Source of the DNA: Arthrobacter wenxiniae
GTDB lineage: Bacteria > Actinomycetota > Actinomycetes > Actinomycetales > Micrococcaceae
Direction: 5' to 3'
Assembly (NCBI RefSeq): GCF_013376105.1
Contig: NZ_JAAMFM010000027.1
Span: 1 to 63,916 of the forward strand
DNA length: 63,916 nt
A model generated the notes under the pieces. That model saw nothing but the letters and a program-made list of their open reading frames with translations, did not search any database and had not been told where the DNA came from. A program made the position numbers and the translations under genes. Positions 1 through 63,916 of this stretch are shown here, one piece after another (the first letter of the stretch is position 1; each line of letters begins with the position of its first letter).

Positions 1-10
1 TGGTTTGTGG

Positions 11-47
11 CCGCGCGGGGGGCCCCGGGGTGGGGCCCGCCGCGCGG
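11..47 (-). terminator. possible hairpin terminator downstream of the binding-protein gene
   Basis: An 8-base arm CCGCGCGG (11-18) recurs at 40-47. The arm is self-complementary, so the two copies can pair around a GC-rich core with further G/C complementarity. It sits just past the stop codon of the minus-strand binding-protein gene. No clear U-tract follows, so it is only a candidate. Confidence 0.35.
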
Positions 48-54
48 TGCGGTG

Positions 55-1221
55 CTAGCTCAGTGCATCCTTCAGGACGAACTTGCCGCCCTGGATGACC
101 AGGATCTGGAAGCCGCCGCTGCTCAGCGTGTGCTCCGGGGTGAACTTCAGCGGTCCGGAGAAGATCTGGAAGCCGTTGATGCCCTCCAATGCCTTGATGA
201 CGGCGGCGCCGTCGGTCCCCTTGGCCTGGGTGACGGCCTCGGCCGCCACGCGGACGGCATCGTAGGACTGCGTCGAATAGGGTCCGGGGGCCGCGCCGAA
301 CTTCTTGGTGTAGTCGGCAATCCAGGTCCCGGCGCCCTTGATGGTGTCGGGGGTCTGGGTCATCGTGGCGAACACGCCCTCGGCATTGGCGGCACCGGCA
401 ATCTTCACCAGGGACGGGTCGACGCTGCCGTCGGCCACCATGATCTTGCCCTTGAAGCCGGCGGACTTGAGCTGGTTGATGATCAGCCCGCCCTCCTGGT
501 AGTAGCCGGTCCAGTAGAGCATGTCCGGGTTGGCGCCCATGATGTCGTGCACGGCCGAGGAGTAGTCGCTCTCCCCCGCCGTCACGGAGGTGGCCAGGGC
601 AACCTTCAAGGTGCCGTTCGCCTGCAGGTCCTTCTTGGTCTCGGTGGCGATGTCCTTCGAGTAGCTGGTGTTGTCGTCTACCAGGGCCACACTCTTCACG
701 CCGTCCTTGACCATGAACTTCACCGCAGCGGCGGCCTGCTGCGTGCCGGTGCCGTTGATCATGAACACATTGGGCAGCTTCTGGTTGACCAGGTCCTGCG
801 AGTTGGCCGCCGGGATGATCATGGGGATGTTGGCCTTGGCAAAGATGGGCAGCGTGGGCAGCGTGGCGCCGGAGCAGTATCCTCCGACGGAGATGACGGC
901 TCCGTTGGAGACGGCCTTGTTGGCGGCGGCGGCCGCCTGGGTGGGATCGCAGGCGCCGTCTTCCAGGTCCAGGGAGAGCTGGCGGCCCAGGACCCCTCCC
1001 TTGGCGTTGATCTCATCGACGGCCATCTGCATGCCGTTCTTCATGTAGACGCCGGTGGGCGCACTGGAACCGGACATGGGGATGACGGCGGCGAGCTTGA
1101 TGGGGCCCGCGTCAGCGGTTTTGGCGGCCCCGCCGCCGAGGATTCCGCCGCATCCGGTGGTGGCCAGCAATGCTGCGGCCACTGCGCCGACGGCCAGAGC
1201 CTTGGGAAGTCGAAGTTTCAT
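55..1221 (-). CDS. branched-chain amino acid ABC transporter substrate-binding lipoprotein
   Basis: This is a type-1 periplasmic binding protein (LivJ/LivK-like, Peripla_BP_6 fold) of 388 aa. It should capture a branched-chain amino acid or related substrate at the outer face of the membrane and pass it to an ABC permease. The N-terminus has a lipoprotein signal (basic MKLRLPK, hydrophobic stretch, then TTGC), so Cys about 24 would be lipidated. The mature part opens with the family-typical segment IKLAAVIPMSGSSAPTG and continues with AVDEINAKGGVLGRQL. The start at 1221 is preferred because AAAGGAG lies 9 bases upstream; ATG at 1230 abuts that Shine-Dalgarno and is too close. The permease and ATPase genes are not in the window and may lie beyond the left edge. 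The exact ligand cannot be read from sequence. Confidence 0.9.
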   Translation of the reverse strand: MKLRLPKALAVGAVAAALLATTGCGGILGGGAAKTADAGPIKLAAVIPMSGSSAPTGVYMKNGMQMAVDEINAKGGVLGRQLSLDLEDGACDPTQAAAAANKAVSNGAVISVGGYCSGATLPTLPIFAKANIPMIIPAANSQDLVNQKLPNVFMINGTGTQQAAAAVKFMVKDGVKSVALVDDNTSYSKDIATETKKDLQANGTLKVALATSVTAGESDYSSAVHDIMGANPDMLYWTGYYQEGGLIINQLKSAGFKGKIMVADGSVDPSLVKIAGAANAEGVFATMTQTPDTIKGAGTWIADYTKKFGAAPGPYSTQSYDAVRVAAEAVTQAKGTDGAAVIKALEGINGFQIFSGPLKFTPEHTLSSGGFQILVIQGGKFVLKDALS

Positions 1222-1550
1222 TGCCTGCATCTCCTTTGACGTGACAATATGCCGTCGGCGGTCCACATGCGGGCACCCGGACACGGCGGAATTGTTAGAT
1301 AAATCACACTGCGCAAGTGAGTAAAATATGACATGTCACGGAGGGGCTGTCAACAGTTTCGTCGGCGTCCGGCGCAATCGAGACCCGAGCGAAACATTCC
1401 CCGCGGCCGTCGCAGGCCCGCGGGCGGGAGCAGGAACAGGCAGCCACTTTCGCGCACCAGCGGCGGACGGGAATCAAGGCCCGGTGCCCACTCCGCCACC
1501 GGGCCTGTCTGCTTCCAAGGCCTAAAGTGGGCGGCATGACCGGGGAAATG
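1222..1550. other. non-coding upstream region of the binding-protein gene
   Basis: No gene is supported here. About 1285-1340 is unusually AT-rich for this window and includes the 10-base perfect palindrome TGACATGTCA at 1329-1338. It probably holds the promoter and an operator for the minus-strand binding-protein gene. No confident -10/-35 pair could be assigned. Confidence 0.4.
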
Positions 1551-1652
1551 ATGGATGCGGCGTACATCAGTCACACCGGCGGCGCCGGCGTGATTGAGTT
1601 TGGCGCGCTGTCGCTGCCGGGGGTGGCCGGCGGCACCGCGCTGGTGCGGTGG
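1551..1652 (+). pseudogene. 5' remnant of a zinc-type alcohol dehydrogenase / quinone oxidoreductase gene
   Basis: A GGGGA Shine-Dalgarno-like run precedes an ATG that opens MDAAYISHTGGAGVIEFGAL followed by SLPGVAGGTALVRW. This closely resembles the first ~35 residues of MDR-family quinone oxidoreductases, which typically run M-AA-TETGGPEVI-DLPVP-PGPG-VLVRV. The similarity stops at about 1652. The expected next segment (A-.-NP-D-.-R-G) is absent in all three plus frames, and the LysR-domain gene starts its 3' end at 1757. I read it as a truncated relic with start site and RBS intact. The family assignment is by eye only. Confidence 0.5.
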
Positions 1653-1756
1653 TCATCACCTCCTCAAGCCGGGACGGCCCGGGGAAAGCTGGTCCTGCTC
1701 CCCTGGCGCCCCGTTCGTCGCAGGATGTCAGCGCCGCTTTGCGCCACCCACGCGTC

Positions 1757-2584
1757 TCAGCGCCGTCCGCGCTTTTGCGCCCGGGCCTTCCCGCCGGGCC
1801 GGCCGCCGCCGCGGAGGTTCGGGCCGCCGCCCTTGCCGCCGCCCTTGCCGCCGCCCTTGCCAGCGCCCTTGCCGGCCGTCGCATTGCCCGTGCCGCGCGA
1901 AGCCTTGGCACCCTTCTTCGGCGCCTCCGCCTGCTTGGCCAGCACGGACGGCTGGCGCGAGCTGTTGGCGCTGCGGCCGCGCACCACGCCGATGAATTCC
2001 TCCAGGACGGCGTCGAAGCCGTCCGGCAGCGGCGAATCGGAGTGCAGCCAGGCGAGGCCGATTCCCGATTCCGGGACACCTGTCACCACGCGGGCACGCA
2101 ATGCCTTGCGGCTGAAGTGGCGGGCCACGGACATCGGCAGGATCAGGATGCCCAGTCCGGCTTCGACCAGGTCCAGGGCTTCCTCCACGGAGGCCAGGGG
2201 CGGCAGCGGCTTGCGGGTTCCCGCCTGGATTTCCGTGGAAATGTCACGCCAGGCCGGGAAGTCGTCGGGGTCGGCCAGCAGGTACTCGTCGGCCAGTTCC
2301 TCGACGGCAATTTCCTCAAACGCCGCAATCGGGTGGTCCTTGGGCGCCACCACCACGGACAGCTCCGTATAAAGGGGAATGACGTTCAGCCCGGACATGT
2401 CCACCGGCAGCCGCACGAACGCCATGTCCGCGTTCCCGGCCCGCACGGCGTCGAGCTGGGTGGATTCAAGCACCGGCTGGGATGTCAGCGCCACGTCCGG
2501 CATGCGTTCCTTCCAGCGGTGGATCCATTTTCCGGGCGTCACGCCAGGGACAAAGGTCACGGTTAGTTCGCGGGGTTCTGGCAC
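1757..2584 (-). CDS. LysR substrate-binding domain protein without a DNA-binding domain, basic Gly-rich tail
   Basis: This 275-aa protein consists of a LysR-type effector-binding domain only (residues ~7-205). It starts directly with LTVTFVPGVTPGKWIHRWKE, where a LysR regulator would be leaving its helix-turn-helix and linker; no HTH precedes it. Typical effector-domain stretches are visible (DMAFVRLP, LSVVVAPKDHPIA, LVEAGLGILILP). The last ~60 residues are Lys/Gly/Arg-rich with repeats of GKGGG, perhaps binding nucleic acid. It is divergent from the DUF5997 gene across a 55-bp gap, a pairing I recall from related Micrococcaceae. The function is unknown; it may sense a small ligand or be a domesticated regulator. 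The start has no competing upstream ATG. Confidence 0.75.
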   Translation of the reverse strand: MPEPRELTVTFVPGVTPGKWIHRWKERMPDVALTSQPVLESTQLDAVRAGNADMAFVRLPVDMSGLNVIPLYTELSVVVAPKDHPIAAFEEIAVEELADEYLLADPDDFPAWRDISTEIQAGTRKPLPPLASVEEALDLVEAGLGILILPMSVARHFSRKALRARVVTGVPESGIGLAWLHSDSPLPDGFDAVLEEFIGVVRGRSANSSRQPSVLAKQAEAPKKGAKASRGTGNATAGKGAGKGGGKGGGKGGGPNLRGGGRPGGKARAQKRGRR

Positions 2585-2639
2585 CTGTTTACCCTAACGC
2601 ACTGCGTTGTCGGGCGGCAGTGGCCGGTACCCTTGAACC

Positions 2640-3029
2640 ATGAGCATTGAACCGTCGCCCCAGGCCATGAAGTCCGCCACCGCGGCCAGGAAGCTGGGCA
2701 TCCACCTGCCGGCCGCCCCTGCCGAGTTCCAGGAGAACGCAATCAGCCGGGAGGAATTCAAGGTTTTGCAGGAGAATCCGCCGGCCTGGCTGGAGGAACT
2801 GCGCCGCAACGGCCCGCACCCGCGCCAGGTGGTGGCCCAGAAGCTGAACATCTCCGTCGGCGGCCTCAACCGTTCCGACATCACCGAGCCGCTGACGACG
2901 GCGGAGATCACCGCGCTGCTGCAGGCTCCCCCCGCGTGGCTCGTGGAGGAACGCGCCGTTTTCGCAAAGGCCCGCGCCGAGGCCAAGCTGGCCAAGGAGC
3001 GCGAGGCGGCCCGCCGCCCGAAGGGCTGA
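2640..3029 (+). CDS. DUF5997 family protein
   Basis: This is a 129-aa soluble, charged protein. Two short similar blocks are visible, EFKVLQENPPAWLEELRRNGPH (residues ~40-61) and EITALLQAPPAWLVEERAVF (~90-110). Each pairs a short helix with PPAWL-E, suggesting an internal duplication. A central segment, RQVVAQKLNISVGGLNRSDI, could be a small HTH-like element. It matches the actinobacterial DUF5997 family as I remember it, often adjacent to a LysR substrate-binding domain gene as here. No biochemical role is known. It is transcribed divergently from its neighbour and ends ahead of a strong bidirectional hairpin. Confidence 0.75.
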   Translation: MSIEPSPQAMKSATAARKLGIHLPAAPAEFQENAISREEFKVLQENPPAWLEELRRNGPHPRQVVAQKLNISVGGLNRSDITEPLTTAEITALLQAPPAWLVEERAVFAKARAEAKLAKEREAARRPKG

Positions 3030-3052
3030 GTGCACCCGCCGGTGCCAAAAGG

Positions 3053-3110
3053 GACGGCGCCTGCGGAATGGGACGGCCGTGGAGCACCGTCCCTTTCCGC
3101 AAGCGCCGTC
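3053..3110. terminator. bidirectional hairpin terminator
   Basis: A long inverted repeat: GACGGCGC (3053-3060) pairs with GCGCCGTC (3103-3110), then TGCGGAA with TTCCGCA, then GGGACGG with CCGTCCC around a ~10-base loop. It lies between the convergent DUF5997 gene (+) and permease gene (-) and can serve both. Confidence 0.8.
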
Positions 3111-3132
3111 ACTTGTCAGGGAGGCCAGGGAT

Positions 3133-4665
3133 TTACGGGTTGTAGACCTGGCTGGTGCGGCTGAGCACCTCGCCCCTGAAGAACTCCGGGTGCCGCTTGT
3201 ACATGAAGAACATCAGCACGACCCCCAGCAGGATCACGCCGCAGCCGAGGATGAACACCAGGCCCAGCCCGCCAATGTTGGAGCCCGATCCGTAGGACGG
3301 GTCCATGGAGTCGTAGGCGGTCTTGAAGAACATGACCAGCAGGATCACCCCGCCCAGCAGCGGCGCCAGGAACTTGCACAGGAAGTTCCGCACCCCGTGG
3401 AAGGCTTCGGCGCGGAAGTACCAGACGCAGGCCAGCGCCGTAATGCCGTAGTAGAAGCAGATCATCATGCCCAGGGCGGTGATGGTGTCCCAGAGGGCGT
3501 TCTCGGACAGCGACCGGGTGATGACGTAGAAACCCGCGGCGGCGACGGCTGCCGCGACGGTGGCGTAGCCCGGTGACTTGTGGGCGGGGCTGATCCGCCC
3601 AAAGCTCTTGGGCAGCGCCCGGTAATGGCCCATGGACAGCAGCGTCCTGGCCGGGGAGACGAAGGTGGACTGCAGCGACGCGGCCGAGGAGCTGAGGATG
3701 GCCAGCGACATCAGGATCGCAAACGGACCCATGACCGGTCCCGCCAGCACGGCGAAGATGCTGCCCTGGTTGGCCGGGTTTCCGGCGCCCAGGCCGGTGG
3801 TGCCAATGCCCGCAAAGGACAGGGTGGCCAGGGAAACCACCATGTAGATCACCATGATGACCACCACGGTGACGGTGGCGGCGCGGCCCGGGGTCTTTTC
3901 CGGGTTCTTCGTCTCCTCGTTCATGGTCAAGGTGACGTCCCACCCCCAGAAGATGAAGATGGACAGCGAGACGCCGGCCGCGAACGCGGAGAACGAACCC
4001 ACGGCAAAGGGGTTGAACCAGTCGGCGGAGATGGCCGTCGCGTCAAAGGCGGTTCCGTTGGCGACATGGGCGAAGGCCGCGATGGCAAACCAGCCCAGCA
4101 CGAGCAGCTGGAACGCGACCAGGATGTACTGGAACGCCTTGGTGGTTTCCATGCCCCGGTAGGAAATCCAGCAGGCCCCGGCAATGAACACCAGCGTGGT
4201 GGCGATGTTCAGGGGCAGCACGCGGGTCAGGTCCGCCAGCGACGGGTTGGCGAAGATCTGCGCGAGCATCAGGAAAAAGAAGTCCACCGCCACGGCCGCC
4301 AGGTTGGACAGCACAATGATGGTGGCGGCAATCAGGCCCCAGCCGCCCATCCAGCCCAGCCACGGGCCGAAGGCGCGCGTGGCCCACGTGAAGGAGGTGC
4401 CGGCGTCGGGCATGGCATTGTTCAGTTCGCGGTAGCCCAGGGCCACCAGCAGCATGGGGATGAAGCCGACCAGGAAGATGGCCGGCAGGTGCACGCCCAC
4501 CTCGGACACCGTGGGCCCCAGCGCCGCGGTCAGCGTGTAGGCCGGGGCGATGCAGGAGATGCCGATCACGACGGCGCCAATCAGGCCCACCGAGCCGGCC
4601 TTCAGGCCCTTCTCGCTCAGCCCGCGGTCGCTGGTGGCAACGGGGGCAATTTTGGGAATGGTCAT
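3133..4665 (-). CDS. APC superfamily amino acid/polyamine permease
   Basis: This 510-aa integral membrane protein has about 12 hydrophobic segments and the APC N-terminal signature (GLKAGSVGLIGAVVIGISCIAPAYTLTAALGP with the unwound-helix region of TM1). It should import an amino acid or amine. The flanking flavin amine oxidase upstream in the same direction makes an amine such as putrescine the most likely substrate; this is inference from context. Its start ATG overlaps the stop of a 38-aa upstream ORF (ATGA), and its own Shine-Dalgarno is weak (GACGGGA), so translation is probably coupled. The C-terminus (YKRHPEFFRGEVLSR) is cytoplasmic and charged. Confidence 0.85.
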   Translation of the reverse strand: MTIPKIAPVATSDRGLSEKGLKAGSVGLIGAVVIGISCIAPAYTLTAALGPTVSEVGVHLPAIFLVGFIPMLLVALGYRELNNAMPDAGTSFTWATRAFGPWLGWMGGWGLIAATIIVLSNLAAVAVDFFFLMLAQIFANPSLADLTRVLPLNIATTLVFIAGACWISYRGMETTKAFQYILVAFQLLVLGWFAIAAFAHVANGTAFDATAISADWFNPFAVGSFSAFAAGVSLSIFIFWGWDVTLTMNEETKNPEKTPGRAATVTVVVIMVIYMVVSLATLSFAGIGTTGLGAGNPANQGSIFAVLAGPVMGPFAILMSLAILSSSAASLQSTFVSPARTLLSMGHYRALPKSFGRISPAHKSPGYATVAAAVAAAGFYVITRSLSENALWDTITALGMMICFYYGITALACVWYFRAEAFHGVRNFLCKFLAPLLGGVILLVMFFKTAYDSMDPSYGSGSNIGGLGLVFILGCGVILLGVVLMFFMYKRHPEFFRGEVLSRTSQVYNP

Positions 4666-4778
4666 GATCCCGTCCCGTCGGAACTGGTTTCGCGGTGGCG
4701 CGCCACGGGCGCGGCCAGTGCGCGAAGGGTGCGGCCGGCTGCGGCGCCGGGAACGGCCGTATTTCTGTGGGTGAGCAT
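4662..4778 (-). CDS. small ORF (38 aa) coupled to the permease gene
   Basis: The sequence MLTHRNTAVPGAAAGRTLRA (first 20 residues) is followed by 18 more, Ala/Arg-rich, with no membrane segment. It is supported by an excellent Shine-Dalgarno (GAGGAGG, in rc 4779-4793) at correct spacing and by its stop codon overlapping the permease start as ATGA. It lies in the 187-bp gap between the amine oxidase and permease genes. I do not recognise the sequence. It may be a translated leader that sets permease translation, or a true small protein. It has no runs of one codon that would suggest classical attenuation. Confidence 0.5.
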   Translation of the reverse strand: MLTHRNTAVPGAAAGRTLRALAAPVARHRETSSDGTGS

Positions 4779-4852
4779 CAGGTCCTCCTCAGGACGTCTT
4801 TGTCGCTGTGTTGCATGGCATGCGGGCCGGGACCCGGCGGCGGAGCCGGCGG

Positions 4853-6250
4853 TCAAGCCCCGGCGGTGGAGCCCGGGGCCAGCTCCGCGATGAGCTTCCT
4901 GGCGGTGAACTGGCCCATGCGGACGGCGCCGTCCACATGCTGGTAGCCCTCGGCGGCGAGGTCGGAGCAGGACCAGTGGATGGGGCCCACGGGCGTGAGC
5001 TGGTCCGGGCCATAGCGGTGCAGGCCGCCGAGGTCGTAGCTGGCCGCGTAGGCGCCGCGGGTCCACTCCTCGGTGCCCCAGTCGGATTCGTAGTACACCA
5101 CGGGCTCCGCCGCGGCGTCGCCGAGGAACTCGGCCAGGGACGCCGTGACTTCCTTCCGGCGCTGTTCCGGCGACAGGGTGAAGGCGTAGTCGGCCTTTTC
5201 GTCGGAGATGAACCCCACCAGGGTGCCGCGGGCGTCGCCGTGGTTGGTGTTGTCGTACACCTCCTGGACCAGCGAGGAGGCGGAAAAGCCGGTGCCGGAA
5301 AGCCCGTCCGCACGCCAGAAGGGCGTCTCGTAGACGGCGTGGACCTTGATGACGAAGCCCAGGGACTGGTGCTGGTGCATCTGGTGCTGGCGGCGGGGCA
5401 GCGGAGGCTCGAAGGAGACCCGGCTGTACAGGTTCGGCGGGACGGCCATGACCACGCGCCTGGCTGTGACCGTCGCGTTGTCGCTGACCACGGTGGCGAG
5501 CCAGCCGCCGTCGGCCTCTTCCCAGCGGACGGTGCGGGCCGGGGAGTTGAGGATGACGTTGCGCCCCAGCTTCTCCGCGATGGCGAGGGACACGCCCTGC
5601 ATGCCGCCCACCACGCGCTTGTCGAGGATGAAGTTGTCGTCCACCAGGTTCGTGAAGGAGCCTGCCGAGGCGGCCATGAACACGGCCTGCAGCGCCGAAA
5701 AGGCGTGGGCGGGCTTGGTCAGCATGCCGCCGGCGATGAACAGGCCAATGTTGTTGCAGGCCTCCTCGTTGCCGGACTGGCTGCGCAGCCAGTGGTGGAA
5801 GGAGATGGTGTCCAGCTCGCGGGCCCGGGCGTGGTCCCACGGCCTTTCCGGGTCCATGGCGGCGGCGAGCCCGTCAAGGGTGTCGATGAGCTTGTTCATC
5901 TCGGCCTCGGTCTCCGCGTCCACCGGGAACATTTCGCCGGTGTAGCGGGTGCGGGTGCCGTCGGGGGCAATGTAGACGCTGTCGCCGTCGCGGTAGCGGG
6001 AATAGGTGTCCAGGCCCAGCTCCTCCAGCAGGCCGATCAGGGCTGTCTGGTCCGGGGAGACCCACTGGCCGCCAATTTCCAGCCAGGCGCCGTCGACCGT
6101 GTTGGACCAGGTGCGCCCGCCCACGCGGTCGCGCGCCTCGAGCACGGCCACGGACAGGCCCGCCTTGCCAAGTTCGTGTGCCGCGGTCAGCCCGGACGGG
6201 CCGGCGCCAATGATGACGACGTCGCGCTCAATGTTAGGTGTGTTGCCCAT
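4853..6250 (-). CDS. flavin-dependent monoamine oxidase, putrescine oxidase-like
   Basis: This 465-aa FAD enzyme oxidatively deaminates a primary amine, giving an aldehyde, ammonia and H2O2. An N-terminal dinucleotide-binding motif (VVIIGAGPSGLTAAHELGKA, residues ~10-29) is followed by the E-R-GGR motif (LEARDRVGGRTWS). The C-terminal FAD-contact region is also present (DGAVRMGQFTARKLIAEL). The length matches actinobacterial putrescine oxidases (~470-480 aa). The start at 6250 has AGGAGA 8 bases upstream; longer in-frame extensions lack support. It is the first gene of a minus-strand unit with the small ORF and APC permease, and divergent from a TetR regulator across a palindromic operator, which suggests induction by the amine. 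The exact substrate is inferred. Confidence 0.85.
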   Translation of the reverse strand: MGNTPNIERDVVIIGAGPSGLTAAHELGKAGLSVAVLEARDRVGGRTWSNTVDGAWLEIGGQWVSPDQTALIGLLEELGLDTYSRYRDGDSVYIAPDGTRTRYTGEMFPVDAETEAEMNKLIDTLDGLAAAMDPERPWDHARARELDTISFHHWLRSQSGNEEACNNIGLFIAGGMLTKPAHAFSALQAVFMAASAGSFTNLVDDNFILDKRVVGGMQGVSLAIAEKLGRNVILNSPARTVRWEEADGGWLATVVSDNATVTARRVVMAVPPNLYSRVSFEPPLPRRQHQMHQHQSLGFVIKVHAVYETPFWRADGLSGTGFSASSLVQEVYDNTNHGDARGTLVGFISDEKADYAFTLSPEQRRKEVTASLAEFLGDAAAEPVVYYESDWGTEEWTRGAYAASYDLGGLHRYGPDQLTPVGPIHWSCSDLAAEGYQHVDGAVRMGQFTARKLIAELAPGSTAGA

Positions 6251-6290
6251 GGTTCCCTCTCCTGTGAACCGGCACGTGGGCCGCCTCACT

Positions 6291-6309
6291 AAATGAATAA
6301 CGTTCATTT
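6291..6309. promoter_or_regulatory. palindromic operator in the amine oxidase/TetR divergent promoter
   Basis: A perfect 7-bp inverted repeat AAATGAA-N5-TTCATTT lies 41 bp before the oxidase start and 14 bp before the annotated TetR start. On the minus strand TTACAG-N18-TATTCA could be a -35/-10 pair overlapping the palindrome. This is a likely TetR binding site controlling both directions; the site is seen, the binding is inferred. Confidence 0.65.
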
Positions 6310-6322
6310 CCATTAGACTGTA

Positions 6323-7150
6323 ATGGACGTCACCCGGAAAGGTAAAGGGGCGGCGCAAAATAAGTTGCGCCGGCCGGCGCAAGGGCAGCGACGGGGGCAT
6401 CCTTTGACAGGCAGTGCAGGTCCAGGCAGGGCAGGTCCAGGCAGGGCGGCGGGATCGGGCAATACGCCCCTGAAGGCGTCCCCGGCAGGCAATTCCGGCG
6501 CCGGCCCGGTGCGACGCCGGGCGGGGCGCCCCTCGCAGGCCCTCCTGGGCCAGGGGCAAATCACCCGGGCGGCGCTGAAGCTGGTGGCGCGCGACGGCTA
6601 CAAGGCGCTGACCATGTCGGGGTTGGCCAAGTCGCTGAACGTGGCGCCGTCGGCCCTGTACAACCACGTGGCCTCCAAGCAGGACGTGCTGCTGCTGGTG
6701 GAGGACGCCCTCATGGGACGCGTGGACGTGTCCGCCTTCGCCCGGATGCCGTGGGCGGAGGCCGTGCGGCTCTGGGCCCACTCGTACCGGGACGTTTTTT
6801 CAGCGCACCTGCCCTTGATTCCCGTCATCGCGCTGCTGCCCGTGACGAACGCGCCCCAGACCATCAAGATGTACGAGGCGGTGACCGACGGCTTCCTGCG
6901 GGCAGGCTGGCCGCAGGAACGGATTGTCGACGCGATTGTGGCCCTGGAGTCCTTCATCTTCGGCTCCGCGTACGACGCCAACGCTCCTGCGGACATCTTT
7001 GCCACGGGCGAACTGGCGGAGGAGGCACCCCACTTCAGCGCCGCCGTCTCGCTCCGGCGCAATCCTGCGGGGCACAACGACGCCGACGCCGCCTTCGCCC
7101 TGGGCCTGGACGCCCTGGTGGCCGGGCTGGCCGCGACGCTGGCCGGCTGA
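6323..7150 (+). CDS. TetR/AcrR family transcriptional regulator
   Basis: A DNA-binding TetR domain lies at residues ~72-120. The HTH is LTMSGLAKSLNVAPSALYNHV, typical of the family (recognition helix ending ALYNHVASKQ). It is followed by an all-helical ligand domain of the TetR_C type. At up to 275 aa it is longer than usual because of a ~70-residue low-complexity N-terminus (GRAGPGRA repeats, RR-rich). No Shine-Dalgarno precedes ATG 6323. A GTG at 6509 just before RRRAGRPSQ would give a conventional 213-aa protein, so the start is uncertain. Being divergent from the amine oxidase, it is the probable repressor of that unit. Confidence 0.8.
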   Translation: MDVTRKGKGAAQNKLRRPAQGQRRGHPLTGSAGPGRAGPGRAAGSGNTPLKASPAGNSGAGPVRRRAGRPSQALLGQGQITRAALKLVARDGYKALTMSGLAKSLNVAPSALYNHVASKQDVLLLVEDALMGRVDVSAFARMPWAEAVRLWAHSYRDVFSAHLPLIPVIALLPVTNAPQTIKMYEAVTDGFLRAGWPQERIVDAIVALESFIFGSAYDANAPADIFATGELAEEAPHFSAAVSLRRNPAGHNDADAAFALGLDALVAGLAATLAG

Positions 7151-7265
7151 GAAGCCGCTGATGCCGGCTGAGGACGTGCCCTCTCGTCCCGACTAGCCAC
7201 GCCGTCGGCGAATCCCTAGGCTGAAGCTGCAGGCCTTGACCGGCCCGACCAATAAGGAGCAGACC

Positions 7266-7676
7266 ATGGGTTTCAGCATCAGCAACGCCGCACTTCGCCT
7301 GGTGTCCGGTGCGTTCATCCTCAATTCCGGCGTAGGCAAGCTCGGCCTGACGCCGGAGCACGCCGCCGGGCTGCAGGCCTCGGCCGCGCGCGTCATCCCG
7401 CAGGCCGCAACGCTGAAGCCGGAGCAGTTCGGCCGCTGCCTGAGCTATGCGGAGATCGGGATCGGCTCGGCGCTCCTGCTCCCGTTCGTCCCCACCCGCC
7501 TCGCCGGACTGGCGCTCGGCGCCTTTTCCGGCGGCCTCTTCGCCAACTACCTCAAGTCCCCCGGCATGACGGAGCCCGACGGCATCCGCCCCACGCCCGC
7601 CGGCACCATCCTGGCCAAGGACATCTGGCTCGTGGGGATCGCCGCGGCCTTGATCTTCCACCGCAAGCGGCGCTAG
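7266..7676 (+). CDS. small DoxX-like membrane protein
   Basis: This 136-aa protein has three to four hydrophobic helices (ALRLVSGAFILNSGVGKL, AEIGIGSALLLPF, LAGLALGAFSGGLFANYL, DIWLVGIAAALIF) and a basic tail HRKRR. The first helix resembles the RL..G..FL..G..KL pattern of DoxX/DoxD-type proteins. The start at 7266 follows AAGGAG at proper spacing; an upstream in-frame start at 7236 has no such site. It stands alone between the TetR gene and the Stealth gene, same strand, with gaps over 100 bp. The function is unknown. Confidence 0.65.
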   Translation: MGFSISNAALRLVSGAFILNSGVGKLGLTPEHAAGLQASAARVIPQAATLKPEQFGRCLSYAEIGIGSALLLPFVPTRLAGLALGAFSGGLFANYLKSPGMTEPDGIRPTPAGTILAKDIWLVGIAAALIFHRKRR

Positions 7677-7851
7677 TCGATGCGTGGGCGGGCCGCCGCG
7701 GTAGACTCGCGGAAGGCACGTCCGGCGCCTCCGCCGGCACCATTGTCACCAGGAGCGCACGCTGTCCACCCCACCTTCCCCACCCGCTCGGCACCGGCGG
7801 CCCGGCCAGCCCACGCCCGCGGCGGCCAGGCAGCTGGCCAGGGACGGCGTC

Positions 7852-9321
7852 GTGCTTTACAAGGGCCGGCTGGCGCTCCTCAACAGCACGCTGACGCGGG
7901 ACCAGGCCACGGCGGCGGACCTGCTGGCGGTCCGCGCCGCCCTCGACTCCTGCGCCGTCCCCTACCTCCTGGTGCGGGGCAACGGACACGTTCCGGTGCT
8001 GGCCGTCGACAGCTCCCACCGGCACGCCCTGAAGGCCGCCCTGGTCCGGCACTTCGCCGACGAGCCGTTCTATGCCCGCAGCCTGGGCGCGGGGAAGTCC
8101 ACCCTGCTCATTGCGGACGGCGAACTGCCCCGGGGACGCAAGGCGCGCATCCTGCGCCTGTTCCGCCCGCGGCTGGAACCGGCCGGCGGCCTCTATTTTG
8201 GCGCCTCGGCGGGCGTCCAGCTGGAACTGTGGAAGTTCAAGAAGGGGTGCATCGTGCTGCCGGTCGAGAACTCGCTGACCCGCCGCATGGTCCGGGCCCA
8301 GGACGTCAAGCACGGCACGGTGGAACTCCACGGCAAGTCCTGGCCCACCATCGAGGACATGTTTGCCAGCCACGCCTTTGACGTTCCGTTTCCGGTGGAC
8401 ATAGTCTTCAGCTGGGTGGACGGCAGCTCCGAGGACTACCAGGCGGCACGCCGTGCACAGGAGGCGGGCGCCGTGCTGGGCGAGGGCGACGCGCACGAAT
8501 CCCGGTTCCGCCAGATTGACGAACTAAAATATGCTCTGCGCTCCATATACATGTTTGCGCCCTGGATCCGCACCATCTACATCGCCACGGACTCACCGGC
8601 CCCGGCCTGGCTGGGCGACCACCCGCGGATCCGCGTCGTGCGCAGCGCCGAGCACTTCGCGGACCCGTCCGTGCTGCCCACCCACAACTCCATGGCCGTG
8701 GAGTCGCAGCTGCACAACATCGAGGGGCTCTCCGAATACTTCCTGTATTCCAATGACGACATGTTTTTTGGCCGCCCCCTCGGCCCGGACATGTTCTTCA
8801 CCCCGGGCGGGATCACCCGGTTCATGCTCTCACCCAACAGGATCGGCCTGGGCGGCAGCGACGCCTGGCGCAGCGGCTTTGAGAATTCCGCCAGGGTCAA
8901 CCGGAAGCTGCTGCGGGAGCGGTTCGGCCGCGTGGCCACCCGGCACCTGGAGCACGCGGCGGCACCATTCCGCAAGTCGGTCATGCAGGAACTGGAGAAG
9001 GAATTCCCGCAGGAATTTACAGCCACCGCGTCCAGCCGCTTCCGCGCGGCCGGGAACATTTCGGTGACGAATTCGCTCTACCACTACTACGCCCTGTTCA
9101 CCGGCCGGGCGGTGGAGCATGCCGGGGCCAGGAGCGTCTACGTGGACACCACCACCCGCGCCGGCCTGGGCTCGCTGGCGCGGGTCCTGGCGAAGCGCAA
9201 CGCGGACTTCCTGTGCCTAAACGACGGACACAACCCGGAGGTGGGCGCCGGAGAACGCCGCGAACGGGTCACGGACTTCCTGGAAAAGTACTTTCCCCTC
9301 AAGGCGCCTTGGGAGAAATAG
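7852..9321 (+). CDS. Stealth-family sugar-phosphate transferase (capsule/polysaccharide phosphotransferase)
   Basis: Stealth proteins transfer hexose-1-phosphate to make cell-surface polysaccharides. The conserved regions are readable: CR1 DIVFSWVDGSSEDY (~residue 184), CR2 RFRQIDELKYALRSIYMFAPWIRTIYIATD (~220-250), CR3 around HNSMAVESQLHNIEGLSEYFLYSNDDMFFG (~282-310), and a C-terminal CR4-like block (NDGHNPEVG). The annotated GTG at 7852 has a modest site (AGGGAC). An in-frame CTG at 7762 lies 6 bases behind AGGAG and would add 30 residues beginning LSTPPSPPARHRR; either could be used. The 3' end overlaps csrA tail-to-tail by 23 bp. It may act on a surface glycan; there is no evidence that it modifies flagellin. 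Confidence 0.85.
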   Translation: MLYKGRLALLNSTLTRDQATAADLLAVRAALDSCAVPYLLVRGNGHVPVLAVDSSHRHALKAALVRHFADEPFYARSLGAGKSTLLIADGELPRGRKARILRLFRPRLEPAGGLYFGASAGVQLELWKFKKGCIVLPVENSLTRRMVRAQDVKHGTVELHGKSWPTIEDMFASHAFDVPFPVDIVFSWVDGSSEDYQAARRAQEAGAVLGEGDAHESRFRQIDELKYALRSIYMFAPWIRTIYIATDSPAPAWLGDHPRIRVVRSAEHFADPSVLPTHNSMAVESQLHNIEGLSEYFLYSNDDMFFGRPLGPDMFFTPGGITRFMLSPNRIGLGGSDAWRSGFENSARVNRKLLRERFGRVATRHLEHAAAPFRKSVMQELEKEFPQEFTATASSRFRAAGNISVTNSLYHYYALFTGRAVEHAGARSVYVDTTTRAGLGSLARVLAKRNADFLCLNDGHNPEVGAGERRERVTDFLEKYFPLKAPWEK

Positions 9322-9589
9322 CGTCCGCGCCCTCCGCCGACGCCAGCCCCAGGGCCGCCAGAATGAGCTGCTCGGGACTTTCCGTGCCGGGCTCGCCCGC
9401 CGGACCCCGGACTGCCTCCCTGTTGTTGGCGGACACGGCCTCCACCACCTCGCTGCGGTGGATGCTGACGTCCCGCGGGGCGTCGATGCCGATACGCACC
9501 CCCTCGCCGCGGCCGCCGTCGAGGATGGTCACCGTGATGTTCCCGCCGATGATGATCTTCTCGCCGATCTTGCGTGTCAATACCAGCAT
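9299..9589 (-). CDS. csrA: carbon storage regulator CsrA
   Basis: This RNA-binding translational regulator recognises GGA motifs. It opens MLVLTRKIGEKIIIGGNITV and contains the conserved VRIGIDAPRDVSIHRSEV, where the R in DVSIHR-type strand contacts RNA. At 96 aa it is longer than the usual 60-75, with a ~40-residue C-terminal extension. AAGGA lies just upstream. It is the last gene of the flhB-flhA operon. In Gram-positives CsrA represses flagellin translation and is held inactive by FliW, whose gene lies in this locus at 36709-37092. Two candidate targets lie in the fliC leader. Confidence 0.93.
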   Translation of the reverse strand: MLVLTRKIGEKIIIGGNITVTILDGGRGEGVRIGIDAPRDVSIHRSEVVEAVSANNREAVRGPAGEPGTESPEQLILAALGLASAEGADAISPKAP

Positions 9590-9626
9590 GCAGTTCCTTC
9601 CATGGATGTGCTGACGGGTTGAAGAG

Positions 9627-10598
9627 CTAAAGTTCGGCCGAGGCGGCCGGGTAGCCGTCCACCCAGCCCACCGGAACGCCAAGCTGGTTCACGGTCCCCG
9701 GGGTGGCCGTGTCCGTCGAGCCGAGCACTGCCACGGCGTCGGGAGCGGCGTGCCACGACGCCTGCCGGACCCAGGCCTGGGTGTCGTCGGGCTTGTGCGC
9801 GGCGTCCACCACCAGCCACAGCTGGTTGGGCCGCACCGAGGACAGCGCCTGCGGGCCGGAGGACCCCTGGTCCCCGATACTGAATGCTATCAACAGCGGC
9901 TTGCCGGCCACGGCCGCCAGTGCCTGCACCCGTGTCACCTCCGGGCTGTCGATGAGGACGTGCCCCACCCCGTTCGAGCGGAAGTCCCCGGCGGTGCGCA
10001 GCTCGGCCCCGCCGTCGACGGTGCCCGCCATGGCCCACGCGGTGCGCAGCGGATGGTCGCGCAGCCCCACCAGCACCACCAGGTCCCCGGGTGCCGTGCA
10101 CAATTGCGGCACGCCGTCGGCGTCCCGTCCGTCGCCAACGGGCAGTGCTTCGAGGGGCAAGGCTTCGAGAGGCAGTGCTCCGAGAGGCAGGGCTCCGAGG
10201 GACGGGGCTTCGGATGGCCCGGATTCCAGGGCAGGCCGCGCAAGGGCATCGTCGCCGATTCGTTCCGCCATCCGGCCCAGGATCTCGTCAAAGTCGGGTT
10301 TCTGGGTGGACACCACCGGGGCGGCGGGCCCGGCGGAGGGGCCGGCCCGGTCGGCGCCGTCGGCATCGGCCAGCAGCTCGGCCAGGCCACGCCTCGCGGC
10401 GCCCGGGCGGCGCTGCGGCCCTTCCGCATCGCGGGAAACCCGCGGCCTCGACGCCGGGCGCCCGTCCACCTCGACGGTCACCTCAAACGACGTGGTGGCG
10501 CCGATGCCGAACAGCCCGCCCGTCTGGATGCGTTCGGCGCGGATGATCCGGGCCCGGTTGCCGTACGTGTCGAAGAGCTGCCAGCGCAGGCCCTCCAT
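9627..10598 (-). CDS. FlhF-like protein lacking a P-loop (degenerate SRP-GTPase relative)
   Basis: This 323-aa protein lies directly after flhA, the usual place of flhF. The N-terminus (LRWQLFDTYGNRARIIRAERIQTGGLFGIG) resembles the FlhF/SRP-GTPase N-terminal domain. The C-terminal half (DLVVLVGLRDHPLRTAWAMAG ... HVLIDSPE ... PNQLWLVVDAAHKPDDTQAWV ... LGVPVGWVDGYPAA) follows the FlhF order of G1, G3, VLSAT-like and G5 elements. However, no GXXXXGK(S/T) Walker A is present and the DTAGR element reads DSPEV. A low-complexity linker has five pentapeptides LGALP/LEALP. The start at 10598 is chosen because it lies 10 bases after the flhA stop; an upstream GTG start (10640) would overlap flhA. Homology is inferred from position and pattern only. 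Confidence 0.55.
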   Translation of the reverse strand: MEGLRWQLFDTYGNRARIIRAERIQTGGLFGIGATTSFEVTVEVDGRPASRPRVSRDAEGPQRRPGAARRGLAELLADADGADRAGPSAGPAAPVVSTQKPDFDEILGRMAERIGDDALARPALESGPSEAPSLGALPLGALPLEALPLEALPVGDGRDADGVPQLCTAPGDLVVLVGLRDHPLRTAWAMAGTVDGGAELRTAGDFRSNGVGHVLIDSPEVTRVQALAAVAGKPLLIAFSIGDQGSSGPQALSSVRPNQLWLVVDAAHKPDDTQAWVRQASWHAAPDAVAVLGSTDTATPGTVNQLGVPVGWVDGYPAASAEL

Positions 10599-10608
10599 GC
10601 TGTGGCCC

Positions 10609-12651
10609 CTAAGCTGAAATAGACTGGGCACTGCGCACAACTCCTACCGTGTCGATGGTCGGGTTCCCGGCCGTTGCCTCCGTGTAGGAAAGCACGGGGA
10701 GGCCCCTGGTGCGCCCGGACACCAGCCGCCAGATGGCCGGCCGCAGGGCTGGGGCGCAGACCAGGACCGGGCTGCGGCCCGCCGTCTCGGCGGCGGTAAA
10801 CGTCTCCGTCACGGACACCAGGAAGGACTCCAGCCGCGACGGGTCAACCACAATCTGGGTGCCGAGCTCGGACGGGCGCAGGCCCTCCAGCAGGGACTGC
10901 TCAAGTGTTGGGTCGATCATCAGCACGGCCAGCGAGCTGCCGTCCAGGCGCCTGTCCGCGATGACCGGACCCAGGCCGGCCCGGGCCGCTTCAATGAGCG
11001 ATTCCGGGTCGGTGCCCTTCTTCGCCTGCAGCGACAGGGCCTCGTAGATGCGGGGGAGGTCGTTGATGGGCACCTGTTCCTCCAGCAGGCCCTGCAGCAC
11101 GCGCTGGACCTCGCCCAGGGACAGCAGCCCCGGGACCAGCTCGTCCACAATCGACGGCGAGACCTCCTTGACGCCGTCGGTGAGCACCCGCACATCCTCG
11201 CGGCTGAGCAGGCGGGCGGCGTTGGCGCTGACAATGGCGGAGAGGTGGGTGATGAGCACGGACACGCGGTCGATCACGGTGGCGCCGGCCATTTCGGCGC
11301 TGTGCCGCATTTCCGCCGGGATCCACTTCCCGGCCAGGCCAAACACGGGCTCCACGGTGGGGGTGCCCGGCAGGGACCCCAGCTGCTCGCCCAGGGCCAG
11401 CACCCGTCCCGCCGGGGCCGTTCCCCGCCCGGCCTCGACGCCGGCAATGCGGATCACATAGGTCGACGGCGGCAGCTCCACATGGTCGCGGGTGCGCACC
11501 GGGGGCACCACCATGCCCAGCTCCATGGCCACCTTGTGCCGCAGCGCCTTGATGCGGGCCAGGAGGTCGTCCGCGGAGCCGGAGACAAGGTCCACCAGGT
11601 CGGTGGACAGCTGGATTTCCAGGGCCTGGACCCGCATCTGCCCCATGATGTCCTCCGTGGTTTCGGCCTGGGGCACGGGCGCCGCCGCCATCAGGGCCGC
11701 GGCGGCCGCCTTCTCCTCGCCCGCCTTGACCCGCTGCCCCATGAACAGCAGCAGCCCCCCCACCGCCAGGAACAGGAACACGGGCATGCCCGGGATCACG
11801 GACATGATGATCGCGGCGACACCGGACACAAGCAGGGCCGAGCGTGACTGGGTGAGCTGCAGGGCCGCCGTCGTGCCCATGTCGGAGGAGGCGTTGGAGC
11901 GGGTGACGATCATGCCCGTGGCCACGGCCATCAGCAGGGCGGGGATCTGGGAGACCAGGCCGTCGCCCACGGACAGCAGCGAATAGGTGTTGACGGCGTC
12001 GGTGATGTCCATCCCGCGCTGGAGCATGCCGATGGCGATGCCGCCCACCAGGTTGATGATGATGATGATGATGCCGACTATCGCGTCGCCCTTGACGAAC
12101 TTGGAGGCACCGTCCATGGCGCCGTAGAAGTCGGCCTCGGCGGACACCTCCACGCGCCGTTCCTTGGCCTCGACGTCCGTGATCAGGCCCGCGTTCAGGT
12201 CCGCGTCGATGGCCATCTGCTTGCCGGGCATGGCGTCCAGGGTGAAGCGGGCACCCACCTCGGCCACGCGTTCGGCGCCCTTGGTGACCACCACGAACTG
12301 GATGACCACCAGGATCAGGAAGATCACCCCTCCAATGATCAGGTTGCCGCCGACCGTGACCTGCCCGAACGCCTGGATCACCTGACCGGCGTGCGCCTGG
12401 CCCAGCACCAGCCGGGTGGAGGCGACGTTGAGGCCCAGCCGGAACAGCGTGGCCACCAGCAGCAGGGACGGAAACACGGAGAAGTCCAGGGGCTTCTTCA
12501 CAAACATGCTGTTCATCAGCACCAGCAGCGCAAAGACGATGTTGATGATGATCAGGATGTCCAGCAGCATGGCGGGGATGGGGACCACCAGGAGCAGCAC
12601 AATTCCCACCACGCCCATGGGGATGGCCAGCTTGGAGAAGTTGCGGTTCAC
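10609..12651 (-). CDS. flhA: flagellar export gate protein FlhA
   Basis: FlhA forms the nonameric ring of the flagellar type III export gate. The 680-aa protein has eight N-terminal membrane segments (residues ~15-315), the FHIPEP signature region (RVAEVGARFTLDAMPGKQMAIDADLNAGLI) between TM4 and TM5, and a large cytoplasmic C-domain that docks chaperone-substrate complexes. It starts with GTG, overlapping the flhB stop as GTGA, so translation is coupled. The length agrees with the family (~680-700). Confidence 0.96.
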   Translation of the reverse strand: MNRNFSKLAIPMGVVGIVLLLVVPIPAMLLDILIIINIVFALLVLMNSMFVKKPLDFSVFPSLLLVATLFRLGLNVASTRLVLGQAHAGQVIQAFGQVTVGGNLIIGGVIFLILVVIQFVVVTKGAERVAEVGARFTLDAMPGKQMAIDADLNAGLITDVEAKERRVEVSAEADFYGAMDGASKFVKGDAIVGIIIIIINLVGGIAIGMLQRGMDITDAVNTYSLLSVGDGLVSQIPALLMAVATGMIVTRSNASSDMGTTAALQLTQSRSALLVSGVAAIIMSVIPGMPVFLFLAVGGLLLFMGQRVKAGEEKAAAAALMAAAPVPQAETTEDIMGQMRVQALEIQLSTDLVDLVSGSADDLLARIKALRHKVAMELGMVVPPVRTRDHVELPPSTYVIRIAGVEAGRGTAPAGRVLALGEQLGSLPGTPTVEPVFGLAGKWIPAEMRHSAEMAGATVIDRVSVLITHLSAIVSANAARLLSREDVRVLTDGVKEVSPSIVDELVPGLLSLGEVQRVLQGLLEEQVPINDLPRIYEALSLQAKKGTDPESLIEAARAGLGPVIADRRLDGSSLAVLMIDPTLEQSLLEGLRPSELGTQIVVDPSRLESFLVSVTETFTAAETAGRSPVLVCAPALRPAIWRLVSGRTRGLPVLSYTEATAGNPTIDTVGVVRSAQSISA

Positions 12652-13802
12652 GCGGGGATTCCTTTGCTCAGGGTCGGGCTGTTCAGGGTCGGGCTGTAAT
12701 TGGTGGTGCCCGCGGGGATGGCGGAGCCGTTGGGCAGGATCTGGTGTGTCCCCGCCGCGGAGCCGCGCTTTTTCAGGGCCATGACAAACGCGAGCACGGC
12801 CGCCACCTGGTTGTAGAGCTCCACCGGAATCTCCGCGCCAAGTTCACAGGAGCCGTGCAGGGCACGGGCCAGCGGGATGTCCTGGACCACGGGAACCTTC
12901 CTGGCCTCGGCCTCGGCCCGGATGCGCGCCGCCACCCGGTCCGCACCCTTGGCCACCACGCGGGGGGCGGACTTGCCCGGCTCGTAGCGCAGCGCCACCG
13001 CCACGTGCACGGGGTTGACGAGGACGACGTCGGCGGTCGCCACCGCGCTCATCATGCGGCTGCGTGCCATGGCCAGCTGGCGCTGGCGTCGGGCGGATTT
13101 GATCAGCGGGTCGCCGTCGCTGGACTTGTTCTCATCCTTGACTTCCTTCTTGGTCATGCGCGTCTTCTTGCGGTTGCGGCGCGAGACCACGAAGACGTCG
13201 GCCAGGGCCAGCAGCAGGCCGGCTGCCACGGCATACTGCACCAGCGCAGCCACGCCGCCGCCGGCCGCGCCAAGCAGCTCCGTGACCTGCAGCCCGCCCG
13301 CCTGCAACAGCACGGGCACCATGCCCTGGACAACGGTGTAGAGGACCAGCCCGACGACGGCCGTTTTCAGCAGCGCCTTGGCCCCGTTCCACAGCGCCTG
13401 CGTGCCCACCACGTTCTTGATCCCCTTGAACAGGTCAAACTGCTCGAACTTGGGCTTGAACTTCTTGAACCGGATGCCGCCCTGGACGGCGGCCGCCGCC
13501 GCGACGGCGGCAACCACCGTGAACAGCATGGGACCGAGGATGCCCGCCAGCGTGCCCAACGCCGTCTCCAGGGCGCGCAGCGCCACTAGCGGGTCGGGGT
13601 GCGCTGCCATCCGGGCGGCGGTGAACATCTGGTCCGCCAGGGCGTTCGAGCCACGGGCAATCACGCCGGGAAGCATGATGACGGCCGCCCCGACTCCCAC
13701 CCATGCGGTCAGGTCCTGGGAACGGGACAGCTGGCCCTTTTCCCTGACCTCCTTCATGCGTCGTTCGGTGGCCTTTTCGGTCCGCTCACCTGACTCAGCC
13801 AC
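12648..13802 (-). CDS. flhB: flagellar export switch protein FlhB (NPVH variant)
   Basis: FlhB is a membrane component of the export gate and controls the hook-to-filament switch by self-cleavage. The 384-aa protein opens with GERTEKATERRMKEVREKGQ, has four membrane segments, and then a cytoplasmic domain. The self-cleavage motif, almost always NPTH, reads N263-P264-V265-H266 here. The scissile Asn-Pro pair is kept and the Thr is replaced. The C-terminal tail carries a short repeat SPTLNSPTLS. GTG at 13802 overlaps the fliR stop by 8 bases and matches the family's N-terminus; the longer ORF is an artefact. Confidence 0.94.
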   Translation of the reverse strand: MAESGERTEKATERRMKEVREKGQLSRSQDLTAWVGVGAAVIMLPGVIARGSNALADQMFTAARMAAHPDPLVALRALETALGTLAGILGPMLFTVVAAVAAAAAVQGGIRFKKFKPKFEQFDLFKGIKNVVGTQALWNGAKALLKTAVVGLVLYTVVQGMVPVLLQAGGLQVTELLGAAGGGVAALVQYAVAAGLLLALADVFVVSRRNRKKTRMTKKEVKDENKSSDGDPLIKSARRQRQLAMARSRMMSAVATADVVLVNPVHVAVALRYEPGKSAPRVVAKGADRVAARIRAEAEARKVPVVQDIPLARALHGSCELGAEIPVELYNQVAAVLAFVMALKKRGSAAGTHQILPNGSAIPAGTTNYSPTLNSPTLSKGIPA

Positions 13803-14562
13803 GGGCACCTGCCCTCGCGAGGTAGCCCAGGACGGTGCTGACCATGGCCGGAACCACATGCCCCAGCCCCATGATGAGCAGGCCGCCCAGGGAAAGAGTG
13901 AGCATGATCTTCAGGGGGAAGCCCATGGCAAAGGCGTTCAGGGCCGGCGCCACGCGCGTCAGCAGGCCCAGCCCGGCGTCGGCCAGGAACAGGACCACCA
14001 GCAGCGGCCCGGCAATTTGCACGGCGGCCAGGAACATCCCGGTCGTGGCGGTGGCGATGAGTTGTGCGGGGTGCGCCGGATCAATGGCCGCGCCCACGGG
14101 GATCGCGTCGAAGGAGCGGGCCAGCCCGCCGATGATCAGCTGGTAGCCGTCGGAGGCAAGGAGCAGCGCCAGGGCGGTGAGCTGGAACAGCCGGGTGAAC
14201 TGGGCGCCGTTGACCATGGACTGCGGATCGAAGGCCTGGGCCATGGCGAAGCCGCCAAAGGTGTCCACCATGGCACCCGCCGTCTGGATGGCCGCAAACA
14301 CCAGGTACACCAGGAACCCCAGCGCCGCCCCGGTCGCGACCTCCAGCAGCAGGGCCAGGATGAAGGGGCCGGTGTCGCTGACGGTTTCCGCCACGGGGAG
14401 CCGGGCGGCCATGGCGACGGCCAGGCCCAGGGCCAGCATGCCCTTGATGCGCAGCGGGATGGCGTTGTAGGAAAACGGCGGGGCAATGACAATGAACGCC
14501 GTGATCCGCACGGCGGCGAGCAGGCAGGTTTCCAGCCAGGCGGGGTCGATCGGGATGTTCAT
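13795..14562 (-). CDS. fliR: flagellar export gate protein FliR
   Basis: This 255-aa membrane protein of the FliPQR export channel has six hydrophobic segments. Family-typical stretches include ITAFIVIAPPFSYNAIPLRIKGMLALGLA (~residues 18-46) and DTFGGFAMAQAFDPQSMVNGAQFTRLF. It starts 3 bp after fliQ ends and overlaps flhB by 8 bp. Confidence 0.94.
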   Translation of the reverse strand: MNIPIDPAWLETCLLAAVRITAFIVIAPPFSYNAIPLRIKGMLALGLAVAMAARLPVAETVSDTGPFILALLLEVATGAALGFLVYLVFAAIQTAGAMVDTFGGFAMAQAFDPQSMVNGAQFTRLFQLTALALLLASDGYQLIIGGLARSFDAIPVGAAIDPAHPAQLIATATTGMFLAAVQIAGPLLVVLFLADAGLGLLTRVAPALNAFAMGFPLKIMLTLSLGGLLIMGLGHVVPAMVSTVLGYLARAGARG

Positions 14563-14565
14563 CGC

Positions 14566-14838
14566 TCAGCCCCTCAGCAGCAGGGGGATTTTGTCGAAGA
14601 GTTCGTGCGTGAACGTGACGATCTCGGTGATCATCCAGTGTCCGCAGATCAACAGCGCCAGGGCGACCCCGACCGCCTTGGGCACGAAGGACAGCGTTGC
14701 CTCCTGGACCTGGGTGATCGACTGGAGCAGGGAGATGGCGAAGCCGACCACGAGGGCCGTCAGCAGGATCGGGGCGCACAGCTTGGCGGCCACCCAGAGG
14801 GCCTGCACGGCAATGTTGAGGACCTCGGAAGTGTTCAT
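14566..14838 (-). CDS. fliQ: flagellar export gate protein FliQ
   Basis: This 90-aa protein has two long hydrophobic helices (LWVAAKLCAPILLTALVVGFAISLLQSITQVQEATL and VGVALALLICGHWMITEIVTF). The QSITQVQEATLSFVPK segment is the FliQ hallmark. It belongs to the FliP5-Q4-R1 gate. The start ATG overlaps the fliP stop (ATGA). Confidence 0.95.
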   Translation of the reverse strand: MNTSEVLNIAVQALWVAAKLCAPILLTALVVGFAISLLQSITQVQEATLSFVPKAVGVALALLICGHWMITEIVTFTHELFDKIPLLLRG

Positions 14839-15689
14839 GGGCCGCCTCCATAGCTTCTCACCAGGGCGGTGATGATCAGCCCCCAGCCGTCCACCAGGAT
14901 GAACAGCAGGATCTTGAACGGCAGGGAGATCATGACCGGCGGGAGCATCATCATGCCCATGGACATCAGGGCCGACGCCACGACGATGTCGATGATCAGG
15001 AACGGGATGAAGATGACAAAGCCGATGATGAACGCGCTGCGCAGCTCGGAGATCATGAAGGCCGGAATCAGCGTCAGCAGCGGCACCGCATCCGGGGTGG
15101 CCGGGTTTTCCCTGCCCGCCGAGCGCGTCATCAGCGCAATGTCCGCCTCGCGCGTCTGCGGCAGCATGAAGTGGCGCAGGGGGCCCGAGGCGGCGTCGAA
15201 CGCCGCCGCGATGTCCATGTGGCCGCCGAGGTAGGGCTGGACGGCGGCAGTGTTGATGGCCGCCAGCGTGGGGGACATGATGAACAGGGAGAGGAAGAGG
15301 GCCAGGCCCGCCACCACCTGGTTGGGCGGAATCGACTGCAGGCCCAGGGCGTTGCGGGTCATGGCCAGGACCACAAAAATCTTGGTGAAGGACGTCATCA
15401 TCAGCAGCAGCGCCGGCGCCACGGACAGCAGCGTGATCCCAAGCAGGGTGACGATGGCCGAGCTCGGCTGGCCGTCGAGGCCGTTGACCGTGACGTTGAC
15501 GCCGCCGGTGCCCGGAACCGTGGGGTTGGTGGGCGGGGTCGGTGCAACGGGATCGCCCGGCGCCATGACGGAAAGGGCGTGGGCGGACGCGGAAAAGACC
15601 AGCTGGAAGGCCACGAGGGCCGCGAGCAGGAGCCCCAGCATCACCGCCGCCCTGCCCCACCGGCGCAGGGTGACGGAGTCGGGCTTCAC
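14835..15689 (-). CDS. fliP: flagellar export gate protein FliP
   Basis: This 284-aa protein has a cleavable N-terminal signal (RAAVMLGLLLAALVAFQLVFSASAHA), as many FliP proteins do, followed by four membrane helices. Signature blocks are VLAMTRNALGLQSIPPNQVVAGLALFLSLFIMSP and IIDIVVASALMSMGMMMLPPVMISLPFKILLFILVDGWGLI. It starts with GTG, overlapping the fliO stop as GTGA. Confidence 0.96.
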   Translation of the reverse strand: MKPDSVTLRRWGRAAVMLGLLLAALVAFQLVFSASAHALSVMAPGDPVAPTPPTNPTVPGTGGVNVTVNGLDGQPSSAIVTLLGITLLSVAPALLLMMTSFTKIFVVLAMTRNALGLQSIPPNQVVAGLALFLSLFIMSPTLAAINTAAVQPYLGGHMDIAAAFDAASGPLRHFMLPQTREADIALMTRSAGRENPATPDAVPLLTLIPAFMISELRSAFIIGFVIFIPFLIIDIVVASALMSMGMMMLPPVMISLPFKILLFILVDGWGLIITALVRSYGGGP

Positions 15690-16129
15690 AAGTTCAGGCC
15701 CTTGCGCACGGCCGCCCCTGCCTGCTGCCAGGTCTTGGGCGAAAGGATGGAGCCGGATAGCGCCTCCTGACGGGGGCGGTGGTGGCGCGCGCGCAGGGCC
15801 CGGGACCCGGCGTCGTCCATCCCCCGCGGGCCCATGCCGGCAGCGCGCATGGATTCGTCAAAGGCAGGCTCGTCGACGGGGATGGGCGCCGGGGCGTCGT
15901 GGAGGACGTTGATGGAGTGTTCGGTCACGCCCAGAAGGAAGCGGCGGCCGTCCGCGTCGACCACCACCACGGAGGCTTTCTGGCCGACACTGCGCCGGCT
16001 GACCACCGCAAGGTCCGCTTCCGCGCCGGCACGGCTGCCCTTGGACCAGCGCTTTTGCACCATCCACAGCAGGACCACCACAACGCCCAGTGAAAGCCCC
16101 ACCCGCAAGACCAGCAGGAGCGTGTCCAC
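15686..16129 (-). CDS. fliO: flagellar biosynthetic protein FliO
   Basis: This 147-aa protein has a single N-terminal membrane helix (LVLRVGLSLGVVVVLLWMVQKRW), then a small FliO/MopB domain (VVSRRSVGQKASVVVVDADGRRFLLGVTEHSINVL) and a charged tail. FliO assists assembly of the FliP ring. The sequence is weakly conserved in the family, but the helix, the G-E-.-I-.-LL pattern and its place between fliN and fliP agree. GTG start directly after the fliN stop. Confidence 0.85.
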   Translation of the reverse strand: MDTLLLVLRVGLSLGVVVVLLWMVQKRWSKGSRAGAEADLAVVSRRSVGQKASVVVVDADGRRFLLGVTEHSINVLHDAPAPIPVDEPAFDESMRAAGMGPRGMDDAGSRALRARHHRPRQEALSGSILSPKTWQQAGAAVRKGLNL

Positions 16130-16840
16130 CTAGCCGACCGTCTCCGCGGAGTCCAGGATCTTTGTCAGGCGCACGGCATACTCCTGGTCAACCACCACTA
16201 CCTCGCCGTGCGCAATGAGGCGTCCGTTGAGCAGGATGTCCGCCGGTGCCCCGGCGGAACGGTCCAGGTCCACCACGTCGCCAGGTTCCAGGCCCAGGAC
16301 GTTGGCGACAGTCATGCGGGTGCGCCCGATCACCACGGACAGGGCCATTTCGACGTCGTGGATGCGGCCCATCTTGTGGGCGCTGATGTCCGTCCCGCCG
16401 CTCGACGGACGGCTTGCCGCCTGGTCGATCCGGATCGCGAACCAGGCAAAGGGCTCGGTCCGGCCCGGTTCGGAGATCCGGAACACGGAGGACTGCGGAT
16501 CGGTGAAGAGCGCCGTGGAGTCGTCCTGGGCCACGTCGCCGAGGACGCCGGAACCGAGGGTTTCGGCCGCGGCCTCCAGTGCCGGCCGCAGCACGTCCGC
16601 GGCGGAGACGGAGGATGAACCACCCGCCGCCCGGATGGCCGCTTCGGTGGCCGTCGGCAGCGAAAGGGCGAGTTCGGCGGAGACCGCTCCCAGGTAGTCG
16701 ACGGTCAGCGTCGTCATGCCTGAGGTTGGAATTTCCCCGTTGGTGACCGGCCAGGGCAGCGGCTCCAGGGGGCCGTCAGCGGGCAGCAGGCGCGCAAGGG
16801 CATCCACGGCTCCGGTGTGAAGTGTTGGGGCGGATGTCAC
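16130..16840 (-). CDS. fliN: flagellar motor switch protein FliN, with N-terminal extension
   Basis: FliN is the C-ring component that tunes rotation direction and docks export substrates. The C-terminal SpoA domain (residues ~160-230) is clear: DVEMALSVVIGRTRMTVANVLGLEPGDVVDLDRSAGAPADILLNGRLIAHGEVVVVDQEYAVRL carries the D-.-P/V-.-E motif and the NG.LIA.GEVVVV hallmark. The ~150-residue N-terminal part is longer than in enteric FliN (137 aa total) and recalls the FliY type, with residues ~55-135 resembling a CheC/CheX-like fold. The CheC phosphatase motif was not identified. GTG start overlapping the fliM stop. Confidence 0.9.
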   Translation of the reverse strand: MTSAPTLHTGAVDALARLLPADGPLEPLPWPVTNGEIPTSGMTTLTVDYLGAVSAELALSLPTATEAAIRAAGGSSSVSAADVLRPALEAAAETLGSGVLGDVAQDDSTALFTDPQSSVFRISEPGRTEPFAWFAIRIDQAASRPSSGGTDISAHKMGRIHDVEMALSVVIGRTRMTVANVLGLEPGDVVDLDRSAGAPADILLNGRLIAHGEVVVVDQEYAVRLTKILDSAETVG

Positions 16841-17754
16841 GGGGCACTCTCCTCGATTGAAACTACTTGCCCGGCCTGCCGGGTGCCATGCGTTACGCCA
16901 ACGGCGCGCGCCACGGGTCGCCCTGCCACGGTCAGGTCAAAGGGCCTGCCGGTGGGATGCCGCAGCGGCAAAACGTCGCCCACGGCCAGGTTGAGTATGG
17001 CGCCGGGCAGGACAGGGACCGGGGCGAGGGCCATTTCGACGTCGACGGGGGTTCCTGCCAGATGGCAGCGCAGCTGCCTGGGGGCGTCGGCCGGGCTGCT
17101 CATGGGATTGCTGGTGCCCAGCTGGTCAAGCAGCGGGTCGGCGGGGAGCGCGATGGAGGTGTCCCAGGTGGTGTCCCCGACGGTGACAATGAGCGTGGCG
17201 ACGATCATCAGCGTGTCGGTTGCCGCAGCCTGGGCGAATTGTGAGTTGAAGAGGATGTCGTGGACCGTGGGCGGGGCGGACAGGAGCGACCCGAAGGAAT
17301 AGTCCAGGTCTTCAAGCGCATCCTGCATGAACTGTTCCACCAGCGAGTGCTCAATGTGCGTGAACTTGCGGTTCGGCACGGGGGCGGACAGGCTGCCGCC
17401 CACCATGCGCGTGATCCAGTGGAAGACCGCCTCCGTGGGATATTGAATGACCCCCTTTGCGTCCTGGCCCTTGATGGCGCAGATGACCACCGCGGTCGTG
17501 GTCGGCAGGGACGCGGCGTACTCGTCATACGTGACCATGCTGATGTTTTCGGCCACCACCGTCGTCGCGGCGCGGATCGTGGAGGTCAGCAGCGTCCCCC
17601 ACTGCCTGGCGTACGTTTCAAAGGCAAGCTCGAGGACGCGGCTGTGTTCCCTGGCGAGGGTGGTGGGCCGCCCAAAGTCGTACACTTCCACGGCACGCGC
17701 CAGCCCGTTGCCGGGCAGGGCTGGATTGAGTGAAAGTACAGGCACATCAGCCAC
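16837..17754 (-). CDS. fliM: flagellar motor switch protein FliM
   Basis: This 305-aa C-ring protein links FliG and FliN. Middle-domain features are visible (YDFGRPTTLAREHSRVLELAFETYARQW at ~25-52; HWITRMVGGS, the family's GG-x motif), as is a C-terminal SpoA domain (VDVEMALAPVPVLPGAILNLAVGDVLPL). The N-terminal CheY-binding LSQ.EID.L motif of other FliM proteins is not seen; the start is short (VPVLSLNPALPGN). The GTG start lies inside a candidate sigma-28 -10 element, so a transcript from that promoter would begin inside the first codons. GTG at codon 4 could then serve as a leaderless start. Confidence 0.92.
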   Translation of the reverse strand: MADVPVLSLNPALPGNGLARAVEVYDFGRPTTLAREHSRVLELAFETYARQWGTLLTSTIRAATTVVAENISMVTYDEYAASLPTTTAVVICAIKGQDAKGVIQYPTEAVFHWITRMVGGSLSAPVPNRKFTHIEHSLVEQFMQDALEDLDYSFGSLLSAPPTVHDILFNSQFAQAAATDTLMIVATLIVTVGDTTWDTSIALPADPLLDQLGTSNPMSSPADAPRQLRCHLAGTPVDVEMALAPVPVLPGAILNLAVGDVLPLRHPTGRPFDLTVAGRPVARAVGVTHGTRQAGQVVSIEESAP

Positions 17755-17782
17755 TATCGGCAGCGCCCGGGATGCCGTTAGG
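17754..17782 (-). promoter_or_regulatory. candidate sigma-28 promoter for the fliM operon
   Basis: Reading on the minus strand: CCTAAC (17777-17782), a 15-bp spacer, and GCCGATAG (17754-17761). This matches the flagellar sigma-28 -10 octamer GCCGATAA at 7 of 8. The -35 overlaps the motB stop codon, and the last base of the -10 is the first base of the fliM GTG. Confidence 0.65.
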
Positions 17783-18590
17783 GCTGATTCACCTTTACCT
17801 TCAGCGCCTTCGGGATCAGGGCCCGCACGTCCTCCGTCTGCTTGGAAAGGACTACGATGTCCACCCTCCGGTTCAGCTCGCGCAGGGCTTCGGTGGAGTC
17901 GTCGTTGACCTGGCGCGAGGCGCCGTATCCGACGGCGCCGATGGTGGATCCCGGGATGTGGCTGTGCTCCACGAGGTAACGCAGCACCCCGACGGCGCGT
18001 TCGGAGGACAGCTCCCAGACGGAGGGATAGCCGGTGATGGCGTTGGCCGCGTGACCCTCCACGGAAATTTCCAGCCTGGCCTTTTCCAACACCGGTGCTA
18101 TCGCCGTCAGGACCCGGTCGGCGCGCACGGACAGGGCCGGGCTGTCGGGCAGGAAGAAGGTCTGGGAGCCGACCAGCTTGACGGTCAGCCCGCGCTCGTC
18201 GACGGAAAATTCGACGTTGGCGGCCAGCCCGGCCCGGGCCAGGCGGGCGTGCATCTCATCGCGGAGGGCGGTCAGCTTGGCCACCTCGGCGAGTGCCTTC
18301 GCCATCTTGTCGTTGGTGAACGAACCTTCCTTGCCAACATCCTTCGGCGCCACAATCACCCCGGCGGCCGTGTCGATCTTGCCGACATTGACCTGCCCGA
18401 ATCCGGTGGCCAGGGAGTCCTTCAGCTGGCTGAACTTTGCGTTGTCAACCGACGACATGGCGTAGAGGACGATGAACAGGCACATCAACACCGTCACCAT
18501 GTCCATGTAGGAGGCCATCCACCGTTCGTCCGCGTGGTGTTCGGGGGAGCCCCGGCGGCGGGACCCGCGGCCGCCCCGTCGCGGTGTCAC
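17778..18590 (-). CDS. motB: flagellar stator protein MotB
   Basis: This 270-aa protein couples ion flow to torque and anchors the stator to peptidoglycan. A basic N-terminus is followed by one membrane helix carrying the ion-binding Asp (YMDMVTVLMCLFIVLYA, D30). The OmpA-like peptidoglycan-binding domain occupies ~residues 150-260 (VEGHAANAITGYPSVWELSSERA ... LRELNRRVDIVV). The GTG start overlaps the motA stop. The stop codon TAA forms part of a candidate promoter for fliM. fliL, often found next, is absent. Confidence 0.94.
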   Translation of the reverse strand: MTPRRGGRGSRRRGSPEHHADERWMASYMDMVTVLMCLFIVLYAMSSVDNAKFSQLKDSLATGFGQVNVGKIDTAAGVIVAPKDVGKEGSFTNDKMAKALAEVAKLTALRDEMHARLARAGLAANVEFSVDERGLTVKLVGSQTFFLPDSPALSVRADRVLTAIAPVLEKARLEISVEGHAANAITGYPSVWELSSERAVGVLRYLVEHSHIPGSTIGAVGYGASRQVNDDSTEALRELNRRVDIVVLSKQTEDVRALIPKALKVKVNQP

Positions 18591-19396
18591 GCCGCCGACT
18601 TCAGGTGGTCGTCGCTCCCGGGCCTGGCCTCCGACTTGGCGCTCCCGCGGCGGTGTTCCGGGACCAGGGCCGTGAGCCGCTCACGCAGCAGTATGGGCTG
18701 CGACCCTGCCTGGACGGCGAGGACGCCTTCCATCAGCAGCGTCATCCGGTCCGCCTCAAGCTCCGAGAGCCGGGCAAGCCGGGCGGCGATGGGCAGCCAC
18801 ATGAAGTTGGCGGACAGCAGGCCCCAGAGCGTGGCGACGAAGGCGCTGGCAATCATTGGACCCAGCGTGCTGGGGGTGGAGAGGTTTTCCAGCACGTGGG
18901 TGAGCGAGACCACCGTGCCGACAATGCCGATTGTGGGGGCGTAGCCGCCCAGCTGCTGGAAGAAACGGTAGGCGACGCCGTCCGTCTTCATCTTCGTGTC
19001 GATGGCGTCGTCAAGCATGTCCCGCAGCTCGTCGCCGTCCGTGCCGTCGGCAATGTTTTGCAGCGCGTCGCGCAGGAAGGCGTCCTCCGTTTTGGCCGCG
19101 TCTTCCTCCAGGGAGAGCAGGCCCTGGCGGCGGGCCTTCTCGGCCAGGGCAACCACCGTGTCGATGCTCTCGATGGGCGGGGCCGGCTTGGCGGTGAAGG
19201 CCTTGGGCAGGGACTTGAAGGCGTGCAGGAAGTCCTTGGTGGTGGAACCGGCCAGGCCCACGGAAATGGTGCCGACGAAGACCAGCATCATCGGCGGCAC
19301 CAAGATGATGCTGCCGACCGTTGAACCTTCCATGGTGAGCATGGCGACGAGGGCGCCGAAGGCGACCAGGATGCCTATGAGCGTTGCCGGATCCAT
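18587..19396 (-). CDS. motA: flagellar stator protein MotA
   Basis: This 269-aa stator subunit has four membrane helices. The first pair is near the N-terminus (TLIGILVAFGALVAMLTM; IILVPPMMLVFVGTISVGL) and the second pair at ~160-215 (YAPTIGIVGTVVSLTHVLENL, with the conserved Pro, and MIASAFVATLWGLLSANFMWLPIAARL). The cytoplasmic loop between them carries charged residues that meet FliG. It lies 3 bp after flbD. Confidence 0.95.
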   Translation of the reverse strand: MDPATLIGILVAFGALVAMLTMEGSTVGSIILVPPMMLVFVGTISVGLAGSTTKDFLHAFKSLPKAFTAKPAPPIESIDTVVALAEKARRQGLLSLEEDAAKTEDAFLRDALQNIADGTDGDELRDMLDDAIDTKMKTDGVAYRFFQQLGGYAPTIGIVGTVVSLTHVLENLSTPSTLGPMIASAFVATLWGLLSANFMWLPIAARLARLSELEADRMTLLMEGVLAVQAGSQPILLRERLTALVPEHRRGSAKSEARPGSDDHLKSAA

Positions 19397-19399
19397 GGC

Positions 19400-19681
19400 C
19401 TACTGCCCGCCCGTGATGGTTCCGTCGCCCGGGTCCGACGGGTGGATGACGCTCAGGTGCGACGTCCTCCTGGCCGGTGCCGGAGCCTCGTTGTAGGCGG
19501 TGGCGATGACCTGGGCGCGAAAGGCCGCGATCTTTTCAATGATCACCGCCATGGGCTCGGTGACAATGAACCGTGCGCCGTCGGCCATGATGAGGATCGT
19601 GTCGGGGGATTCGAAGATACGGGCGATCAGGTCCGGATTCACCGCGAAGTGCCGGCCGTCAAGGCGGGTCACAGTTATCAT
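19400..19681 (-). CDS. flbD: FlbD family flagellar protein
   Basis: This 93-aa protein has the FlbD domain MITVTRLDGRHFAVNPDLIA followed by RIFESPDTILIMADGARFIVTEPMAVIIEKI (residues 1-50). FlbD-family genes sit in Gram-positive flagellar operons between the hook gene and motA, as here; they may act in stator or export function (not settled). It has AAGGA 8 bases before the ATG and is first in flbD-motA-motB. Note that this is not the Caulobacter FlbD response regulator. Confidence 0.88.
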   Translation of the reverse strand: MITVTRLDGRHFAVNPDLIARIFESPDTILIMADGARFIVTEPMAVIIEKIAAFRAQVIATAYNEAPAPARRTSHLSVIHPSDPGDGTITGGQ

Positions 19682-19731
19682 GGGTTTATCCTTTTCACGG
19701 CTTTCATGGTGTCAACCACGTACACCGCCCA

Positions 19732-19760
19732 CTGTCGGCCGTCCCGCCCCGTGCGTTAGG
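19732..19760 (-). promoter_or_regulatory. candidate sigma-28 promoter for flbD-motA-motB
   Basis: On the minus strand: CCTAAC (19755-19760), a 15-bp spacer, and GCCGACAG (19732-19739), one mismatch from the GCCGATAG of its sister sites. It is interleaved with the hairpin behind flgE, so termination and re-initiation occupy the same ~40 bp. Confidence 0.6.
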
Positions 19761-19773
19761 AGCGGGACGGCCG
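19736..19773 (-). terminator. hairpin terminator after flgE
   Basis: A perfect 12-bp inverted repeat: CGGCCGTCCCGC (19736-19747) pairs with GCGGGACGGCCG (19762-19773) across a 14-base loop, 6 bp after the flgE stop codon. There is no U-tract. It would reduce read-through from the hook operon into flbD-motAB. Confidence 0.7.
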
Positions 19774-19779
19774 CTGTGG

Positions 19780-20940
19780 CTACCGCTTGAGCTGGGTCAG
19801 CTCCTGCAGGACCTCGTCCGAGGTGGTGATGATGCGTGCGTTCGCCTGGAAACCGCGCTGGGCCACGATCAGGTTCGTGAATTCCTGGGACAGGTCCACA
19901 TTGGACATTTCGATGTAGCCGCTGGTGAGTTCGCCGAATCCGCCCTGCCCGGCCGCGCCAATGGTTGCGGCGCCGGATGAGGCGGTGGCCCGGTAGCTGG
20001 AGGAACCGATTTTTTCCAGGCCGCCGGGGTTGCTGAAGTTCGCCAGGGCCACCTGGCCAATCACCATGTTCTCGCCATTGGTGAACGTGCCCGTCAGGGT
20101 GCCGTCGGTGCCCATGCTGAAGGAATCCAGCGTGCCGGCGGCGTTGCCGTCGTGGCTCGTCACGGCCACGGTGCTGGCGCCGGCGTTGCCTGTCAGGGCG
20201 GCCAGGTCCACGGTGATTGCGCCGCTGGTCAGCGTGGTGCCGGCCGGGAGGGCTCCGTTGGTGAACGTCAGGGGCTTGGCCGCGCCGCCGTCCGCACTTG
20301 CCTCCCACCCGGTTGCCGTCATCGTGAACGTCAACGCAAGGTTGCCCTTGGCGCCCCTGGCGTCAAATGACTGGACGTCGCGGACCACCGTGGCACCCAC
20401 CGCCGCGTCGCTGGGCAGGTTGCCGCCCAGGACCACCGATTGGGTGGCGGCCGGGGGTGCCACGATGTCCTTGGCGATGCGGATGTCGCCGAGCGCGCCG
20501 CTGGAGTTGACCTTCCCGCCCACGGCGGACCAGCCCTGCAGCAGCGCGCCGTCGGGGGAGACCAGCCGTCCCCGGGAATCAAAGTCGAAGGCGCCGGCAC
20601 GGGCGAAGGACTGCTGGCCGCCCTTGCTGGTGATGAAGAAGCCGTCCCCGGAGATCATCATGTCCGTGGCACGGCCCGTTGCCTGGGCCGAGCCCTGGGA
20701 GAAGTTCGTGGAAATGGCGGCGACCTGGACGCCCAGTCCCACCTGGGCGGCGTTGGTGCCGCCGGTTGCGGCCTGCGCGGCCGAGCCGGACCGTGCCACC
20801 TGGGACAGCGTGTCCTGGAACTGCACGCTGGAACCCTTGTACCCGGCCGTGTTGACGTTGGCGATGTTGTTGCCGGTGACGTCGAGCATGGTCTGGTGTG
20901 CGCGGAGGCCGGAAATGCCTGAATACAATGAACGAAGCAT
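19780..20940 (-). CDS. flgE: flagellar hook protein FlgE
   Basis: This 386-aa protein is the structural subunit of the hook. The N-terminal rod/hook signature is MLRSLYSGISGLRAHQTMLD then VTGNNIANVNTAGYKGSSVQFQDTL. The C-terminal D0 helix ends GYIEMSNVDLSQEFTNLIVAQRGFQANARIITTSDEVLQELTQLKR. Middle domains are short compared with enteric FlgE (~400). It is the last gene before a hairpin, after flgD. It is the only flgE/flgF/flgG-type gene here, so whether it also serves as distal rod is open. Confidence 0.94.
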   Translation of the reverse strand: MLRSLYSGISGLRAHQTMLDVTGNNIANVNTAGYKGSSVQFQDTLSQVARSGSAAQAATGGTNAAQVGLGVQVAAISTNFSQGSAQATGRATDMMISGDGFFITSKGGQQSFARAGAFDFDSRGRLVSPDGALLQGWSAVGGKVNSSGALGDIRIAKDIVAPPAATQSVVLGGNLPSDAAVGATVVRDVQSFDARGAKGNLALTFTMTATGWEASADGGAAKPLTFTNGALPAGTTLTSGAITVDLAALTGNAGASTVAVTSHDGNAAGTLDSFSMGTDGTLTGTFTNGENMVIGQVALANFSNPGGLEKIGSSSYRATASSGAATIGAAGQGGFGELTSGYIEMSNVDLSQEFTNLIVAQRGFQANARIITTSDEVLQELTQLKR

Positions 20941-20976
20941 GGGTGGAGCCTTTCTGTGCCGGATGGGTGCTGCGGG

Positions 20977-21453
20977 TTACGGAGCTGTGCTGCCTGAAGG
21001 TGTGGCGGCCGTGGAAGTGACGCTGGAAATGGAGTCCAGCGGCACGCTGAGGTCCCCGACCTTGACCGCGGGGACGCCCAGGGCGAAGGACACGGAATCG
21101 GCCACGCCGCTGTGTGCCGTCCCGTTCGCGTCCGTCCACGCAATGTCGCGCCCGATCATGGCCGCGGCCGCGGTGCGCATCTGCAGCGAAAAGTTCTCCG
21201 TTGCCGTCTTGTCCATGCTGGTCAGTTTCTCCATGGTGGCCAACTGGGTGGTCTGGGAGATCATCTGGTTCGTGTCCATGGGCGACGACGGATCCTGGTT
21301 GCGCAGCTGGGTCACCAGCAGGTTCATGAAGACCTCGGAGTCCATGGCCTGCTTTGGCGTGCGTGCCGCGGCAGTGCTGTAGACACCGTTGGCCGCCGGT
21401 GGCGGCAGGCTGCTGGCGACACCGGTGGGCGGGGTGATGGCTTCAGTAGTGAT
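20977..21453 (-). CDS. flgD: hook-capping protein FlgD, apparent ATC start codon
   Basis: FlgD caps the growing hook. The hallmark MDSEVFMNLLVTQLRNQDPSSPMD is at residues ~31-55, followed by MIGRDIAWTDANG and the C-terminal domain. No ATG, GTG or TTG occurs in frame between the hallmark region and a point well inside fliK. AGGAG at 21460-21464 is followed after 6 bases by ATC (21451-21453), giving (M)TTEAITPPTGVASS and 158 aa. Initiation at ATC is the best reading. Alternatives are a late ATG at MDSEVF, which would remove the export signal, or a base error. fliK ends 14 bp upstream. Confidence 0.85.
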   Translation of the reverse strand: MTTEAITPPTGVASSLPPPAANGVYSTAAARTPKQAMDSEVFMNLLVTQLRNQDPSSPMDTNQMISQTTQLATMEKLTSMDKTATENFSLQMRTAAAAMIGRDIAWTDANGTAHSGVADSVSFALGVPAVKVGDLSVPLDSISSVTSTAATPSGSTAP

Positions 21454-21467
21454 GGTGGGCTCCTGTT

Positions 21468-23033
21468 CTAAACCGTGATGTCGAGCGATGTCGGGTGCAA
21501 GGGGGCCGGGCCTGTCTCGTGGCGGGGCGCGGCCGGTGGTTCCGGGCCTGCCGCGGCGTCCAACGGCCCCTGACCCGCCTGCCCCGTGGCCGGGCCGTTT
21601 TGGCCGGCGTCCTGGCCGGCGTGCTGTCCGGCGTTCTGTCCGGGGTTCTGTCCAAAGGCGTGCGCCTGCCCCCCGCTCCCGCCGTTCAGGGACGACGACA
21701 GGGTCACGGACGACTGCAGGCCCTGTCCCGCCAGGTCCCGGCGCAGCTCGGTCAGGATCAGGCGCAGCCCGTCCCGTCCCGCGTCTGTCGCGGCCGCCAG
21801 TTCGATCCGGACACCGTCGGCGGACAGGTGGGCGCTGACGGTGACCGGCCCGAGCGACGCCGGCACCACCTGCACCGTCATGACCCGCTGCCCGGCCTGC
21901 CCCGTGGCCAGCTGGAAGATGGGGCGCGCGAGCTGCTCCGCCAGCGGCGGCGCAGCCTGGTGTGCGGGCGCGGCGGGCGCCGCCTGCGTGGCTACGGCCG
22001 CCGGCGGGACCGCCGGCAGGTTGACGCCGGACACAGCCGGGAGCCCGCCTTGCTGACGGCCGTCCTGCTGGCGGCCGTCCGCCGTCTTGTCCCCGCCGTC
22101 CTGACGTACGACGCCGGCCGCGGGCGCCAGGCCGGCCGCCCCCGTCGTCGTTGCGGCGGCTGTGGCTGCGGCGGCTGTGGCGGCTGCCGGGCCGCCGGAG
22201 GCTGCCGCGGACAGGGCGGCCGCCGCGGGTGCGGCCGCGGAGGGCTGGCCGGCACCCGTCCCGGCTGGGGCGCCGGGCGCCGTGCTCCCGGCTGCCGGGA
22301 CGGCGGGACCCGGATGCCGTGGCGCGGGCTTTCCGTCGCCGGACGGGGCCGCCGCCCCGGTTGCGGCCCTCCCGGCCGTGCCAAGGTCCGCCGCGGTGGC
22401 GGCGCCGGGCGTCACGGCACCCGCGGCGGCATGGCCGGTCCCGGGCACTGCGGGAGCCGGCACCCCGGGAGCCGGCGCGGCAGAATCCGGCGCGGCCGCG
22501 GACCCGGCGGACGGTGCGGACCCGGTGGACGGTGCGGACCCGGCTGCGGAAGCAACGGTACCGGCAGCACCAGTACCGGCAGCAGAGGCCCCGGCAGCCA
22601 CAGTCCCGGCGCCCGGGGCTTTCTGGACGGCTGCGGGCGCGGAACCGGCGGCGGCGGAAATGGACGTGCCGGAACCGGCGGCGCCGGGAACGGACGTGCC
22701 GGGAACGGGCAGCCCGCCCGGCCAGGCCAGGGCCGCTGCGGCCGTCGGCACACCGGCCATGGCGCCGGCGTCGGCGTCGGACGTATCGGGCTCCGCCCCC
22801 GGGCGGCCGCCGCCCTTCGGTGTGCCGGAATCCTGTGCGGCGGCGCCGGGCGCGCTGCCGCCGCGCGGCTTGCCGTCGCCGCCGCGCGGCTCCCCGGCGG
22901 CCGCCCCCACGGCGTCGTCCAGGTGCTCGGAAAAGCTGGGGCCCGGCTGCTTCGCCACCGCGTCGCCCGCACCGCGGCCGGGCGCCCTGGCCGGGGCGGC
23001 CGGCAACGGCCCCCCGCCCGCCACGGCGGTCAC
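21468..23033 (-). CDS. fliK: flagellar hook-length control protein FliK
   Basis: FliK measures hook length and triggers the FlhB switch. The protein is 521 aa. Residues ~40-350 are extremely Ala/Gly/Pro-rich low-complexity spacer, as expected for a ruler. The folded C-terminal Flg_hook domain spans ~365-455 (PIFQLATGQAGQRVMTVQVVPASLGPVTVSAHLSADGVRIELAA with the LGP-V/L-.-.-.L-.-.G-.-.V pattern). It is followed by a degenerate tetrapeptide array around GQNPGQNAGQHAGQDAGQNG. The GTG start overlaps fliJ (GTGA). Confidence 0.88.
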   Translation of the reverse strand: MTAVAGGGPLPAAPARAPGRGAGDAVAKQPGPSFSEHLDDAVGAAAGEPRGGDGKPRGGSAPGAAAQDSGTPKGGGRPGAEPDTSDADAGAMAGVPTAAAALAWPGGLPVPGTSVPGAAGSGTSISAAAGSAPAAVQKAPGAGTVAAGASAAGTGAAGTVASAAGSAPSTGSAPSAGSAAAPDSAAPAPGVPAPAVPGTGHAAAGAVTPGAATAADLGTAGRAATGAAAPSGDGKPAPRHPGPAVPAAGSTAPGAPAGTGAGQPSAAAPAAAALSAAASGGPAAATAAAATAAATTTGAAGLAPAAGVVRQDGGDKTADGRQQDGRQQGGLPAVSGVNLPAVPPAAVATQAAPAAPAHQAAPPLAEQLARPIFQLATGQAGQRVMTVQVVPASLGPVTVSAHLSADGVRIELAAATDAGRDGLRLILTELRRDLAGQGLQSSVTLSSSLNGGSGGQAHAFGQNPGQNAGQHAGQDAGQNGPATGQAGQGPLDAAAGPEPPAAPRHETGPAPLHPTSLDITV

Positions 23034-23449
23034 TCGCCGGCCTCTCGGCGGGACAGGGCCAGTTCATCGAGGAAGCCCTGTTCGGCGTGCAGCTCGGCGG
23101 TGGCGTACTCGTCCTGGTGCCGCTCGGCCAGCTTTTCCAGCGGGCTGGCAGCTGTTTTCGCCTCGAGCAGCGCGGCCTGGGCCGAGTCGGCGTCCGACTC
23201 CAGTGTCGCGGCGAGGGCCTGCAGGTCCAGCAGCAGGCTGCGCGAGGCGGCCCGCGACGCAGCCGCTGCGGCAAGGGCGGAAGCCGAGGCGGGGTCGGAG
23301 CCGGAGTCGGCCAGGGCGCCGCGGGTTGCTGCCAGCCGGCGGCCGTGGGCCGTCCGCCGGGCGTTTGCCTGCCCCAACGCCGCCGCGGCCTGGTCTTCCT
23401 GCAGCTTACGCAGGCGGAGAAGTCCTGCGAGCCGGAATGCCTTGGTCAT
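23030..23449 (-). CDS. fliJ: flagellar export protein FliJ
   Basis: FliJ is the 139-aa central stalk of the FliI ATPase ring, which also links to FlhA. It is almost wholly alpha-helical coiled coil, starting MTKAFRLAGLLRLRKLQEDQAAAALGQA, with heptad-rich Ala/Leu/Glu to the end (FLDELALSRREAGE). It starts at the ATGA overlapping the fliI stop; the longer ORF upstream is not used. Confidence 0.88.
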   Translation of the reverse strand: MTKAFRLAGLLRLRKLQEDQAAAALGQANARRTAHGRRLAATRGALADSGSDPASASALAAAAASRAASRSLLLDLQALAATLESDADSAQAALLEAKTAASPLEKLAERHQDEYATAELHAEQGFLDELALSRREAGE

Positions 23450-24801
23450 GAAAGCCCTCCAAACAAGTTGACTAGTGAACGCAGTTCTGCCCACGATTCC
23501 CCGGCGGAAACCTGGTGTTCAAGATCCTGCTGCAGGAAGCGGTTGATCGGTGCGGCATGCAGCAGGGCCGCGTCCACCAGGGCATTGGTCCCGGCCTGGT
23601 AGGCGCCCACGTCGATCAGGTCCTGCGCGGCCCGGCGCGCGGCCATGACGCGGCGCAGCGTGGCCGCGTCGGCCTTTTGTTCCGGGGTGCACACCTTCGA
23701 GGCCACGCGGGAGATGGAGCCAAGGGCGTCGATGGAGGGAAAGTGCCCGGCGACGGCCAGTTTCCGGTCCAGGACCACGTGCCCGTCCAGGATGGAGCGC
23801 ACCGCGTCGGCGATGGGCTCGTTGTGGTCGTCACCGTCCACCAGCACCGTGTACATCCCCGTAACGGAGCCGTGCATGTCCGTGCCGGCACGCTCCAGGA
23901 GCCTGGCCAGCACGGAAAAGGTCGACGGCGGGTACCCTCGGGTGGCGGGCGGTTCGCCGGCGGACAGCCCGATCTCGCGCTGGGCCATGGCCACGCGGGT
24001 GAGCGAGTCCATCATCAACACCACGTCGGCGCCGGTCTCGCGGAAGGACTCGGCGATCCGGGTGGCCGTGAACGCCGCACGCAGCCTGACGAGCGCGGGC
24101 TCGTCGCTGGTCGCGACCACCACAATGGACCTGGCCAGGCCCTCGGGGCCAAGGTCGTCCTCCAGAAATTCCCGGACTTCGCGCCCACGCTCGCCCACCA
24201 GGGCAATGACCGAGACGTCGGCGTCGGTGCCCCGGGCGATCATGGACAGCAGCGATGACTTTCCCACGCCGGATCCGGCGAACAGGCCCATCCGCTGCCC
24301 CCGCCCAACAGTTGTCAGGGTGTCCACCACCCGCACGCCCGTGCTCAGGGGGATGCGGATCCGGGCCCGGTCCATGGAGTTGGGTGAGACGTTCGCGGCC
24401 GGCACACCGGGGCCCGCGGCCAGCGGCCCCTTGCCGTCAATGGGCCGGCCCAGCCCGTCCAGAACCCTGCCCAGCAGGCCCCGGCCCGTGGGGACCAGCA
24501 GCGGTTCAATCCGGGCCCGGACCAGATCGCCCTGCGCCAGCCCCTCCATGCGGCCGAGCGGCATGATGGTCAGGGTGTCCCGCCCGACGGCGACCACCTC
24601 GGCGTCGGTGTTCCGCCCCCCGGGTTGGGAGCCGGTGATGGTGACCAGCCCGCCCACGGCGCAGCGCAGGCCCCTGACCTGCGCGGTCAGGCCGATCACT
24701 GCGGACACCACCCCCACCCGTTCGGGGGCGGCGGCGCGCAGGGCGGCCTCCAGGCGGGCGGCGCCGTGCCCTGTCAGCGCGACGGGCCAGGCGGTGCTCA
24801 T
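23446..24801 (-). CDS. fliI: flagellum-specific ATPase FliI
   Basis: This 451-aa F1-beta-like ATPase energises export. Walker A is GLFAGSGVGKSSLL (residues ~173-186). Walker B is VVLMMDSLTRVAMAQREIGLSAGEPPATRGYPPSTFSVL, which also contains the family signature. The C-terminal helical domain is intact. ATG at 24801 overlaps the fliH stop (ATGA); the ~100 residues upstream in frame are shadow. Confidence 0.96.
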   Translation of the reverse strand: MSTAWPVALTGHGAARLEAALRAAAPERVGVVSAVIGLTAQVRGLRCAVGGLVTITGSQPGGRNTDAEVVAVGRDTLTIMPLGRMEGLAQGDLVRARIEPLLVPTGRGLLGRVLDGLGRPIDGKGPLAAGPGVPAANVSPNSMDRARIRIPLSTGVRVVDTLTTVGRGQRMGLFAGSGVGKSSLLSMIARGTDADVSVIALVGERGREVREFLEDDLGPEGLARSIVVVATSDEPALVRLRAAFTATRIAESFRETGADVVLMMDSLTRVAMAQREIGLSAGEPPATRGYPPSTFSVLARLLERAGTDMHGSVTGMYTVLVDGDDHNEPIADAVRSILDGHVVLDRKLAVAGHFPSIDALGSISRVASKVCTPEQKADAATLRRVMAARRAAQDLIDVGAYQAGTNALVDAALLHAAPINRFLQQDLEHQVSAGESWAELRSLVNLFGGLS

Positions 24802-25442
24802 GCGGGGTCCTCCAGCAGGGCCTGCCGGGCGCGGTCCAGCGCGGCGGACAGGCGTGCGTCCAGGTAGCCGTCCGCGTATTCGACCACCGCGTCGCCGGGG
24901 GCGGTGCCGGGGTCGGCCACCGGATCCAGGCCGGCGTCCGCCAAGGCTTCCGTGCCGATGGCGGACAGGTCCGCCGGGTTCAGCCGCACACGGGGCGGGC
25001 CGGGCGCATCCTGCACCGCCTGGACACGGGCCAGGATGCCCTTGGAACGCGTGTCGCCGTCGTCGAGCTCCCTGCCCAGCACCGCCTCGGCCAGGGTCAG
25101 GGCGCAATCCAGGAGCGTTTGTTCCGCCTCCGCGAGCACGGGCGCCGTGCGGGCCGCCAGCGCGGCGGCCGCGGCGGCCAGGGCGGCCTGCTGTGCCGCG
25201 GCACGCGCCCGAAGGTCGGCCAGCAGGGACTCGTGCGCCGCCTCGAGCTCGGCACGCCGGAGGGCCCCCTCCTGACGGGCGCGGTCCTGGCCCGCCGCGT
25301 AGCCCAGGGTGTGCCCGCGCCGGTAGCCGCGGTCCACCGCCTCGGTCCGGAGCCGGGACTGTTCGGCGGTGGGCACGGCGGGGAACACGAGGGGTTGCAG
25401 GGACTCAGGCCGGCCGGTATATGCCGTGGGGCTAGTAGACAT
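24798..25442 (-). CDS. fliH: flagellar assembly protein FliH
   Basis: FliH is the 214-aa peripheral stalk and regulator of FliI. After the N-terminal MSTSPTAYTG..., a long Ala/Arg/Glu helix (DRGYRRGHTLGYAAGQDRARQEGALRRAELEAAHESLLADLRARA) includes the G-x-x-x-G repeats typical of FliH. A C-terminal V-ATPase-E-like domain (LTLAEAVLGREL ... VRLNPADLSAIG) follows. The start at 25442 overlaps the fliG end by 11 bp; ATG at 25451 is an alternative. Confidence 0.88.
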   Translation of the reverse strand: MSTSPTAYTGRPESLQPLVFPAVPTAEQSRLRTEAVDRGYRRGHTLGYAAGQDRARQEGALRRAELEAAHESLLADLRARAAAQQAALAAAAAALAARTAPVLAEAEQTLLDCALTLAEAVLGRELDDGDTRSKGILARVQAVQDAPGPPRVRLNPADLSAIGTEALADAGLDPVADPGTAPGDAVVEYADGYLDARLSAALDRARQALLEDPA

Positions 25443-26454
25443 AGTCGTCATCGTCCGCATCCCCGCGGTGCACGGAAATCTCCCCGGTCTCCTCGAGTTC
25501 GCGGATGATCCGGCCGATGTCGGCCCGGGCCTGCTCCACGTCCGAGGCCCGCACCGGGCCAAGCGCCTCAATTTCCGCGTCGAGGAGGACGCGGTTGCGC
25601 TCGGAAATGTTGCTGCGGATGGCGTCCTGCACGGTCGCGGGGGCGCCTTTCATGGCCAGGGCCAGCGCACCGGCCTCCTTGCCGCGCAGGGCCTTCTGGA
25701 TGTCCTGGCTGTCAAGCTTGACCAGGTCCATGAAGGTGAGCATCCGCGAGCGCACTTCCTCGGCCAGGACGGGGTCCCGCTCGGTGAGTTCGTCCAGCAG
25801 GGCACGCTCGGTGACGGCGTCAGAGCGGTTCAGGATGTCCACCAGCGGCTGGACGCCGCCGATCACGGCCATTTTGTCGCGCGTGCCCACCACAGTCAGG
25901 GCGCGCTGCTTCAGGGCCCGGGCCAGGATCCCCACAAATTCAGGCGTGGCCGGCCCCATCGTGGCGATGGCCTGCGCCACGTCGGTGCGGACGTCGCCGG
26001 GCAGCACGGCCAGCGCGGCGGAGGCCCTGTCCGGGCGCATGTGCGCCAGCACCAGGGCGATCGTGGCCGGCAGCTCGCCTTCGAGCAGGCCTGCCAGCTG
26101 GCCGGGATCGGCGTCGTCAAGGAATTCGAAGGGCTTGCCGGCGATCTTGGTGGAGAGCCGGTTCATGACCCCAGCGGCGCGTTCGGCGCCAAAGGAGGCC
26201 TCGAGCAGGCCGGCGGCGTAGTCGCGCCCGCCCAGGGCGGCATGCCGCCCGCTGGTGACGAGGTCGTGGAATTCGTCAACCACGGAGTCGGCCACGTCCG
26301 CCTGGACGCGGCGCATGTTGACGATCTCGGCGGCCACGGCTTCGGCCTCGGCCTCGGTCAGGTGCGCCATGACCGCGGCGGCCGCGGGCTGGGAGAGCTG
26401 CATGAGCAGTGCGGCGGCCTTCTGCACGCCGGTCAACTCCTTTGTCTCGCTCAC
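25432..26454 (-). CDS. fliG: flagellar motor switch protein FliG
   Basis: This 340-aa rotor protein contacts the stator. It contains the N-terminal domain binding FliF (TGVQKAAALLMQLSQPAAAAVMAHL), the EHPQ-type region degenerated to DPGQLAGLLEGELPATIALVLAHM, and the C-terminal torque helix (LVKLDSQDIQKALRGKEAGALALAMKGAPATVQDAIRSNISER). The alternating charged residues known to meet MotA are kept. The acidic tail is DADDDDYVY. GTG start overlapping fliF. Confidence 0.95.
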   Translation of the reverse strand: MSETKELTGVQKAAALLMQLSQPAAAAVMAHLTEAEAEAVAAEIVNMRRVQADVADSVVDEFHDLVTSGRHAALGGRDYAAGLLEASFGAERAAGVMNRLSTKIAGKPFEFLDDADPGQLAGLLEGELPATIALVLAHMRPDRASAALAVLPGDVRTDVAQAIATMGPATPEFVGILARALKQRALTVVGTRDKMAVIGGVQPLVDILNRSDAVTERALLDELTERDPVLAEEVRSRMLTFMDLVKLDSQDIQKALRGKEAGALALAMKGAPATVQDAIRSNISERNRVLLDAEIEALGPVRASDVEQARADIGRIIRELEETGEISVHRGDADDDDYVY

Positions 26455-28043
26455 ACGCCGGCCTTCTCGTCCATGAAGGAGCGCAGCAGCGCCGCGGTGC
26501 CTTCCGGGTCCTTGGCGGCCAGCGCGTTAAGCGATTTCCGCTTGGTGGAGGACTCGCTTGGTTCGCTGATGGGCAGCAGCACCGGTTCCGGGATGGCCGG
26601 CAGGGCGCTGGTTTGCGGCGACACGGTGACCAGCGGATCCAGCTGTCCCAGCTCGTCCTTGCGCTCACCCAGGTCCACCAGCCGGCGCACCTGCCGGCGG
26701 TTTTTCCGGGCATACAGCACCAGGGCCAGCAGCAGCAGGAGCAGCGCGCCCGCGGCGATCAGCAGGTTCTGCACCGTCTTGGCCGTGGCGGCGGAATTCG
26801 CCTCAGCCGTGGCCGCGTCGAGCGCGGCCTTGGCGGCGTCGGCCTGCGCGGTGGAGAAAGGCACCACCTTGAGGCTGACGACGTCCCCGCGGGTCCTGTC
26901 AATGCCGGCGGCGGCCGCCACCATGTCCGTCAGCGTGGCCGCATCCACCTTTTTCGCCGCGTTGGTGTCCACGGCAACGGCCAGGGACTGCCTTTGCAGG
27001 GTCCCGGCCGGGATGCTGGTGTTTGCCGTGGTCTTGTCCACGGCGTTGTTTTTCGTGGTGGTGGTCGATTCGTTCGTGCCGGCCGACGACTGGCCGGAGG
27101 GGACGGCGATGTTGTCCGGGCCCAGCACGCCGGCGCCGGTGCCGGCGCCCCCGTTGGACTTGTTGGTGCTGGAGGACTCGTTGAGGGCGGGTGCGCCGGT
27201 GGGCGAGGCGAATGATTCCTTCACCACCTCGGAGGAGGACTTGTCCATGGCAGCCGTCAGCGAGACTGTGGAGTTGCCCGGCCCGAGCACGCGGTCCAGC
27301 ATCGCCTGGACGGCCGACGTCGTCCGCCTTTCGTATTCCGTGGCCTGCTTGTCCGCCCCGCCGCCCAGGGCGGTCCCCGCCGCGGAGAGGACATTGCCCT
27401 TGGCGTCCACCACGGAGACGTTGGCCGGCGTCAGGCCCTCCACGGAGGAGGAGACGAGGTGCACCACGGCGTCCACCTGGTCGGGGGAAAGCTGGCCCGA
27501 GCCGGAAGACTCGACAAACACGGAGGCGGTGGGGTCTGCCTTCGTGGAGCTGAAGACGGTGCTTTCCGGGATGGCCAGCTTGACCGACGCCATCTGCACG
27601 CCGTTCATGGCCATGACGGTCTTGGCCAGCTCCCCCTCCATGGCGCGCTTGTACGTGACATTTTGCTGGAATTCCGAGGACGTCACGCCCATCGTGTCCA
27701 GCAGCGAGTACCCGGCGGTGGTGGCGGCCGGGAGCCCTGCCCCGGCCGCCTTGAGCCGTTCGTCATAGACCTTGGCGTCGGGGACCAGGATGGTGGTGCC
27801 GCCGTTGGTCAGCTGATACGGCACATTGTCCGTCTTAAGCTGCGCGACGATTGCGCTGGCGTCGGCCGCGGCCACGCCGGAGAACAGGGGCGAGTAGGTG
27901 GGCTTGGTCAGCCAGGTGCCCAGGGCCACGGCGCCGAGCACCAGGACTGCGATGCCGATGACCGCCAGGGTGCGCTGGGCCGTGGTGAAGCCCTTCAGCG
28001 TCCCGGAGGCGCGGGCCATGGCTTGCGAAAGGACCGGTGGCAT
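26451..28043 (-). CDS. fliF: flagellar MS-ring protein FliF
   Basis: This 530-aa membrane ring protein is the base on which the rotor assembles. The first membrane helix is at ~residues 27-46 (LAVIGIAVLVLGAVALGTWL). The ring-building motifs are at ~50-220 (YSPLFSGVAAADASAIVAQL, VTYKRAMEGELAKTVMAMNGVQMASVKLAIPE). The second helix is at ~427-445 (LLIAAGALLLLLLALVLYARK). A cytoplasmic tail that binds FliG closes the protein (LRSFMDEKAGV). The start overlaps the fliE stop by one base. Confidence 0.95.
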   Translation of the reverse strand: MPPVLSQAMARASGTLKGFTTAQRTLAVIGIAVLVLGAVALGTWLTKPTYSPLFSGVAAADASAIVAQLKTDNVPYQLTNGGTTILVPDAKVYDERLKAAGAGLPAATTAGYSLLDTMGVTSSEFQQNVTYKRAMEGELAKTVMAMNGVQMASVKLAIPESTVFSSTKADPTASVFVESSGSGQLSPDQVDAVVHLVSSSVEGLTPANVSVVDAKGNVLSAAGTALGGGADKQATEYERRTTSAVQAMLDRVLGPGNSTVSLTAAMDKSSSEVVKESFASPTGAPALNESSSTNKSNGGAGTGAGVLGPDNIAVPSGQSSAGTNESTTTTKNNAVDKTTANTSIPAGTLQRQSLAVAVDTNAAKKVDAATLTDMVAAAAGIDRTRGDVVSLKVVPFSTAQADAAKAALDAATAEANSAATAKTVQNLLIAAGALLLLLLALVLYARKNRRQVRRLVDLGERKDELGQLDPLVTVSPQTSALPAIPEPVLLPISEPSESSTKRKSLNALAAKDPEGTAALLRSFMDEKAGV

Positions 28044-28351
28044 CAGGCCTGCATCCGCATGATCTCGTTGAACGCGTCGACGCCCTTGTTGCGCACGGCG
28101 GCAACAAGTTCCAGCGTCACCTGCGCGCGGGCGGCGGCGATGGTGGCGTTGTGGATGTCATCCAGGTTGCCGGTGACGGCCTGGACGGCCAGCGTCTTGG
28201 CATCGCTGGAGAGTGCCTGGACATTGTCCAGCGCCCCCGCCAGGGCGGCGCCGAAGCCGGTGCCGCCGGTGGCCGCAGGGACCTGGCCGGCGTTGTGCAC
28301 ATAGCCGGTGGCTGCCGTTGCCTGCACGCCGATGATGGGTGTGGGGCTCAT
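28043..28351 (-). CDS. fliE: flagellar hook-basal body protein FliE
   Basis: FliE is the 102-aa junction protein between the MS ring and the proximal rod. The C-terminal half carries the family pattern (DDIHNATIAAARAQVTLELVAAVRNKGVDAFNEIMRMQA), matching the usual V-.-KA-.-LTLQ-.-.-.-VRNK-.-.AY-EIM-MQ. It lies between flgC (3-bp gap) and fliF (1-bp overlap). Confidence 0.94.
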   Translation of the reverse strand: MSPTPIIGVQATAATGYVHNAGQVPAATGGTGFGAALAGALDNVQALSSDAKTLAVQAVTGNLDDIHNATIAAARAQVTLELVAAVRNKGVDAFNEIMRMQA

Positions 28352-28354
28352 GGG

Positions 28355-28741
28355 TTATTTTCCAATCTGCAGTCCGGCTTCATACATGACCTTGGCGCGG
28401 TCCACGACGGCCGCATTGGCCTGGTAGCCGCGCTGGGCCATGATGAGCTGGCCCATCTGCGAGGCCAGGTCAATGTCCGGGTAGCGCACATAGCCCTTGG
28501 CGTCGGCCAGGGGGTGGTCGGGTTGATAGACCATCCGGCCCTGGGCATTGCCGAACGCGGCGCCGGCCACGTAGACGCCGGAGTTCCCCTGGCCCGCCTC
28601 GGCCAGCACATAGCGGGCACGGAAGGCGTCGCCGCTGGTGGCCGTCACTGTGTTGACGTTGGCAAGGTTGTCCGAGACGGCGTCGAGCCACTTGCGGTGC
28701 AATGTCAGGCCTGTTGCGGCGATCCCAATTGCGTCGGTCAT
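28355..28741 (-). CDS. flgC: flagellar proximal rod protein FlgC
   Basis: FlgC is a 128-aa rod protein. The N-terminal signature is IGIAATGLTLHRKWLDAVSDNLANVNTV. The C-terminal signature is YPDIDLASQMGQLIMAQRGYQANAAVVDRAKVMYEAGLQIGK. The length is typical (130-150). ATG overlaps the flgB stop (TAATG). Confidence 0.95.
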   Translation of the reverse strand: MTDAIGIAATGLTLHRKWLDAVSDNLANVNTVTATSGDAFRARYVLAEAGQGNSGVYVAGAAFGNAQGRMVYQPDHPLADAKGYVRYPDIDLASQMGQLIMAQRGYQANAAVVDRAKVMYEAGLQIGK

Positions 28742-29082
28742 TACTGTGTCCTCAATGCCGTGCGCATGGAGGTGAACTCGCCGTTGACGGCCTGGGCCGC
28801 GAATTGGTAGCGGAGCGTCGTCTCGACGTTGGAGAGCGTCTCGGTGTCAAGGTTGACGTTGTTGCCGTTGGTCTGCGTCGGCTCCAGGGACAGCGCCGTG
28901 GTGGCCGTGACATGGCCGTCGCCCGCCTTCACGGAGGCGGCCAGGGCGTCCTCAAACATGACGCGCTTGGCCCGGTATCCGGGCGTGTTGACGTTGGCAA
29001 TGTTGTCGGCGATCGCGTTTTGGCGGTCGGAGAGGGAATTGAGGGCGCTCGTCAGCGCAACGGTGACCACGGAATCCAGCAC
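28741..29082 (-). CDS. flgB: flagellar proximal rod protein FlgB
   Basis: This 113-aa rod protein has the N-terminal signature LTSALNSLSDRQNAIADNIANVNTPGYRAKRVMFEDAL and a C-terminal helix (LRYQFAAQAVNGEFTSMRTALRT). GTG at 29082 is chosen because GGAGG lies 8 bases upstream; the frame opens further upstream without a site. It is the first gene of the long flgB-to-flgE operon, behind a candidate sigma-28 promoter. Confidence 0.93.
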   Translation of the reverse strand: MLDSVVTVALTSALNSLSDRQNAIADNIANVNTPGYRAKRVMFEDALAASVKAGDGHVTATTALSLEPTQTNGNNVNLDTETLSNVETTLRYQFAAQAVNGEFTSMRTALRTQ

Positions 29083-29149
29083 AGCGTACTTCCTCCACGA
29101 AACGGGCCGGTCCATGGCCTGGTGACGAGCAGTCCGTGCTCGAGTGCAA

Positions 29150-29178
29150 CTATCGGCAGCCCTTTCGCGCATGTAAGG
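29150..29178 (-). promoter_or_regulatory. candidate sigma-28 promoter for the flgB operon
   Basis: Minus strand: CCTTAC (29173-29178), 15-bp spacer, GCCGATAG (29150-29157), about 68 bp before the flgB start. The -10 is identical to that before fliM; the -35 differs by one base from CCTAAC. Confidence 0.6.
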
Positions 29179-29214
29179 TGTTTCGTGCAGCGCATTTTTC
29201 GTGCGCGCGGCAGG

Positions 29215-29508
29215 TTACCCGGTCACATCGACGTACACGGAACGGGGCTGCGCCCGCACTGGCTGCGCGCGAGCCAGAAGCTCTGCAGTCTCCCTCACGG
29301 CCGCGCCCAGGAGCTGGGCCGCCTCGGCCTGTGCCGCCGCCAACCGCCGGGCACGGGCAGCCAGCTCCACTGGCAAGGGGCCCGGATCGGCGGAGGGCAC
29401 CCACGAGGCAGTGTCGTGCTGGAGCCCGGCGGGCTCGGCACGGGCCAGTACGCAAGCCAGTGCCACATCGGCTTCCAACCTTTCCAGCAGCACGGGCCAG
29501 ATGCTCAT
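29215..29508 (-). CDS. hypothetical flagellar protein in the fliT position
   Basis: This 97-aa, mostly helical, Ala/Leu/Arg-rich protein has no membrane segment. Its ATG overlaps the fliS stop (ATGA), so it is surely translated with fliD-fliS. FliT, the FliD chaperone, occupies this place in many operons and is likewise short, helical and poorly conserved. Sequence similarity could not be shown by eye (MSIWPVLLERLEADVALACV... ends PRSVYVDVTG). The FliT-like role is inference from position. Confidence 0.6.
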   Translation of the reverse strand: MSIWPVLLERLEADVALACVLARAEPAGLQHDTASWVPSADPGPLPVELAARARRLAAAQAEAAQLLGAAVRETAELLARAQPVRAQPRSVYVDVTG

Positions 29509-29930
29509 GCCAGGGCCGCCTGGTTTGACAGCTGCGGGGCAGGAAGGATTGTGGAGGGTGCCGCCGCAGCCTCATGCCATGTCTGGCGCAGTGGTTCCAG
29601 CAGCTCAATGCATTCGCGGGTCAGCTTCACGTTGCGGTGGATATTGGCGTACATCAGTGCCGTCCCGGCGTAGTTGTAGATGCCCAGCAGGTTCCCGGCG
29701 CCGTCCCACATTCCGGTATTTAGGGAACCGGCCAGTTCGGCGATGATGTCCTGGGCGTGGACCAGCATGACATGCGCAGTCTGCCAGTCCTGCGACTCCT
29801 GGGCGTCCTGTGCCCGGGAGAGGTCCAGCAGCAGCCGGTCATAGAGCATGGTGAGCAGGCGTGCAGGGGAGGCGGAGAGAATCGCCTCGCGCTGGTAGCT
29901 GTTCAGGGCCCGGGCTTGGTGGAGCGTCAC
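29505..29930 (-). CDS. fliS: flagellin export chaperone FliS
   Basis: This 141-aa helical chaperone keeps flagellin unfolded in the cytoplasm. Family features are present: a Tyr-rich N-terminus (LNSYQREAILSASPARLLTMLYDRLLLDLSRA, corresponding to the usual Y-.-.-.-.-.-TASP-.-LI-MLYDG-.-.-.L) and the later YNYAGTALMYANIHRNVKLTRECIELLEPLRQTW. GTG start overlapping the fliD stop. Confidence 0.94.
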   Translation of the reverse strand: MTLHQARALNSYQREAILSASPARLLTMLYDRLLLDLSRAQDAQESQDWQTAHVMLVHAQDIIAELAGSLNTGMWDGAGNLLGIYNYAGTALMYANIHRNVKLTRECIELLEPLRQTWHEAAAAPSTILPAPQLSNQAALA

Positions 29931-31312
29931 TTGGAACTCTTTCCGTTGGCGGACAGTGCGTCAAGCTGTGAGTTCAGCCAGCTTTGTTGAGACTGCAGCT
30001 TTCCCAGCTGCACCTCCATGCTGTTGTACTGCGCCTGCAGCGTGGACCTTTTCGCTGCCAGGCGGCCATCCCAGTCGGAGATCTGGCTGTTGAGGCTGTC
30101 AATGGTTTTTTGTCCGCCCTGGATCCGCTGGGTCAGCGTCCCGTTGACGGGATCGGAGACGGACGCCGCGGCCGCCGCAACCCTGCCCGTGATGGTCTGC
30201 AGCGCCGTGGTCACGCCGCCGGGGTCCTTGGCGTAGGCGGCTGCGAACGCGGCCGGATCGAACGTGATGTCCCCGTCCTTGGTGGTGTTGATGCCGATGC
30301 CCGACGGCGATTGGCCGGCCACCGGGTCTGACACGGCCCCGTACAGCCTGTCCCGGGCCATGGTGACGCTGCTTTGGCCCGTGAACACGCCCCCTGTGAC
30401 CGTGGAGGAGCCGTTGGCCCCGACCGTGGTGGAAACGGCTGTCCCGGACTTGATGGACCCCAGCAGGGAACTGATGCCGGCAACCAGGCTCCCGGCGGCG
30501 GCGGAGACCTTGTCCGTGTCACTGGCGACGCTCACAGTGGCGGGGGTGTCGGTGCGGGCGTTGACCGTGATGTCCAGGCCCGGGGCAATGCCGGTAAAGG
30601 TGTTGCTGGCGGAGGTGATGGTCGTGGCGGCGGCAGTGCCGGCCCAGAGCGTTACCTGGGCATCCTGGCCCTGGCTGAGCACAGCGGATGTGGCGGCGTC
30701 GGTGAGCTTGGGGGCCGTGCCGCCGTCCACCTCGGCTGCATTGCCAAAATAGGCTGTGAAGGCGGCGGCTGCGCCCGTCTGGCGGGAGGTCAGCTGAAGC
30801 CGGTAGGTGGTGTTGCCGTCGGTGTCCTTGCCGGCGGCGACCGTCACGGCTGAGATCCCGGCGTCGGAGTTGTTGATGGCCAGGGCCATGTCGTCCAGGG
30901 AGGCGGATCCGGCCGTGACCTCGGTCTTTGTGCCGTCGGCCTTGACAAAGGTCATGGAGGTGCCGGGCGCAGCCGCCATGGCTGCGCTGACCACCGAGTG
31001 GGACTGGGCCAGCTGTGTGACGCTCAGGTCCAGGCTGGTGACGGAGGCACCGGAGGACGCGGAGGCTGTGATGGCGGGGGAACTGGATGCGGCCTTGACG
31101 AGGGCCAGCCCGCCGGGCTTGGTGAGGTCGGCAGCCTTCGCGGCCAGGGAGGCGAAGCCGGCGTTCACCGTTTGCATGGCCGCCATGAGCGCGGTTTGGG
31201 TGCCCGCCTGGCTCTTTAGCTGGGTTTGCGGGCCGGCCGCCACTTGGATGAGGGAGTTGATGATGGACGCCGTGTCCAGGCCGGACACCAGCCCGTTGAT
31301 GCCGAGGGTCAT
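29927..31312 (-). CDS. fliD: flagellar filament cap protein FliD
   Basis: This 461-aa HAP2 cap protein helps flagellin fold at the filament tip. The N-terminus GINGLVSGLDTASIINSLIQVAAGPQTQLKSQ is diagnostic. The C-terminal coiled coil (LTQRIQGGQKTIDSLNSQISDWDGRLAAKRSTLQAQYNSMEVQLGKLQSQQSWLNSQL) is classic FliD. AGGAG lies 7 bases upstream. It starts 115 bp after fliC, beyond two hairpins; no motif-matching promoter was found in that gap. Confidence 0.96.
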   Translation of the reverse strand: MTLGINGLVSGLDTASIINSLIQVAAGPQTQLKSQAGTQTALMAAMQTVNAGFASLAAKAADLTKPGGLALVKAASSSPAITASASSGASVTSLDLSVTQLAQSHSVVSAAMAAAPGTSMTFVKADGTKTEVTAGSASLDDMALAINNSDAGISAVTVAAGKDTDGNTTYRLQLTSRQTGAAAAFTAYFGNAAEVDGGTAPKLTDAATSAVLSQGQDAQVTLWAGTAAATTITSASNTFTGIAPGLDITVNARTDTPATVSVASDTDKVSAAAGSLVAGISSLLGSIKSGTAVSTTVGANGSSTVTGGVFTGQSSVTMARDRLYGAVSDPVAGQSPSGIGINTTKDGDITFDPAAFAAAYAKDPGGVTTALQTITGRVAAAAASVSDPVNGTLTQRIQGGQKTIDSLNSQISDWDGRLAAKRSTLQAQYNSMEVQLGKLQSQQSWLNSQLDALSANGKSSK

Positions 31313-31349
31313 GGCGTGGCTCCTGAGGTCGGTGGATTCTTGCGGACCG

Positions 31350-31383
31350 GCGGGCGGACAGGCGCACTGGCCTGCCCGCCCGC
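31350..31383 (-). terminator. hairpin 2 downstream of fliC
   Basis: A 14-bp stem with one mismatch: GCGGGCGGACAGGC (31350-31363) pairs with GCCTGCCCGCCCGC (31370-31383) around a 6-base loop, in the fliC-fliD gap. Confidence 0.7.
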
Positions 31384-31390
31384 CGCCGGG

Positions 31391-31417
31391 TCACGGCCCG
31401 GATATGCCGGGCCGTGA
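31391..31417 (-). terminator. hairpin 1 downstream of fliC
   Basis: A perfect 11-bp stem: TCACGGCCCGG (31391-31401) pairs with CCGGGCCGTGA (31407-31417) with a 5-base loop, 10 bp after the fliC stop. It probably defines the 3' end and stability of the abundant flagellin mRNA. Confidence 0.75.
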
Positions 31418-31427
31418 GAGTGTCGGC

Positions 31428-32618
31428 CTAGCCAAGCAGCTTCAGCACGGACTGCGAGCTCTGGTTGGCCTGGGCCAGCATGGCAGTTCCTGCCTGGGAA
31501 AGGATGTTGTCCTTGGTGAACTTCGCCATTTCGGAGGCCATGTCAACGTCTGTGATGCTCGACGCGGCGGCGGAAAGGTTTTCCTGGCCGACGTTGAGGG
31601 TGTCTATGGCCGAGTTGAGGCGGTTCTGCACGGCACCGATGTTGGAGCGTGCTGCCGAGACTGCCGCGATCTTCGTGTCGAGCAGGTCGATCGCCTTCTG
31701 CGCCCCCACGGAAGTGCTGAAGTCCAGCCCGACAACGCCACTGCCGACAGCAGTGCCTGTGGAGTCGACGAAGCCACCCTTGGCGTCCGCGCCGGCTGCG
31801 TCCGTAGCCTTCACGGTGCCGCCGTCCTTGGCAGTCACGACGACACCGATCCCCGCGCCATTGCCGTCCTTGACGACCGTGGCCGAGAAGCTCGCAGAGA
31901 AGTCCGCGTTCTTGTTCAGGTCCGCCGCGAAGGCATCGACGTTGGTGTAGGTGTTGGCGGAGAGGTCGACCGTGGCGGTCTTGGAGCCTCCGGCCGTCGA
32001 AGAGGTGAAGGAGTAGCTGGCGTTCAGGCCTGACGGTGCTCCGGTGCCGGTGTCGAACGCCGCCACGTTGAACTGCGTGCCGGTAGAGGATGCCTTCAGG
32101 CCTGAAGCCATCGAGGAGAGGTCGACGCCGGAGAGGTCCATGCTGATCTGGTTGGACTGCCCGGACCCGGCACCCACCTGGAATTTCAGGTTCGCCGAGC
32201 CGTCCAGCAAATTGATGCCGTTGAAGTTCGTGGACTTGCCAAGGCGGTCCAGTTCGTCGGACAACTGGCCGGCCTCGGTGGAAATGGCCGTGCGGGCCGC
32301 AGTGTTGTTCGAGTCGTTACCGGCTTGCACGGCGAGGTCACGCATGCGCTGGAGGATGTTCTGGGCCCCGTTCAGACCGCCTTCAGCTGTCTGGATGACG
32401 TTGATGCCGTCCTGGGCGTTGCGCGCTGCCACCTGGTAGCCGTTGACCTGGGACTTCAACCCCTGGGAGATGGACAGGCCGGCCGCGTCGTCGGCGGCGC
32501 GGTTGATGCGCAGGCCGCTGGAGAGCTTCTCCATGGATGAAGACAGGGCCTTCTGGGTGTTGTTGAGGTTGCGGTAGGCGTTGTTGGCCGCGGTGTTTGT
32601 ATTGACGATCATGCCCAT
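31428..32618 (-). CDS. fliC: flagellin
   Basis: This 396-aa filament subunit is exported through the type III apparatus. N-terminal D0/D1: MGMIVNTNTAANNAYRNLNN then SSSMEKLSSGLRINRAADDAAGLSISQGLKSQVNGYQVAARNAQDGINVIQTAEGGL. C-terminal D1/D0: AAASSITDVDMASEMAKFTKDNILSQAGTAMLAQANQSSQSVLKLLG. The variable central domain is ~residues 170-310. GGAGG lies 9 bases before ATG 32618; that Shine-Dalgarno and an upstream hairpin form candidate CsrA sites. It is transcribed on its own from a candidate sigma-28 promoter. Confidence 0.97.
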   Translation of the reverse strand: MGMIVNTNTAANNAYRNLNNTQKALSSSMEKLSSGLRINRAADDAAGLSISQGLKSQVNGYQVAARNAQDGINVIQTAEGGLNGAQNILQRMRDLAVQAGNDSNNTAARTAISTEAGQLSDELDRLGKSTNFNGINLLDGSANLKFQVGAGSGQSNQISMDLSGVDLSSMASGLKASSTGTQFNVAAFDTGTGAPSGLNASYSFTSSTAGGSKTATVDLSANTYTNVDAFAADLNKNADFSASFSATVVKDGNGAGIGVVVTAKDGGTVKATDAAGADAKGGFVDSTGTAVGSGVVGLDFSTSVGAQKAIDLLDTKIAAVSAARSNIGAVQNRLNSAIDTLNVGQENLSAAASSITDVDMASEMAKFTKDNILSQAGTAMLAQANQSSQSVLKLLG

Positions 32619-32627
32619 GATGTGAAT

Positions 32628-32670
32628 CCTCCGTGAGTGTGGGTACGTAACTGGCCGCCCATCCGTGGGC
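32628..32670 (-). promoter_or_regulatory. candidate CsrA-binding leader of fliC (two GGA sites)
   Basis: The leader RNA can form GCCCA-CGGA-TGGGC, a 5-bp stem whose tetraloop presents GGA (rc of 32657-32670). A second GGA lies in the Shine-Dalgarno CACGGAGGATT (GGAGG at 32628-32632). CACGGATG closely fits the known CsrA consensus ACARGGAUG. The spacing, one upstream hairpin plus one site over the SD, mirrors the Bacillus subtilis hag leader. Confidence 0.55.
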
Positions 32671-32682
32671 AACTGCCAGCAA

Positions 32683-32711
32683 CTCTCGGCAACTCTTTCC
32701 GGGCCGTTAGG
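32683..32711 (-). promoter_or_regulatory. candidate sigma-28 promoter of fliC
   Basis: Minus strand: CCTAAC (32706-32711), 15-bp spacer, GCCGAGAG (32683-32690). This would start transcription about 58 nt before the fliC ATG, just ahead of the CsrA-like hairpin. Confidence 0.7.
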
Positions 32712-32756
32712 AGCTTGGGTCCGCCAATTCCGCGAACCCTGCCTCTCCGGCTGTGC

Positions 32757-33605
32757 TCAGCCCAGCGCCGGCATGGTCCGGGCCACGCCATCCCGGGCCA
32801 GGCCATCCCGGGCCGTGTGGCCCAGCACCCTCGTGGCGCCGCCCAGTGTGCGTGCGCCCAGCTCGGTGAGGTATTCCTCGCGGCGGGAGGCGGCCACGCG
32901 GGCGTGCGGCGCGGACCCCGCATCCGCCGTGGCCAGGTAGTGGCGCTCAATGCCGTCCCGCAGCAGCCGCATCGCCTCGGTGCGCTGCTGGGACACGGCG
33001 GAGTGGCTGGAGCCGAGCTCCTCGGACAGGTCCTTGACGCTGCGGTCGCCGTAGTAGATCTGCTCCACGATGTAGCGCATCTTTTCCGGCAGCGCCGCAA
33101 CTGCCGCGCCCAGGAAGTCCTCGTGCTCGGACTGCAGCACGGCCTCCTCCGGCGTTTGTGACGTTGCCGCGACCATTTCCGCGATCACGTCGCTCAACGG
33201 CGTGACGCTGCGGGCGGCGTCGAGCTGGGACGCCTCGACGGTGGCGCGGTCCACGCCCATGGCAGCGGCCAATTCGGCGGCGGAGGGCAGGCGGCCCAGG
33301 GCAGCGGACAGCGTTTCCTGCATGACGGCAAGCTCGCTCATGCGTGACCTGGCACCCCGGGTGGCCCAGTCCTCGCGCCGCAGCTCATCGGCGAAGGCAC
33401 CCTTGATGCGGCGCCGGGCGTAGGCCCCGAAAGGCACGCCAAGGCTCGCGTCAAAGGACTCCGCGCACTGGATGAGCGCAATGGCGCCGACCTGCGTAAG
33501 GTCCGGCCTGGACAGGTGACTGGCGCGCATGCAAATTTCAGAAACCAAATACCCAACCAGTGGCAAATTTTGCACCACAAGTTGGTCGCGTTCTTCGCGA
33601 TTCAA
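32757..33605 (-). CDS. fliA: flagellar sigma factor FliA (sigma-28)
   Basis: This 282-aa sigma-70-family factor should direct RNA polymerase to late flagellar promoters. Region 2 is visible (RPDLTQVGAIALIQCAESFDASLGVPFGAYARRRIKGAFADELR with the FGAYA-.-RRI-GA--D-LR signature). Region 3 is MSELAVMQETLSAALGRLPSAAELAAAMGV. Region 4 with its HTH is LPEKMRYIVEQIYYGDRSVKDLSEELGSSHSAVSQQRTEAMRLLR. The start is taken as TTG at 33605 because a GGGGGAAA site lies just ahead; an upstream GTG (33668) is possible. No anti-sigma flgM is in the window. The last ~15 codons contain a duplicated CCATCCCGGGCC element. Confidence 0.9.
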   Translation of the reverse strand: MNREERDQLVVQNLPLVGYLVSEICMRASHLSRPDLTQVGAIALIQCAESFDASLGVPFGAYARRRIKGAFADELRREDWATRGARSRMSELAVMQETLSAALGRLPSAAELAAAMGVDRATVEASQLDAARSVTPLSDVIAEMVAATSQTPEEAVLQSEHEDFLGAAVAALPEKMRYIVEQIYYGDRSVKDLSEELGSSHSAVSQQRTEAMRLLRDGIERHYLATADAGSAPHARVAASRREEYLTELGARTLGGATRVLGHTARDGLARDGVARTMPALG

Positions 33606-33890
33606 AGTATTTCCCCCTCGGCAACTTATGACAGAACGTCGCAACCGACACCCCCCCAGGTGTGCCACATGCGAATATCACAAGTGACACTTCAATGTAA
33701 ACCACATTGGCAAGGGGTTGCAGTCCCCGGGTAGGCTAATTTCATATCGATTTGGCAACATTTATGTCTCAGTTCGCCGGAGTTCAGGGGCCTCCCAGCC
33801 AAAACGTGTAGGACTGGGCCTTACGGAACGTACAGGGTGCGCCGATAGGTTAGTGGAGACACCCTTCGGCCCGTTGAAAGGACCTATCAC
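33606..33890. other. divergent control region between fliA and flgN
   Basis: This 285-bp gap is the most AT-rich stretch of the flagellar locus (about 33530-33780) and contains no plausible gene. It must hold the fliA promoter on the minus strand (no sigma-28-like motif was seen there, so a vegetative or activator-dependent promoter is likely) and the flgN promoter on the plus strand, described separately. Confidence 0.6.
33819..33848 (+). promoter_or_regulatory. candidate sigma-28 promoter for flgN-flgK-flgL-fliW
   Basis: CCTTAC (33819-33824), 16-bp spacer, GCCGATAG (33841-33848), 42 bp before the flgN GTG. The spacer is one base longer than in the other four sites. Confidence 0.55.
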
Positions 33891-34373
33891 GTGGGGCCTG
33901 AAGAATTAACCACCCTGCTGTGGCGCGAACGCGAGCTGCTGGACCTGCTGGTCTTCAAGCTGGATGAGGAGCATTTGATCCTCCAGTCCGGCAAGACGCG
34001 CTGGCTGGACCATGCCACCCGCGAAGTTGAGCACGTCATGGACCGCCTCCGGGCGGCATCGCTGGAGCGGACGGCCGTGGCGTCCTCCGTCGCCGTCGAA
34101 TGGGGCCTGGCGGACAACGCGACCCTGCAGGACCTCGCCGCCGCAGCCGCGGACGGACCCTGGGGCGAGATCCTGTCCGCCCATTTTGCGGCGCTGACCA
34201 CGCAGGTGGACCAGCTCCGCAGCCTGCGCGACACCAACCTGCAGTTTCTGCGCGCCGGCCTGCGCTCCGCGCAGGAAACCGCTGCCGGGCTGGCTCCGGA
34301 TGCGGGCACCTACAACCATCTGGGACACACCCGCCAGGATGCGGGCTCACGCTTCCTGGACCAAAGCGTTTGA
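33891..34373 (+). CDS. flgN: flagellar export chaperone FlgN
   Basis: This 160-aa helical protein is first in the operon with flgK and flgL, its export clients in other bacteria. The N-terminal helix (LTTLLWRERELLDLLVFKLDEEHLILQSGKTRWLDHATREVE) follows the FlgN pattern L-.-.-L-.-E-.-.LL-.-L-.-.E-.-.L-.-.G. The GTG start has AAAGGA 9 bases ahead. Confidence 0.85.
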   Translation: MGPEELTTLLWRERELLDLLVFKLDEEHLILQSGKTRWLDHATREVEHVMDRLRAASLERTAVASSVAVEWGLADNATLQDLAAAAADGPWGEILSAHFAALTTQVDQLRSLRDTNLQFLRAGLRSAQETAAGLAPDAGTYNHLGHTRQDAGSRFLDQSV

Positions 34374-34391
34374 GATGCGTAAGGACACACG

Positions 34392-35819
34392 TTGAGTACT
34401 TTTAGCGGCCTCACCACGGCACTGTCCGGACTGAACGCGGCCCGGACCGGGCTGAACGTCGTCGGACAGAACCTGACCAACGTCAACACCGCCGGCTACA
34501 CCCGCCAGCGGGCGGACCTGGCCTCAGTCGGCGCCCCGGCCAGCGGCTCGCTCTACAGTTCCGGCGTCAAGCCGGGCCAGGGCGTCGCCGTCTCCGGCAT
34601 CGCCCGCCTGGGCGACGCCTTCCTGGACGCACGGGTGCGGACCGCCTTCTCGAGCGCCGGCTACACGAATGTCCGCGCCAACGCCGTCAGTGACATCCAG
34701 GCCCGCATGAAGGAGCCGGGGACCGACGCCGTCTCCGGCCAGCTGACATCCTTTTGGGCATCGTGGCAGGCCGTCAGCAACACCCCCGGCGACGCCGGCC
34801 CCGCGGCCACCCTGCTCCAGGGTGCCACAACCCTGGCCCAAAGCATTGGGGACGGGTACAGGGGCCTGGACACGCAGTGGTCGCAGACCCGGTCCCAGGC
34901 GGACATGCTGGCCGGTGAAGTGAACTCCACGTCCGCCCAGGTGGCCGACCTCAACGACAAGATCCGCTCGTCCGCCGCATCGGGGGTTCCCAGCAGCGCG
35001 CTCATCGACCAACGCAACACCCTCACGGCCAGGCTCTCCCAGCTGGTGGGAGGCACCGTGCGGGACCTGCCCGACGGCGGCAACGAGATCCTGCTCGGCG
35101 GCAACGTCCTGGTCTCCGGCAGCCAGGTCAACGCGGTGAACGTCACGGGTCCCACCAGCATGGGCGCCGCCAACGTGTCCGGCGCCGGCCCCGTCCAGCT
35201 GGAATGGGCCAAGCGGCCCGGCATGCCCGTTGACCTCGACGGCGGCCAGCTGGCAGGCACGCTCTCAGTGCTGGCCCCCGCCAACGGCGGGACTGGCGGA
35301 GTGATCGCGGAGACGGCCGCCGAATACAACCGCCTGGCGGCGAACCTGGCCGACCAGGTCAATGCGGTCCACACCACCGCGTACACGGCCGACGGCACCC
35401 CGGGAGGACCATTCTTCAGCTACACGCCGGGGCAGGCAGCCGCCACCCTGGCCGTCGTCCCCAAGGACGTGACCGGCGTTGCCGCCTCCGCCAGCAACGT
35501 GAATGGCAACGACGGGTCCATGGCGGACAAGATCTCCCAGCTTGGCATCGGCCCCGGCTCCCCCGATGCGCAGTGGACCAAGACCGTCCTGACCACGGGA
35601 ACGGCGGCCCGCACGGCCCTGCAGCAGGACGTTGCGGCCGGCACTGCACTGACCAACGCCGTGACCGTCCAGCAGTCCAACGCCTCCGTGGACATCGACG
35701 AGGAAAACGTCAACCTGCTTGCCTACCAGCATGCCTACCAGGCGGCGGCCCGCGTCATGACAGCCATTGACGAGTCGCTGGACGTCCTCATCAACCAGAC
35801 CGGAAGGGTGGGACGCTGA
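34392..35819 (+). CDS. flgK: flagellar hook-associated protein FlgK (HAP1)
   Basis: This 475-aa first junction protein between hook and filament opens STFSGLTTALSGLNAARTGLNVVGQNLTNVNTAGYTRQRADL. The C-terminus ends VDIDEENVNLLAYQHAYQAAARVMTAIDESLDVLINQTGRVGR, the HAP1 hallmark. The TTG start (34392) follows TAAGGA; no ATG fits. It lies 18 bp after flgN and 2 bp before flgL. Confidence 0.95.
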   Translation: MSTFSGLTTALSGLNAARTGLNVVGQNLTNVNTAGYTRQRADLASVGAPASGSLYSSGVKPGQGVAVSGIARLGDAFLDARVRTAFSSAGYTNVRANAVSDIQARMKEPGTDAVSGQLTSFWASWQAVSNTPGDAGPAATLLQGATTLAQSIGDGYRGLDTQWSQTRSQADMLAGEVNSTSAQVADLNDKIRSSAASGVPSSALIDQRNTLTARLSQLVGGTVRDLPDGGNEILLGGNVLVSGSQVNAVNVTGPTSMGAANVSGAGPVQLEWAKRPGMPVDLDGGQLAGTLSVLAPANGGTGGVIAETAAEYNRLAANLADQVNAVHTTAYTADGTPGGPFFSYTPGQAAATLAVVPKDVTGVAASASNVNGNDGSMADKISQLGIGPGSPDAQWTKTVLTTGTAARTALQQDVAAGTALTNAVTVQQSNASVDIDEENVNLLAYQHAYQAAARVMTAIDESLDVLINQTGRVGR

Positions 35820-35821
35820 GA

Positions 35822-36712
35822 ATGATGACACGGGTCACCATGCAGACCATGGCCGCCGCGGCGCAACGGAACCTGCAGGCCAGCTCCGCCAAACTGGCAC
35901 AGTTGCAGCAGTCCGCCACGGACCTTAAGACGTTCTCCAACGTCTCCGACAACCCCGCCGCCGCCGCGGACGCGATGGCAGTCCGCGCCCAGCAGGCCGC
36001 GGCCGCGCAATACGGCCGCAACATCTCGGACGGGTCCGCCTGGCTGACCACGGCGGACAACGCGCTGGCCAGCGCCACAACGCTCCTGCAGAACGCCAAG
36101 GACCTGACCCTGCAGGGCGCCAACGGCGCCATCAACCAGGACGGGCGCGATGCCATCGCCGCGCAGCTCGACTCCATCGGCAAGGACCTGCTGAGCAAGG
36201 CCAACACCCAGTACATGGGCCGGAGCATCTTTGCCGGCAACTCCAGCGCAGGCGCGGCCTATACGGACGGGAATCCGCCGGTCTACAACGGGGACGCCAG
36301 CACGGTGGAGCGCCGCATCAGCCCCAACACCACCATCCAGGTGGACGCCAACGGCGCAGCCATCTTCGGCCCCGATAAGAACGGAGATTCTGTGTTTGGG
36401 CTTCTGAAGACGATCGCGGACACGCTGCGCGGCGGCGGCGACGTCTCAGCGCACATCGACGCCATGGACAAGGCCCTCAGCACCGTCATCAACGGCAGCG
36501 CCGAGGTCGGCGCCCGGCATGCGCAGCTGCTGCGGGCGCAGGACGCCAACGCGAACGCCGTCGTCGACCTGGAAAACCAGCGCTCCGGCATCGAGGACCT
36601 GGACCTGTCCAAGGCCTACCTGGACGTCAAGACCCAGGAAGTGTCCTACCAGGCGGCTCTGGGCGTGACGGCAAAGGTGCTCCAGCCCACGCTCATGGAC
36701 TTCCTGCGATGA
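35822..36712 (+). CDS. flgL: flagellar hook-associated protein FlgL (HAP3)
   Basis: This 296-aa second junction protein is flagellin-like. N-terminus: MAAAAQRNLQASSAKLAQLQQSATDLKTFSNVSDNPAAAADAMAVRAQ. C-terminus: DLDLSKAYLDVKTQEVSYQAALGVTAKVLQPTLMDFLR. Two adjacent ATG codons at 35822 and 35825 could both serve. ATGA overlap with fliW. Confidence 0.94.
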   Translation: MMTRVTMQTMAAAAQRNLQASSAKLAQLQQSATDLKTFSNVSDNPAAAADAMAVRAQQAAAAQYGRNISDGSAWLTTADNALASATTLLQNAKDLTLQGANGAINQDGRDAIAAQLDSIGKDLLSKANTQYMGRSIFAGNSSAGAAYTDGNPPVYNGDASTVERRISPNTTIQVDANGAAIFGPDKNGDSVFGLLKTIADTLRGGGDVSAHIDAMDKALSTVINGSAEVGARHAQLLRAQDANANAVVDLENQRSGIEDLDLSKAYLDVKTQEVSYQAALGVTAKVLQPTLMDFLR

Positions 36713-37092
36713 GCACCACCGCGCCGCAGCTCCCGTCCGCGCTTCACTTCACGGCGCCCCCGCCGGGGCTGGAGCCGCGCGTGGACTTCACCTTGGCCGC
36801 GATTGAGGGCGCCACGGGGCTGTTTTCCCTGACGGCCGCGGACGCCACGGTGCGCCTCTTCGTCCTGGACGCTGCCGCGCACCTGCCGGACTACGCCCCC
36901 CGGCCGGACCCGGCCGACGTCGAACGCCTGGGCACCGCCGCGCCCTCGGTGCTCGTGGTGGTGAACCCGGGCACGCAAAGCACTGTCAACCTCGCCGCCC
37001 CCATCCTGCTCAACGCCGGTACCGGAGCCTGCCTGCAGGTCATTCTCGAGGGCCCGCAATGGCCGCTGCGCGCGCCGCTGAACGCCGCCTGA
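36709..37092 (+). CDS. fliW: flagellar assembly factor FliW
   Basis: This 127-aa protein in Bacillus binds flagellin or CsrA, freeing flagellin mRNA when the flagellin pool is low. Family features: PPGLEPRVDFTLAAIEGATGLFSLTAAD near the N-terminus (F-PPGLE-.-.-.-FTL) and VLVVVNPG then STVNLAAPILLNAGTGACLQVIL, matching the usual VTVNL-API-.-N-.-.-.-.-.GQV-L. The N-terminus is a little longer than usual. Together with csrA at 9.3 kb it implies a CsrA-FliW-flagellin circuit. Confidence 0.92.
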   Translation: MSTTAPQLPSALHFTAPPPGLEPRVDFTLAAIEGATGLFSLTAADATVRLFVLDAAAHLPDYAPRPDPADVERLGTAAPSVLVVVNPGTQSTVNLAAPILLNAGTGACLQVILEGPQWPLRAPLNAA

Positions 37093-37098
37093 CATGGC

Positions 37099-37148
37099 AA
37101 GGGTCCCGACAGGCCCGACCGCCGGCGGTCGGGCCTGTCGGGACCCTT
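37099..37148. terminator. strong bidirectional hairpin terminator
   Basis: A perfect ~24-bp inverted repeat beginning AAGGGTCCCGACAGGCCC and ending in its reverse complement at 37148, with almost no loop. It separates the flagellar operon (+) from fdhA (-) and marks the right edge of the flagellar locus. Confidence 0.9.
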
Positions 37149-37157
37149 GAACGGCGG

Positions 37158-38372
37158 CTAGTTCAGGTAGCCGTTCGGGTTGAGGACGTACTTGGTCGCG
37201 GCGCCGGCGTCAAACTCGGCATAGCCGCGCGGCGCGTCGGTCAGTGGGATCGCCTTGGCGTTGACGTTCTTCGCGATGTGCACCTTGTCGTGCAGGATCG
37301 CCATCATCAGGCCCCGGTTGTACTTCATGACCGGGCACTGGCCCGTGGTGAACGCGAGCGACTTCGCCCAGCCGGTGCCCAGGCTCAGCGACAGCGAACC
37401 CTTTTGCGCGGCGGCGTCGATGCCGCCCGGGTCGCCCGTGACGTACAGCCCGGGGATGCCCAGGGAGCCGCCGGCGGCGGTGATGTCCATGAGCGAGTTG
37501 AGCACGGTTGCCGGCGCCTCGTGGCCCGAATCCGAACCGTGGCCCTTCGCCTCAAAGCCGACGGCGTCCACGGCGCAGTCAACCTCCGGGACACCCAGCA
37601 GCTGCTCGATCTGCGCCCCGGGATCACCCTTGGTCAGGTCGATGGTTTCGCAGCCGAAGGCTCGGGCCGCAGCGAGCCGGTCCGCGTTCATGTCACCGAC
37701 AATGACGACGGCGGCCCCCAGCAGGTGCGCCGACGTCGCCGCGGCGAGGCCCACGGGGCCGGCCCCGGCAATGTAGACGGTGGAGCCCACGCCCACGCCG
37801 GCGGACACGGCGCCGTGGAAGCCGGTGGGGAAGATGTCCGAGAGCATGGTGAGGTCCATGATCTTCTCCAGCGCCTGGTCCCGGTCAGGGAACTTCAGAA
37901 GGTTCCAGTCGGCGTAGGGCACCAGGACGTATTCGGCCTGGCCGCCCACCCAGCCGCCCATGTCGACGTAACCGTAGGCGCTGCCCGGGCGGTCCGGGTT
38001 CACGTTCAGGCAGATGCCGGTCTTGCGCTCCTTGCAGTTGCGGCAGCGGCCGCAGGAGATGTTGAACGGCACCGAGCAGATGTCGCCCACCTTGATGAAT
38101 TCGACGTCCGGGCCCACCTCGACCACTTCGCCGGTGATCTCGTGGCCCAGCACCAGGTCGGTCGGGGCGGTGGTGCGGCCGCGGACCATGTGCTGGTCGG
38201 AGCCGCAGATGTTGGTGGCGACGGTTTTGAGAATCACGCCGTGGGGCACCTTGCGCCCCACATTGGCCGGGTTGACGCCTGGTCCGTCCTTCAGTTCAAA
38301 CGTCGGGTAGTCGATCTCAATGATCTCGACCTTTCCCGGTCCCTTGTAGGCAACAGCCTTGTTTCCTGACAT
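37158..38372 (-). CDS. fdhA: glutathione-independent formaldehyde dehydrogenase
   Basis: This 404-aa zinc alcohol-dehydrogenase-family enzyme closely resembles Pseudomonas putida FdhA, which oxidises formaldehyde with tightly bound NAD. The catalytic zinc region is TNICGSDQHMVRGRTTAPTDLVLGHEITGEV (Cys ~56, His ~77, Glu). The structural zinc cysteines are in CGRCRNCKERKTGIC (~107-121). The Rossmann motif is GAGPVGLAAATSAHLLGA (~190). The long insertion between helix and NAD domain (GSAYGYVDMGGWVGGQAEYVLVPYAD) is typical of FdhA. ATG 38372 has GGAAGG ahead. It is monocistronic between two hairpins. Confidence 0.92.
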   Translation of the reverse strand: MSGNKAVAYKGPGKVEIIEIDYPTFELKDGPGVNPANVGRKVPHGVILKTVATNICGSDQHMVRGRTTAPTDLVLGHEITGEVVEVGPDVEFIKVGDICSVPFNISCGRCRNCKERKTGICLNVNPDRPGSAYGYVDMGGWVGGQAEYVLVPYADWNLLKFPDRDQALEKIMDLTMLSDIFPTGFHGAVSAGVGVGSTVYIAGAGPVGLAAATSAHLLGAAVVIVGDMNADRLAAARAFGCETIDLTKGDPGAQIEQLLGVPEVDCAVDAVGFEAKGHGSDSGHEAPATVLNSLMDITAAGGSLGIPGLYVTGDPGGIDAAAQKGSLSLSLGTGWAKSLAFTTGQCPVMKYNRGLMMAILHDKVHIAKNVNAKAIPLTDAPRGYAEFDAGAATKYVLNPNGYLN

Positions 38373-38590
38373 GGAATGCTTCCTTCCTCGCACTTCGGGC
38401 AGCCAGGTCTGGCAGCCCGATTCCACAAGAACCCCCCGGCGCGCACCAAAAAAATCCGTGGCAGCTTCGTCACCAGTGTCCTGGTGCGCGAATTTCACTG
38501 GAAAAATCCGGGGTTGTCGCCAGCCTAGTCCGGAAGGAAGGAATATGTAAGGGGACAGCGTTTCGGGGTCCCGGGGAAGCGTCGCCCAGT
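38373..38590. other. upstream region of fdhA
   Basis: A 218-bp gap without a gene. It should contain the fdhA promoter on the minus strand; no confident -35/-10 pair was found. Confidence 0.4.
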
Positions 38591-38635
38591 CCGTTGGAGG
38601 TGACAACACGTCCCACGCGGCGTCACCTCCAGCGG
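38591..38635 (-). terminator. hairpin terminator after the DinB gene
   Basis: CCGTTGGAGGTGAC (38591-38604) pairs with GTCACCTCCAGCGG (38622-38635), a 14-bp stem with one G-T pair and a 17-base loop, 13 bp after the stop codon of the DinB-family gene. Confidence 0.75.
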
Positions 38636-38647
38636 CGAGCGAGCCGT

Positions 38648-39166
38648 TCACAGCACGTCCGGCAGACCTTTGACGTAGGCCGCCTGGCCGCCGTGCTGGA
38701 CGCAGTCGTTCACAATGCTGACAAGGCGCACCCCAAGTGTCACGGCAGGGTTCCAGCGGCTGTCCACCACCCGGTCGAGGTCGGCGTCGGCCAGCCCGCG
38801 GACGTAGTCAAGGCTCTGGCCCAGGACCGCCTCGTGGTATTCGCGCAACAAGTCCGTGGAGTCCACCCGCACCCTGTCCACCTGCGCCGCGGAGTGGCCG
38901 TAGCCGGTATCGGCCGCGTCCAGCGCGAAGCCGAACCTGCCGGCGTAGCCGCCGGAATGCCACACGGACGGCATGCCAGCCGCCGCGGCAAGCTGTTCGT
39001 CCTGGCCGCGGCTCAGGTGCCACACCAGCCAGGCGACGGAGTTGCCCGTCCCGCCGGGGCGCCAGTTGATCCGCGCGACGTCCATCCCATCCAGGACGCC
39101 GTCCACAATGTCGCCAATCCGTCCGAACGCATCCACCAGCAGCTGTGAAGACTTCATGGGTGCCAT
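38648..39166 (-). CDS. DinB/DUF664 family protein (mycothiol-transferase-like)
   Basis: This 172-aa four-helix-bundle protein has metal-binding His residues expected for the DinB superfamily: WHLSRGQDEQ (H ~50) and NDCVQHGGQAAYVKGL (H ~159). Actinobacterial members are often mycothiol-dependent S-transferases. VARINWRPGGTGNSVAWLVWHLSR is a typical segment. It starts at 39166 (or the in-frame ATG at 39157) and is the last gene before a hairpin. Substrate unknown. Confidence 0.8.
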   Translation of the reverse strand: MAPMKSSQLLVDAFGRIGDIVDGVLDGMDVARINWRPGGTGNSVAWLVWHLSRGQDEQLAAAAGMPSVWHSGGYAGRFGFALDAADTGYGHSAAQVDRVRVDSTDLLREYHEAVLGQSLDYVRGLADADLDRVVDSRWNPAVTLGVRLVSIVNDCVQHGGQAAYVKGLPDVL

Positions 39167-39223
39167 GCTTTCACTGCGGGATGGGCACGTCCAGTGTCCG
39201 GGTGCCGGCTTCTGCCCGACCTG

Positions 39224-39679
39224 TTACAGCGGCAGGCCCGCGCCCGGCTTCAGGTTCTTCATGACCAGGGTGGAACTGACGCGCTGCACGCCGGGCAGCA
39301 CTGTCAGCTCGTCGTCGAAAAACTGCTGGTACGCCGTCAGGTCCTCGGCCATGACCCGCAGGATGTAGTCGGGATCGCCGAAGAGGCGCTGGGCGGAGGT
39401 GATGTGCGCGTTGGCGCTCACCCGGGCCTCAAACTCATCCACCGTTGCCCGGTCAACCCGGGCCAGGGTGACAAACACCAGGGCCTCAAAGCCCAGGCCC
39501 ACCGCCGCCGGGTCGATGACGGCACGGTACCCGCTGATGGCGCCCGTAGCCTCCAATTCCTTCAGACGGCGGTGGCACGGAGCCACCGTCAATCCCACCT
39601 GGGCGGCCAGCGCCGTGGCGGACATGCGCCCGTCATTTTGGAGCCTGCGCATAATTTCTCTGTCAAGATCGTCAATCAC
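39224..39679 (-). CDS. Lrp/AsnC family transcriptional regulator
   Basis: This 151-aa protein has an N-terminal winged HTH (LDREIMRRLQNDGRMSATALAAQVGLTVAPCHRRLKELEATGAI, residues ~4-50) and a C-terminal RAM ligand domain (FEALVFVTLARVDRATVDEFEA ... GDPDYILRVMAEDLTAYQQFFDDEL). GTG start. It is divergent from a LysE-type exporter 106 bp away, a standard pair in which Lrp senses an amino acid and turns on its export. A 12-bp palindrome lies in between. Confidence 0.9.
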   Translation of the reverse strand: MIDDLDREIMRRLQNDGRMSATALAAQVGLTVAPCHRRLKELEATGAISGYRAVIDPAAVGLGFEALVFVTLARVDRATVDEFEARVSANAHITSAQRLFGDPDYILRVMAEDLTAYQQFFDDELTVLPGVQRVSSTLVMKNLKPGAGLPL

Positions 39680-39693
39680 GGCAAAATCTTATC

Positions 39694-39705
39694 GCACCAT
39701 GGTGC
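39694..39705. promoter_or_regulatory. palindromic operator between lrp-type gene and lysE-type gene
   Basis: A perfect palindrome GCACCATGGTGC lies in an AT-rich context (CTTATC before, TAATTCGATAAAA after), 14 bp from the Lrp start. It is a probable autoregulatory site. Confidence 0.55.
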
Positions 39706-39785
39706 TAATTCGATAAAATCGGTAAGCACTTTTGCCGTCCCATTGCCTAAGATTGCTCCCATCACCAACGTCGACAGGAGCACCC

Positions 39786-40502
39786 GTGGATCCGCAGGCA
39801 CTCATTGGCTTCCTCATCATTGCCTTCGCACTCACCTGCACGCCGGGTCCGGACTGGGCATACTCCATCGCCGCGGGCCTGGGCCGGCGCAGCTTTGTGC
39901 CCGCGGTCGCGGGCCTGTGCAGCGGTTACGTCCTGCACACCATCCTGCTCGCCGCCGGGATCGCCGCCGTCATGGCTGCCATTCCCGCCCTGCTGCTCTG
40001 GCTGACTGTGGCCGGCGCGGTGTACCTGTTGTGGCTTGGGTTTGTGACCGCGCGGTCCTGGCGCAGCGCCGGGCTCAGCGCTGCCGGTTTCAGTTCTGCC
40101 GGTTTCAGTGCTGCGGGCCCAGGTCCGGCGGGGCCGCTCAGCGGGCCCGCCACCGGCCCCGGCGGCCGCCGCGCCTTCCTTCAGGGCGTGGGCACGAGCG
40201 CCGTCAACCCGAAGGCGCTCCTGTTCTTCGTGGCCCTGACCCCGCAGTTCATCCGGCCGCACGCCGCATTTTCCGTCCCCGCGCAGTCGGCCGTCCTGGG
40301 CCTGTCCTTCGTGGCGTGCACGGCCGTCATCTACACGCTGGTCGCGGCCGGTTCCCGGAAGCTTCTTCGTTCCCGCCCCGGCGGGGCCCGCGTCATCACG
40401 CTCTGCAGCGGCGTCATCATGCTCGGACTGGGCACCATGCTTCTGGCGGAGCAGGCAGTCCCGGTGGCGGACGCCGCCGGCCGGCTGTTCGCGCACGGCT
40501 GA
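39786..40502 (+). CDS. LysE/RhtB family amino acid exporter
   Basis: This 238-aa membrane protein has six hydrophobic segments. The family N-terminal signature is ALIGFLIIAFALTCTPGPDWAYSIAAGLGRR (TPGPD-.-.-.-.-.-.-.-G-.-G-R). A second motif, GVGTSAVNPKALLFFVALTPQF, is also typical. The GTG start follows GGAG. Between TM3 and TM4 lies an insertion of near-identical pentapeptides (SAAGF, SSAGF, SAAGP) encoded by 15-bp DNA repeats. Regulated by the divergent Lrp-type gene, by inference. Confidence 0.87.
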   Translation: MDPQALIGFLIIAFALTCTPGPDWAYSIAAGLGRRSFVPAVAGLCSGYVLHTILLAAGIAAVMAAIPALLLWLTVAGAVYLLWLGFVTARSWRSAGLSAAGFSSAGFSAAGPGPAGPLSGPATGPGGRRAFLQGVGTSAVNPKALLFFVALTPQFIRPHAAFSVPAQSAVLGLSFVACTAVIYTLVAAGSRKLLRSRPGGARVITLCSGVIMLGLGTMLLAEQAVPVADAAGRLFAHG

Positions 40503-40549
40503 CGCCCCCGGCGACGCGGAAACGTGGCCTTCACCCGGACGCCTGCGAA

Positions 40550-41563
40550 TTACCCCTGCGCCGCCCGCCAGGCGGCCAGTTCGGCCAGGAGCTCCTCCTT
40601 CCGGGCGTCCCGGGCGAACGAGGACCGGATGGAGTTGCCGGCCAGCCGTTCCAGGGTGTCCGCGTCAAAGCCGAACTCGTCCACCAGCGCCGCAAAGTTC
40701 GCCCCCGCGTAGCCGCCAAAGTAGGCGGGGTCATCGGAATTGATGGAGACGTTGAGCCCGGACGCGAGCATCTGAGGCAGGGGGTGCGCGGCCAGGGTGT
40801 CCACGGCGCGCAGCCGCACATTGGACAGCGGGCACACCGTCAGCGGCACCTGCCCGGTGGCCAGCCGCTCGACGAGCCGCGAATCCTCCACGCAGCGAAT
40901 GCCGTGGTCAATGCGTTCCGCGCCGAGCAGGTCCAGCGTGTCCCACACGTAGCTGGGCGGGCCCTCCTCGCCGGCGTGGGCCACGAGCCGCAGACCGGCG
41001 TCCCGAGCCCGGTCAAAGAGCCGGATGAACTTCGACGGCGGATTGCCCACCTCGGCCGAGTCGAGCCCGATCCCGATGATGGGCGCGTCCATGGCCAGGA
41101 GCTGTCCCAGCACGTCCAGGGCGTCGTCTTCGGGCCGGTCGCGCAGGAACGCGGCGATCAACCCGGTGGTGATGCCAAACTCGTCAAAGCTGTCCGCGAG
41201 CACCGAGGAGATGCCGGCGACCGCCGTCGTCAGCGGGATGCCGCGCGCCAGGTGGGCCTGGGGGTCAAACATGACCTCCGCGTGGCGGACGCCGGCTTCC
41301 CGGGCCCGGCCCAGGTAGGCGCGGGTCATGTCCGCGAAGTCGGCCTCGGTGACAAGCACGGCCATGTTGGCGTAGTAAAGGTCGAGGAAGGATTGCAGGT
41401 CCGTGAACTGGTACTGGGCCCGCAGCCCGGCCAGGGTGGGGTGGGGCAGCACCTTGCCGTTGCGGGCCGCCAGCTCCAGGATCAGCTCCGGTTCGAGCGT
41501 GCCTTCGATGTGCAGGTGAAGCTCGGCCTTGGGCAGGATGGGGGCGCCGTCGGGGGTTTCCAT
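40550..41563 (-). CDS. adenine/adenosine deaminase
   Basis: This 337-aa amidohydrolase has zinc ligands in LPKAELHLHIEGTLEPEL (His 16, His 18), VAHAGEEGPPSYVWDTLDLL with RIDHGI, and NSDDPAYFGGY. The GEEGPP and DPAYFGGY forms, along with LDSAEVGNPPSKF, fit the adenine deaminase (Aah1-like, EC 3.5.4.2) branch better than true adenosine deaminases (which read GEAGG and NTDDP); substrate specificity is inferred from these. ATG 41563 fits the family N-terminus; the extra 50 residues upstream are unlikely. It is convergent with lysE and divergent from telA. Confidence 0.85.
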   Translation of the reverse strand: METPDGAPILPKAELHLHIEGTLEPELILELAARNGKVLPHPTLAGLRAQYQFTDLQSFLDLYYANMAVLVTEADFADMTRAYLGRAREAGVRHAEVMFDPQAHLARGIPLTTAVAGISSVLADSFDEFGITTGLIAAFLRDRPEDDALDVLGQLLAMDAPIIGIGLDSAEVGNPPSKFIRLFDRARDAGLRLVAHAGEEGPPSYVWDTLDLLGAERIDHGIRCVEDSRLVERLATGQVPLTVCPLSNVRLRAVDTLAAHPLPQMLASGLNVSINSDDPAYFGGYAGANFAALVDEFGFDADTLERLAGNSIRSSFARDARKEELLAELAAWRAAQG

Positions 41564-41731
41564 GTCCGCCAGTCTACGGCGGCGGCCCCACCGGGCGGGC
41601 CGCCGCCTCCGGTGCGTCCGACGATTTAGGCTTCGGGCGGTTCGGAACGCGACAAATGCCGCCGCGTGTTGCAACATGGCATGTAACAGCCCTTTGGAAA
41701 CCTTTGAGCTCAACGAAACTGGTTCACTTCA

Positions 41732-42931
41732 ATGACAACTCCGCTCACCCCGCCCCCCGAGCCCGACGACGCCCTGGTCCTGACCCCTCCCGAGGCGCCG
41801 GAGATCGTGACGCCGGAGCAGGCGCCGGGCATGATCCCGGTCGAGGCCGCACGCCAGGCTGAAATCAACGTCCAGGCCAAGGAGTTCATCGCCGGCATCG
41901 CGGCCCTGGACGCGCGCAGCCCGGAGTTCAGCCGCAGGGTGGAGGGGCTGTCGTCCCTGGCCGCGCCGGCCATGAGGTCCTCCGCGGACACCTCCAGCCG
42001 CATGCTGGAACGCTCCGCCACGTCCGTCTCCAGCGCCAAGCGCAGCGGCAACAGCGCCCAGGCGCATGTGGCCCAGACCCTGGGCGAGCTCCGGGCCACG
42101 GTGGAATCGCTGACGCCGAACAACGCGGACCTCGGCGCGGGCCGGAAGATCCTGGGCATGATCCCCAAGGGGAACAAGATGGCCAAGTACTTCCAGCGCT
42201 ACGAGTCCGCCCAGGGGCAGCTGGACGCCATCATCAAGTCGCTCATGGCCGGCCAGAACGAGCTGGGGACGGACAATTCCGACCTCGCCCACGAAAAGGT
42301 GCAGCTGTGGGACACCATGCAGGTCCTCAGTGAAACGGCCGTCTATGCCAAGGCGCTCGACGACGCGACCGCGGACAAGATCGCCCAGCTGCGCCGGTCC
42401 GGGCAGGAGGAGCAGGCCCAGGCACTGGAGGCCGACGTCCTCTTCCCGATCCGCCAGCGCCACCAGGACGTCCTGACGCAGCTCTCGGTCTCCGTCCAGG
42501 GCTACCTGGCCATGGACCTGATCCGCAAGAACAACCTGGAGCTGATCAAGGGGGTGGACCGCGCCCGGACCACCACCATCTCCGCCCTGCGCACCGCCGT
42601 GATCGTGGCCCAGGCCCTCGCGAACCAGAAGATGGTGCTGGACCAGATCGACGCCGTCAACACCACCACGAACAACATGATCCTGCAGACCTCGGAGATG
42701 CTCAAGGACCAGACGGTGCGCATCCACCAGCAGGCCGCGAGCTCCGGCGTCAGCGTCGAGACCCTGAAGAAGGCGTTCGACAACGTCTACGCCACCATGG
42801 ACGCCATCGACTCCTTCCGGGCGACGGCGGCGAAGAACATGGACGGGACGGTGCACGCCCTGGAATCCGGCCTGGAACAGGCCAAGCCGTACCTGGACCG
42901 CTCACGGAAGGCGGAGGACGGGGAGAAGTAG
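41732..42931 (+). CDS. TelA family toxic-anion (tellurite) resistance protein
   Basis: This 399-aa cytoplasmic helical protein of the TelA/XpaC-linked family is associated with tellurite and envelope stress. The family core is visible: LGAGRKILGMIPKGNKMAKYFQRYESAQGQLDAIIKSLMAGQNELGTDNSDLAHEKVQLW (~135-195) and TTISALRTAVIVAQALANQKMVLDQIDAVNTTTNNMILQTSEML (~275-320). The N-terminus is a Pro/Glu-rich linker. The site before ATG 41732 is weak. XpaC, its usual partner, is not adjacent. Confidence 0.88.
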   Translation: MTTPLTPPPEPDDALVLTPPEAPEIVTPEQAPGMIPVEAARQAEINVQAKEFIAGIAALDARSPEFSRRVEGLSSLAAPAMRSSADTSSRMLERSATSVSSAKRSGNSAQAHVAQTLGELRATVESLTPNNADLGAGRKILGMIPKGNKMAKYFQRYESAQGQLDAIIKSLMAGQNELGTDNSDLAHEKVQLWDTMQVLSETAVYAKALDDATADKIAQLRRSGQEEQAQALEADVLFPIRQRHQDVLTQLSVSVQGYLAMDLIRKNNLELIKGVDRARTTTISALRTAVIVAQALANQKMVLDQIDAVNTTTNNMILQTSEMLKDQTVRIHQQAASSGVSVETLKKAFDNVYATMDAIDSFRATAAKNMDGTVHALESGLEQAKPYLDRSRKAEDGEK

Positions 42932-42998
42932 GCCCCGGCGGCCGCACTCCGGCGGCAGGCCCCGGCGATTCAATTCAAGCCAGCCCCAACGACTGTGC

Positions 42999-44174
42999 TT
43001 GAATGACGAAATGACACCCGAAGCAGCCGATGCGACAGCCACGGCCTCCAAGCTGGCTGCAATTTCGTGGATCGCCGACAAGTCCCGCCCCTCACGGCCC
43101 GCACTTGCGGCCCTGGCCGGGCAGGATCGCTCAACCGGGCGCAACGGCGTCCGCGTCGCACCCCTGTTTGTGGTCTCGCCGGACAGTCAGGGGCGAAGGG
43201 TCATAGCCGTCGGAAACATGCAAATCCTGGTCGAGGCGGACAGCGGCGAAGTCGCGCTGAAGGCGGGCATTGCGGCACTTTGGCTCGAAGGGGCACACGC
43301 ACACCGGTTCACGGCCGTGGATCCCGACGACGTCGGGTCCTTCCCCCTGGCGAACAGCGCGCTGGCTGGCGTGCTCCAGAAATTCACGGTTCCTGGCGGC
43401 TCCGCCGATGCCTTCGACCAGCACCACCGTGCGGCCCAGATCGCCAAGGACATTGCCGAGGCGTCCCGCAACGCGGTGGCCGACCTTCGCGAAGTGCGGT
43501 ATCAGGTGGAGACGCAGCTGGTTGCCAGCAGTTCTTCGAAGCCCTCGGCAGTCGGGCACACATCGGTGGTGGAAAGCCTCCTGCAGCGCAATATTGTGTG
43601 CAGCCGCGCATCCGACCAGGCGCGCGAATGCCTCCGGGAGGGCCTGTGGGTGCACGTGACCGACCCCGAGGCCTATCACGCCTACCGCCGCCTGCAGGAG
43701 CCCGCGATCATCAATCCCGCGGCCCCGGCCACCGCCGGGACGCGGACGTGGATGCGGTTGCACGACGCCGGAATGCGCCAGTGCCAGGAGCTCCGCCGGC
43801 AGCTCGAGGCCGAGTCATCCTCCATCAGGGATCTGCTCACGTCGGCCGCCAGCATTTCGAGTTCGCGCGAAGCGGACTCCCAAAGCCGCTTCAACCTGCT
43901 GGTGGCGGTCATTTCGTTTGCCTTGGGCGTGCCGGCGCTGGTGCTTGCAGTCTATGGGGCCGACCTGATCATGCCGCTCACCACGGGGCAAAGGACCTGG
44001 GCGTACGTTCCCGTCCTTTCCGGCCTGGTCATCGCCGCCCTGCTCACGTACTTCAGGGCCCCCAAGGGCGAGCACCGGCTCACGTGGAGAATGGGCGCAG
44101 CCGGCATCCTCGCCGTCATCGTGCTGTTGATTGTTGCCGGACTCATTGCCGCATCACTCGGGCCGCGCAATTAG
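42999..44174 (+). CDS. hypothetical protein with two or three C-terminal membrane helices
   Basis: This 391-aa protein is not recognised. Residues 1-290 are soluble with long helices (QHHRAAQIAKDIAEASRNAVADLREVRYQVETQL; RQCQELRRQLEAESSSIRDLLTSAASISSSREADSQSR). Membrane helices follow (FNLLVAVISFALGVPALVLAVYGADLI, WAYVPVLSGLVIAALLTYF, AAGILAVIVLLIVAGLIAASL). The coiled coil leading into FNLLVAVISFALGVPALVLAVYG recalls the CorA-type transporter end, but the GMN motif is missing (YGAD), so this is only a shape resemblance. TTG 42999 or ATG 43011 may be the start; neither has a clear RBS. Confidence 0.65.
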   Translation: MNDEMTPEAADATATASKLAAISWIADKSRPSRPALAALAGQDRSTGRNGVRVAPLFVVSPDSQGRRVIAVGNMQILVEADSGEVALKAGIAALWLEGAHAHRFTAVDPDDVGSFPLANSALAGVLQKFTVPGGSADAFDQHHRAAQIAKDIAEASRNAVADLREVRYQVETQLVASSSSKPSAVGHTSVVESLLQRNIVCSRASDQARECLREGLWVHVTDPEAYHAYRRLQEPAIINPAAPATAGTRTWMRLHDAGMRQCQELRRQLEAESSSIRDLLTSAASISSSREADSQSRFNLLVAVISFALGVPALVLAVYGADLIMPLTTGQRTWAYVPVLSGLVIAALLTYFRAPKGEHRLTWRMGAAGILAVIVLLIVAGLIAASLGPRN

Positions 44175-44222
44175 CCCCTGCCGCCCCGCCCGCCCCAGCC
44201 ACCATCCCTGAAAGCAGTCACA

Positions 44223-45275
44223 GTGCACAGCCGCCGCAGACCCCGCGCCACCGATTTCATGAGGTCCTCTGTGCTGGCGTCCGTCCTCTTGGTGGCCACG
44301 GCGTGCGGCGGCGCCCCGGCGCCCGTGGCGGCACCGCCGTCGTCCTCCCCCAGCTCCCAAAACCCGGAACGCCCGACGCCGGCACCCACCTCCCAGCCCG
44401 CCCCCGCCCGGGCGCCGGCCTCCCCGACGGCCAAGGCCCCTGCTCCAAGCGCCAGGGCGGCCGTGCCCGCAGCCAACACCGGGCCGGCCTTCGCCGCCAG
44501 GGCGCTGGACGTCCTGGCCGGGCTCCCCGTCAAGGGCCGTGCGCCGAAAACGGGCTACAGCCGGGCGGAATTCGGCCCGGCCTGGGCGGACGTGGACAGG
44601 AACGGCTGCGACACCCGCAACGACATCCTGGGCCGCGACCTGACCGCCAGGACGTACAAGCCCGGAACGCGGAACTGCGTGGTGCTCACGGGGGTGCTGG
44701 CGGACCCCTACACGTCCACCGTGATCGACTTTGTGCGCGGGCCGAACAGCGCCGCGGTGCAGATCGACCACGTGGTGGCGCTCAGCGACGCCTGGCAGAA
44801 GGGCGCCCAGCAGCTGTCCGTGCAGGAACGCACGGCCTTCGCCAACGACCCGCTGAACCTGCTGGCCGTGGACGGGCGCACCAACCAGCAAAAGGGCGAC
44901 GGCGACGCCGCCACCTGGCTGCCGCCGAACAAAGGCTACCGCTGCGAGTACGTGGCGCGGCAGATTTCCGTCAAGGCAGCCCACCGGCTGTGGGTCACGC
45001 AGGCCGAACACGACACCATGGCACGGATCCTGCGCAGCTGTGGCGGCATCCGGGTGCAGGCCGCCCCCACAGCTGCGGCGCCCGCGCCCGCGCCCAAGCC
45101 CGCACCCGCGCCCGCGCCCAAGCCGGCACCGGCCCCCCTGGTCCAGCCGCCGTCGAACGTCTTCTACCAAAACTGCGCGGCCGTCCGGGCGGCCGGGGCG
45201 GCCCCCATCCGGAGCGGCGATCCGGGCTTCCAGTCCAAGTTTGACCGCGACGGCGACGGGATCGGCTGCGAATAG
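44223..45275 (+). CDS. secreted HNH nuclease-like lipoprotein with excalibur domain
   Basis: This 350-aa protein has an N-terminal signal with lipobox (SVLASVLLVATAC), then a Pro/Ala-rich spacer (~32-90). A GmrSD-C/DUF1524-type HNH domain spans ~100-270, with QIDHVVALSDAWQKGA (catalytic DH) and NDPLNLLAVDGRTNQQKGDGDAATWLPPN. After an APAPKPAPAPAPKPAPAP repeat comes the calcium-binding excalibur motif FYQNCAAVRAAG ... FDRDGDGIGCE. It is likely an extracellular DNase tethered to the envelope. Start GTG 44223 or ATG 44259; the latter gives a tighter signal peptide. Confidence 0.85.
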   Translation: MHSRRRPRATDFMRSSVLASVLLVATACGGAPAPVAAPPSSSPSSQNPERPTPAPTSQPAPARAPASPTAKAPAPSARAAVPAANTGPAFAARALDVLAGLPVKGRAPKTGYSRAEFGPAWADVDRNGCDTRNDILGRDLTARTYKPGTRNCVVLTGVLADPYTSTVIDFVRGPNSAAVQIDHVVALSDAWQKGAQQLSVQERTAFANDPLNLLAVDGRTNQQKGDGDAATWLPPNKGYRCEYVARQISVKAAHRLWVTQAEHDTMARILRSCGGIRVQAAPTAAAPAPAPKPAPAPAPKPAPAPLVQPPSNVFYQNCAAVRAAGAAPIRSGDPGFQSKFDRDGDGIGCE

Positions 45276-45352
45276 CGACCCGGCTGCGCCAAGGCCTTCC
45301 ATGAGTCTCGTCGCCCACTGGAAACTGCTGCCGGAATGGCTAAAATTAAGCC

Positions 45353-45760
45353 ATGGCCCCCAGCGGTGAGCAGCCGGTGACCCCGGCACTGTGGATCCGC
45401 CACGACAGCGAGATTCTGCCGTTGTGGTGGGACCGGCTGTGCTCGCAGATAGGACCCCAACCGGCCTCGCGCTACGCCTCCGGACTCTTCGACAGCGACC
45501 GCCGCCGGCCCATCGCCCAGTGGTACAACCCGGCCCTCGGGGCCGCGCTCCTGGTGGCGATTGAAACCGGCCCGGAATGGCCCGTGCAGCGCTTTGCCGT
45601 CTTCTACGCCCCTCCGGGCGGCGGCTTCACCAAGATCCACATGGACAACCACGAGTGGTTCACCCGCACGCCGCAGAAGTCGCCCACCGAGGATGAGGCC
45701 TTCGCCGCCGCCATCGCCTCGGCCGAAGCCTTCCTCCAGGTGGAGATGGACTTCATCTAG
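45353..45760 (+). CDS. hypothetical protein (135 aa)
   Basis: Not recognised. A small soluble protein with several Trp (LWWDRLCSQIG, QWYNPALG, EWPVQRFAVFYAPPGGG, HEWFTRTPQ), with no signal or membrane helix. It is real by codon pattern and context: 77 bp after the nuclease gene, ending in an acidic helix (DEAFAAAIASAEAFLQVEMDFI). The stop codon abuts a 14-bp repeat array. Confidence 0.6.
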   Translation: MAPSGEQPVTPALWIRHDSEILPLWWDRLCSQIGPQPASRYASGLFDSDRRRPIAQWYNPALGAALLVAIETGPEWPVQRFAVFYAPPGGGFTKIHMDNHEWFTRTPQKSPTEDEAFAAAIASAEAFLQVEMDFI

Positions 45761-45802
45761 CACCCGAAAGCTAGCACCCGAAAGCTAGCACCCGAAAGCT
45801 AG
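45761..45802. repeat. three perfect 14-bp direct repeats between convergent genes
   Basis: CACCCGAAAGCTAG occurs three times head to tail (45761-45774, 45775-45788, 45789-45802), then degrades to AACCCGAAC. Each unit carries a CTAG. The minus-strand argO stop (45799-45801) lies in the third copy, so the array begins at one stop codon and ends at the other. It looks like a slippage expansion of the argO 3' end. Confidence 0.85.
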
Positions 45803-46425
45803 AACCCGAACGCCATCCGCGCCGCCAGAAACACCATGACGAGTGCGATCCCGCCGTCGAGCACGCGCCATGCGGCCGGCCGGGCAAACACCGGCCGCAG
45901 CAGCCTGGCCCCGAAGCCGAGCGCACTAAACCAGAGCACGCTGCCCAGCGCCGCGCCGGCGCCAAACCACCACCGCAGTTCGCCGTGCTCGTTGGCCAGC
46001 GTGCCCAGCAGCAGCACGGTGTCCAGGTAGACGTGCGGGTTCAGCCACGTCAGTGCCAGCACCGTGGCAAGCACGGCCCTGGGGCCCGGCGCGCCCTGCT
46101 GCCCGGAGGCCGTCAGCGTGCCGGGGTGGAAGGCGCGCCGGGCGGCGAAGGCGCCGTAGGCCAGCAGGAAGGCCGCCCCTGCCAGCCGGATCACCACCAC
46201 CACGGCCGGCACCGCCCGCACCACCTCGCCGATGCCGAAGATCCCGGCGGCAATGAGGACGGCGTCGCTGACCATGCACACCAGGACCACCAGCCCCACG
46301 TGCTCGCCTCGGAGCCCCTGGCGCAGCACGAAGGCGTTCTGGGCGCCGATGGCGATGATGAGGGCCAGCCCGGCGCCGAGGCCGGTGCCCGCCGGGGCGA
46401 GGATGTCCAATGGAGTCACACCCAT
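45799..46425 (-). CDS. LysE/ArgO family basic amino acid exporter
   Basis: This 208-aa membrane protein has five to six helices. LAPAGTGLGAGLALIIAIGAQNAFVLRQGLRGEHV is the LysE/ArgO signature (GAQNAFVLRQG), and ALTWLNPHVYLDTVLLLGTLA is the second motif. It exports L-arginine and/or L-lysine. ATG at 46425 is preferred over the upstream start at 46446 for its fit to the family N-terminus. Divergent from the ArgP/LysG-type activator. Confidence 0.92.
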   Translation of the reverse strand: MGVTPLDILAPAGTGLGAGLALIIAIGAQNAFVLRQGLRGEHVGLVVLVCMVSDAVLIAAGIFGIGEVVRAVPAVVVVIRLAGAAFLLAYGAFAARRAFHPGTLTASGQQGAPGPRAVLATVLALTWLNPHVYLDTVLLLGTLANEHGELRWWFGAGAALGSVLWFSALGFGARLLRPVFARPAAWRVLDGGIALVMVFLAARMAFGF

Positions 46426-46488
46426 GAAACTACTAGGCTGGTGCAATGCAGTACAGCTAATTATTTTTAGGATACATAAGGAAATCTA

Positions 46489-47376
46489 ATGTTGAATTTT
46501 CAGACTGAGCAGCTGCGCACCTTCCTGGCCGTCCTGGAACACGGCACCTTTGACGCCGCGGCCGGTGCCCTGCACGTCAGCGCCTCGGCCGTCTCCCAGC
46601 GCATCAAGGCCATGGAACAGGCGGCCGGCCAGGTGCTGCTGCAGCGCACCACCCCCATCCAGGCCACGGTGCCGGGCGCCGTGGTGCACAGGCTTGCCCG
46701 GCAGCTGCGCCAGCTGGAGGCCGACGCCGCGGCGGAACTGGGCGTGGCCGGCGCCTCCTCGGCGCCCATCCCGGTGGCCGTCAATGCCGATTCGCTGGCC
46801 ACCTGGTTTATCGACGCGCTGGCCGCCGTGCCGGCAGGCTCGGGGCTGACCTTTGAGGTGCTGCGCGAAGACGAGCAGCATTCCGCCGGCCTGCTGCGGT
46901 CCGGGGAGGTCATGGCTGCCGTGACGGCCGCGCCCGACCCCGTCCAGGGCTGCTCCGTGGTGCCGCTCGGCGCCTTGCGCTACCGTGCCGTGGCCTCGGC
47001 CGCCTTCCTGCGGCTGTGGTTCCCCGGCGGTTTCAGTGCCGGGAAGCTGGGCGACGCGCCCACCATCCAGTTCGACCGCAGCGACACCCTCCAGTCGCAC
47101 TTCCTGGCCTCCGTGACGGGCGGCTCCCCCGCCGGCCGGCAGCACTTCATTCCGGACACCTTCCAATTCGCCGCCGCAGTCCGCGCCGGGCTCGGCTGGG
47201 GGCTCATGCCACAAGCGCACTGCGCGGGCGGGCTGCGCGACGGCAGCCTGGTGGAGCTCGTGCCCGGCCGTGTCACCGCGGTCCCGCTGTACTGGCAGCG
47301 CTGGAAGATCCGGTCCGCCGCCCTGGACCTCCTGAGCGCCGCGGTAAGGACAGCGGCCGCTGCCGCCCTTTCGTAG
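46489..47376 (+). CDS. LysR family activator ArgP/LysG
   Basis: This 295-aa protein has an N-terminal HTH (LRTFLAVLEHGTFDAAAGALHVSASAVSQRIKAMEQAAGQVLLQRTTPIQAT), close to ArgP (IciA) and LysG, and a substrate-binding domain after ~90. The usual role is activation of the divergent exporter in response to lysine or arginine. AAGGA precedes the ATG. The 63-bp AT-rich gap to argO holds the shared control region. Confidence 0.92.
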   Translation: MLNFQTEQLRTFLAVLEHGTFDAAAGALHVSASAVSQRIKAMEQAAGQVLLQRTTPIQATVPGAVVHRLARQLRQLEADAAAELGVAGASSAPIPVAVNADSLATWFIDALAAVPAGSGLTFEVLREDEQHSAGLLRSGEVMAAVTAAPDPVQGCSVVPLGALRYRAVASAAFLRLWFPGGFSAGKLGDAPTIQFDRSDTLQSHFLASVTGGSPAGRQHFIPDTFQFAAAVRAGLGWGLMPQAHCAGGLRDGSLVELVPGRVTAVPLYWQRWKIRSAALDLLSAAVRTAAAAALS

Positions 47377-47504
47377 CCTTCGGCGCCGGAGGCGGCCTGC
47401 GACATGGCGCACGGCTCCCCGTGGCGGACTTGTCACGGCCCCAATCCGCCCGCATCATTACAGATGAAGCAACCGCCAGGCCGCCCCAACCCAAGGACCC
47501 ACGC

Positions 47505-48845
47505 ATGACTTCCCCCAGCACGGCCCGCCGCAACCAACTGGTGCTGGTGGCCGGCCAGCTCCTGTCCGGGGTGGGCGTTGCCTCCGGCATTTCCGTGGGC
47601 GGCATCCTGGCCGCCCAATTGGCGGGCACGACGGCGGCATCCGGCTTTGTGCAGACCGCCTCCACGCTGGGCGCCGGGCTGGTGGCGGTGCCGCTGGCCA
47701 ACCTGGCCGTACGCGCCGGCCGCCGCTGGGCGTTGAGCACCGGCCTCGCGCTGGGCGCCGTGGGAGCCGCCCTGGTCCTCCTGGCCGCGGGCCTGGGCCA
47801 ATTCTGGCTCATGGCCGCGGGCATGCTGTTCTTCGGCGCAGCAAGCGCATCCGGCCTGCAGGCCCGGTACGCCGCGGTGGACGGCGCCCCTCCCGAGAAG
47901 GCCGGCAGGGCCATGGCGATCGTCATCTGGGCCACCACCGTGGGCTCCGTGGCCGGCCCCAACCTGTCCGAACCCGGCCGCCTCCTGGGCATCCGCCTTG
48001 GCGTGGTTCCCCTGTCCGGACCGTTCCTCTTTTCGCTCGTCGCGTTTGTCACGGCCGCGCTCGTCATCGCCACGTTCTTCCTTGGCACCCCCCACCCGGC
48101 CGAGGCCCATTCCGGCTCCCGCCCCGCCCCCCAGCCTGGGGACGCAGCACCGCCGGACGACGCCGGGCACCCGGCTGCCGCCGTCGTCGTCCGCCCCCCG
48201 CGGGGCAGCACTCCCCGGCGGCACGGGGCCTGGGCCGCCCTGCGCCTGGCCTCCCGCAACCCCCGCGCCCTCTCCGCCCTGGCCGCCGTGACGGGCGGCC
48301 ACATGATCATGGTGGGCGTGATGGTCATGACGCCCGTGGCCATGGACGCGCACGGCCACTCGCTGGAGATCATCGGCATTGTCATCAGCGTCCACATTTT
48401 GGGCATGTACGCCGCCAGCCCGGTGTTTGGCTGGCTCGTGGACCGGGTCGGCGCGGGGCGCGTTGTGGGGCTGGGTTGCGGTATTTTCCTGGCGGCGATC
48501 GGGCTCGGCGCGGCCGTCTCGGACAGCAGCGATCCCGTGTTCATGTCCGTCGCGCTCGCCACCCTGGGCCTGGGCTGGTCCGCCTGCCTCATCGGCGGCT
48601 CATCCCTGCTCACCCAGTCGGTGCCGGAGGACATCAGGGTCCCGCTGCAGGGCGCCAATGACATGATGATGAATTTCGGGGCCGCCGGCATGGCCGCCGT
48701 GGCCGGGCCCGTGCTGGCCGGCGGCGGCTTTCTCTGGGTCAACCTGGTGGCCCTGGCCGTCCTGGTCCCCATGGTGGTCCTGGGGCTGCGCGCCCGCGGC
48801 ACCGCACCGGAGGCCACCCCCGTGGACATGGTCGCAGCGGACTGA
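47505..48845 (+). CDS. MFS transporter
   Basis: This 446-aa protein has ~12 hydrophobic helices in two bundles. A long Pro/Ala/His-rich cytoplasmic linker (HPAEAHSGSRPAPQPGDAAPPDD...) between TM6 and TM7 is typical of drug/metabolite MFS exporters. Motif-A-like LAVRAGRRWALSTGL and second-half VFGWLVDRVGAGRVVGLGCGI are visible. ATG 47505 follows AAGGA; the frame upstream overlaps argP and is not used. Substrate unknown. Confidence 0.85.
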   Translation: MTSPSTARRNQLVLVAGQLLSGVGVASGISVGGILAAQLAGTTAASGFVQTASTLGAGLVAVPLANLAVRAGRRWALSTGLALGAVGAALVLLAAGLGQFWLMAAGMLFFGAASASGLQARYAAVDGAPPEKAGRAMAIVIWATTVGSVAGPNLSEPGRLLGIRLGVVPLSGPFLFSLVAFVTAALVIATFFLGTPHPAEAHSGSRPAPQPGDAAPPDDAGHPAAAVVVRPPRGSTPRRHGAWAALRLASRNPRALSALAAVTGGHMIMVGVMVMTPVAMDAHGHSLEIIGIVISVHILGMYAASPVFGWLVDRVGAGRVVGLGCGIFLAAIGLGAAVSDSSDPVFMSVALATLGLGWSACLIGGSSLLTQSVPEDIRVPLQGANDMMMNFGAAGMAAVAGPVLAGGGFLWVNLVALAVLVPMVVLGLRARGTAPEATPVDMVAAD

Positions 48846-49004
48846 ACGCCGGCGGAAAATAGTTGTCCACAGATGTGGCGTTTGGTGGTCCTGACTGCCC
48901 GCTTGTCAGTGCCTTCTTATAGAATCGAGGTACGGAGAAGATGAAGAAATCGAAATAATTGACGGATTTATATTCGTAAAATGGTTCACTGATGATCAGG
49001 GCGG
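48846..49004. other. AT-rich gap before the DUF222-HNH gene
   Basis: This 159-bp stretch contains the lowest-GC run in the right half (about 48915-48995, including ATCGAAATAATTGACGG and ATTTATATTCG). No gene is evident. It probably contains the promoter for the HNH gene; its composition contrast also fits a junction of acquired DNA. Confidence 0.45.
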
Positions 49005-51113
49005 GTGGGCAGCGTGGCGGCACCGGAGTGGTTGGAGCAGGGATCCGGCAGTGCGGTCCCCGTTCCCGCCCGCAAAGACCAGCCCGGCCGCGGCGACCAG
49101 GCCGCCCGAGTGAACCGGCCCGCGTCGGCCCCGGAGCCGACGTCGGCGGTGCCGGAGGGGTTCGCGGGGGCCTCGTTGTCGTCTGGGGAGGGGTGTTCCG
49201 TGCTGATTTCCACGGCCGGACTCCTCCTGGAGCAGTGCGCGGGCGCGTTCGATCCCATGGTGCTCGCCCAGCTGGATGCTGCGCTGGCCCACGAACTCGC
49301 TGCCGATGCCCGCCGGCGGGCCGACGACGCTGCTGAACGGCTCGAACAGCAGATCCGGACCGGGTCCGCGGCGGCGAATCTGGCTGACCTGGCCCAGTAC
49401 GCCTCCGCCGCCAAGGGAACTGCCACAAAGGCGCAGGTCCAGGCGGCGGCAGCCACGGAGGTCGTCCTCGCCCTGGGCGGCGCTCTCGGCCGCACCGCCG
49501 CCTGCACCACGGACAACCCGACCGGCCCCACGGACAACCCGACCGGCCCCGGTACCGCCGCAGAGGGCTACGACGCTGCCGTGGTGGACAAGGTGGACCC
49601 CGCCGCCCTCGTGGACGTGATAGCCCGGTTGGAGGAAGTGAAGAATGCAGCGGCAGCGGCGCAGGCCCAGGCGGAGGCCGTGTTTGTTGCCCAGCAGCAG
49701 CTGGTCCAGGCCCGGGCCGGAATGCCGCGCGAGAAGATCGGCCGGGGCGTGGCGGAGCAGGTGGCCCTCGCGCGGCACGAGTCGCCCTGGCGTGGACGGC
49801 AGCTGTGCGGGCTCGCGTATGTCCTGGTCCGGGAAATGCCCCTCGCCATGGCCGCCTTTGGCGTCGGAACCCTCAGCGAGTACCGGGCTGGAATCCTCGC
49901 CCGGGAGACAGCATGTCTTTCGGCCGGGCACCGCGCTGCGGTCGACGCGATGGTTTGCGGTGACCCGGAACGGCTTGCCTCGATGGGAAGCAGGGAACTG
50001 GCGGCTGCCGCGAAGAGGGCAGCCCTGTCCCTGGACGCGGCCGCAGTCGCCAAGCGGTTCGCGCGCGCCGAATCGGAACGCTTCGTCTCCCTGCGCCCCG
50101 CCGCCGACGGGATGACCCTGCTCACCGCACTGGTCCCGTTGCGCCAGGGCGTGCGGATCTACAACCTCCTGACCAAGGTCGCGGACGGCGCCAAGGCGGC
50201 AGGGGACGAACGCGGCAAGGGCCAGCTCATGGCCGACGCCCTCCTCCACCGCCTGGTCAGCCACACCCCCTGCACCGAACACTCCGGCGGCGCGAACGCC
50301 ACACGCGGCACCGATGGCACCGGCGGCAAGCTGGCGGATGCGGTTGCCGAAACGTCCCCTCCGGGCCGGGTCCGGATGTGCACCACGGTGTCGGAGCCCG
50401 ACCTCGCCCTGCAACTGGTCATGACCGACCGTGCCCTCTTTGACGGCGCCAGCGACCCCGCCTTGCTGGTGGGCTACGAGCCCATCCCGGCGCCTGCCGC
50501 TCGCGCACTCGTCAGCGGCACCGGCAACAACGCCGACGACGCATTGACCGGCGGGTCGAACAGCGAAGGTGGCACCCGCACCGGGAACGACGACGGCATC
50601 GGTCCTTCGGGCGGGAAGCGCCCGGGCGGCGGGTCCCCATTTTCGCCCAGGGTGTGGCTGAAACGGCTTTTCACCCACCCGGAAACGAACGCGTTACTGG
50701 CCATGGACTCCAAGGGACGGCTTTTCCCGGAGGGCATGAAGGAATTTCTGCGCCTGCGCGATCAGACCTGCGCCTCCCCGTACTGCGACGCGCCGATCCG
50801 CGACTACGACCACATCAAGTCCTGGGCTGCCGGCGGGGAGACCAGCGTAGCGAACGGCCAGGGGCTTTGCAGGGCCTGCAACCAGGCCAAGGAGGCACCC
50901 GGCTGGACCGTCACGACCGGCCCAGGCACGCCTCCGCCTCGCACCATTCCGCCTGGCGCCGCTGGCTCCGAGGGAACCGCCGGGCCCAACGGCGCGGCCG
51001 AACCCCAGACCATTGTCACCACACCCACCGGCCACAGCTACGTCTCCACCGCCCCGCCGCTGCCCGGACCCGTGGGCAGCCAATTCAGCCGGCTCCGCAC
51101 CCGGCGGCGCTGA
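49005..51113 (+). CDS. DUF222 domain / HNH endonuclease (13E12-type repeat protein)
   Basis: This 702-aa protein has a DUF222 region (~65-420; AVDAMVCGDPERLASMGSRELAAAAKRAALSLD and MTLLTALVPLRQGVRIYNLLTKVADGAKAAGDERGKGQLMADALLHRL) and a C-terminal HNH (~585-630). The HNH reads RLRDQTCASPYCDAPIRDYDHIKSWAAGGETSVANGQGLCRACNQAKEAPGW, with zinc Cys pairs and DH. Such genes are multicopy in Micrococcaceae and mycobacteria and often linked to mobile DNA. A tandem repeat (DNPTGPTDNPTGPG) and a Thr/Gly/Asn-rich linker (~510-545) are present. The GTG start is uncertain; GTG 49014 is another option. Confidence 0.88.
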   Translation: MGSVAAPEWLEQGSGSAVPVPARKDQPGRGDQAARVNRPASAPEPTSAVPEGFAGASLSSGEGCSVLISTAGLLLEQCAGAFDPMVLAQLDAALAHELAADARRRADDAAERLEQQIRTGSAAANLADLAQYASAAKGTATKAQVQAAAATEVVLALGGALGRTAACTTDNPTGPTDNPTGPGTAAEGYDAAVVDKVDPAALVDVIARLEEVKNAAAAAQAQAEAVFVAQQQLVQARAGMPREKIGRGVAEQVALARHESPWRGRQLCGLAYVLVREMPLAMAAFGVGTLSEYRAGILARETACLSAGHRAAVDAMVCGDPERLASMGSRELAAAAKRAALSLDAAAVAKRFARAESERFVSLRPAADGMTLLTALVPLRQGVRIYNLLTKVADGAKAAGDERGKGQLMADALLHRLVSHTPCTEHSGGANATRGTDGTGGKLADAVAETSPPGRVRMCTTVSEPDLALQLVMTDRALFDGASDPALLVGYEPIPAPAARALVSGTGNNADDALTGGSNSEGGTRTGNDDGIGPSGGKRPGGGSPFSPRVWLKRLFTHPETNALLAMDSKGRLFPEGMKEFLRLRDQTCASPYCDAPIRDYDHIKSWAAGGETSVANGQGLCRACNQAKEAPGWTVTTGPGTPPPRTIPPGAAGSEGTAGPNGAAEPQTIVTTPTGHSYVSTAPPLPGPVGSQFSRLRTRRR

Positions 51114-51201
51114 GGCGGCATTGCCTGCCCAGACGGGCCGCCCGCAGGCCCGCCCGTCACAGCACTACACGGCACTACACAGCACAGCAGGAAAGTGTCG
51201 A

Positions 51202-52689
51202 CTACACACCCACAATGTGCCGCAACGCCGCGTCCAGGGATTCGTGCCGGAACCTGTATCCGTCCTTTGCAACTTTTGCGGAGGAGACCCGCTGGTCGGC
51301 GAGCGCCAGTTCCTTGGCGCCCTGCCGGCCCAGCAGCAGCCGGGGCCCCAGGGCCGGCACCCTGACCGCCGACGGCCGGTGGAGGACCCCGCCGAGAATG
51401 CGGGCATACTGTTCGGCGGTCACTGGGTGCGGGGCCACGGCGTTGACGGGCCCAACCAGCGACTCCGACAGGACGGCGTGGGCAAAGATCCCGGCCACGT
51501 CGTCAATGCCGATCCAGCTTTGCCACTGCTCCCTGCCCAGCGGCCCGCCCACGCCGGCCAGGTAGAGCGGCAGCAGCCGCTGCAGCACCCCGCCGCCGGC
51601 CGACTGCACCACGCCCGTGCGCACGTTGACCACCCGCAGCCCGGCGTCGGCGGCCGGACGGCAGGCAGCTTCCCAGTCCAGGCACACCTGTGCCAAAAAG
51701 TCGGTGCCCGCGGGGTCGGTCTCCTCCAGGGCGCGGGAGGACGGCTGGCCAAAGTGGCCTGCGGGATGGTGGGGCGCCGCCCCGTAGTAGCCGACGGCGG
51801 AGGCGCTCACCAAGGTGCGCGGAACGCCGTCGGACGCCAGCTGGGCAAGCTTTTCGCTCAGCAGCGACGTCCCCTGGATTCGGCTGCGGTAGATGGCGTC
51901 CTTGGTCTTGGCCGTAAAGCGGCCGCCGATGGGATGCCCGGCGAGGTTGACCACGGCATCGCAGGCGGCCAGTTGGCGGGCATCCAGCGTTCCAGTGGAG
52001 GGGTCCCAAAAGATCTCCCCCGGACCTCGCGGCGTACGGCGCACCAGCTTCACCACTGTGTGCCCGCCGCCGCCCAGCAGTGCGCACAGCTGCGTGCCAA
52101 TCAACCCGGACGCGCCGGTCACGGCGATGGTGAGCGCGCGTCCGCCATGCTGGCGGTGGAAGTCCAGCTCGCCGGAAAGCTGGCGGGCCCGGAAGTCAAA
52201 CATCCGCCCGAGTTCGGCCTCCAGGCGGCGCACCGCCCACGCGCCGGCGGCCACGGGCGGCAATTCGTAATCCACCGTGTCCGTCATGAGGGTGCTGCCG
52301 GCAACAGGGCCATCGGCAAAGTCATGCCTGTGCGTCCAGCTGGTCAGGGGCCCGCTGGTCATGACGTCGGTGAACCGCTCCCCCGGCACCAGTTCCGTGT
52401 GCAGGGCCTCCCAGCGCAGCTGCGGCCGCACCGCATTGAGGCCGCGCAGCCTGGCCGGAAGCAGCCCCTGGACCGTGCCCGACGCGGCACCCAGCCACAG
52501 GCCCGCCCCGCCCGGGGCACCCACGCCCATGGCCGCCGTCGAGCCCGGCTCAATCCCCTGGCTGGGCTCGGCCAGCACCATTCCAAAGAACGACGGCGTG
52601 AGCCTCACCAGGGCGCCGGGCCGGGCAAACCACCGGAAGACGTCGGCGCGCGGGAAGGGAAGTGCGGTGGTTCGGCGAAACGTGTGCAT
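51202..52689 (-). CDS. TIGR01777 family epimerase with N-terminal SRPBCC domain
   Basis: This 495-aa fusion has residues ~1-190 as a START/SRPBCC ligand-binding domain (HTFRRTTALPFPRADVFRWFARPGALVRLTPSF) and ~200-495 as an atypical NAD(P)-binding SDR (LTIAVTGASGLIGTQLCALLGGGGHTVVKLVRR). Family signatures are present: DAVVNLAGHPIGGRF, RTLVSASAVGYYG, and GPVNAVAPHPVTAEQYARILGGVLHRPSAVRVPALGPRLLLG. The role is unsettled (YfcH/SulA-like). ATG 52689 has GGGAGA ahead. Convergent with the HNH gene. Confidence 0.9.
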   Translation of the reverse strand: MHTFRRTTALPFPRADVFRWFARPGALVRLTPSFFGMVLAEPSQGIEPGSTAAMGVGAPGGAGLWLGAASGTVQGLLPARLRGLNAVRPQLRWEALHTELVPGERFTDVMTSGPLTSWTHRHDFADGPVAGSTLMTDTVDYELPPVAAGAWAVRRLEAELGRMFDFRARQLSGELDFHRQHGGRALTIAVTGASGLIGTQLCALLGGGGHTVVKLVRRTPRGPGEIFWDPSTGTLDARQLAACDAVVNLAGHPIGGRFTAKTKDAIYRSRIQGTSLLSEKLAQLASDGVPRTLVSASAVGYYGAAPHHPAGHFGQPSSRALEETDPAGTDFLAQVCLDWEAACRPAADAGLRVVNVRTGVVQSAGGGVLQRLLPLYLAGVGGPLGREQWQSWIGIDDVAGIFAHAVLSESLVGPVNAVAPHPVTAEQYARILGGVLHRPSAVRVPALGPRLLLGRQGAKELALADQRVSSAKVAKDGYRFRHESLDAALRHIVGV

Positions 52690-52751
52690 GGTTCTCCCGC
52701 TGATTGGGGCCGGCATCATGGGCCTGCCGACAACTCCTGCCGCCTTCCACG

Positions 52752-53060
52752 TTACCCGGCCCTGAACCCGTGCGGGCAGCCTGCCGGGGGACCAAAGGCG
52801 GCGTCCACGCCGGACACGCGGCCGGGCGCCCGGCCGGGCGCCCGGCCGGACTCCAGCCATTCGAGCAGCTGCCGCACCGCCGTCTCGGGGCCTTCGGCCA
52901 CCACCTCCACGGTGCCGTCGGCCCTGTTCACGGCACTTCCGTCCAGCCGCAGCTCGCGCGCCTTGCGGGCCGTGAGGTAGCGGAATCCGACCCCCTGGAC
53001 GCTGCCGTGGACCACGGCCGCCAGCCGGACGGGCCTGCCTGCTGCACCTGCGTCTGCCAT
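52752..53060 (-). CDS. acyP: acylphosphatase
   Basis: This 102-aa enzyme cleaves carboxyl-phosphate bonds. The catalytic loop and signature are clear: VHGSVQGVGFRYLTARKARELRLDGSAVNRADGTVEVVAEG (Arg in GVGFR, Asn in AVNRADGTVEV). The C-terminus carries repeated GRAPGRAPGR and is longer than typical (90-98 aa). ATG 53060 has AAGGA 8 bases ahead. It is divergent from the large nuclease-helicase gene across 129 bp. Confidence 0.92.
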   Translation of the reverse strand: MADAGAAGRPVRLAAVVHGSVQGVGFRYLTARKARELRLDGSAVNRADGTVEVVAEGPETAVRQLLEWLESGRAPGRAPGRVSGVDAAFGPPAGCPHGFRAG

Positions 53061-53189
53061 GGCGTGTCCTTCCCTGTTGGCCATATGCTCCCACAGGTCG
53101 ACGCCCGCGGGGGAGGGCAGCCGGCCATTTTGTCGGTCCCGCTTGCTAGATTCAAGGGACTGCAAGCCAAACCGCCGGAAGGTGCCGCA

Positions 53190-56100
53190 ATGTTTTTCCT
53201 CCCCTCCCCGCCCGGCATTCCGGACGACGGCGGCAGCCCCTTGATTTTTTCGGCCTCCGACCTCGTGGTGGCCAGTGAATGCGAATACCGCACGCTGCGG
53301 ATCCTGGATGAGAGGCTGGGCCGGGCAGACAAGCCCGGCTTCCCTGAGGACCCCATGCTGCGCAGGGCCGCCGAGCTCGGCGACGTCTACGAGGAAAAGG
53401 TCCTGCACGAGCTCATCGCCCAGCACGGCCAGTGGGACCCGGCCACGGGCCGGGGCGTGAAGGCCGTGGAGCGGGCCGCCGACCCCGACGGCAGTCCCGC
53501 GGCACCCACCTGGGACGGCTTGGCGGCGAAGCGGGAAGAAACGCTGGCTGCACTTCGGGGCGGGGCCGACGTCGTCTTTCAGGCAACGTTCTTTGACGGA
53601 TCGTTTGTCGGTTTTGCCGACTTTCTGGTGAGGCAGGATGACGGCTCGTATGCGGTGTGGGACACCAAGCTGGCCCGGCACGCACGGGTCAGCGCCCTGC
53701 TGCAGCTGGCCGCGTACGGCGACCAGCTGCAAAGCTACGGCATTCCCGTGGCGCCCGTGACCACCCTGGTGCTGGGCGACCGCAGCCGCAGCGGCCACCC
53801 GATGCGCGACCTGCTGCCGGTGTTCCGCGAACGCCGCGGCAACTTCCTGGCCCTGGTGTCCGGCCACCGGAGCCAGCCCCGGCCGGTCGCGTGGCTTCAG
53901 GACGGCATCAGCCATTGCGGCCGCTGCGACTACTGCGCCGAGCAGGTCCGGGAGCACCGCGACCTGCTGCTGGTGAACGGCATGACCGGTGCCCAGCGCC
54001 GCAAGCTCATGGCCCAGGGCGTCGCCACCATTGACGCCCTCGCCCGGATGCGCCCGGACGCCGCCACTGGGCCGCTGGCCCGCCTCCGCGACCAGGCCCG
54101 CATGCAGCTGGGGCTCGATCCAGCCGACGGCACGCGGACCTTCGCCAAGGACGGCAGCGGGCACGCAGTCAGCTACAAGGTGCTCCGGGACAGCGTCAGC
54201 CGACTGCCCGACGCCAGTCCGGGCGACATCTTCTTTGACTTTGAGGGCGACCCGCTGTGGCAGGACCCCGTGACCGAAAAGTGGGGCCTCGAGTACCTGT
54301 TCGGCTCCATCGAGGCGCCGGTCCCGGGGACGGACACCCCTCCCGTGTTCAGGCCGTTTTGGGCACATTCGCGCCTCGAGGAACGGGCGGCGCTGCTCGA
54401 CTTCATCGCCTACGTGGAGGCGCGCCGGGCGGTCCATCCGGACATGCACGTCTACCACTATGCGCCCTACGAAAAATCGGCCCTGCGCAACTTGTCCGTG
54501 CTGCACGGCGTGGGGGAAGACGCCATCGACAACTGGCTGCGCACCGGCCTGCTTGTGGACCTGCTGGACACGGTCCGCCAGTCGGTTCGCATCTCGGAGG
54601 ACTCCTACTCGATCAAGAAGCTGGAACCGCTGTACATGGGCGACCACCTCCGCAGCGGGGACGTGAAGGATGCGGGCGCCTCCGTGGTGGCCTACGCCCT
54701 CTACTGCGCCGCGCGCGACGACGGACTGGCCGGGGACACGGCCAGGGCCAAGGAGGCGCGGCAGATCCTGGCGTCCATCAGCGACTACAACGAGTACGAC
54801 TGCCTCTCCACCCTGCGCCTGCGGGACTGGCTGCTGGGGATAGGCGCGGCCGTCCAGGTCCCGGCGTGGACGGCGGGCAGCGGGAAGCTGGACATTCCCG
54901 AGGCGAAGGAAGGCGGCTACGAGCCCACGCCCGAGGAACTGCTGCTGGAGGCCTACCTCAACGGGCTGGCCATGGAAAAGGGGCACGTCCTGACGGCTGA
55001 CGAGAACGCCGTCGCCATGGTGGCCGCGGCCGCCAGCTACCACCGCCGCGAGGACAAGCAGTTTTGGTGGGGCCATTTTGACCGGCTCGAAAAACCCGTG
55101 GACGCCTGGCCCGAGGAACGCAACATGCTTGTCATCCAGGACGCCGAGGTCGTGAAGGACTGGGACAAGGCAACGCCGCGGGCCCGGACCCTGACCCGGA
55201 CCCTGCGGATTTCCGGCTCGGCCACGGAAGGCTCGGACTTTCGGCCCGGAACGCAGTGGTTCGGCATGTTCAACGCCCCGCTCCCGGAGGGGATGGCGGA
55301 GGAGGGCGCGGACCCGTCCCGGCGTGGCGGCCTGTTCAACCTCACGGTGGTGGAGGACTGCTCCGATCCCTCCACGCCGGAGCTGACATCCCTCCTCGTG
55401 ACGGAAAAGTCCAGCCAGAGGGTGCCGGCCCACCACCAGCTGCCGATGGCGTTGACGCCGAACAAGCCTGTGGCCACCAGGAGCATCCGCGAGGCACTTT
55501 CCACGCTGGCCGCCACGGTGGGCGGCACGCTCCCCGGCCTGCCGAAACATCCGGGCGTGGAGATCCTGCGCAAGGCCCTCCCCCGACTGGCCGACGGCGG
55601 GAGCCTGCCGCCCGCCGTCGTCCCCGCGGCGGCGCCGGGCAACGGGCACGGCCCGGGGGGCCGCGACTACGTTTCCGTCATCACCTCGGCGGTGCTGGCG
55701 CTGGACCATTCCTATGTGGCCGTGCAGGGGCCGCCCGGGACAGGCAAGACGCACGTCGGCTCGCACGTGATCGCCCGGCTTGTCGAGCGCGGATGGAAGG
55801 TGGGCGTGGTGGGGCAGTCCCACGCGGTGGTCGAGAACATGCTGCGCGCCGCCATTGAAAAGGCCGGCGTGGACCCGCAGCGGGTGGGGAAGAAGCTGGC
55901 CGCGCCGCACAAGGTGCCGTGGCACATCACCGACGACCAGCAGTTTGGGCGGCTGCTGGGTGGCCCCGAAGGGGCGCTGATCGGCGGCACCGCCTGGACC
56001 ATGACGGGCGCCAATGTGCCCCCCGGGTCGCTGGACCTGCTGGTCGTTGACGAGGCCGGCCAGTACTCGCTGGCCAACACGCTGGCCGTGGCACAGTCCG

Positions 56101-56855
56101 CCAGCCGGCTCCTGCTGCTGGGCGATCCCCAGCAGCTGCCGCAGGTCACGCAGGGCTCGCACCCGGCGCCGGTGGATGAATCCGCGCTCGGCTGGATCTC
56201 GGAGGGGGAGCCCACACTGCCGCCGGAGAAAGGGTACTTCCTGGCCGACTCCTGGCGCATGCACCCGGAGCTGTGCGCCGCTGTGTCGTTTCTCAGTTAC
56301 GACGGAAAGCTGGAGTCCGCGCCCGCAGCCTCCCAACGGAACCTGGCCGGCACGCCGCCGGGCGTGGAGTCCGTCCTGGTGGAGCAAACCCCCGGCAGCG
56401 GCCGGGACAACCGGCAGTCCTCGCCCGAGGAGGCGGCCGAGGTGGTGAAGCAGGCGAAGGCGCACATCGGGCTGCCGTGGACACCCGGTGCGGGCGCCGC
56501 GCCGCGCCCGCTCCGGCAGGAGGACATCCTGGTGGTGGCCGCCTACAACGCCCAGGTCCACCTGGTGCGAGGCACGCTGGACCGCGCCGGACTGCCGGAC
56601 GTCAGGGTGGGCACTGTGGACAAGTTCCAGGGCCAGGAAGCCCCCGTGGTGCTGGTCACCATGGCCTGCGCCGACCCCGCGGGCGCGCCGCGCGGCATGG
56701 AATTCTTGCTCAACCGCAACCGCATCAACGTGGCGGTCTCGCGCGGGCAGTGGCGTGCCGTCATCATCCGCTCCCCGCAGCTGACAAATTTCATGCCCAC
56801 AAAGCCCGCGGGCATGGCGGAGCTGGGCGCGTTCATCGGCCTCTGCAGCCGCTGA
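53190..56855 (+). CDS. TM0106-type RecB-like nuclease fused to DNA2/UPF1-like helicase
   Basis: This 1221-aa multidomain protein starts with a PD-(D/E)XK RecB-like nuclease (~residues 20-260; GFADFLV and VWDTKLAR supply the D...DxK, and HCGRCDYCAEQ is part of a possible Fe-S Cys cluster). Next is a DEDD/RNase-H_2-like exonuclease domain (~340-560; DIFFDFEGDP, ISDYNEYDCLSTLRL). A superfamily-1 helicase follows: Walker A VQGPPGTGKTHVGS (~844), DEAG box LLVVDEAGQY (~948), TVDKFQGQEAPVVLVTM (~1144), NRINVAVSRGQW (~1177). GGAAGG lies 7 bases before ATG 53190. It ends 64 bp before jetA on the same strand and could be co-transcribed. The role is unknown; nucleic acid degradation or repair is likely. 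Confidence 0.88.
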   Translation: MFFLPSPPGIPDDGGSPLIFSASDLVVASECEYRTLRILDERLGRADKPGFPEDPMLRRAAELGDVYEEKVLHELIAQHGQWDPATGRGVKAVERAADPDGSPAAPTWDGLAAKREETLAALRGGADVVFQATFFDGSFVGFADFLVRQDDGSYAVWDTKLARHARVSALLQLAAYGDQLQSYGIPVAPVTTLVLGDRSRSGHPMRDLLPVFRERRGNFLALVSGHRSQPRPVAWLQDGISHCGRCDYCAEQVREHRDLLLVNGMTGAQRRKLMAQGVATIDALARMRPDAATGPLARLRDQARMQLGLDPADGTRTFAKDGSGHAVSYKVLRDSVSRLPDASPGDIFFDFEGDPLWQDPVTEKWGLEYLFGSIEAPVPGTDTPPVFRPFWAHSRLEERAALLDFIAYVEARRAVHPDMHVYHYAPYEKSALRNLSVLHGVGEDAIDNWLRTGLLVDLLDTVRQSVRISEDSYSIKKLEPLYMGDHLRSGDVKDAGASVVAYALYCAARDDGLAGDTARAKEARQILASISDYNEYDCLSTLRLRDWLLGIGAAVQVPAWTAGSGKLDIPEAKEGGYEPTPEELLLEAYLNGLAMEKGHVLTADENAVAMVAAAASYHRREDKQFWWGHFDRLEKPVDAWPEERNMLVIQDAEVVKDWDKATPRARTLTRTLRISGSATEGSDFRPGTQWFGMFNAPLPEGMAEEGADPSRRGGLFNLTVVEDCSDPSTPELTSLLVTEKSSQRVPAHHQLPMALTPNKPVATRSIREALSTLAATVGGTLPGLPKHPGVEILRKALPRLADGGSLPPAVVPAAAPGNGHGPGGRDYVSVITSAVLALDHSYVAVQGPPGTGKTHVGSHVIARLVERGWKVGVVGQSHAVVENMLRAAIEKAGVDPQRVGKKLAAPHKVPWHITDDQQFGRLLGGPEGALIGGTAWTMTGANVPPGSLDLLVVDEAGQYSLANTLAVAQSASRLLLLGDPQQLPQVTQGSHPAPVDESALGWISEGEPTLPPEKGYFLADSWRMHPELCAAVSFLSYDGKLESAPAASQRNLAGTPPGVESVLVEQTPGSGRDNRQSSPEEAAEVVKQAKAHIGLPWTPGAGAAPRPLRQEDILVVAAYNAQVHLVRGTLDRAGLPDVRVGTVDKFQGQEAPVVLVTMACADPAGAPRGMEFLLNRNRINVAVSRGQWRAVIIRSPQLTNFMPTKPAGMAELGAFIGLCSR

Positions 56856-56919
56856 TGCCGGGCGCGGGCATCCCCGGGGATAAAATGAAAGACCGTGCCC
56901 CGACCCCGCAAAGGCCCCC

Positions 56920-58377
56920 ATGCGCCCCACTGACAATGCCGTTGCGCAGTGGCATGCCCAAAAGCAGCTGCGGCACAGCCCCGCGTGGCGTCTCATGCAG
57001 GCCGCGCCCTGGTCGCTGGCCTTCCTGAGGGCCGAGTTCACCGCGGCCAGGCAGCGCGTCCCGCTCGAGGAATTCCACGCCGACCTCGCCGCGTTCATGA
57101 AGGAGCTGCGGCACGAGAACCTCAGCCTGAACGAGTCGTGGCAGGCCTCCAACTACGCCGATTCCTGGGTACGCAGCCAGTTCCTGGCCCGTCCCATGGT
57201 GGACGGCCGCTTTGTCTACGAACCCACGGCCGCCGCCACCCGGGCGCTCGCGTTCCTGGACTCACTCACGCAGGAGCGCACCAACCTGAACAGCTCCCGG
57301 CTGAGCACCCTGCTGACCAGCATTGAGACGCTGTCCTTCCAGACAGACCCCAACCCGGAGCGCCGCATTGCCGTGCTCGAGGCGGAAATCGCCGAGCGCC
57401 AGGGCGAGATTGAGGCCCTGCGCAACGGCGGGAACCCCGCTGTCCTCTCCGACAACTCCGCCCTGGCGGCCACGCGCAGCGTCCTGGACCTGGCGTCCGG
57501 CCTCCCGGCCGACTTCAAGCGCATGCGCGACGGCGTGGAGGGCATGCTGCACACCATCCGCCAGGAAATCATGGAATCCTCCGTCACCAAAGGCGTGGCG
57601 GTGGGCCAGGTCCTGGAGGGCGACAAGGCGCTGCGCAACACGGCCGAGGGCGAGACCTTCCAGGGCTTCACCGAATTCCTCAACGACCCCGCCCGGCAGG
57701 CCCGCTTCCGGCAGGCCGTCAACGAGGTGCTCGAACGCGGCTTCACCGGACAGCTCAGCAGCGAGGAACGCAGCACCCTGGCCACCCTGGTCCGTGAAAT
57801 GCGCCGCCAGGCCGCGGACGTCCACGCCATCTACGGCCGCCTGTCCGAGAGCCTGCACAGCTACGTGATGAGCGACGAGTTCCGGGAATCCATCCTGCTG
57901 CGCAAGGCCATCCACGCCGCCGAGCAAGCCACCGCCCGAGCCCCGCTGGGCCCGCGGACCCCCGTGGTGGGGCCGCTGCTGTACGCTCCCGCGTTTGAAA
58001 CCCTGGCCGGCCTGGGCATCTTCAACCCCGGGGACCACGTCCCGCCGCCGCCGCTGGCCGCCCCGCCCGCCCTCAGCGGCGCGGACATCCACCGCACCCC
58101 CGCCACGCCGCCACCGGACATGCGTGCCGTCCACGCCGCCGTCGCACTGGCCCGCAGCACCCGCAACGGCACGGCCACCCTCGCCGACGCCTACGCCGAA
58201 CTGCCCGCCGCGCTGCGCCACATCAACACCATCCGCGGGCTGCTGCTCGCCGCCCGCGCGACCGACCAGGCCGTTGACCCGGCCCGCACCCAGACCCTCC
58301 GCTTCACCCAGATCGACGGCACGGAGCGCACCGCCCGCCTGCCGCTGGTGACGTTCACAAAGGACACCGCCCCATGA
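56920..58377 (+). CDS. jetA: DUF3375 protein, JetA/MksF (kleisin subunit of Wadjet/Mks condensin)
   Basis: This 485-aa protein is first in a three-gene SMC-like operon. It is mostly helical, with a winged-helix-like N-terminus (QLRHSPAWRLMQAAPWSLAFLRAEFTAARQRVPLEEFHADLAAFM), a central coiled region (ERRIAVLEAEIAERQGEIEALRNGG), and a conserved block around MLHTIRQEIMESSVTKGVAVGQVLEGDKAL and FQGFTEFLNDPARQARF. The length and order match type I Wadjet JetA (equivalent to MksF), which bridges the JetC heads. ATGA overlap with jetB. AAAGG precedes the start. Confidence 0.88.
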   Translation: MRPTDNAVAQWHAQKQLRHSPAWRLMQAAPWSLAFLRAEFTAARQRVPLEEFHADLAAFMKELRHENLSLNESWQASNYADSWVRSQFLARPMVDGRFVYEPTAAATRALAFLDSLTQERTNLNSSRLSTLLTSIETLSFQTDPNPERRIAVLEAEIAERQGEIEALRNGGNPAVLSDNSALAATRSVLDLASGLPADFKRMRDGVEGMLHTIRQEIMESSVTKGVAVGQVLEGDKALRNTAEGETFQGFTEFLNDPARQARFRQAVNEVLERGFTGQLSSEERSTLATLVREMRRQAADVHAIYGRLSESLHSYVMSDEFRESILLRKAIHAAEQATARAPLGPRTPVVGPLLYAPAFETLAGLGIFNPGDHVPPPPLAAPPALSGADIHRTPATPPPDMRAVHAAVALARSTRNGTATLADAYAELPAALRHINTIRGLLLAARATDQAVDPARTQTLRFTQIDGTERTARLPLVTFTKDTAP

Positions 58378-59096
58378 CTCCCAGTACCGTGACTTCCCAG
58401 GAAACGTACGACGCCGGGACCCCGCCCGCCGCGTCCGGCCCCAGTGACGCGTACCGCACCGAGAGGTCCCTGTTCCCCGGGGACACAGGCTCGTTCCCCC
58501 TGGAGCTGCGCCAGGCGCTGGTCCGCCTGCTGCGTGGACCCTACATCGACGGCACCGCGGAGGCGCCGCTGTGGACAGCCATCCTGACCCACCGGGCCTC
58601 GCTGCAGCAGTACCTGAGTGAAATTTTCCTCGTGCTCACGGTGGACCCGGAACGCAAGATCGCCCTGCTGACGCCGGCCGGAGTCGACGCCGTCCACACG
58701 CAGCCCATCGTGGCCCGCAAACCGCTCCGCCGTGAGGAGACCCTGCTGGCCCTGCGGCTGCGCCTGCTTCTGGACCGCCAGGCAGGCACCGGCACGGACG
58801 CCACCATCACCCGCAGCGGCGCACGTGAAGTCCTGGCCGAGCACCGCCAGCCCGGCGCCGTGGACGACAAACGCCTGGACGAGCTGACAGATTCGTCGCT
58901 GGCCAGGCTGCTGGCGCTGAAACTGCTCCTGCCCACGGAACTTCCCGGCGAGTACCGGGTCAGCAACGCCCTGGCGCTGGCCCTGCCCTTTGACACGATC
59001 GACCAGATCCCCGCCTACCTGGCCGCCCTGGACGGCAGCGCGGACGCGCCGGATGACACCACGGGGGACAGCACACAGGAGGAAGCCGCAGAATGA
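58374..59096 (+). CDS. jetB: DUF4194 protein, JetB/MksE
   Basis: This 240-aa protein has tandem winged-helix character (LELRQALVRLLRGPYIDGTAEAPLWTAILTHRASLQQYLSEIFLVLTVDPERKIALL; LARLLALKLLLPTELPGEYRVSNALALALPFDTIDQI). It matches the KITE-like JetB/MksE subunit in size and position. Translationally coupled at both ends (ATGA with jetA and with jetC). Confidence 0.86.
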   Translation: MTPSTVTSQETYDAGTPPAASGPSDAYRTERSLFPGDTGSFPLELRQALVRLLRGPYIDGTAEAPLWTAILTHRASLQQYLSEIFLVLTVDPERKIALLTPAGVDAVHTQPIVARKPLRREETLLALRLRLLLDRQAGTGTDATITRSGAREVLAEHRQPGAVDDKRLDELTDSSLARLLALKLLLPTELPGEYRVSNALALALPFDTIDQIPAYLAALDGSADAPDDTTGDSTQEEAAE

Positions 59097-62000
59097 GCAT
59101 TGCGACCACCCTGCCCATCGGCGAGGAAATCAACCCCGGCCAGTACCGGCTCTGCCAGATCCAGATCATCAACTGGGGCACGTTCCACGGCCGGCACGCC
59201 ATGTACGTGGACCGCGCCGGAACCCTGCTGACAGGTCACCCGGGCGTGGGCAAATCCACCCTCTTTGACGGCATCCAGCACATTTTCCATGCGGCCCCGC
59301 GGCTGAACGAGTCCGCCCACGAGGCGTCCAACCGCAAGGACCGCCGCACCACCTTCAGCTACATGCGCGGGCGCCAGCTCAAGACGCCGGACGGCACCGT
59401 GTACCAGCGGCCCAGCGCCACCTGGTCCGCCACCGCCCTGGCCTTCGAGGACGGCCTGGGCCGGCACGTCACCATTGCCGCGCTCTTCGACCTGCCCGCC
59501 AACGGCCTCGAAGGCCAGGTGGGCAAGCACTACGTGATCCACGACCGCCCGCTGGACACCAACGCCCTGGAAAAGCACGGCAGCCGCCGGTTCTCGCCGT
59601 CGTCCCTGCTTGCCGCCCTGCCCGGCTGCGAGGCCTTTGACGTGCACAAGACGTTCGCGGAACGCTTCCGGCGCAAGCTCGGCATCGACAACGACAAGGC
59701 GTTCAGCCTGCTGCGCACCCTGCAGAACGGCAAGGGCCTGGACAAGGGCGTCAACCGGTTCTTCCGCTACGAGGTGCTGGACAAGCCGGCAACCCTGGCT
59801 GCGGCCAAGGCCGCCGTGGACGACTTCAGCCACCTGCGCGGCATCTACCGCCAGCTTGAGGACGCCCGGGGCCAGCGCGACGCACTCGCCCCCGTGCCGG
59901 ACCTGCACCGAAATCTGCGGGAGTTCAGGAAATCCCATGATCGCACAGTTGAACTAAAAAACATCCAGCTGCCGCTCCTGCGCCGCCGCTTCCAGGCCGA
60001 ACTGCTCGCCGCCAAGGCCGTGGCACTCGAGGAACAGCACGGCCAAACGCTCATGGAGATCGAGGCTGCGGCCGCCGCCAAGGACGCCCTGGCGGAATCC
60101 GTGGCGGCCCTGGACGAGCAGCACGCCAGGCATGGCGGGCGCGCCATCGAAGGCCTGGAAAGGGACATCCGTGCGGCCAGGCGGGAACTGGAGGAGCGCC
60201 TCCGGCTGGAGTCGGCCGTCCGCGACGACCTCGCGGCGGCCGGCCTCGACGCCCCCTGGACCCCGGAAGGCCTGGCGGCCGCACGGCGGGAGGCGGGGGC
60301 CGGCGTCGGCCTTCAACTGGCGGAAACCGAGACGGCCCGCACCCGCGAGTACGAGGCCGTGGCGGAGAGCATCAACGCCAAGGCCGAGGAGAAGAGGCTC
60401 CGGGCGGAGATCGCCTCCTACCAGCGGCGCGGCAGCAACATCGACGGCCGCAGCGCCGCCGCCCGGCGCGCGATCTGCGCCGAGACCGGCCTGGACCCCG
60501 CGGAGCTGCCGTTTGCCGGGGAGCTGGTGGACATCGCCGCCGGCCATGCGGTCTGGCGCCCGGCCGCGGAAAAGGTGCTGCGGTCCCTGGCCACCACGCT
60601 GCTTGTGCGCGCTGTGGACATTGAGGCCGTGACGCACGCCGCCAACGGCCTGGACGGCTTCGGCAGGCTGCGCTGGATCAACATGGGCGCGGCCGCGCGC
60701 CCCGCCGATCCCGGCGAGGGGCACCTGGCCACCAAACTGGACTTCCACGCGTCCGACGCCGGCGCCTGGCTGCGCGCCAAGGTGGCCCGGGACTTCGCCT
60801 TCCGGTGCGTGGACAGCGACGCGGAGCTGCATGCCCACGAACGGGCCATTTCGCTGGCCGGGACCCTGAAGGCCAACGCGTCCACCTTTGAACGCGACAC
60901 CCGCGCCGTCAACCCTGCCGACTACCTGCTCGGCTTCACCAACGTGGACAAGATCGCGCAACTCGAGACCCGGGCCGACGGGCTGGCCGCCGCCTGCGAG
61001 AGCGCTGCAGCCCTGGCCGAGCAGCGCAGCAGGGCCAAGGACCAGCAGGCTGGACGGCTGGACGCGCTCCGCCGTGTGGCCGGGGACACCCGTCCGTTTG
61101 AGCAGCTCGAGTCCGGCGCCCTGTCGGCGCAGCTCGGGAAGCTGCAGCAGGCGCTCCAGGCGGCCGTTGACAGCAGCGCCACCTTGGCGGGCATCAGGGA
61201 GGCGCTGGGCGGGGCGAAGGCGGAACTGGAGGCCGCCGTCGGCCGCGTGGCCGTGCTCAACAACCACCTCTCCGGGGTGGAACGGGAACTGTCGGACCTC
61301 CGGGACGAGGCGGCAGCCACCTCAGCGAAGGCCCGCACGGAGCCGCCCGCCGGGTGGGCCGTGGAAGCCTTCGCCCCCTACACGGCCGGCGGCGGCCCTG
61401 ACAGCCTGAAGGAACTGGACCAGCTGTTCAGCCAAGCCGCGCTGGACCTGGGCGAACGCGCCGCGGCCGCCAAGGAACGCATCTTCCGCACCGAAGGCGC
61501 GCTGGTCGAAATCTTCAAGGCATTTGCCCGCGAGTTCGGGCCCGGCATGGGCGCCAGCCACGGCACGGGGGCTGACGCGGCCGAACACTATGAGGAGCTC
61601 CACGGGCGGATCATTTCCGACGGCCTGCCGCAGCGGCAGGAGGAATTCCGCGAGTATTTCAACAACCGCTCCTATGAGCGCTTTTCCGACCTCCTGCAGC
61701 TGCTGGAGGAGGAACGGCGCGCCATTGCGGAACGAATCCTGCCCCTGAACCAGATCCTGGCGGACGTGCCGTTTGAGAAGGGCAGCCGGCTGCGCCTGGA
61801 AGTGGCCACCGCCATCCCCGAGGAGGCCCGGGCCTTCCGCACCGACTTGAAGGAGGCCCTGGGGAACGCCTACGCCAAGGCCACGGAGGAGAAGATGACT
61901 GCCAGCTACCAGCAGCTGGAGCGCCTCGTGGACGCCCTCAACGACCGCTCCATGCAATCCTGGGCCGACACCGTGCTCGATGTCCGCCAGCACGTGAGAA

Positions 62001-62395
62001 TCAGCTGCAACGAGCACCGCCCCAACGGCGACGTGGAGCTTGGCCTGGAACCGGGCACCCTCTCCGGCGGCGAGGGACAACGGTTCACATCGTTCATCAT
62101 GGGCGCCGCCCTGGCCTACCAGCTGGGCATCGACATCCAGGGCTACAGCAGCTATGGGACGGTGATGATCGACGAGGCGTTCATCCAGGCCAACTCCGAA
62201 TACGCCGGCGCGGGCATCAATGCCCTGCAGGAGTTCGGCTTCCAGCTGCTGCTGGCCGCGCCGGAGGACAAGGTGGACCTCTCCCGGCACCTGGGCTCCG
62301 TCACGGACATCATCAAGCACCCCCAGGCCAACGTCTCAGGCTTTGTCTCCTCGGGGCGCTCGCCCGCCACGGCAACGGACATCATCCTGCGCTGA
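59093..62395 (+). CDS. jetC: SMC-like ATPase JetC/MksB
   Basis: This 1100-aa ABC/SMC-like ATPase has Walker A LLTGHPGVGKSTLFDGI (~46-61), long coiled coils (~270-430 and ~620-760), a middle hinge-like globular part (~440-600), the ABC signature TLSGGEGQRFTSF (~989), and Walker B TVMIDEAFIQAN (~1022) with catalytic Glu. The form (COG4913, ~1100 aa) is that of Wadjet JetC, which loop-extrudes and recognises circular DNA. The partner nuclease JetD (DUF3322/DUF2220) is not in the next gene or elsewhere in this window. Confidence 0.9.
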   Translation: MSIATTLPIGEEINPGQYRLCQIQIINWGTFHGRHAMYVDRAGTLLTGHPGVGKSTLFDGIQHIFHAAPRLNESAHEASNRKDRRTTFSYMRGRQLKTPDGTVYQRPSATWSATALAFEDGLGRHVTIAALFDLPANGLEGQVGKHYVIHDRPLDTNALEKHGSRRFSPSSLLAALPGCEAFDVHKTFAERFRRKLGIDNDKAFSLLRTLQNGKGLDKGVNRFFRYEVLDKPATLAAAKAAVDDFSHLRGIYRQLEDARGQRDALAPVPDLHRNLREFRKSHDRTVELKNIQLPLLRRRFQAELLAAKAVALEEQHGQTLMEIEAAAAAKDALAESVAALDEQHARHGGRAIEGLERDIRAARRELEERLRLESAVRDDLAAAGLDAPWTPEGLAAARREAGAGVGLQLAETETARTREYEAVAESINAKAEEKRLRAEIASYQRRGSNIDGRSAAARRAICAETGLDPAELPFAGELVDIAAGHAVWRPAAEKVLRSLATTLLVRAVDIEAVTHAANGLDGFGRLRWINMGAAARPADPGEGHLATKLDFHASDAGAWLRAKVARDFAFRCVDSDAELHAHERAISLAGTLKANASTFERDTRAVNPADYLLGFTNVDKIAQLETRADGLAAACESAAALAEQRSRAKDQQAGRLDALRRVAGDTRPFEQLESGALSAQLGKLQQALQAAVDSSATLAGIREALGGAKAELEAAVGRVAVLNNHLSGVERELSDLRDEAAATSAKARTEPPAGWAVEAFAPYTAGGGPDSLKELDQLFSQAALDLGERAAAAKERIFRTEGALVEIFKAFAREFGPGMGASHGTGADAAEHYEELHGRIISDGLPQRQEEFREYFNNRSYERFSDLLQLLEEERRAIAERILPLNQILADVPFEKGSRLRLEVATAIPEEARAFRTDLKEALGNAYAKATEEKMTASYQQLERLVDALNDRSMQSWADTVLDVRQHVRISCNEHRPNGDVELGLEPGTLSGGEGQRFTSFIMGAALAYQLGIDIQGYSSYGTVMIDEAFIQANSEYAGAGINALQEFGFQLLLAAPEDKVDLSRHLGSVTDIIKHPQANVSGFVSSGRSPATATDIILR

Positions 62396-62661
62396 CGTCG
62401 GCCGGCATGGTGCCGCAGCGCAATGTGACGCATCTTCACGCCGCGTTGCGATCGGTGGCAGGCGCTTCGGGTAGTGTCGACACCAACAAACCTTGAGCAC
62501 CTGTCGGACTCACCCGGCCTGTCCATCGACGTACAGGCCGGCCCGGCACTGCGAGGCCCTGCCGCGCCCCACCTCACAGCCCGGCAGCCGCCGTCGTCCC
62601 GGCACATCAGGGCCCGGACGCTCTCGCGCCTCCCACCTTGGAAGCGACGCAGGAGAATTAC
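62396..62661. other. gap between jetC and malic enzyme
   Basis: These 266 bp hold no gene and no recognisable jetD fragment. They should contain the malic enzyme promoter; a weak candidate is TTGCGA-N20-TAGTGT near 62450-62480, with a spacer too long to be convincing. Confidence 0.4.
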
Positions 62662-63840
62662 ATGTCAATCGAAGCAACCACCACCCCATCCACTGGCAGC
62701 CACATATCCCTTTCCGAGCAGGAGATCTTCGCCGCCCACGTTGGCGGCAAACTTTCAGTCACCAGCAAGGTCCCGCTGGACAGCCTGCGGGACCTGTCCA
62801 TCGCCTACACGCCAGGCGTGGCCAAGGTCAGCCGCGCCATCGCCGCCGATCCCGCCTTGGCGGGCAGCCACACCTGGGCCAGCCGCCTCGTGGTCGTGGT
62901 CAGCGACGGCACGGCCGTCCTGGGACTGGGAGACATCGGTCCCAGCGCGTCCCTGCCCGTCATGGAAGGCAAGTCCGCCCTCTTCAAGGCCTTCGGCGGG
63001 CTGGACTCGATCCCCCTGGTGCTGGCCACCACAAACGTTGATGAAATAATTGAAACCCTGGTCCGGCTGCGCCCGAGCTTCGGTGCGGTCAACCTGGAAG
63101 ACATCTCCGCCCCACGCTGCTTTGAGCTCGAAGAACGCCTGATCGAGGCGCTGGACTGCCCCGTCATGCACGACGACCAGCACGGCACTGCCGTGGTGGT
63201 CCTGGCGGCACTCACGAACGCCGCCAAGGTGGTGGGCAAGGAGCTCAGCGCCATGCGCGCCGTCATTTCCGGTGCCGGCGCCGCGGGCATTGCCGTGGCG
63301 CAAATACTGCTCGACGCCGGCCTGGGCGACGTGGTCCTCCTCGACTCCCGCGGCATCGTCCATCAGGACCGCGTCGGGCTCAACGCCATCAAGGCCGGCT
63401 ACGCCGCCAGGACAAACCGGCAGGGGCTCCGCGGCGGCATCGCGGAAGCGCTGGACGGGGCAGATGCAGTGGTTGGGGTGTCGTCCTCGACCATCCCCGA
63501 GGATGCCCTGGCCCGAATGAATCCCGGTGCCATCATCTTTGCCCTGTCCAACCCGGACCCCGAAGTCATGCCGGACGTGGCGCAACGATACGCAACCGTG
63601 GTGGCCACAGGGCGCAGCGACTTCCCCAACCAGATCAACAACGTACTGGCCTTCCCGGGCATCTTCCGGGGTGCGCTGGACGCCGGTGCGCGCCGGATCA
63701 CGCCCGCCATGAAACGCTCGGCGGCAAATGCGATTGCGGACCTCGCGGCAGGCAGCCTGGCCCCGGACTACATTGTCCCCAGCCCCCTGGACCCGCGCGT
63801 GGGCCCTGCCGTCGCGGCCGCGGTGGCTGCCGCGGTTTGA
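62662..63840 (+). CDS. malic enzyme (NAD(P)-dependent malate dehydrogenase, decarboxylating)
   Basis: This 392-aa enzyme converts malate to pyruvate and CO2. The short bacterial form is shown by LRDLSIAYTPGVAKVSRAIAADP (~37-59), ISAPRCFELEERL (~147), CPVMHDDQHGTAVVVLAAL (~166), Rossmann VISGAGAAGIAVAQILLDAGLGDVVLLDSRGI (~200-230), and FALSNPDPEVMPDVAQRY with RSDFPNQINNVLAFPGIFRGALDAGA. The length (~390) fits the single-domain MaeA/YtsJ class without the phosphotransacetylase domain. AGGAG lies 6 bases before ATG 62662. Cofactor preference is not assigned. Confidence 0.93.
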   Translation: MSIEATTTPSTGSHISLSEQEIFAAHVGGKLSVTSKVPLDSLRDLSIAYTPGVAKVSRAIAADPALAGSHTWASRLVVVVSDGTAVLGLGDIGPSASLPVMEGKSALFKAFGGLDSIPLVLATTNVDEIIETLVRLRPSFGAVNLEDISAPRCFELEERLIEALDCPVMHDDQHGTAVVVLAALTNAAKVVGKELSAMRAVISGAGAAGIAVAQILLDAGLGDVVLLDSRGIVHQDRVGLNAIKAGYAARTNRQGLRGGIAEALDGADAVVGVSSSTIPEDALARMNPGAIIFALSNPDPEVMPDVAQRYATVVATGRSDFPNQINNVLAFPGIFRGALDAGARRITPAMKRSAANAIADLAAGSLAPDYIVPSPLDPRVGPAVAAAVAAAV

Positions 63841-63916
63841 GCTGGGCGCGCCGGCGGCTGGTCTCGTGTGGGCGCGTCCGGGCTGGTTCCGGGCCCGCGG
63901 GGGCGGGGCAGGAGTG

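Follow-up and report, generated by a model that had tools for sequence, protein, structure and literature searches.

Flagellar promoters read by sigma-28 hold their -35 and -10 elements 15 bases apart. The consensus for FliA and SigD is TAAA followed by GCCGATAA (Helmann 1991, as cited in PMC8325347). In the actinomycete Actinoplanes missouriensis, flagellar genes depend on the FliA-family sigma factors FliA1-3 (Hashiguchi 2020 and Jang 2016, as related in PMC8325347, PMC13293333 and PMC11064477). The available text of PMC2587704 leaves open, for Kineococcus, how actinobacterial flagellar genes are controlled in the absence of FlgM and of any known master regulator. Titles and abstract openings of open-licence PMC articles yielded no description of the -35 variant reported here (CTWAC) or of Arthrobacter flagellar promoters.

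We analyzed a stretch of 63,916 nucleotides from Arthrobacter wenxiniae (hereafter the window), in which five copies of a two-part motif stand in a flagellar locus. We propose that these sites are very probably promoters read by the FliA (sigma-28) encoded at the same locus of this soil bacterium. A sequence-only reading had placed the motif before fliC, flbD-motAB, fliM, flgB and flgN, with spacers of 15 bases in four sites and 16 in one, at the head of transcription units of one locus that also holds fliA. The positions, strands and spacers are all confirmed (Table 1). Support comes from the cluster itself, which holds a FliA-like sigma gene, from the co-occurrence of the motif with fliA, and from conservation: the five places keep the motif in 10/10 FliA-bearing genomes of the genus (with ATTAC at flgN in two). 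Judging from gene order, the fliM promoter would serve fliM-fliN-fliO-fliP-fliQ-fliR-flhB-flhA(-orf9-csrA) and the flgB promoter flgB-flgC-fliE-fliF-fliG-fliH-fliI-fliJ-fliK-flgD-flgE, while the fliC unit probably also takes in fliD and fliS.

Table 1. Predicted FliA-type promoter sites and associated genes, in window coordinates.
Feature	Position	Strand	Description
fliM promoter site (predicted)	17754..17782	-	CCTAAC-N15-GCCGATAG; -35 core CTAAC
flbD promoter site (predicted)	19732..19760	-	CCTAAC-N15-GCCGACAG; core CTAAC; unit flbD-motA-motB
flgB promoter site (predicted)	29150..29178	-	CCTTAC-N15-GCCGATAG; -35 core CTTAC
fliC promoter site (predicted)	32683..32711	-	CCTAAC-N15-GCCGAGAG; core CTAAC
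flgN promoter site (predicted)	33819..33848	+	CCTTAC-N16-GCCGATAG; core CTTAC; unit flgN-flgK-flgL-fliW
csrA	9299..9589	-	far end of fliM unit
fliM	16837..17685	-	first gene of switch/export unit
flbD	19400..19681	-	first gene of stator unit
flgB	28741..29082	-	first gene of basal-body unit
fliC	31428..32618	-	flagellin
fliA	32757..33602	-	sigma factor; Sigma70 regions 2 and 4
flgN	33891..34373	+	first gene of hook-associated unit

The same reading had described a -35 box of CCTAAC or CCTTAC "rather than TAAA" and a -10 octamer matching the sigma-28 consensus, and each description holds in part. The -35 letters are as read, but in the register TAAA-N15-GCCGATAA the box appears as C-TAAC or C-TTAC, with one or two bases changed from TAAA; it is a variant in the classic register rather than a separate element. 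At the -10, the sites resemble the consensus and are conserved among relatives, with GCCGA in 5/5, but they are not uniform: GCCGATAG occurs in 3/5 and GCCGATAA in none, agreement with the latter being 7/8 in three sites and 6/8 in two, with a final A-to-G change. The sixth -10 base is C or G at fliC and flbD (20/20 genus sites) and T at fliM, flgB and flgN (30/30). Relatives only loosely keep the initial C of CCTAAC, found in 29 of the 45 distinct genus sites; the conserved -35 core is CTWAC and not the full CCTAAC. Among 48 genus CTWAC sites, the spacer is 15 bases in 44, 16 in three and 14 in one.

Within the window, no other site comes within one mismatch of CCTAAC-N13..17-GCCGATAG. The four sites with a 15-base spacer match CCTWAC-N15-GCCGANAG; with up to one mismatch to this pattern, dinucleotide shuffles of the window gave a mean of 0.05 matches, and four were reached in 0/100. 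A search of the 4.33-Mb genome with CTWAC-N15/16-GCCGANAG returns five matches and no more, each at the flagellar locus, against one for a reversed control pattern, and allowing CCTWAC-N15-GCCGANAG one mismatch adds three matches elsewhere. Of the proposed check that genome hits should cluster before chemotaxis and flagellar genes, the chemotaxis part is empty because no CheW-domain gene was detected. Further candidate members in the genus were set aside as background: off-cluster matches to CTWAC-N15/16-GCCGANAG number 7 in 10 FliA-positive and 5 in 13 FliA-negative genomes, two of the 7 are the same site in genomes G019 and G020, and none lies in the window genome.

Outside the genus we took 17 genomes, two of which (G040 and G052) lack flagellar structural genes in the stretch covered; 14 of the 15 flagellar loci read carry sites of the same kind. 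When only the -10 was fixed, 106 upstream regions from 24 genomes (genome G120 being kept apart) comprised 101 with a -10 and 5 without, and CTWAC lies at 14-16 bases in 99 of the 101 and ATTAC in the other two. We regard this as the fair count, since the 50 other-genus sites in the base-composition counts were selected by the motif, which biases their -35 counts. The strict motif is found in 9/10 FliA-positive and 0/13 FliA-negative genomes of the genus, and in 63/98 and 1/197, respectively, of the family (Fisher p about 2e-37, uncorrected for kinship; the genomes are related and the counts not independent). It is missing in 35 of the 98 FliA-positive family genomes, and the reversed control pattern occurs in 7/98 and 7/197. 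Beside fliM, the motif is kept despite other DNA between motB and fliM, with the -35 up to 1422 bases beyond the motB stop.

The family holds 100 strict matches, 68 of them no more than 50 kb from fliA and the other 32 farther away or on another contig (31 in FliA-positive genomes, one in G167); a near match is present in 46 of the 64 genomes with the strict motif. Taking the likeliest downstream ORF at 20 of the 32 far sites, we found flgN (2), a GGDEF gene (1, genome G073), VanY with LGFP (1), CAP with SLH (2), a weak reprolysin-like peptidase (2, same genus and site), GmrSD_C (1), TM2 (1), a class-II glutamine amidotransferase domain at 259 bases' distance (1), a long ORF without a Pfam match (2), and no convincing ORF or no match (7, including G167). 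Some of the other 12 may be flagellar clusters on a separate contig.

The fliA gene probably starts with the TTG at 33602; its ORF continues to a GTG at 33668. The product scores above the gathering thresholds of PF04542 and PF04545. Its best NCBIfam match by E-value is TIGR02479 (FliA_WhiG), yet the 123.3 bits fall below the curated cut-off of 189.6. A comparison with solved structures ranks two entries titled just "RNA polymerase sigma factor" first and several named FliA next. In region 4.2, the recognition helix has the sequence SSHSAVSQQ and is of the HSA type.

We compared this helix with the -35 box upstream of fliC in 26 genomes of the class (30 regions, three of them, in G451, G431 and G407, without a -10); the helix assigned to each genome is that of its best-matching FliA, which does not always adjoin fliC. 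Readable regions carry CTAAC in 3/3 cases with an HSA-type FliA. With an ESR-type FliA, CTWAC occurs in 0/24 and CTCA followed by G, A or T in 16/24, the remaining 8 lacking CTCA at spacer 15; in one fliC region (G351), an alternative -10 would yield CTAAG. Genome G120 combines a divergent helix, VSDATVSKE, with TGAAA-type sites instead of CTWAC, a pattern picked from its own fliC site and without a shuffled control. In G431, which was left uncounted, the PSA-type FliA is encoded away from fliC, and another sigma factor stands next to fliC. At the level of sequence, then, the -35 box tracks the FliA recognition helix: HSA goes with CTWAC, ESR mostly with CTCA, and the divergent helix with TGAAA. 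Since the SA-type helix requires one change on the FliA tree, this covariation amounts in essence to a single event plus G120, for which the position in the tree is uncertain. The helix change may be the cause of the -35 shift.

We also looked for partners of FliA. FlgM (PF04316) was detected in none of the 24 family genomes searched, the window genome and 23 relatives, with E. coli and B. subtilis as positive controls, and no CheW-domain gene (CheW or CheA) was detected in these 24 either. In the genus genomes, no motif-type site within two mismatches precedes fliA. We note that the flgN-fliA gap contains a loosely conserved TACAGT-like hexamer without a clear -35, which could be a housekeeping -10.

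The five sites could be ordinary FliA promoters in which CTWAC is a merely tolerated weak -35 box and the specificity of FliA is unchanged. CTWAC is indeed only one or two bases from (C)TAAA, the -10 is near standard, and 8/24 ESR-type fliC regions likewise depart from CTCA. A merely tolerated box should drift, however, whereas the closing A and C of CTWAC are invariant in 45/45 distinct genus sites, TAAA at spacer 15 occurs in 0/103 upstream regions with a readable -10, and CTWAC coincides with the change from ESR to HSA in the helix. We therefore consider this explanation unlikely, though it retains some weight.

Far less probable is that the sites are operators of a dimeric DNA-binding regulator. 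This idea draws on the nearly inverted repeat CTAACGGC...GCCGATAG, which is clear in the fliM copy, with arms complementary at 7/8 positions. The symmetry is not kept, though: the information content at the two positions following CTWAC is 0.99 and 0.40 bits for the 45 distinct genus sites (0.50 and 0.11 for the 50 other-genus sites), while the first three -10 bases, their mirror stretch, carry 1.6-2.0 bits, and on these statistics we rejected an inverted-repeat operator. Both spacers, 15 and 16, occur, the sites are positioned and oriented towards their genes as promoters would be, and the -10 is near the flagellar box GCCGATAA given in PMC8325347. As for a likeness by chance or through overlapping constraint, the motB stop codon is the TAA inside the fliM -35 box, in 8/10 genus genomes as well as in G046. 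The fliM site is nevertheless intact but off the motB stop in the other 2/10 and in 9/10 non-genus genomes with a fliM site, the other four sites lie on no stop codon of any predicted gene, and the chance expectation from the shuffles is 0.05. Already contradicted by the conservation data, this last explanation has a negligible probability.

With FliA as the preferred reader, transcription would start at the five sites and depend directly on this sigma factor. Region 4.2 would read CTWAC at the -35, and regions 2.4/3.0, which we take to be the part contacting the -10, would read GCCGAnAG across a spacer of 15-16 bases. One sigma factor would turn on all structural units: rod and basal body, hook, switch and export, stator, hook-associated proteins, and filament. 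As fliA itself has no motif-type site, it would have to be started by something else. On this preferred reading, the -35 of the lineage moved from the classic (C)TAAA to CTWAC, and the FliA recognition helix moved along with it from ESR to HSA. We lean, if only somewhat, toward a wider account, in which the -35 specificity of a FliA clade in Micrococcales went from (C)TAAA/CTCA to CTWAC through this helix change. In this genus, the five promoters would form a self-contained, single-tier regulon for the whole flagellum; without FlgM or chemotaxis genes, its control would have to sit at fliA transcription or with some anti-sigma factor. In other genera, a few genes for cell-surface and c-di-GMP functions would have acquired the box.

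At this locus, a full set of promoters found nowhere else in the genome is accompanied by its probable sigma factor. The actinomycete pairs of box and helix, (I) CTWAC with HSA, (II) CTCA with ESR, and (III) TGAAA with DAT, amount to a natural experiment in how sigma-28 recognizes the -35, and they might be usable as separate switches. Relative to other bacteria, the promoter switch and its probable reader show corresponding differences, which makes a simple motility programme amenable to testing.

Several described systems, as far as the cited texts present them, share features with this locus. Actinoplanes missouriensis is likewise an actinomycete with FliA-dependent flagellar genes, but differs by its three FliA proteins and by sporangium control. 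The motility island of Kineococcus radiotolerans is similarly a set of actinobacterial flagellar genes that includes fliA and csrA but neither FlgM nor any known master regulator; in contrast, complete chemotaxis pathways are reported there, and the available text describes no promoter set (PMC2587704). WhiG of Rubrobacter and Streptomyces is also a flagellar-clade sigma factor, with the search consensus TAAA / GCCGATAA, and its Rubrobacter targets include diguanylate cyclase genes, similar to our far match before a GGDEF gene. Its targets otherwise differ, being type IV pili and c-di-GMP enzymes in Rubrobacter and sporulation genes in Streptomyces, and WhiG is restrained by the anti-sigma factor RsiG (PMC8325347). 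With classic sigma-28 promoters, the sites described here have in common a near-identical -10, the register, the kind of target gene and a FliA-type sigma factor encoded alongside, while the -35 is CTWAC in place of (C)TAAA and the final -10 base is G in place of A. Moreover, all structural units bear the box here, whereas FliA of E. coli serves genes needed late (PMC4183435).

All five predicted FliA (sigma-28) promoters claimed by the sequence-only reading, before fliM, flbD, flgB, fliC and flgN, are present where it had placed them, and they are the top five matches in the window. The spacer-15 pattern occurs four times in the window, versus 0.05 expected from shuffled sequence (window G+C 69%). 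A motif scan of the whole genome (4.33 Mb, 88 contigs) reveals that CTWAC-N15/16-GCCGANAG matches exactly five places, all within the flagellar cluster. The five sites are real and well supported as predicted FliA promoters. Taken one by one, these promoters are ordinary in kind; the interest lies in the lineage-wide shift of box and recognition helix, and in a single-tier arrangement in which neither FlgM nor chemotaxis genes were detected.

The gene order of the cluster is identical in nine other genus genomes, two stretches of additional DNA aside: in G012, where the comparison covers a stretch ending short of csrA, additional DNA separates motB from fliM, and in G013 additional DNA lies before fliC, near which a motif site is found. 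We note that a homologue of the Stealth-family gene adjoining csrA is seen at the same end of the cluster in 7/9 other genus genomes, within the stretches examined.

Features of the window, with positions in nucleotides
Feature	Position	Strand	Basis or remark
Stealth-family gene	7852-9321		Four conserved regions; adjoins csrA
Flagellar cluster	9299-37092	both	Gene calls and domain searches
Cluster genes, in order		minus	csrA, orf9 (no match in Pfam search), flhA, flhB, fliR, fliQ, fliP, fliO, fliN, fliM, motB, motA, flbD, flgE, flgD, fliK, fliJ, fliI, fliH, fliG, fliF, fliE, flgC, flgB, fliS, fliD, fliC, fliA
Cluster genes after fliA		plus	flgN, flgK, flgL, fliW
TAA of fliM -35	17778-17780		Also the motB stop codon
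flbD promoter	19732-19760		
fliC promoter	32683-32711		
fliA leader	33602-33818		No FliA-type box on fliA's own strand; TACAGT-like hexamer, loosely conserved in the genus, and a TGGGG stretch
GmrSD_C and Excalibur domain gene	44271-45275		No motif before the gene in a search across the window
ORF	45353-45760		No match in Pfam search
About three tandem copies of CTAGCACCCGAAAG	45757-45798		At the end of the preceding ORF

The gene fliA was found in 10/23 genus genomes, and in all ten every one of the five units has a motif of the same kind in front of it, about equally far from the gene; the spacer sequences have diverged among them, close pairs excepted. With only the -10 fixed in the search, CTWAC lies 14-16 bases away in 48/50 genus regions, both exceptions reading ATTAC, and in 51/51 readable regions from 14 other genera, a count that leaves out the fifteenth, G120, as an exception; in five further upstream regions of other genera this -10-anchored reading gave no -10. 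The strict pattern, CCTWAC-N15/16-GCCGATAG, co-occurs with fliA in raw counts of related genomes, uncorrected for kinship: 9/10 FliA-positive versus 0/13 FliA-negative genomes in the genus, and 63/98 versus 1/197 in the family, where the pattern read backward as a control gives 7/98 and 7/197.

The sequence-only reading described the -35 as CCTAAC rather than TAAA, a distinction that does not hold. The box sits in the TAAA register, 15 bases back from GCCGAT, and reads TAAC or TTAC with a C in front; it is a classic -35 with one or two bases altered, and no separate element. Among 45 distinct genus sites the C-T-W-A-C core is almost invariant, and the leading C of CCTAAC is variable (present in 29). 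The overlap of the fliM -35 with the motB stop codon recurs in 8/10 genus genomes and in the relative G046. In the genus, the sixth base of the -10 is C or G at fliC and flbD (20/20 sites) and T at fliM, flgB and flgN (30/30), a difference that may set strength or timing. In other genera the difference is kept at flbD (not T in 9/12 cases) and lost at fliC (T in 10/10).

The recognition helix in region 4.2 of FliA reads HSAVSQQ in the window and HSA, HAA, SSA or PSA among the other members of its clade; other actinomycetes mostly have ESRVSQ. In a set of 30 regions upstream of fliC, drawn from 26 genomes of the class, HSA-type FliA goes with CTAAC in 3/3 readable regions, while the ESR-type group, which includes one FliA reading DSR, shows CTWAC in 0/24 and CTCA in 16/24 (12 CTCAG, 3 CTCAA, 1 CTCAT). 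Since all 29 SA/AA-type FliAs lie on one side of a single branch (support 99/98), the helix change is, on this tree, one evolutionary event and not many. We infer that the recognition helix would cause the -35 shift. The divergent FliA of G120, a member of the same family, has 31% identity and the helix VSDATVSKE; it falls within the SA/AA side, a placement unsure because of its very long branch. Its flagellar cluster (L105-L106) carries four TGAAA-type promoter-like sites in place of CTWAC, two of which precede fliC and flgN.

Within the genus, matches beyond the cluster are at background level, as counted from the listed places, and the regulon thus appears limited to the flagellum at this stringency. 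In other genera the regulon would reach further: 32/100 strict matches are either separated from fliA by more than 50 kb or located on a different contig, and FliA-positive genomes account for 31 of these 32. Among the 20 far sites whose targets were examined, two precede flgN and seven lack a convincing target; the remainder include sites in front of a GGDEF-protein gene, a gene for a VanY-type carboxypeptidase, genes for CAP-SLH proteins (two genomes, both from one genus) and for reprolysin-like peptidases (matched weakly in Pfam), and, in G029, a gene with a GmrSD_C domain. The VanY-type, GGDEF and two CAP-SLH genes (L178, L187, L189, L191, 1-3001) are candidate further members of the regulon in those genera.

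Across 24 genomes that carry FliA, representing 15 genera and including the window genome, no CheW-domain protein was found; these genomes apparently have flagellar genes without classical chemotaxis. FlgM was likewise found in none of these 24, and its absence in flagellated actinobacteria is described in an earlier report (PMC2587704). By gene order, the units headed by the five boxes cover every structural gene, including those for rod, hook and export, and no FliA-type box precedes fliA in the genus genomes at up to two mismatches. Consequently, control would lie at a level above the five units, exerted either through transcription of fliA or through a putative anti-sigma step. E. coli turns on its rod, hook and export genes before FliA comes into play, whereas in the Arthrobacter cluster the same genes stand behind FliA-type boxes.
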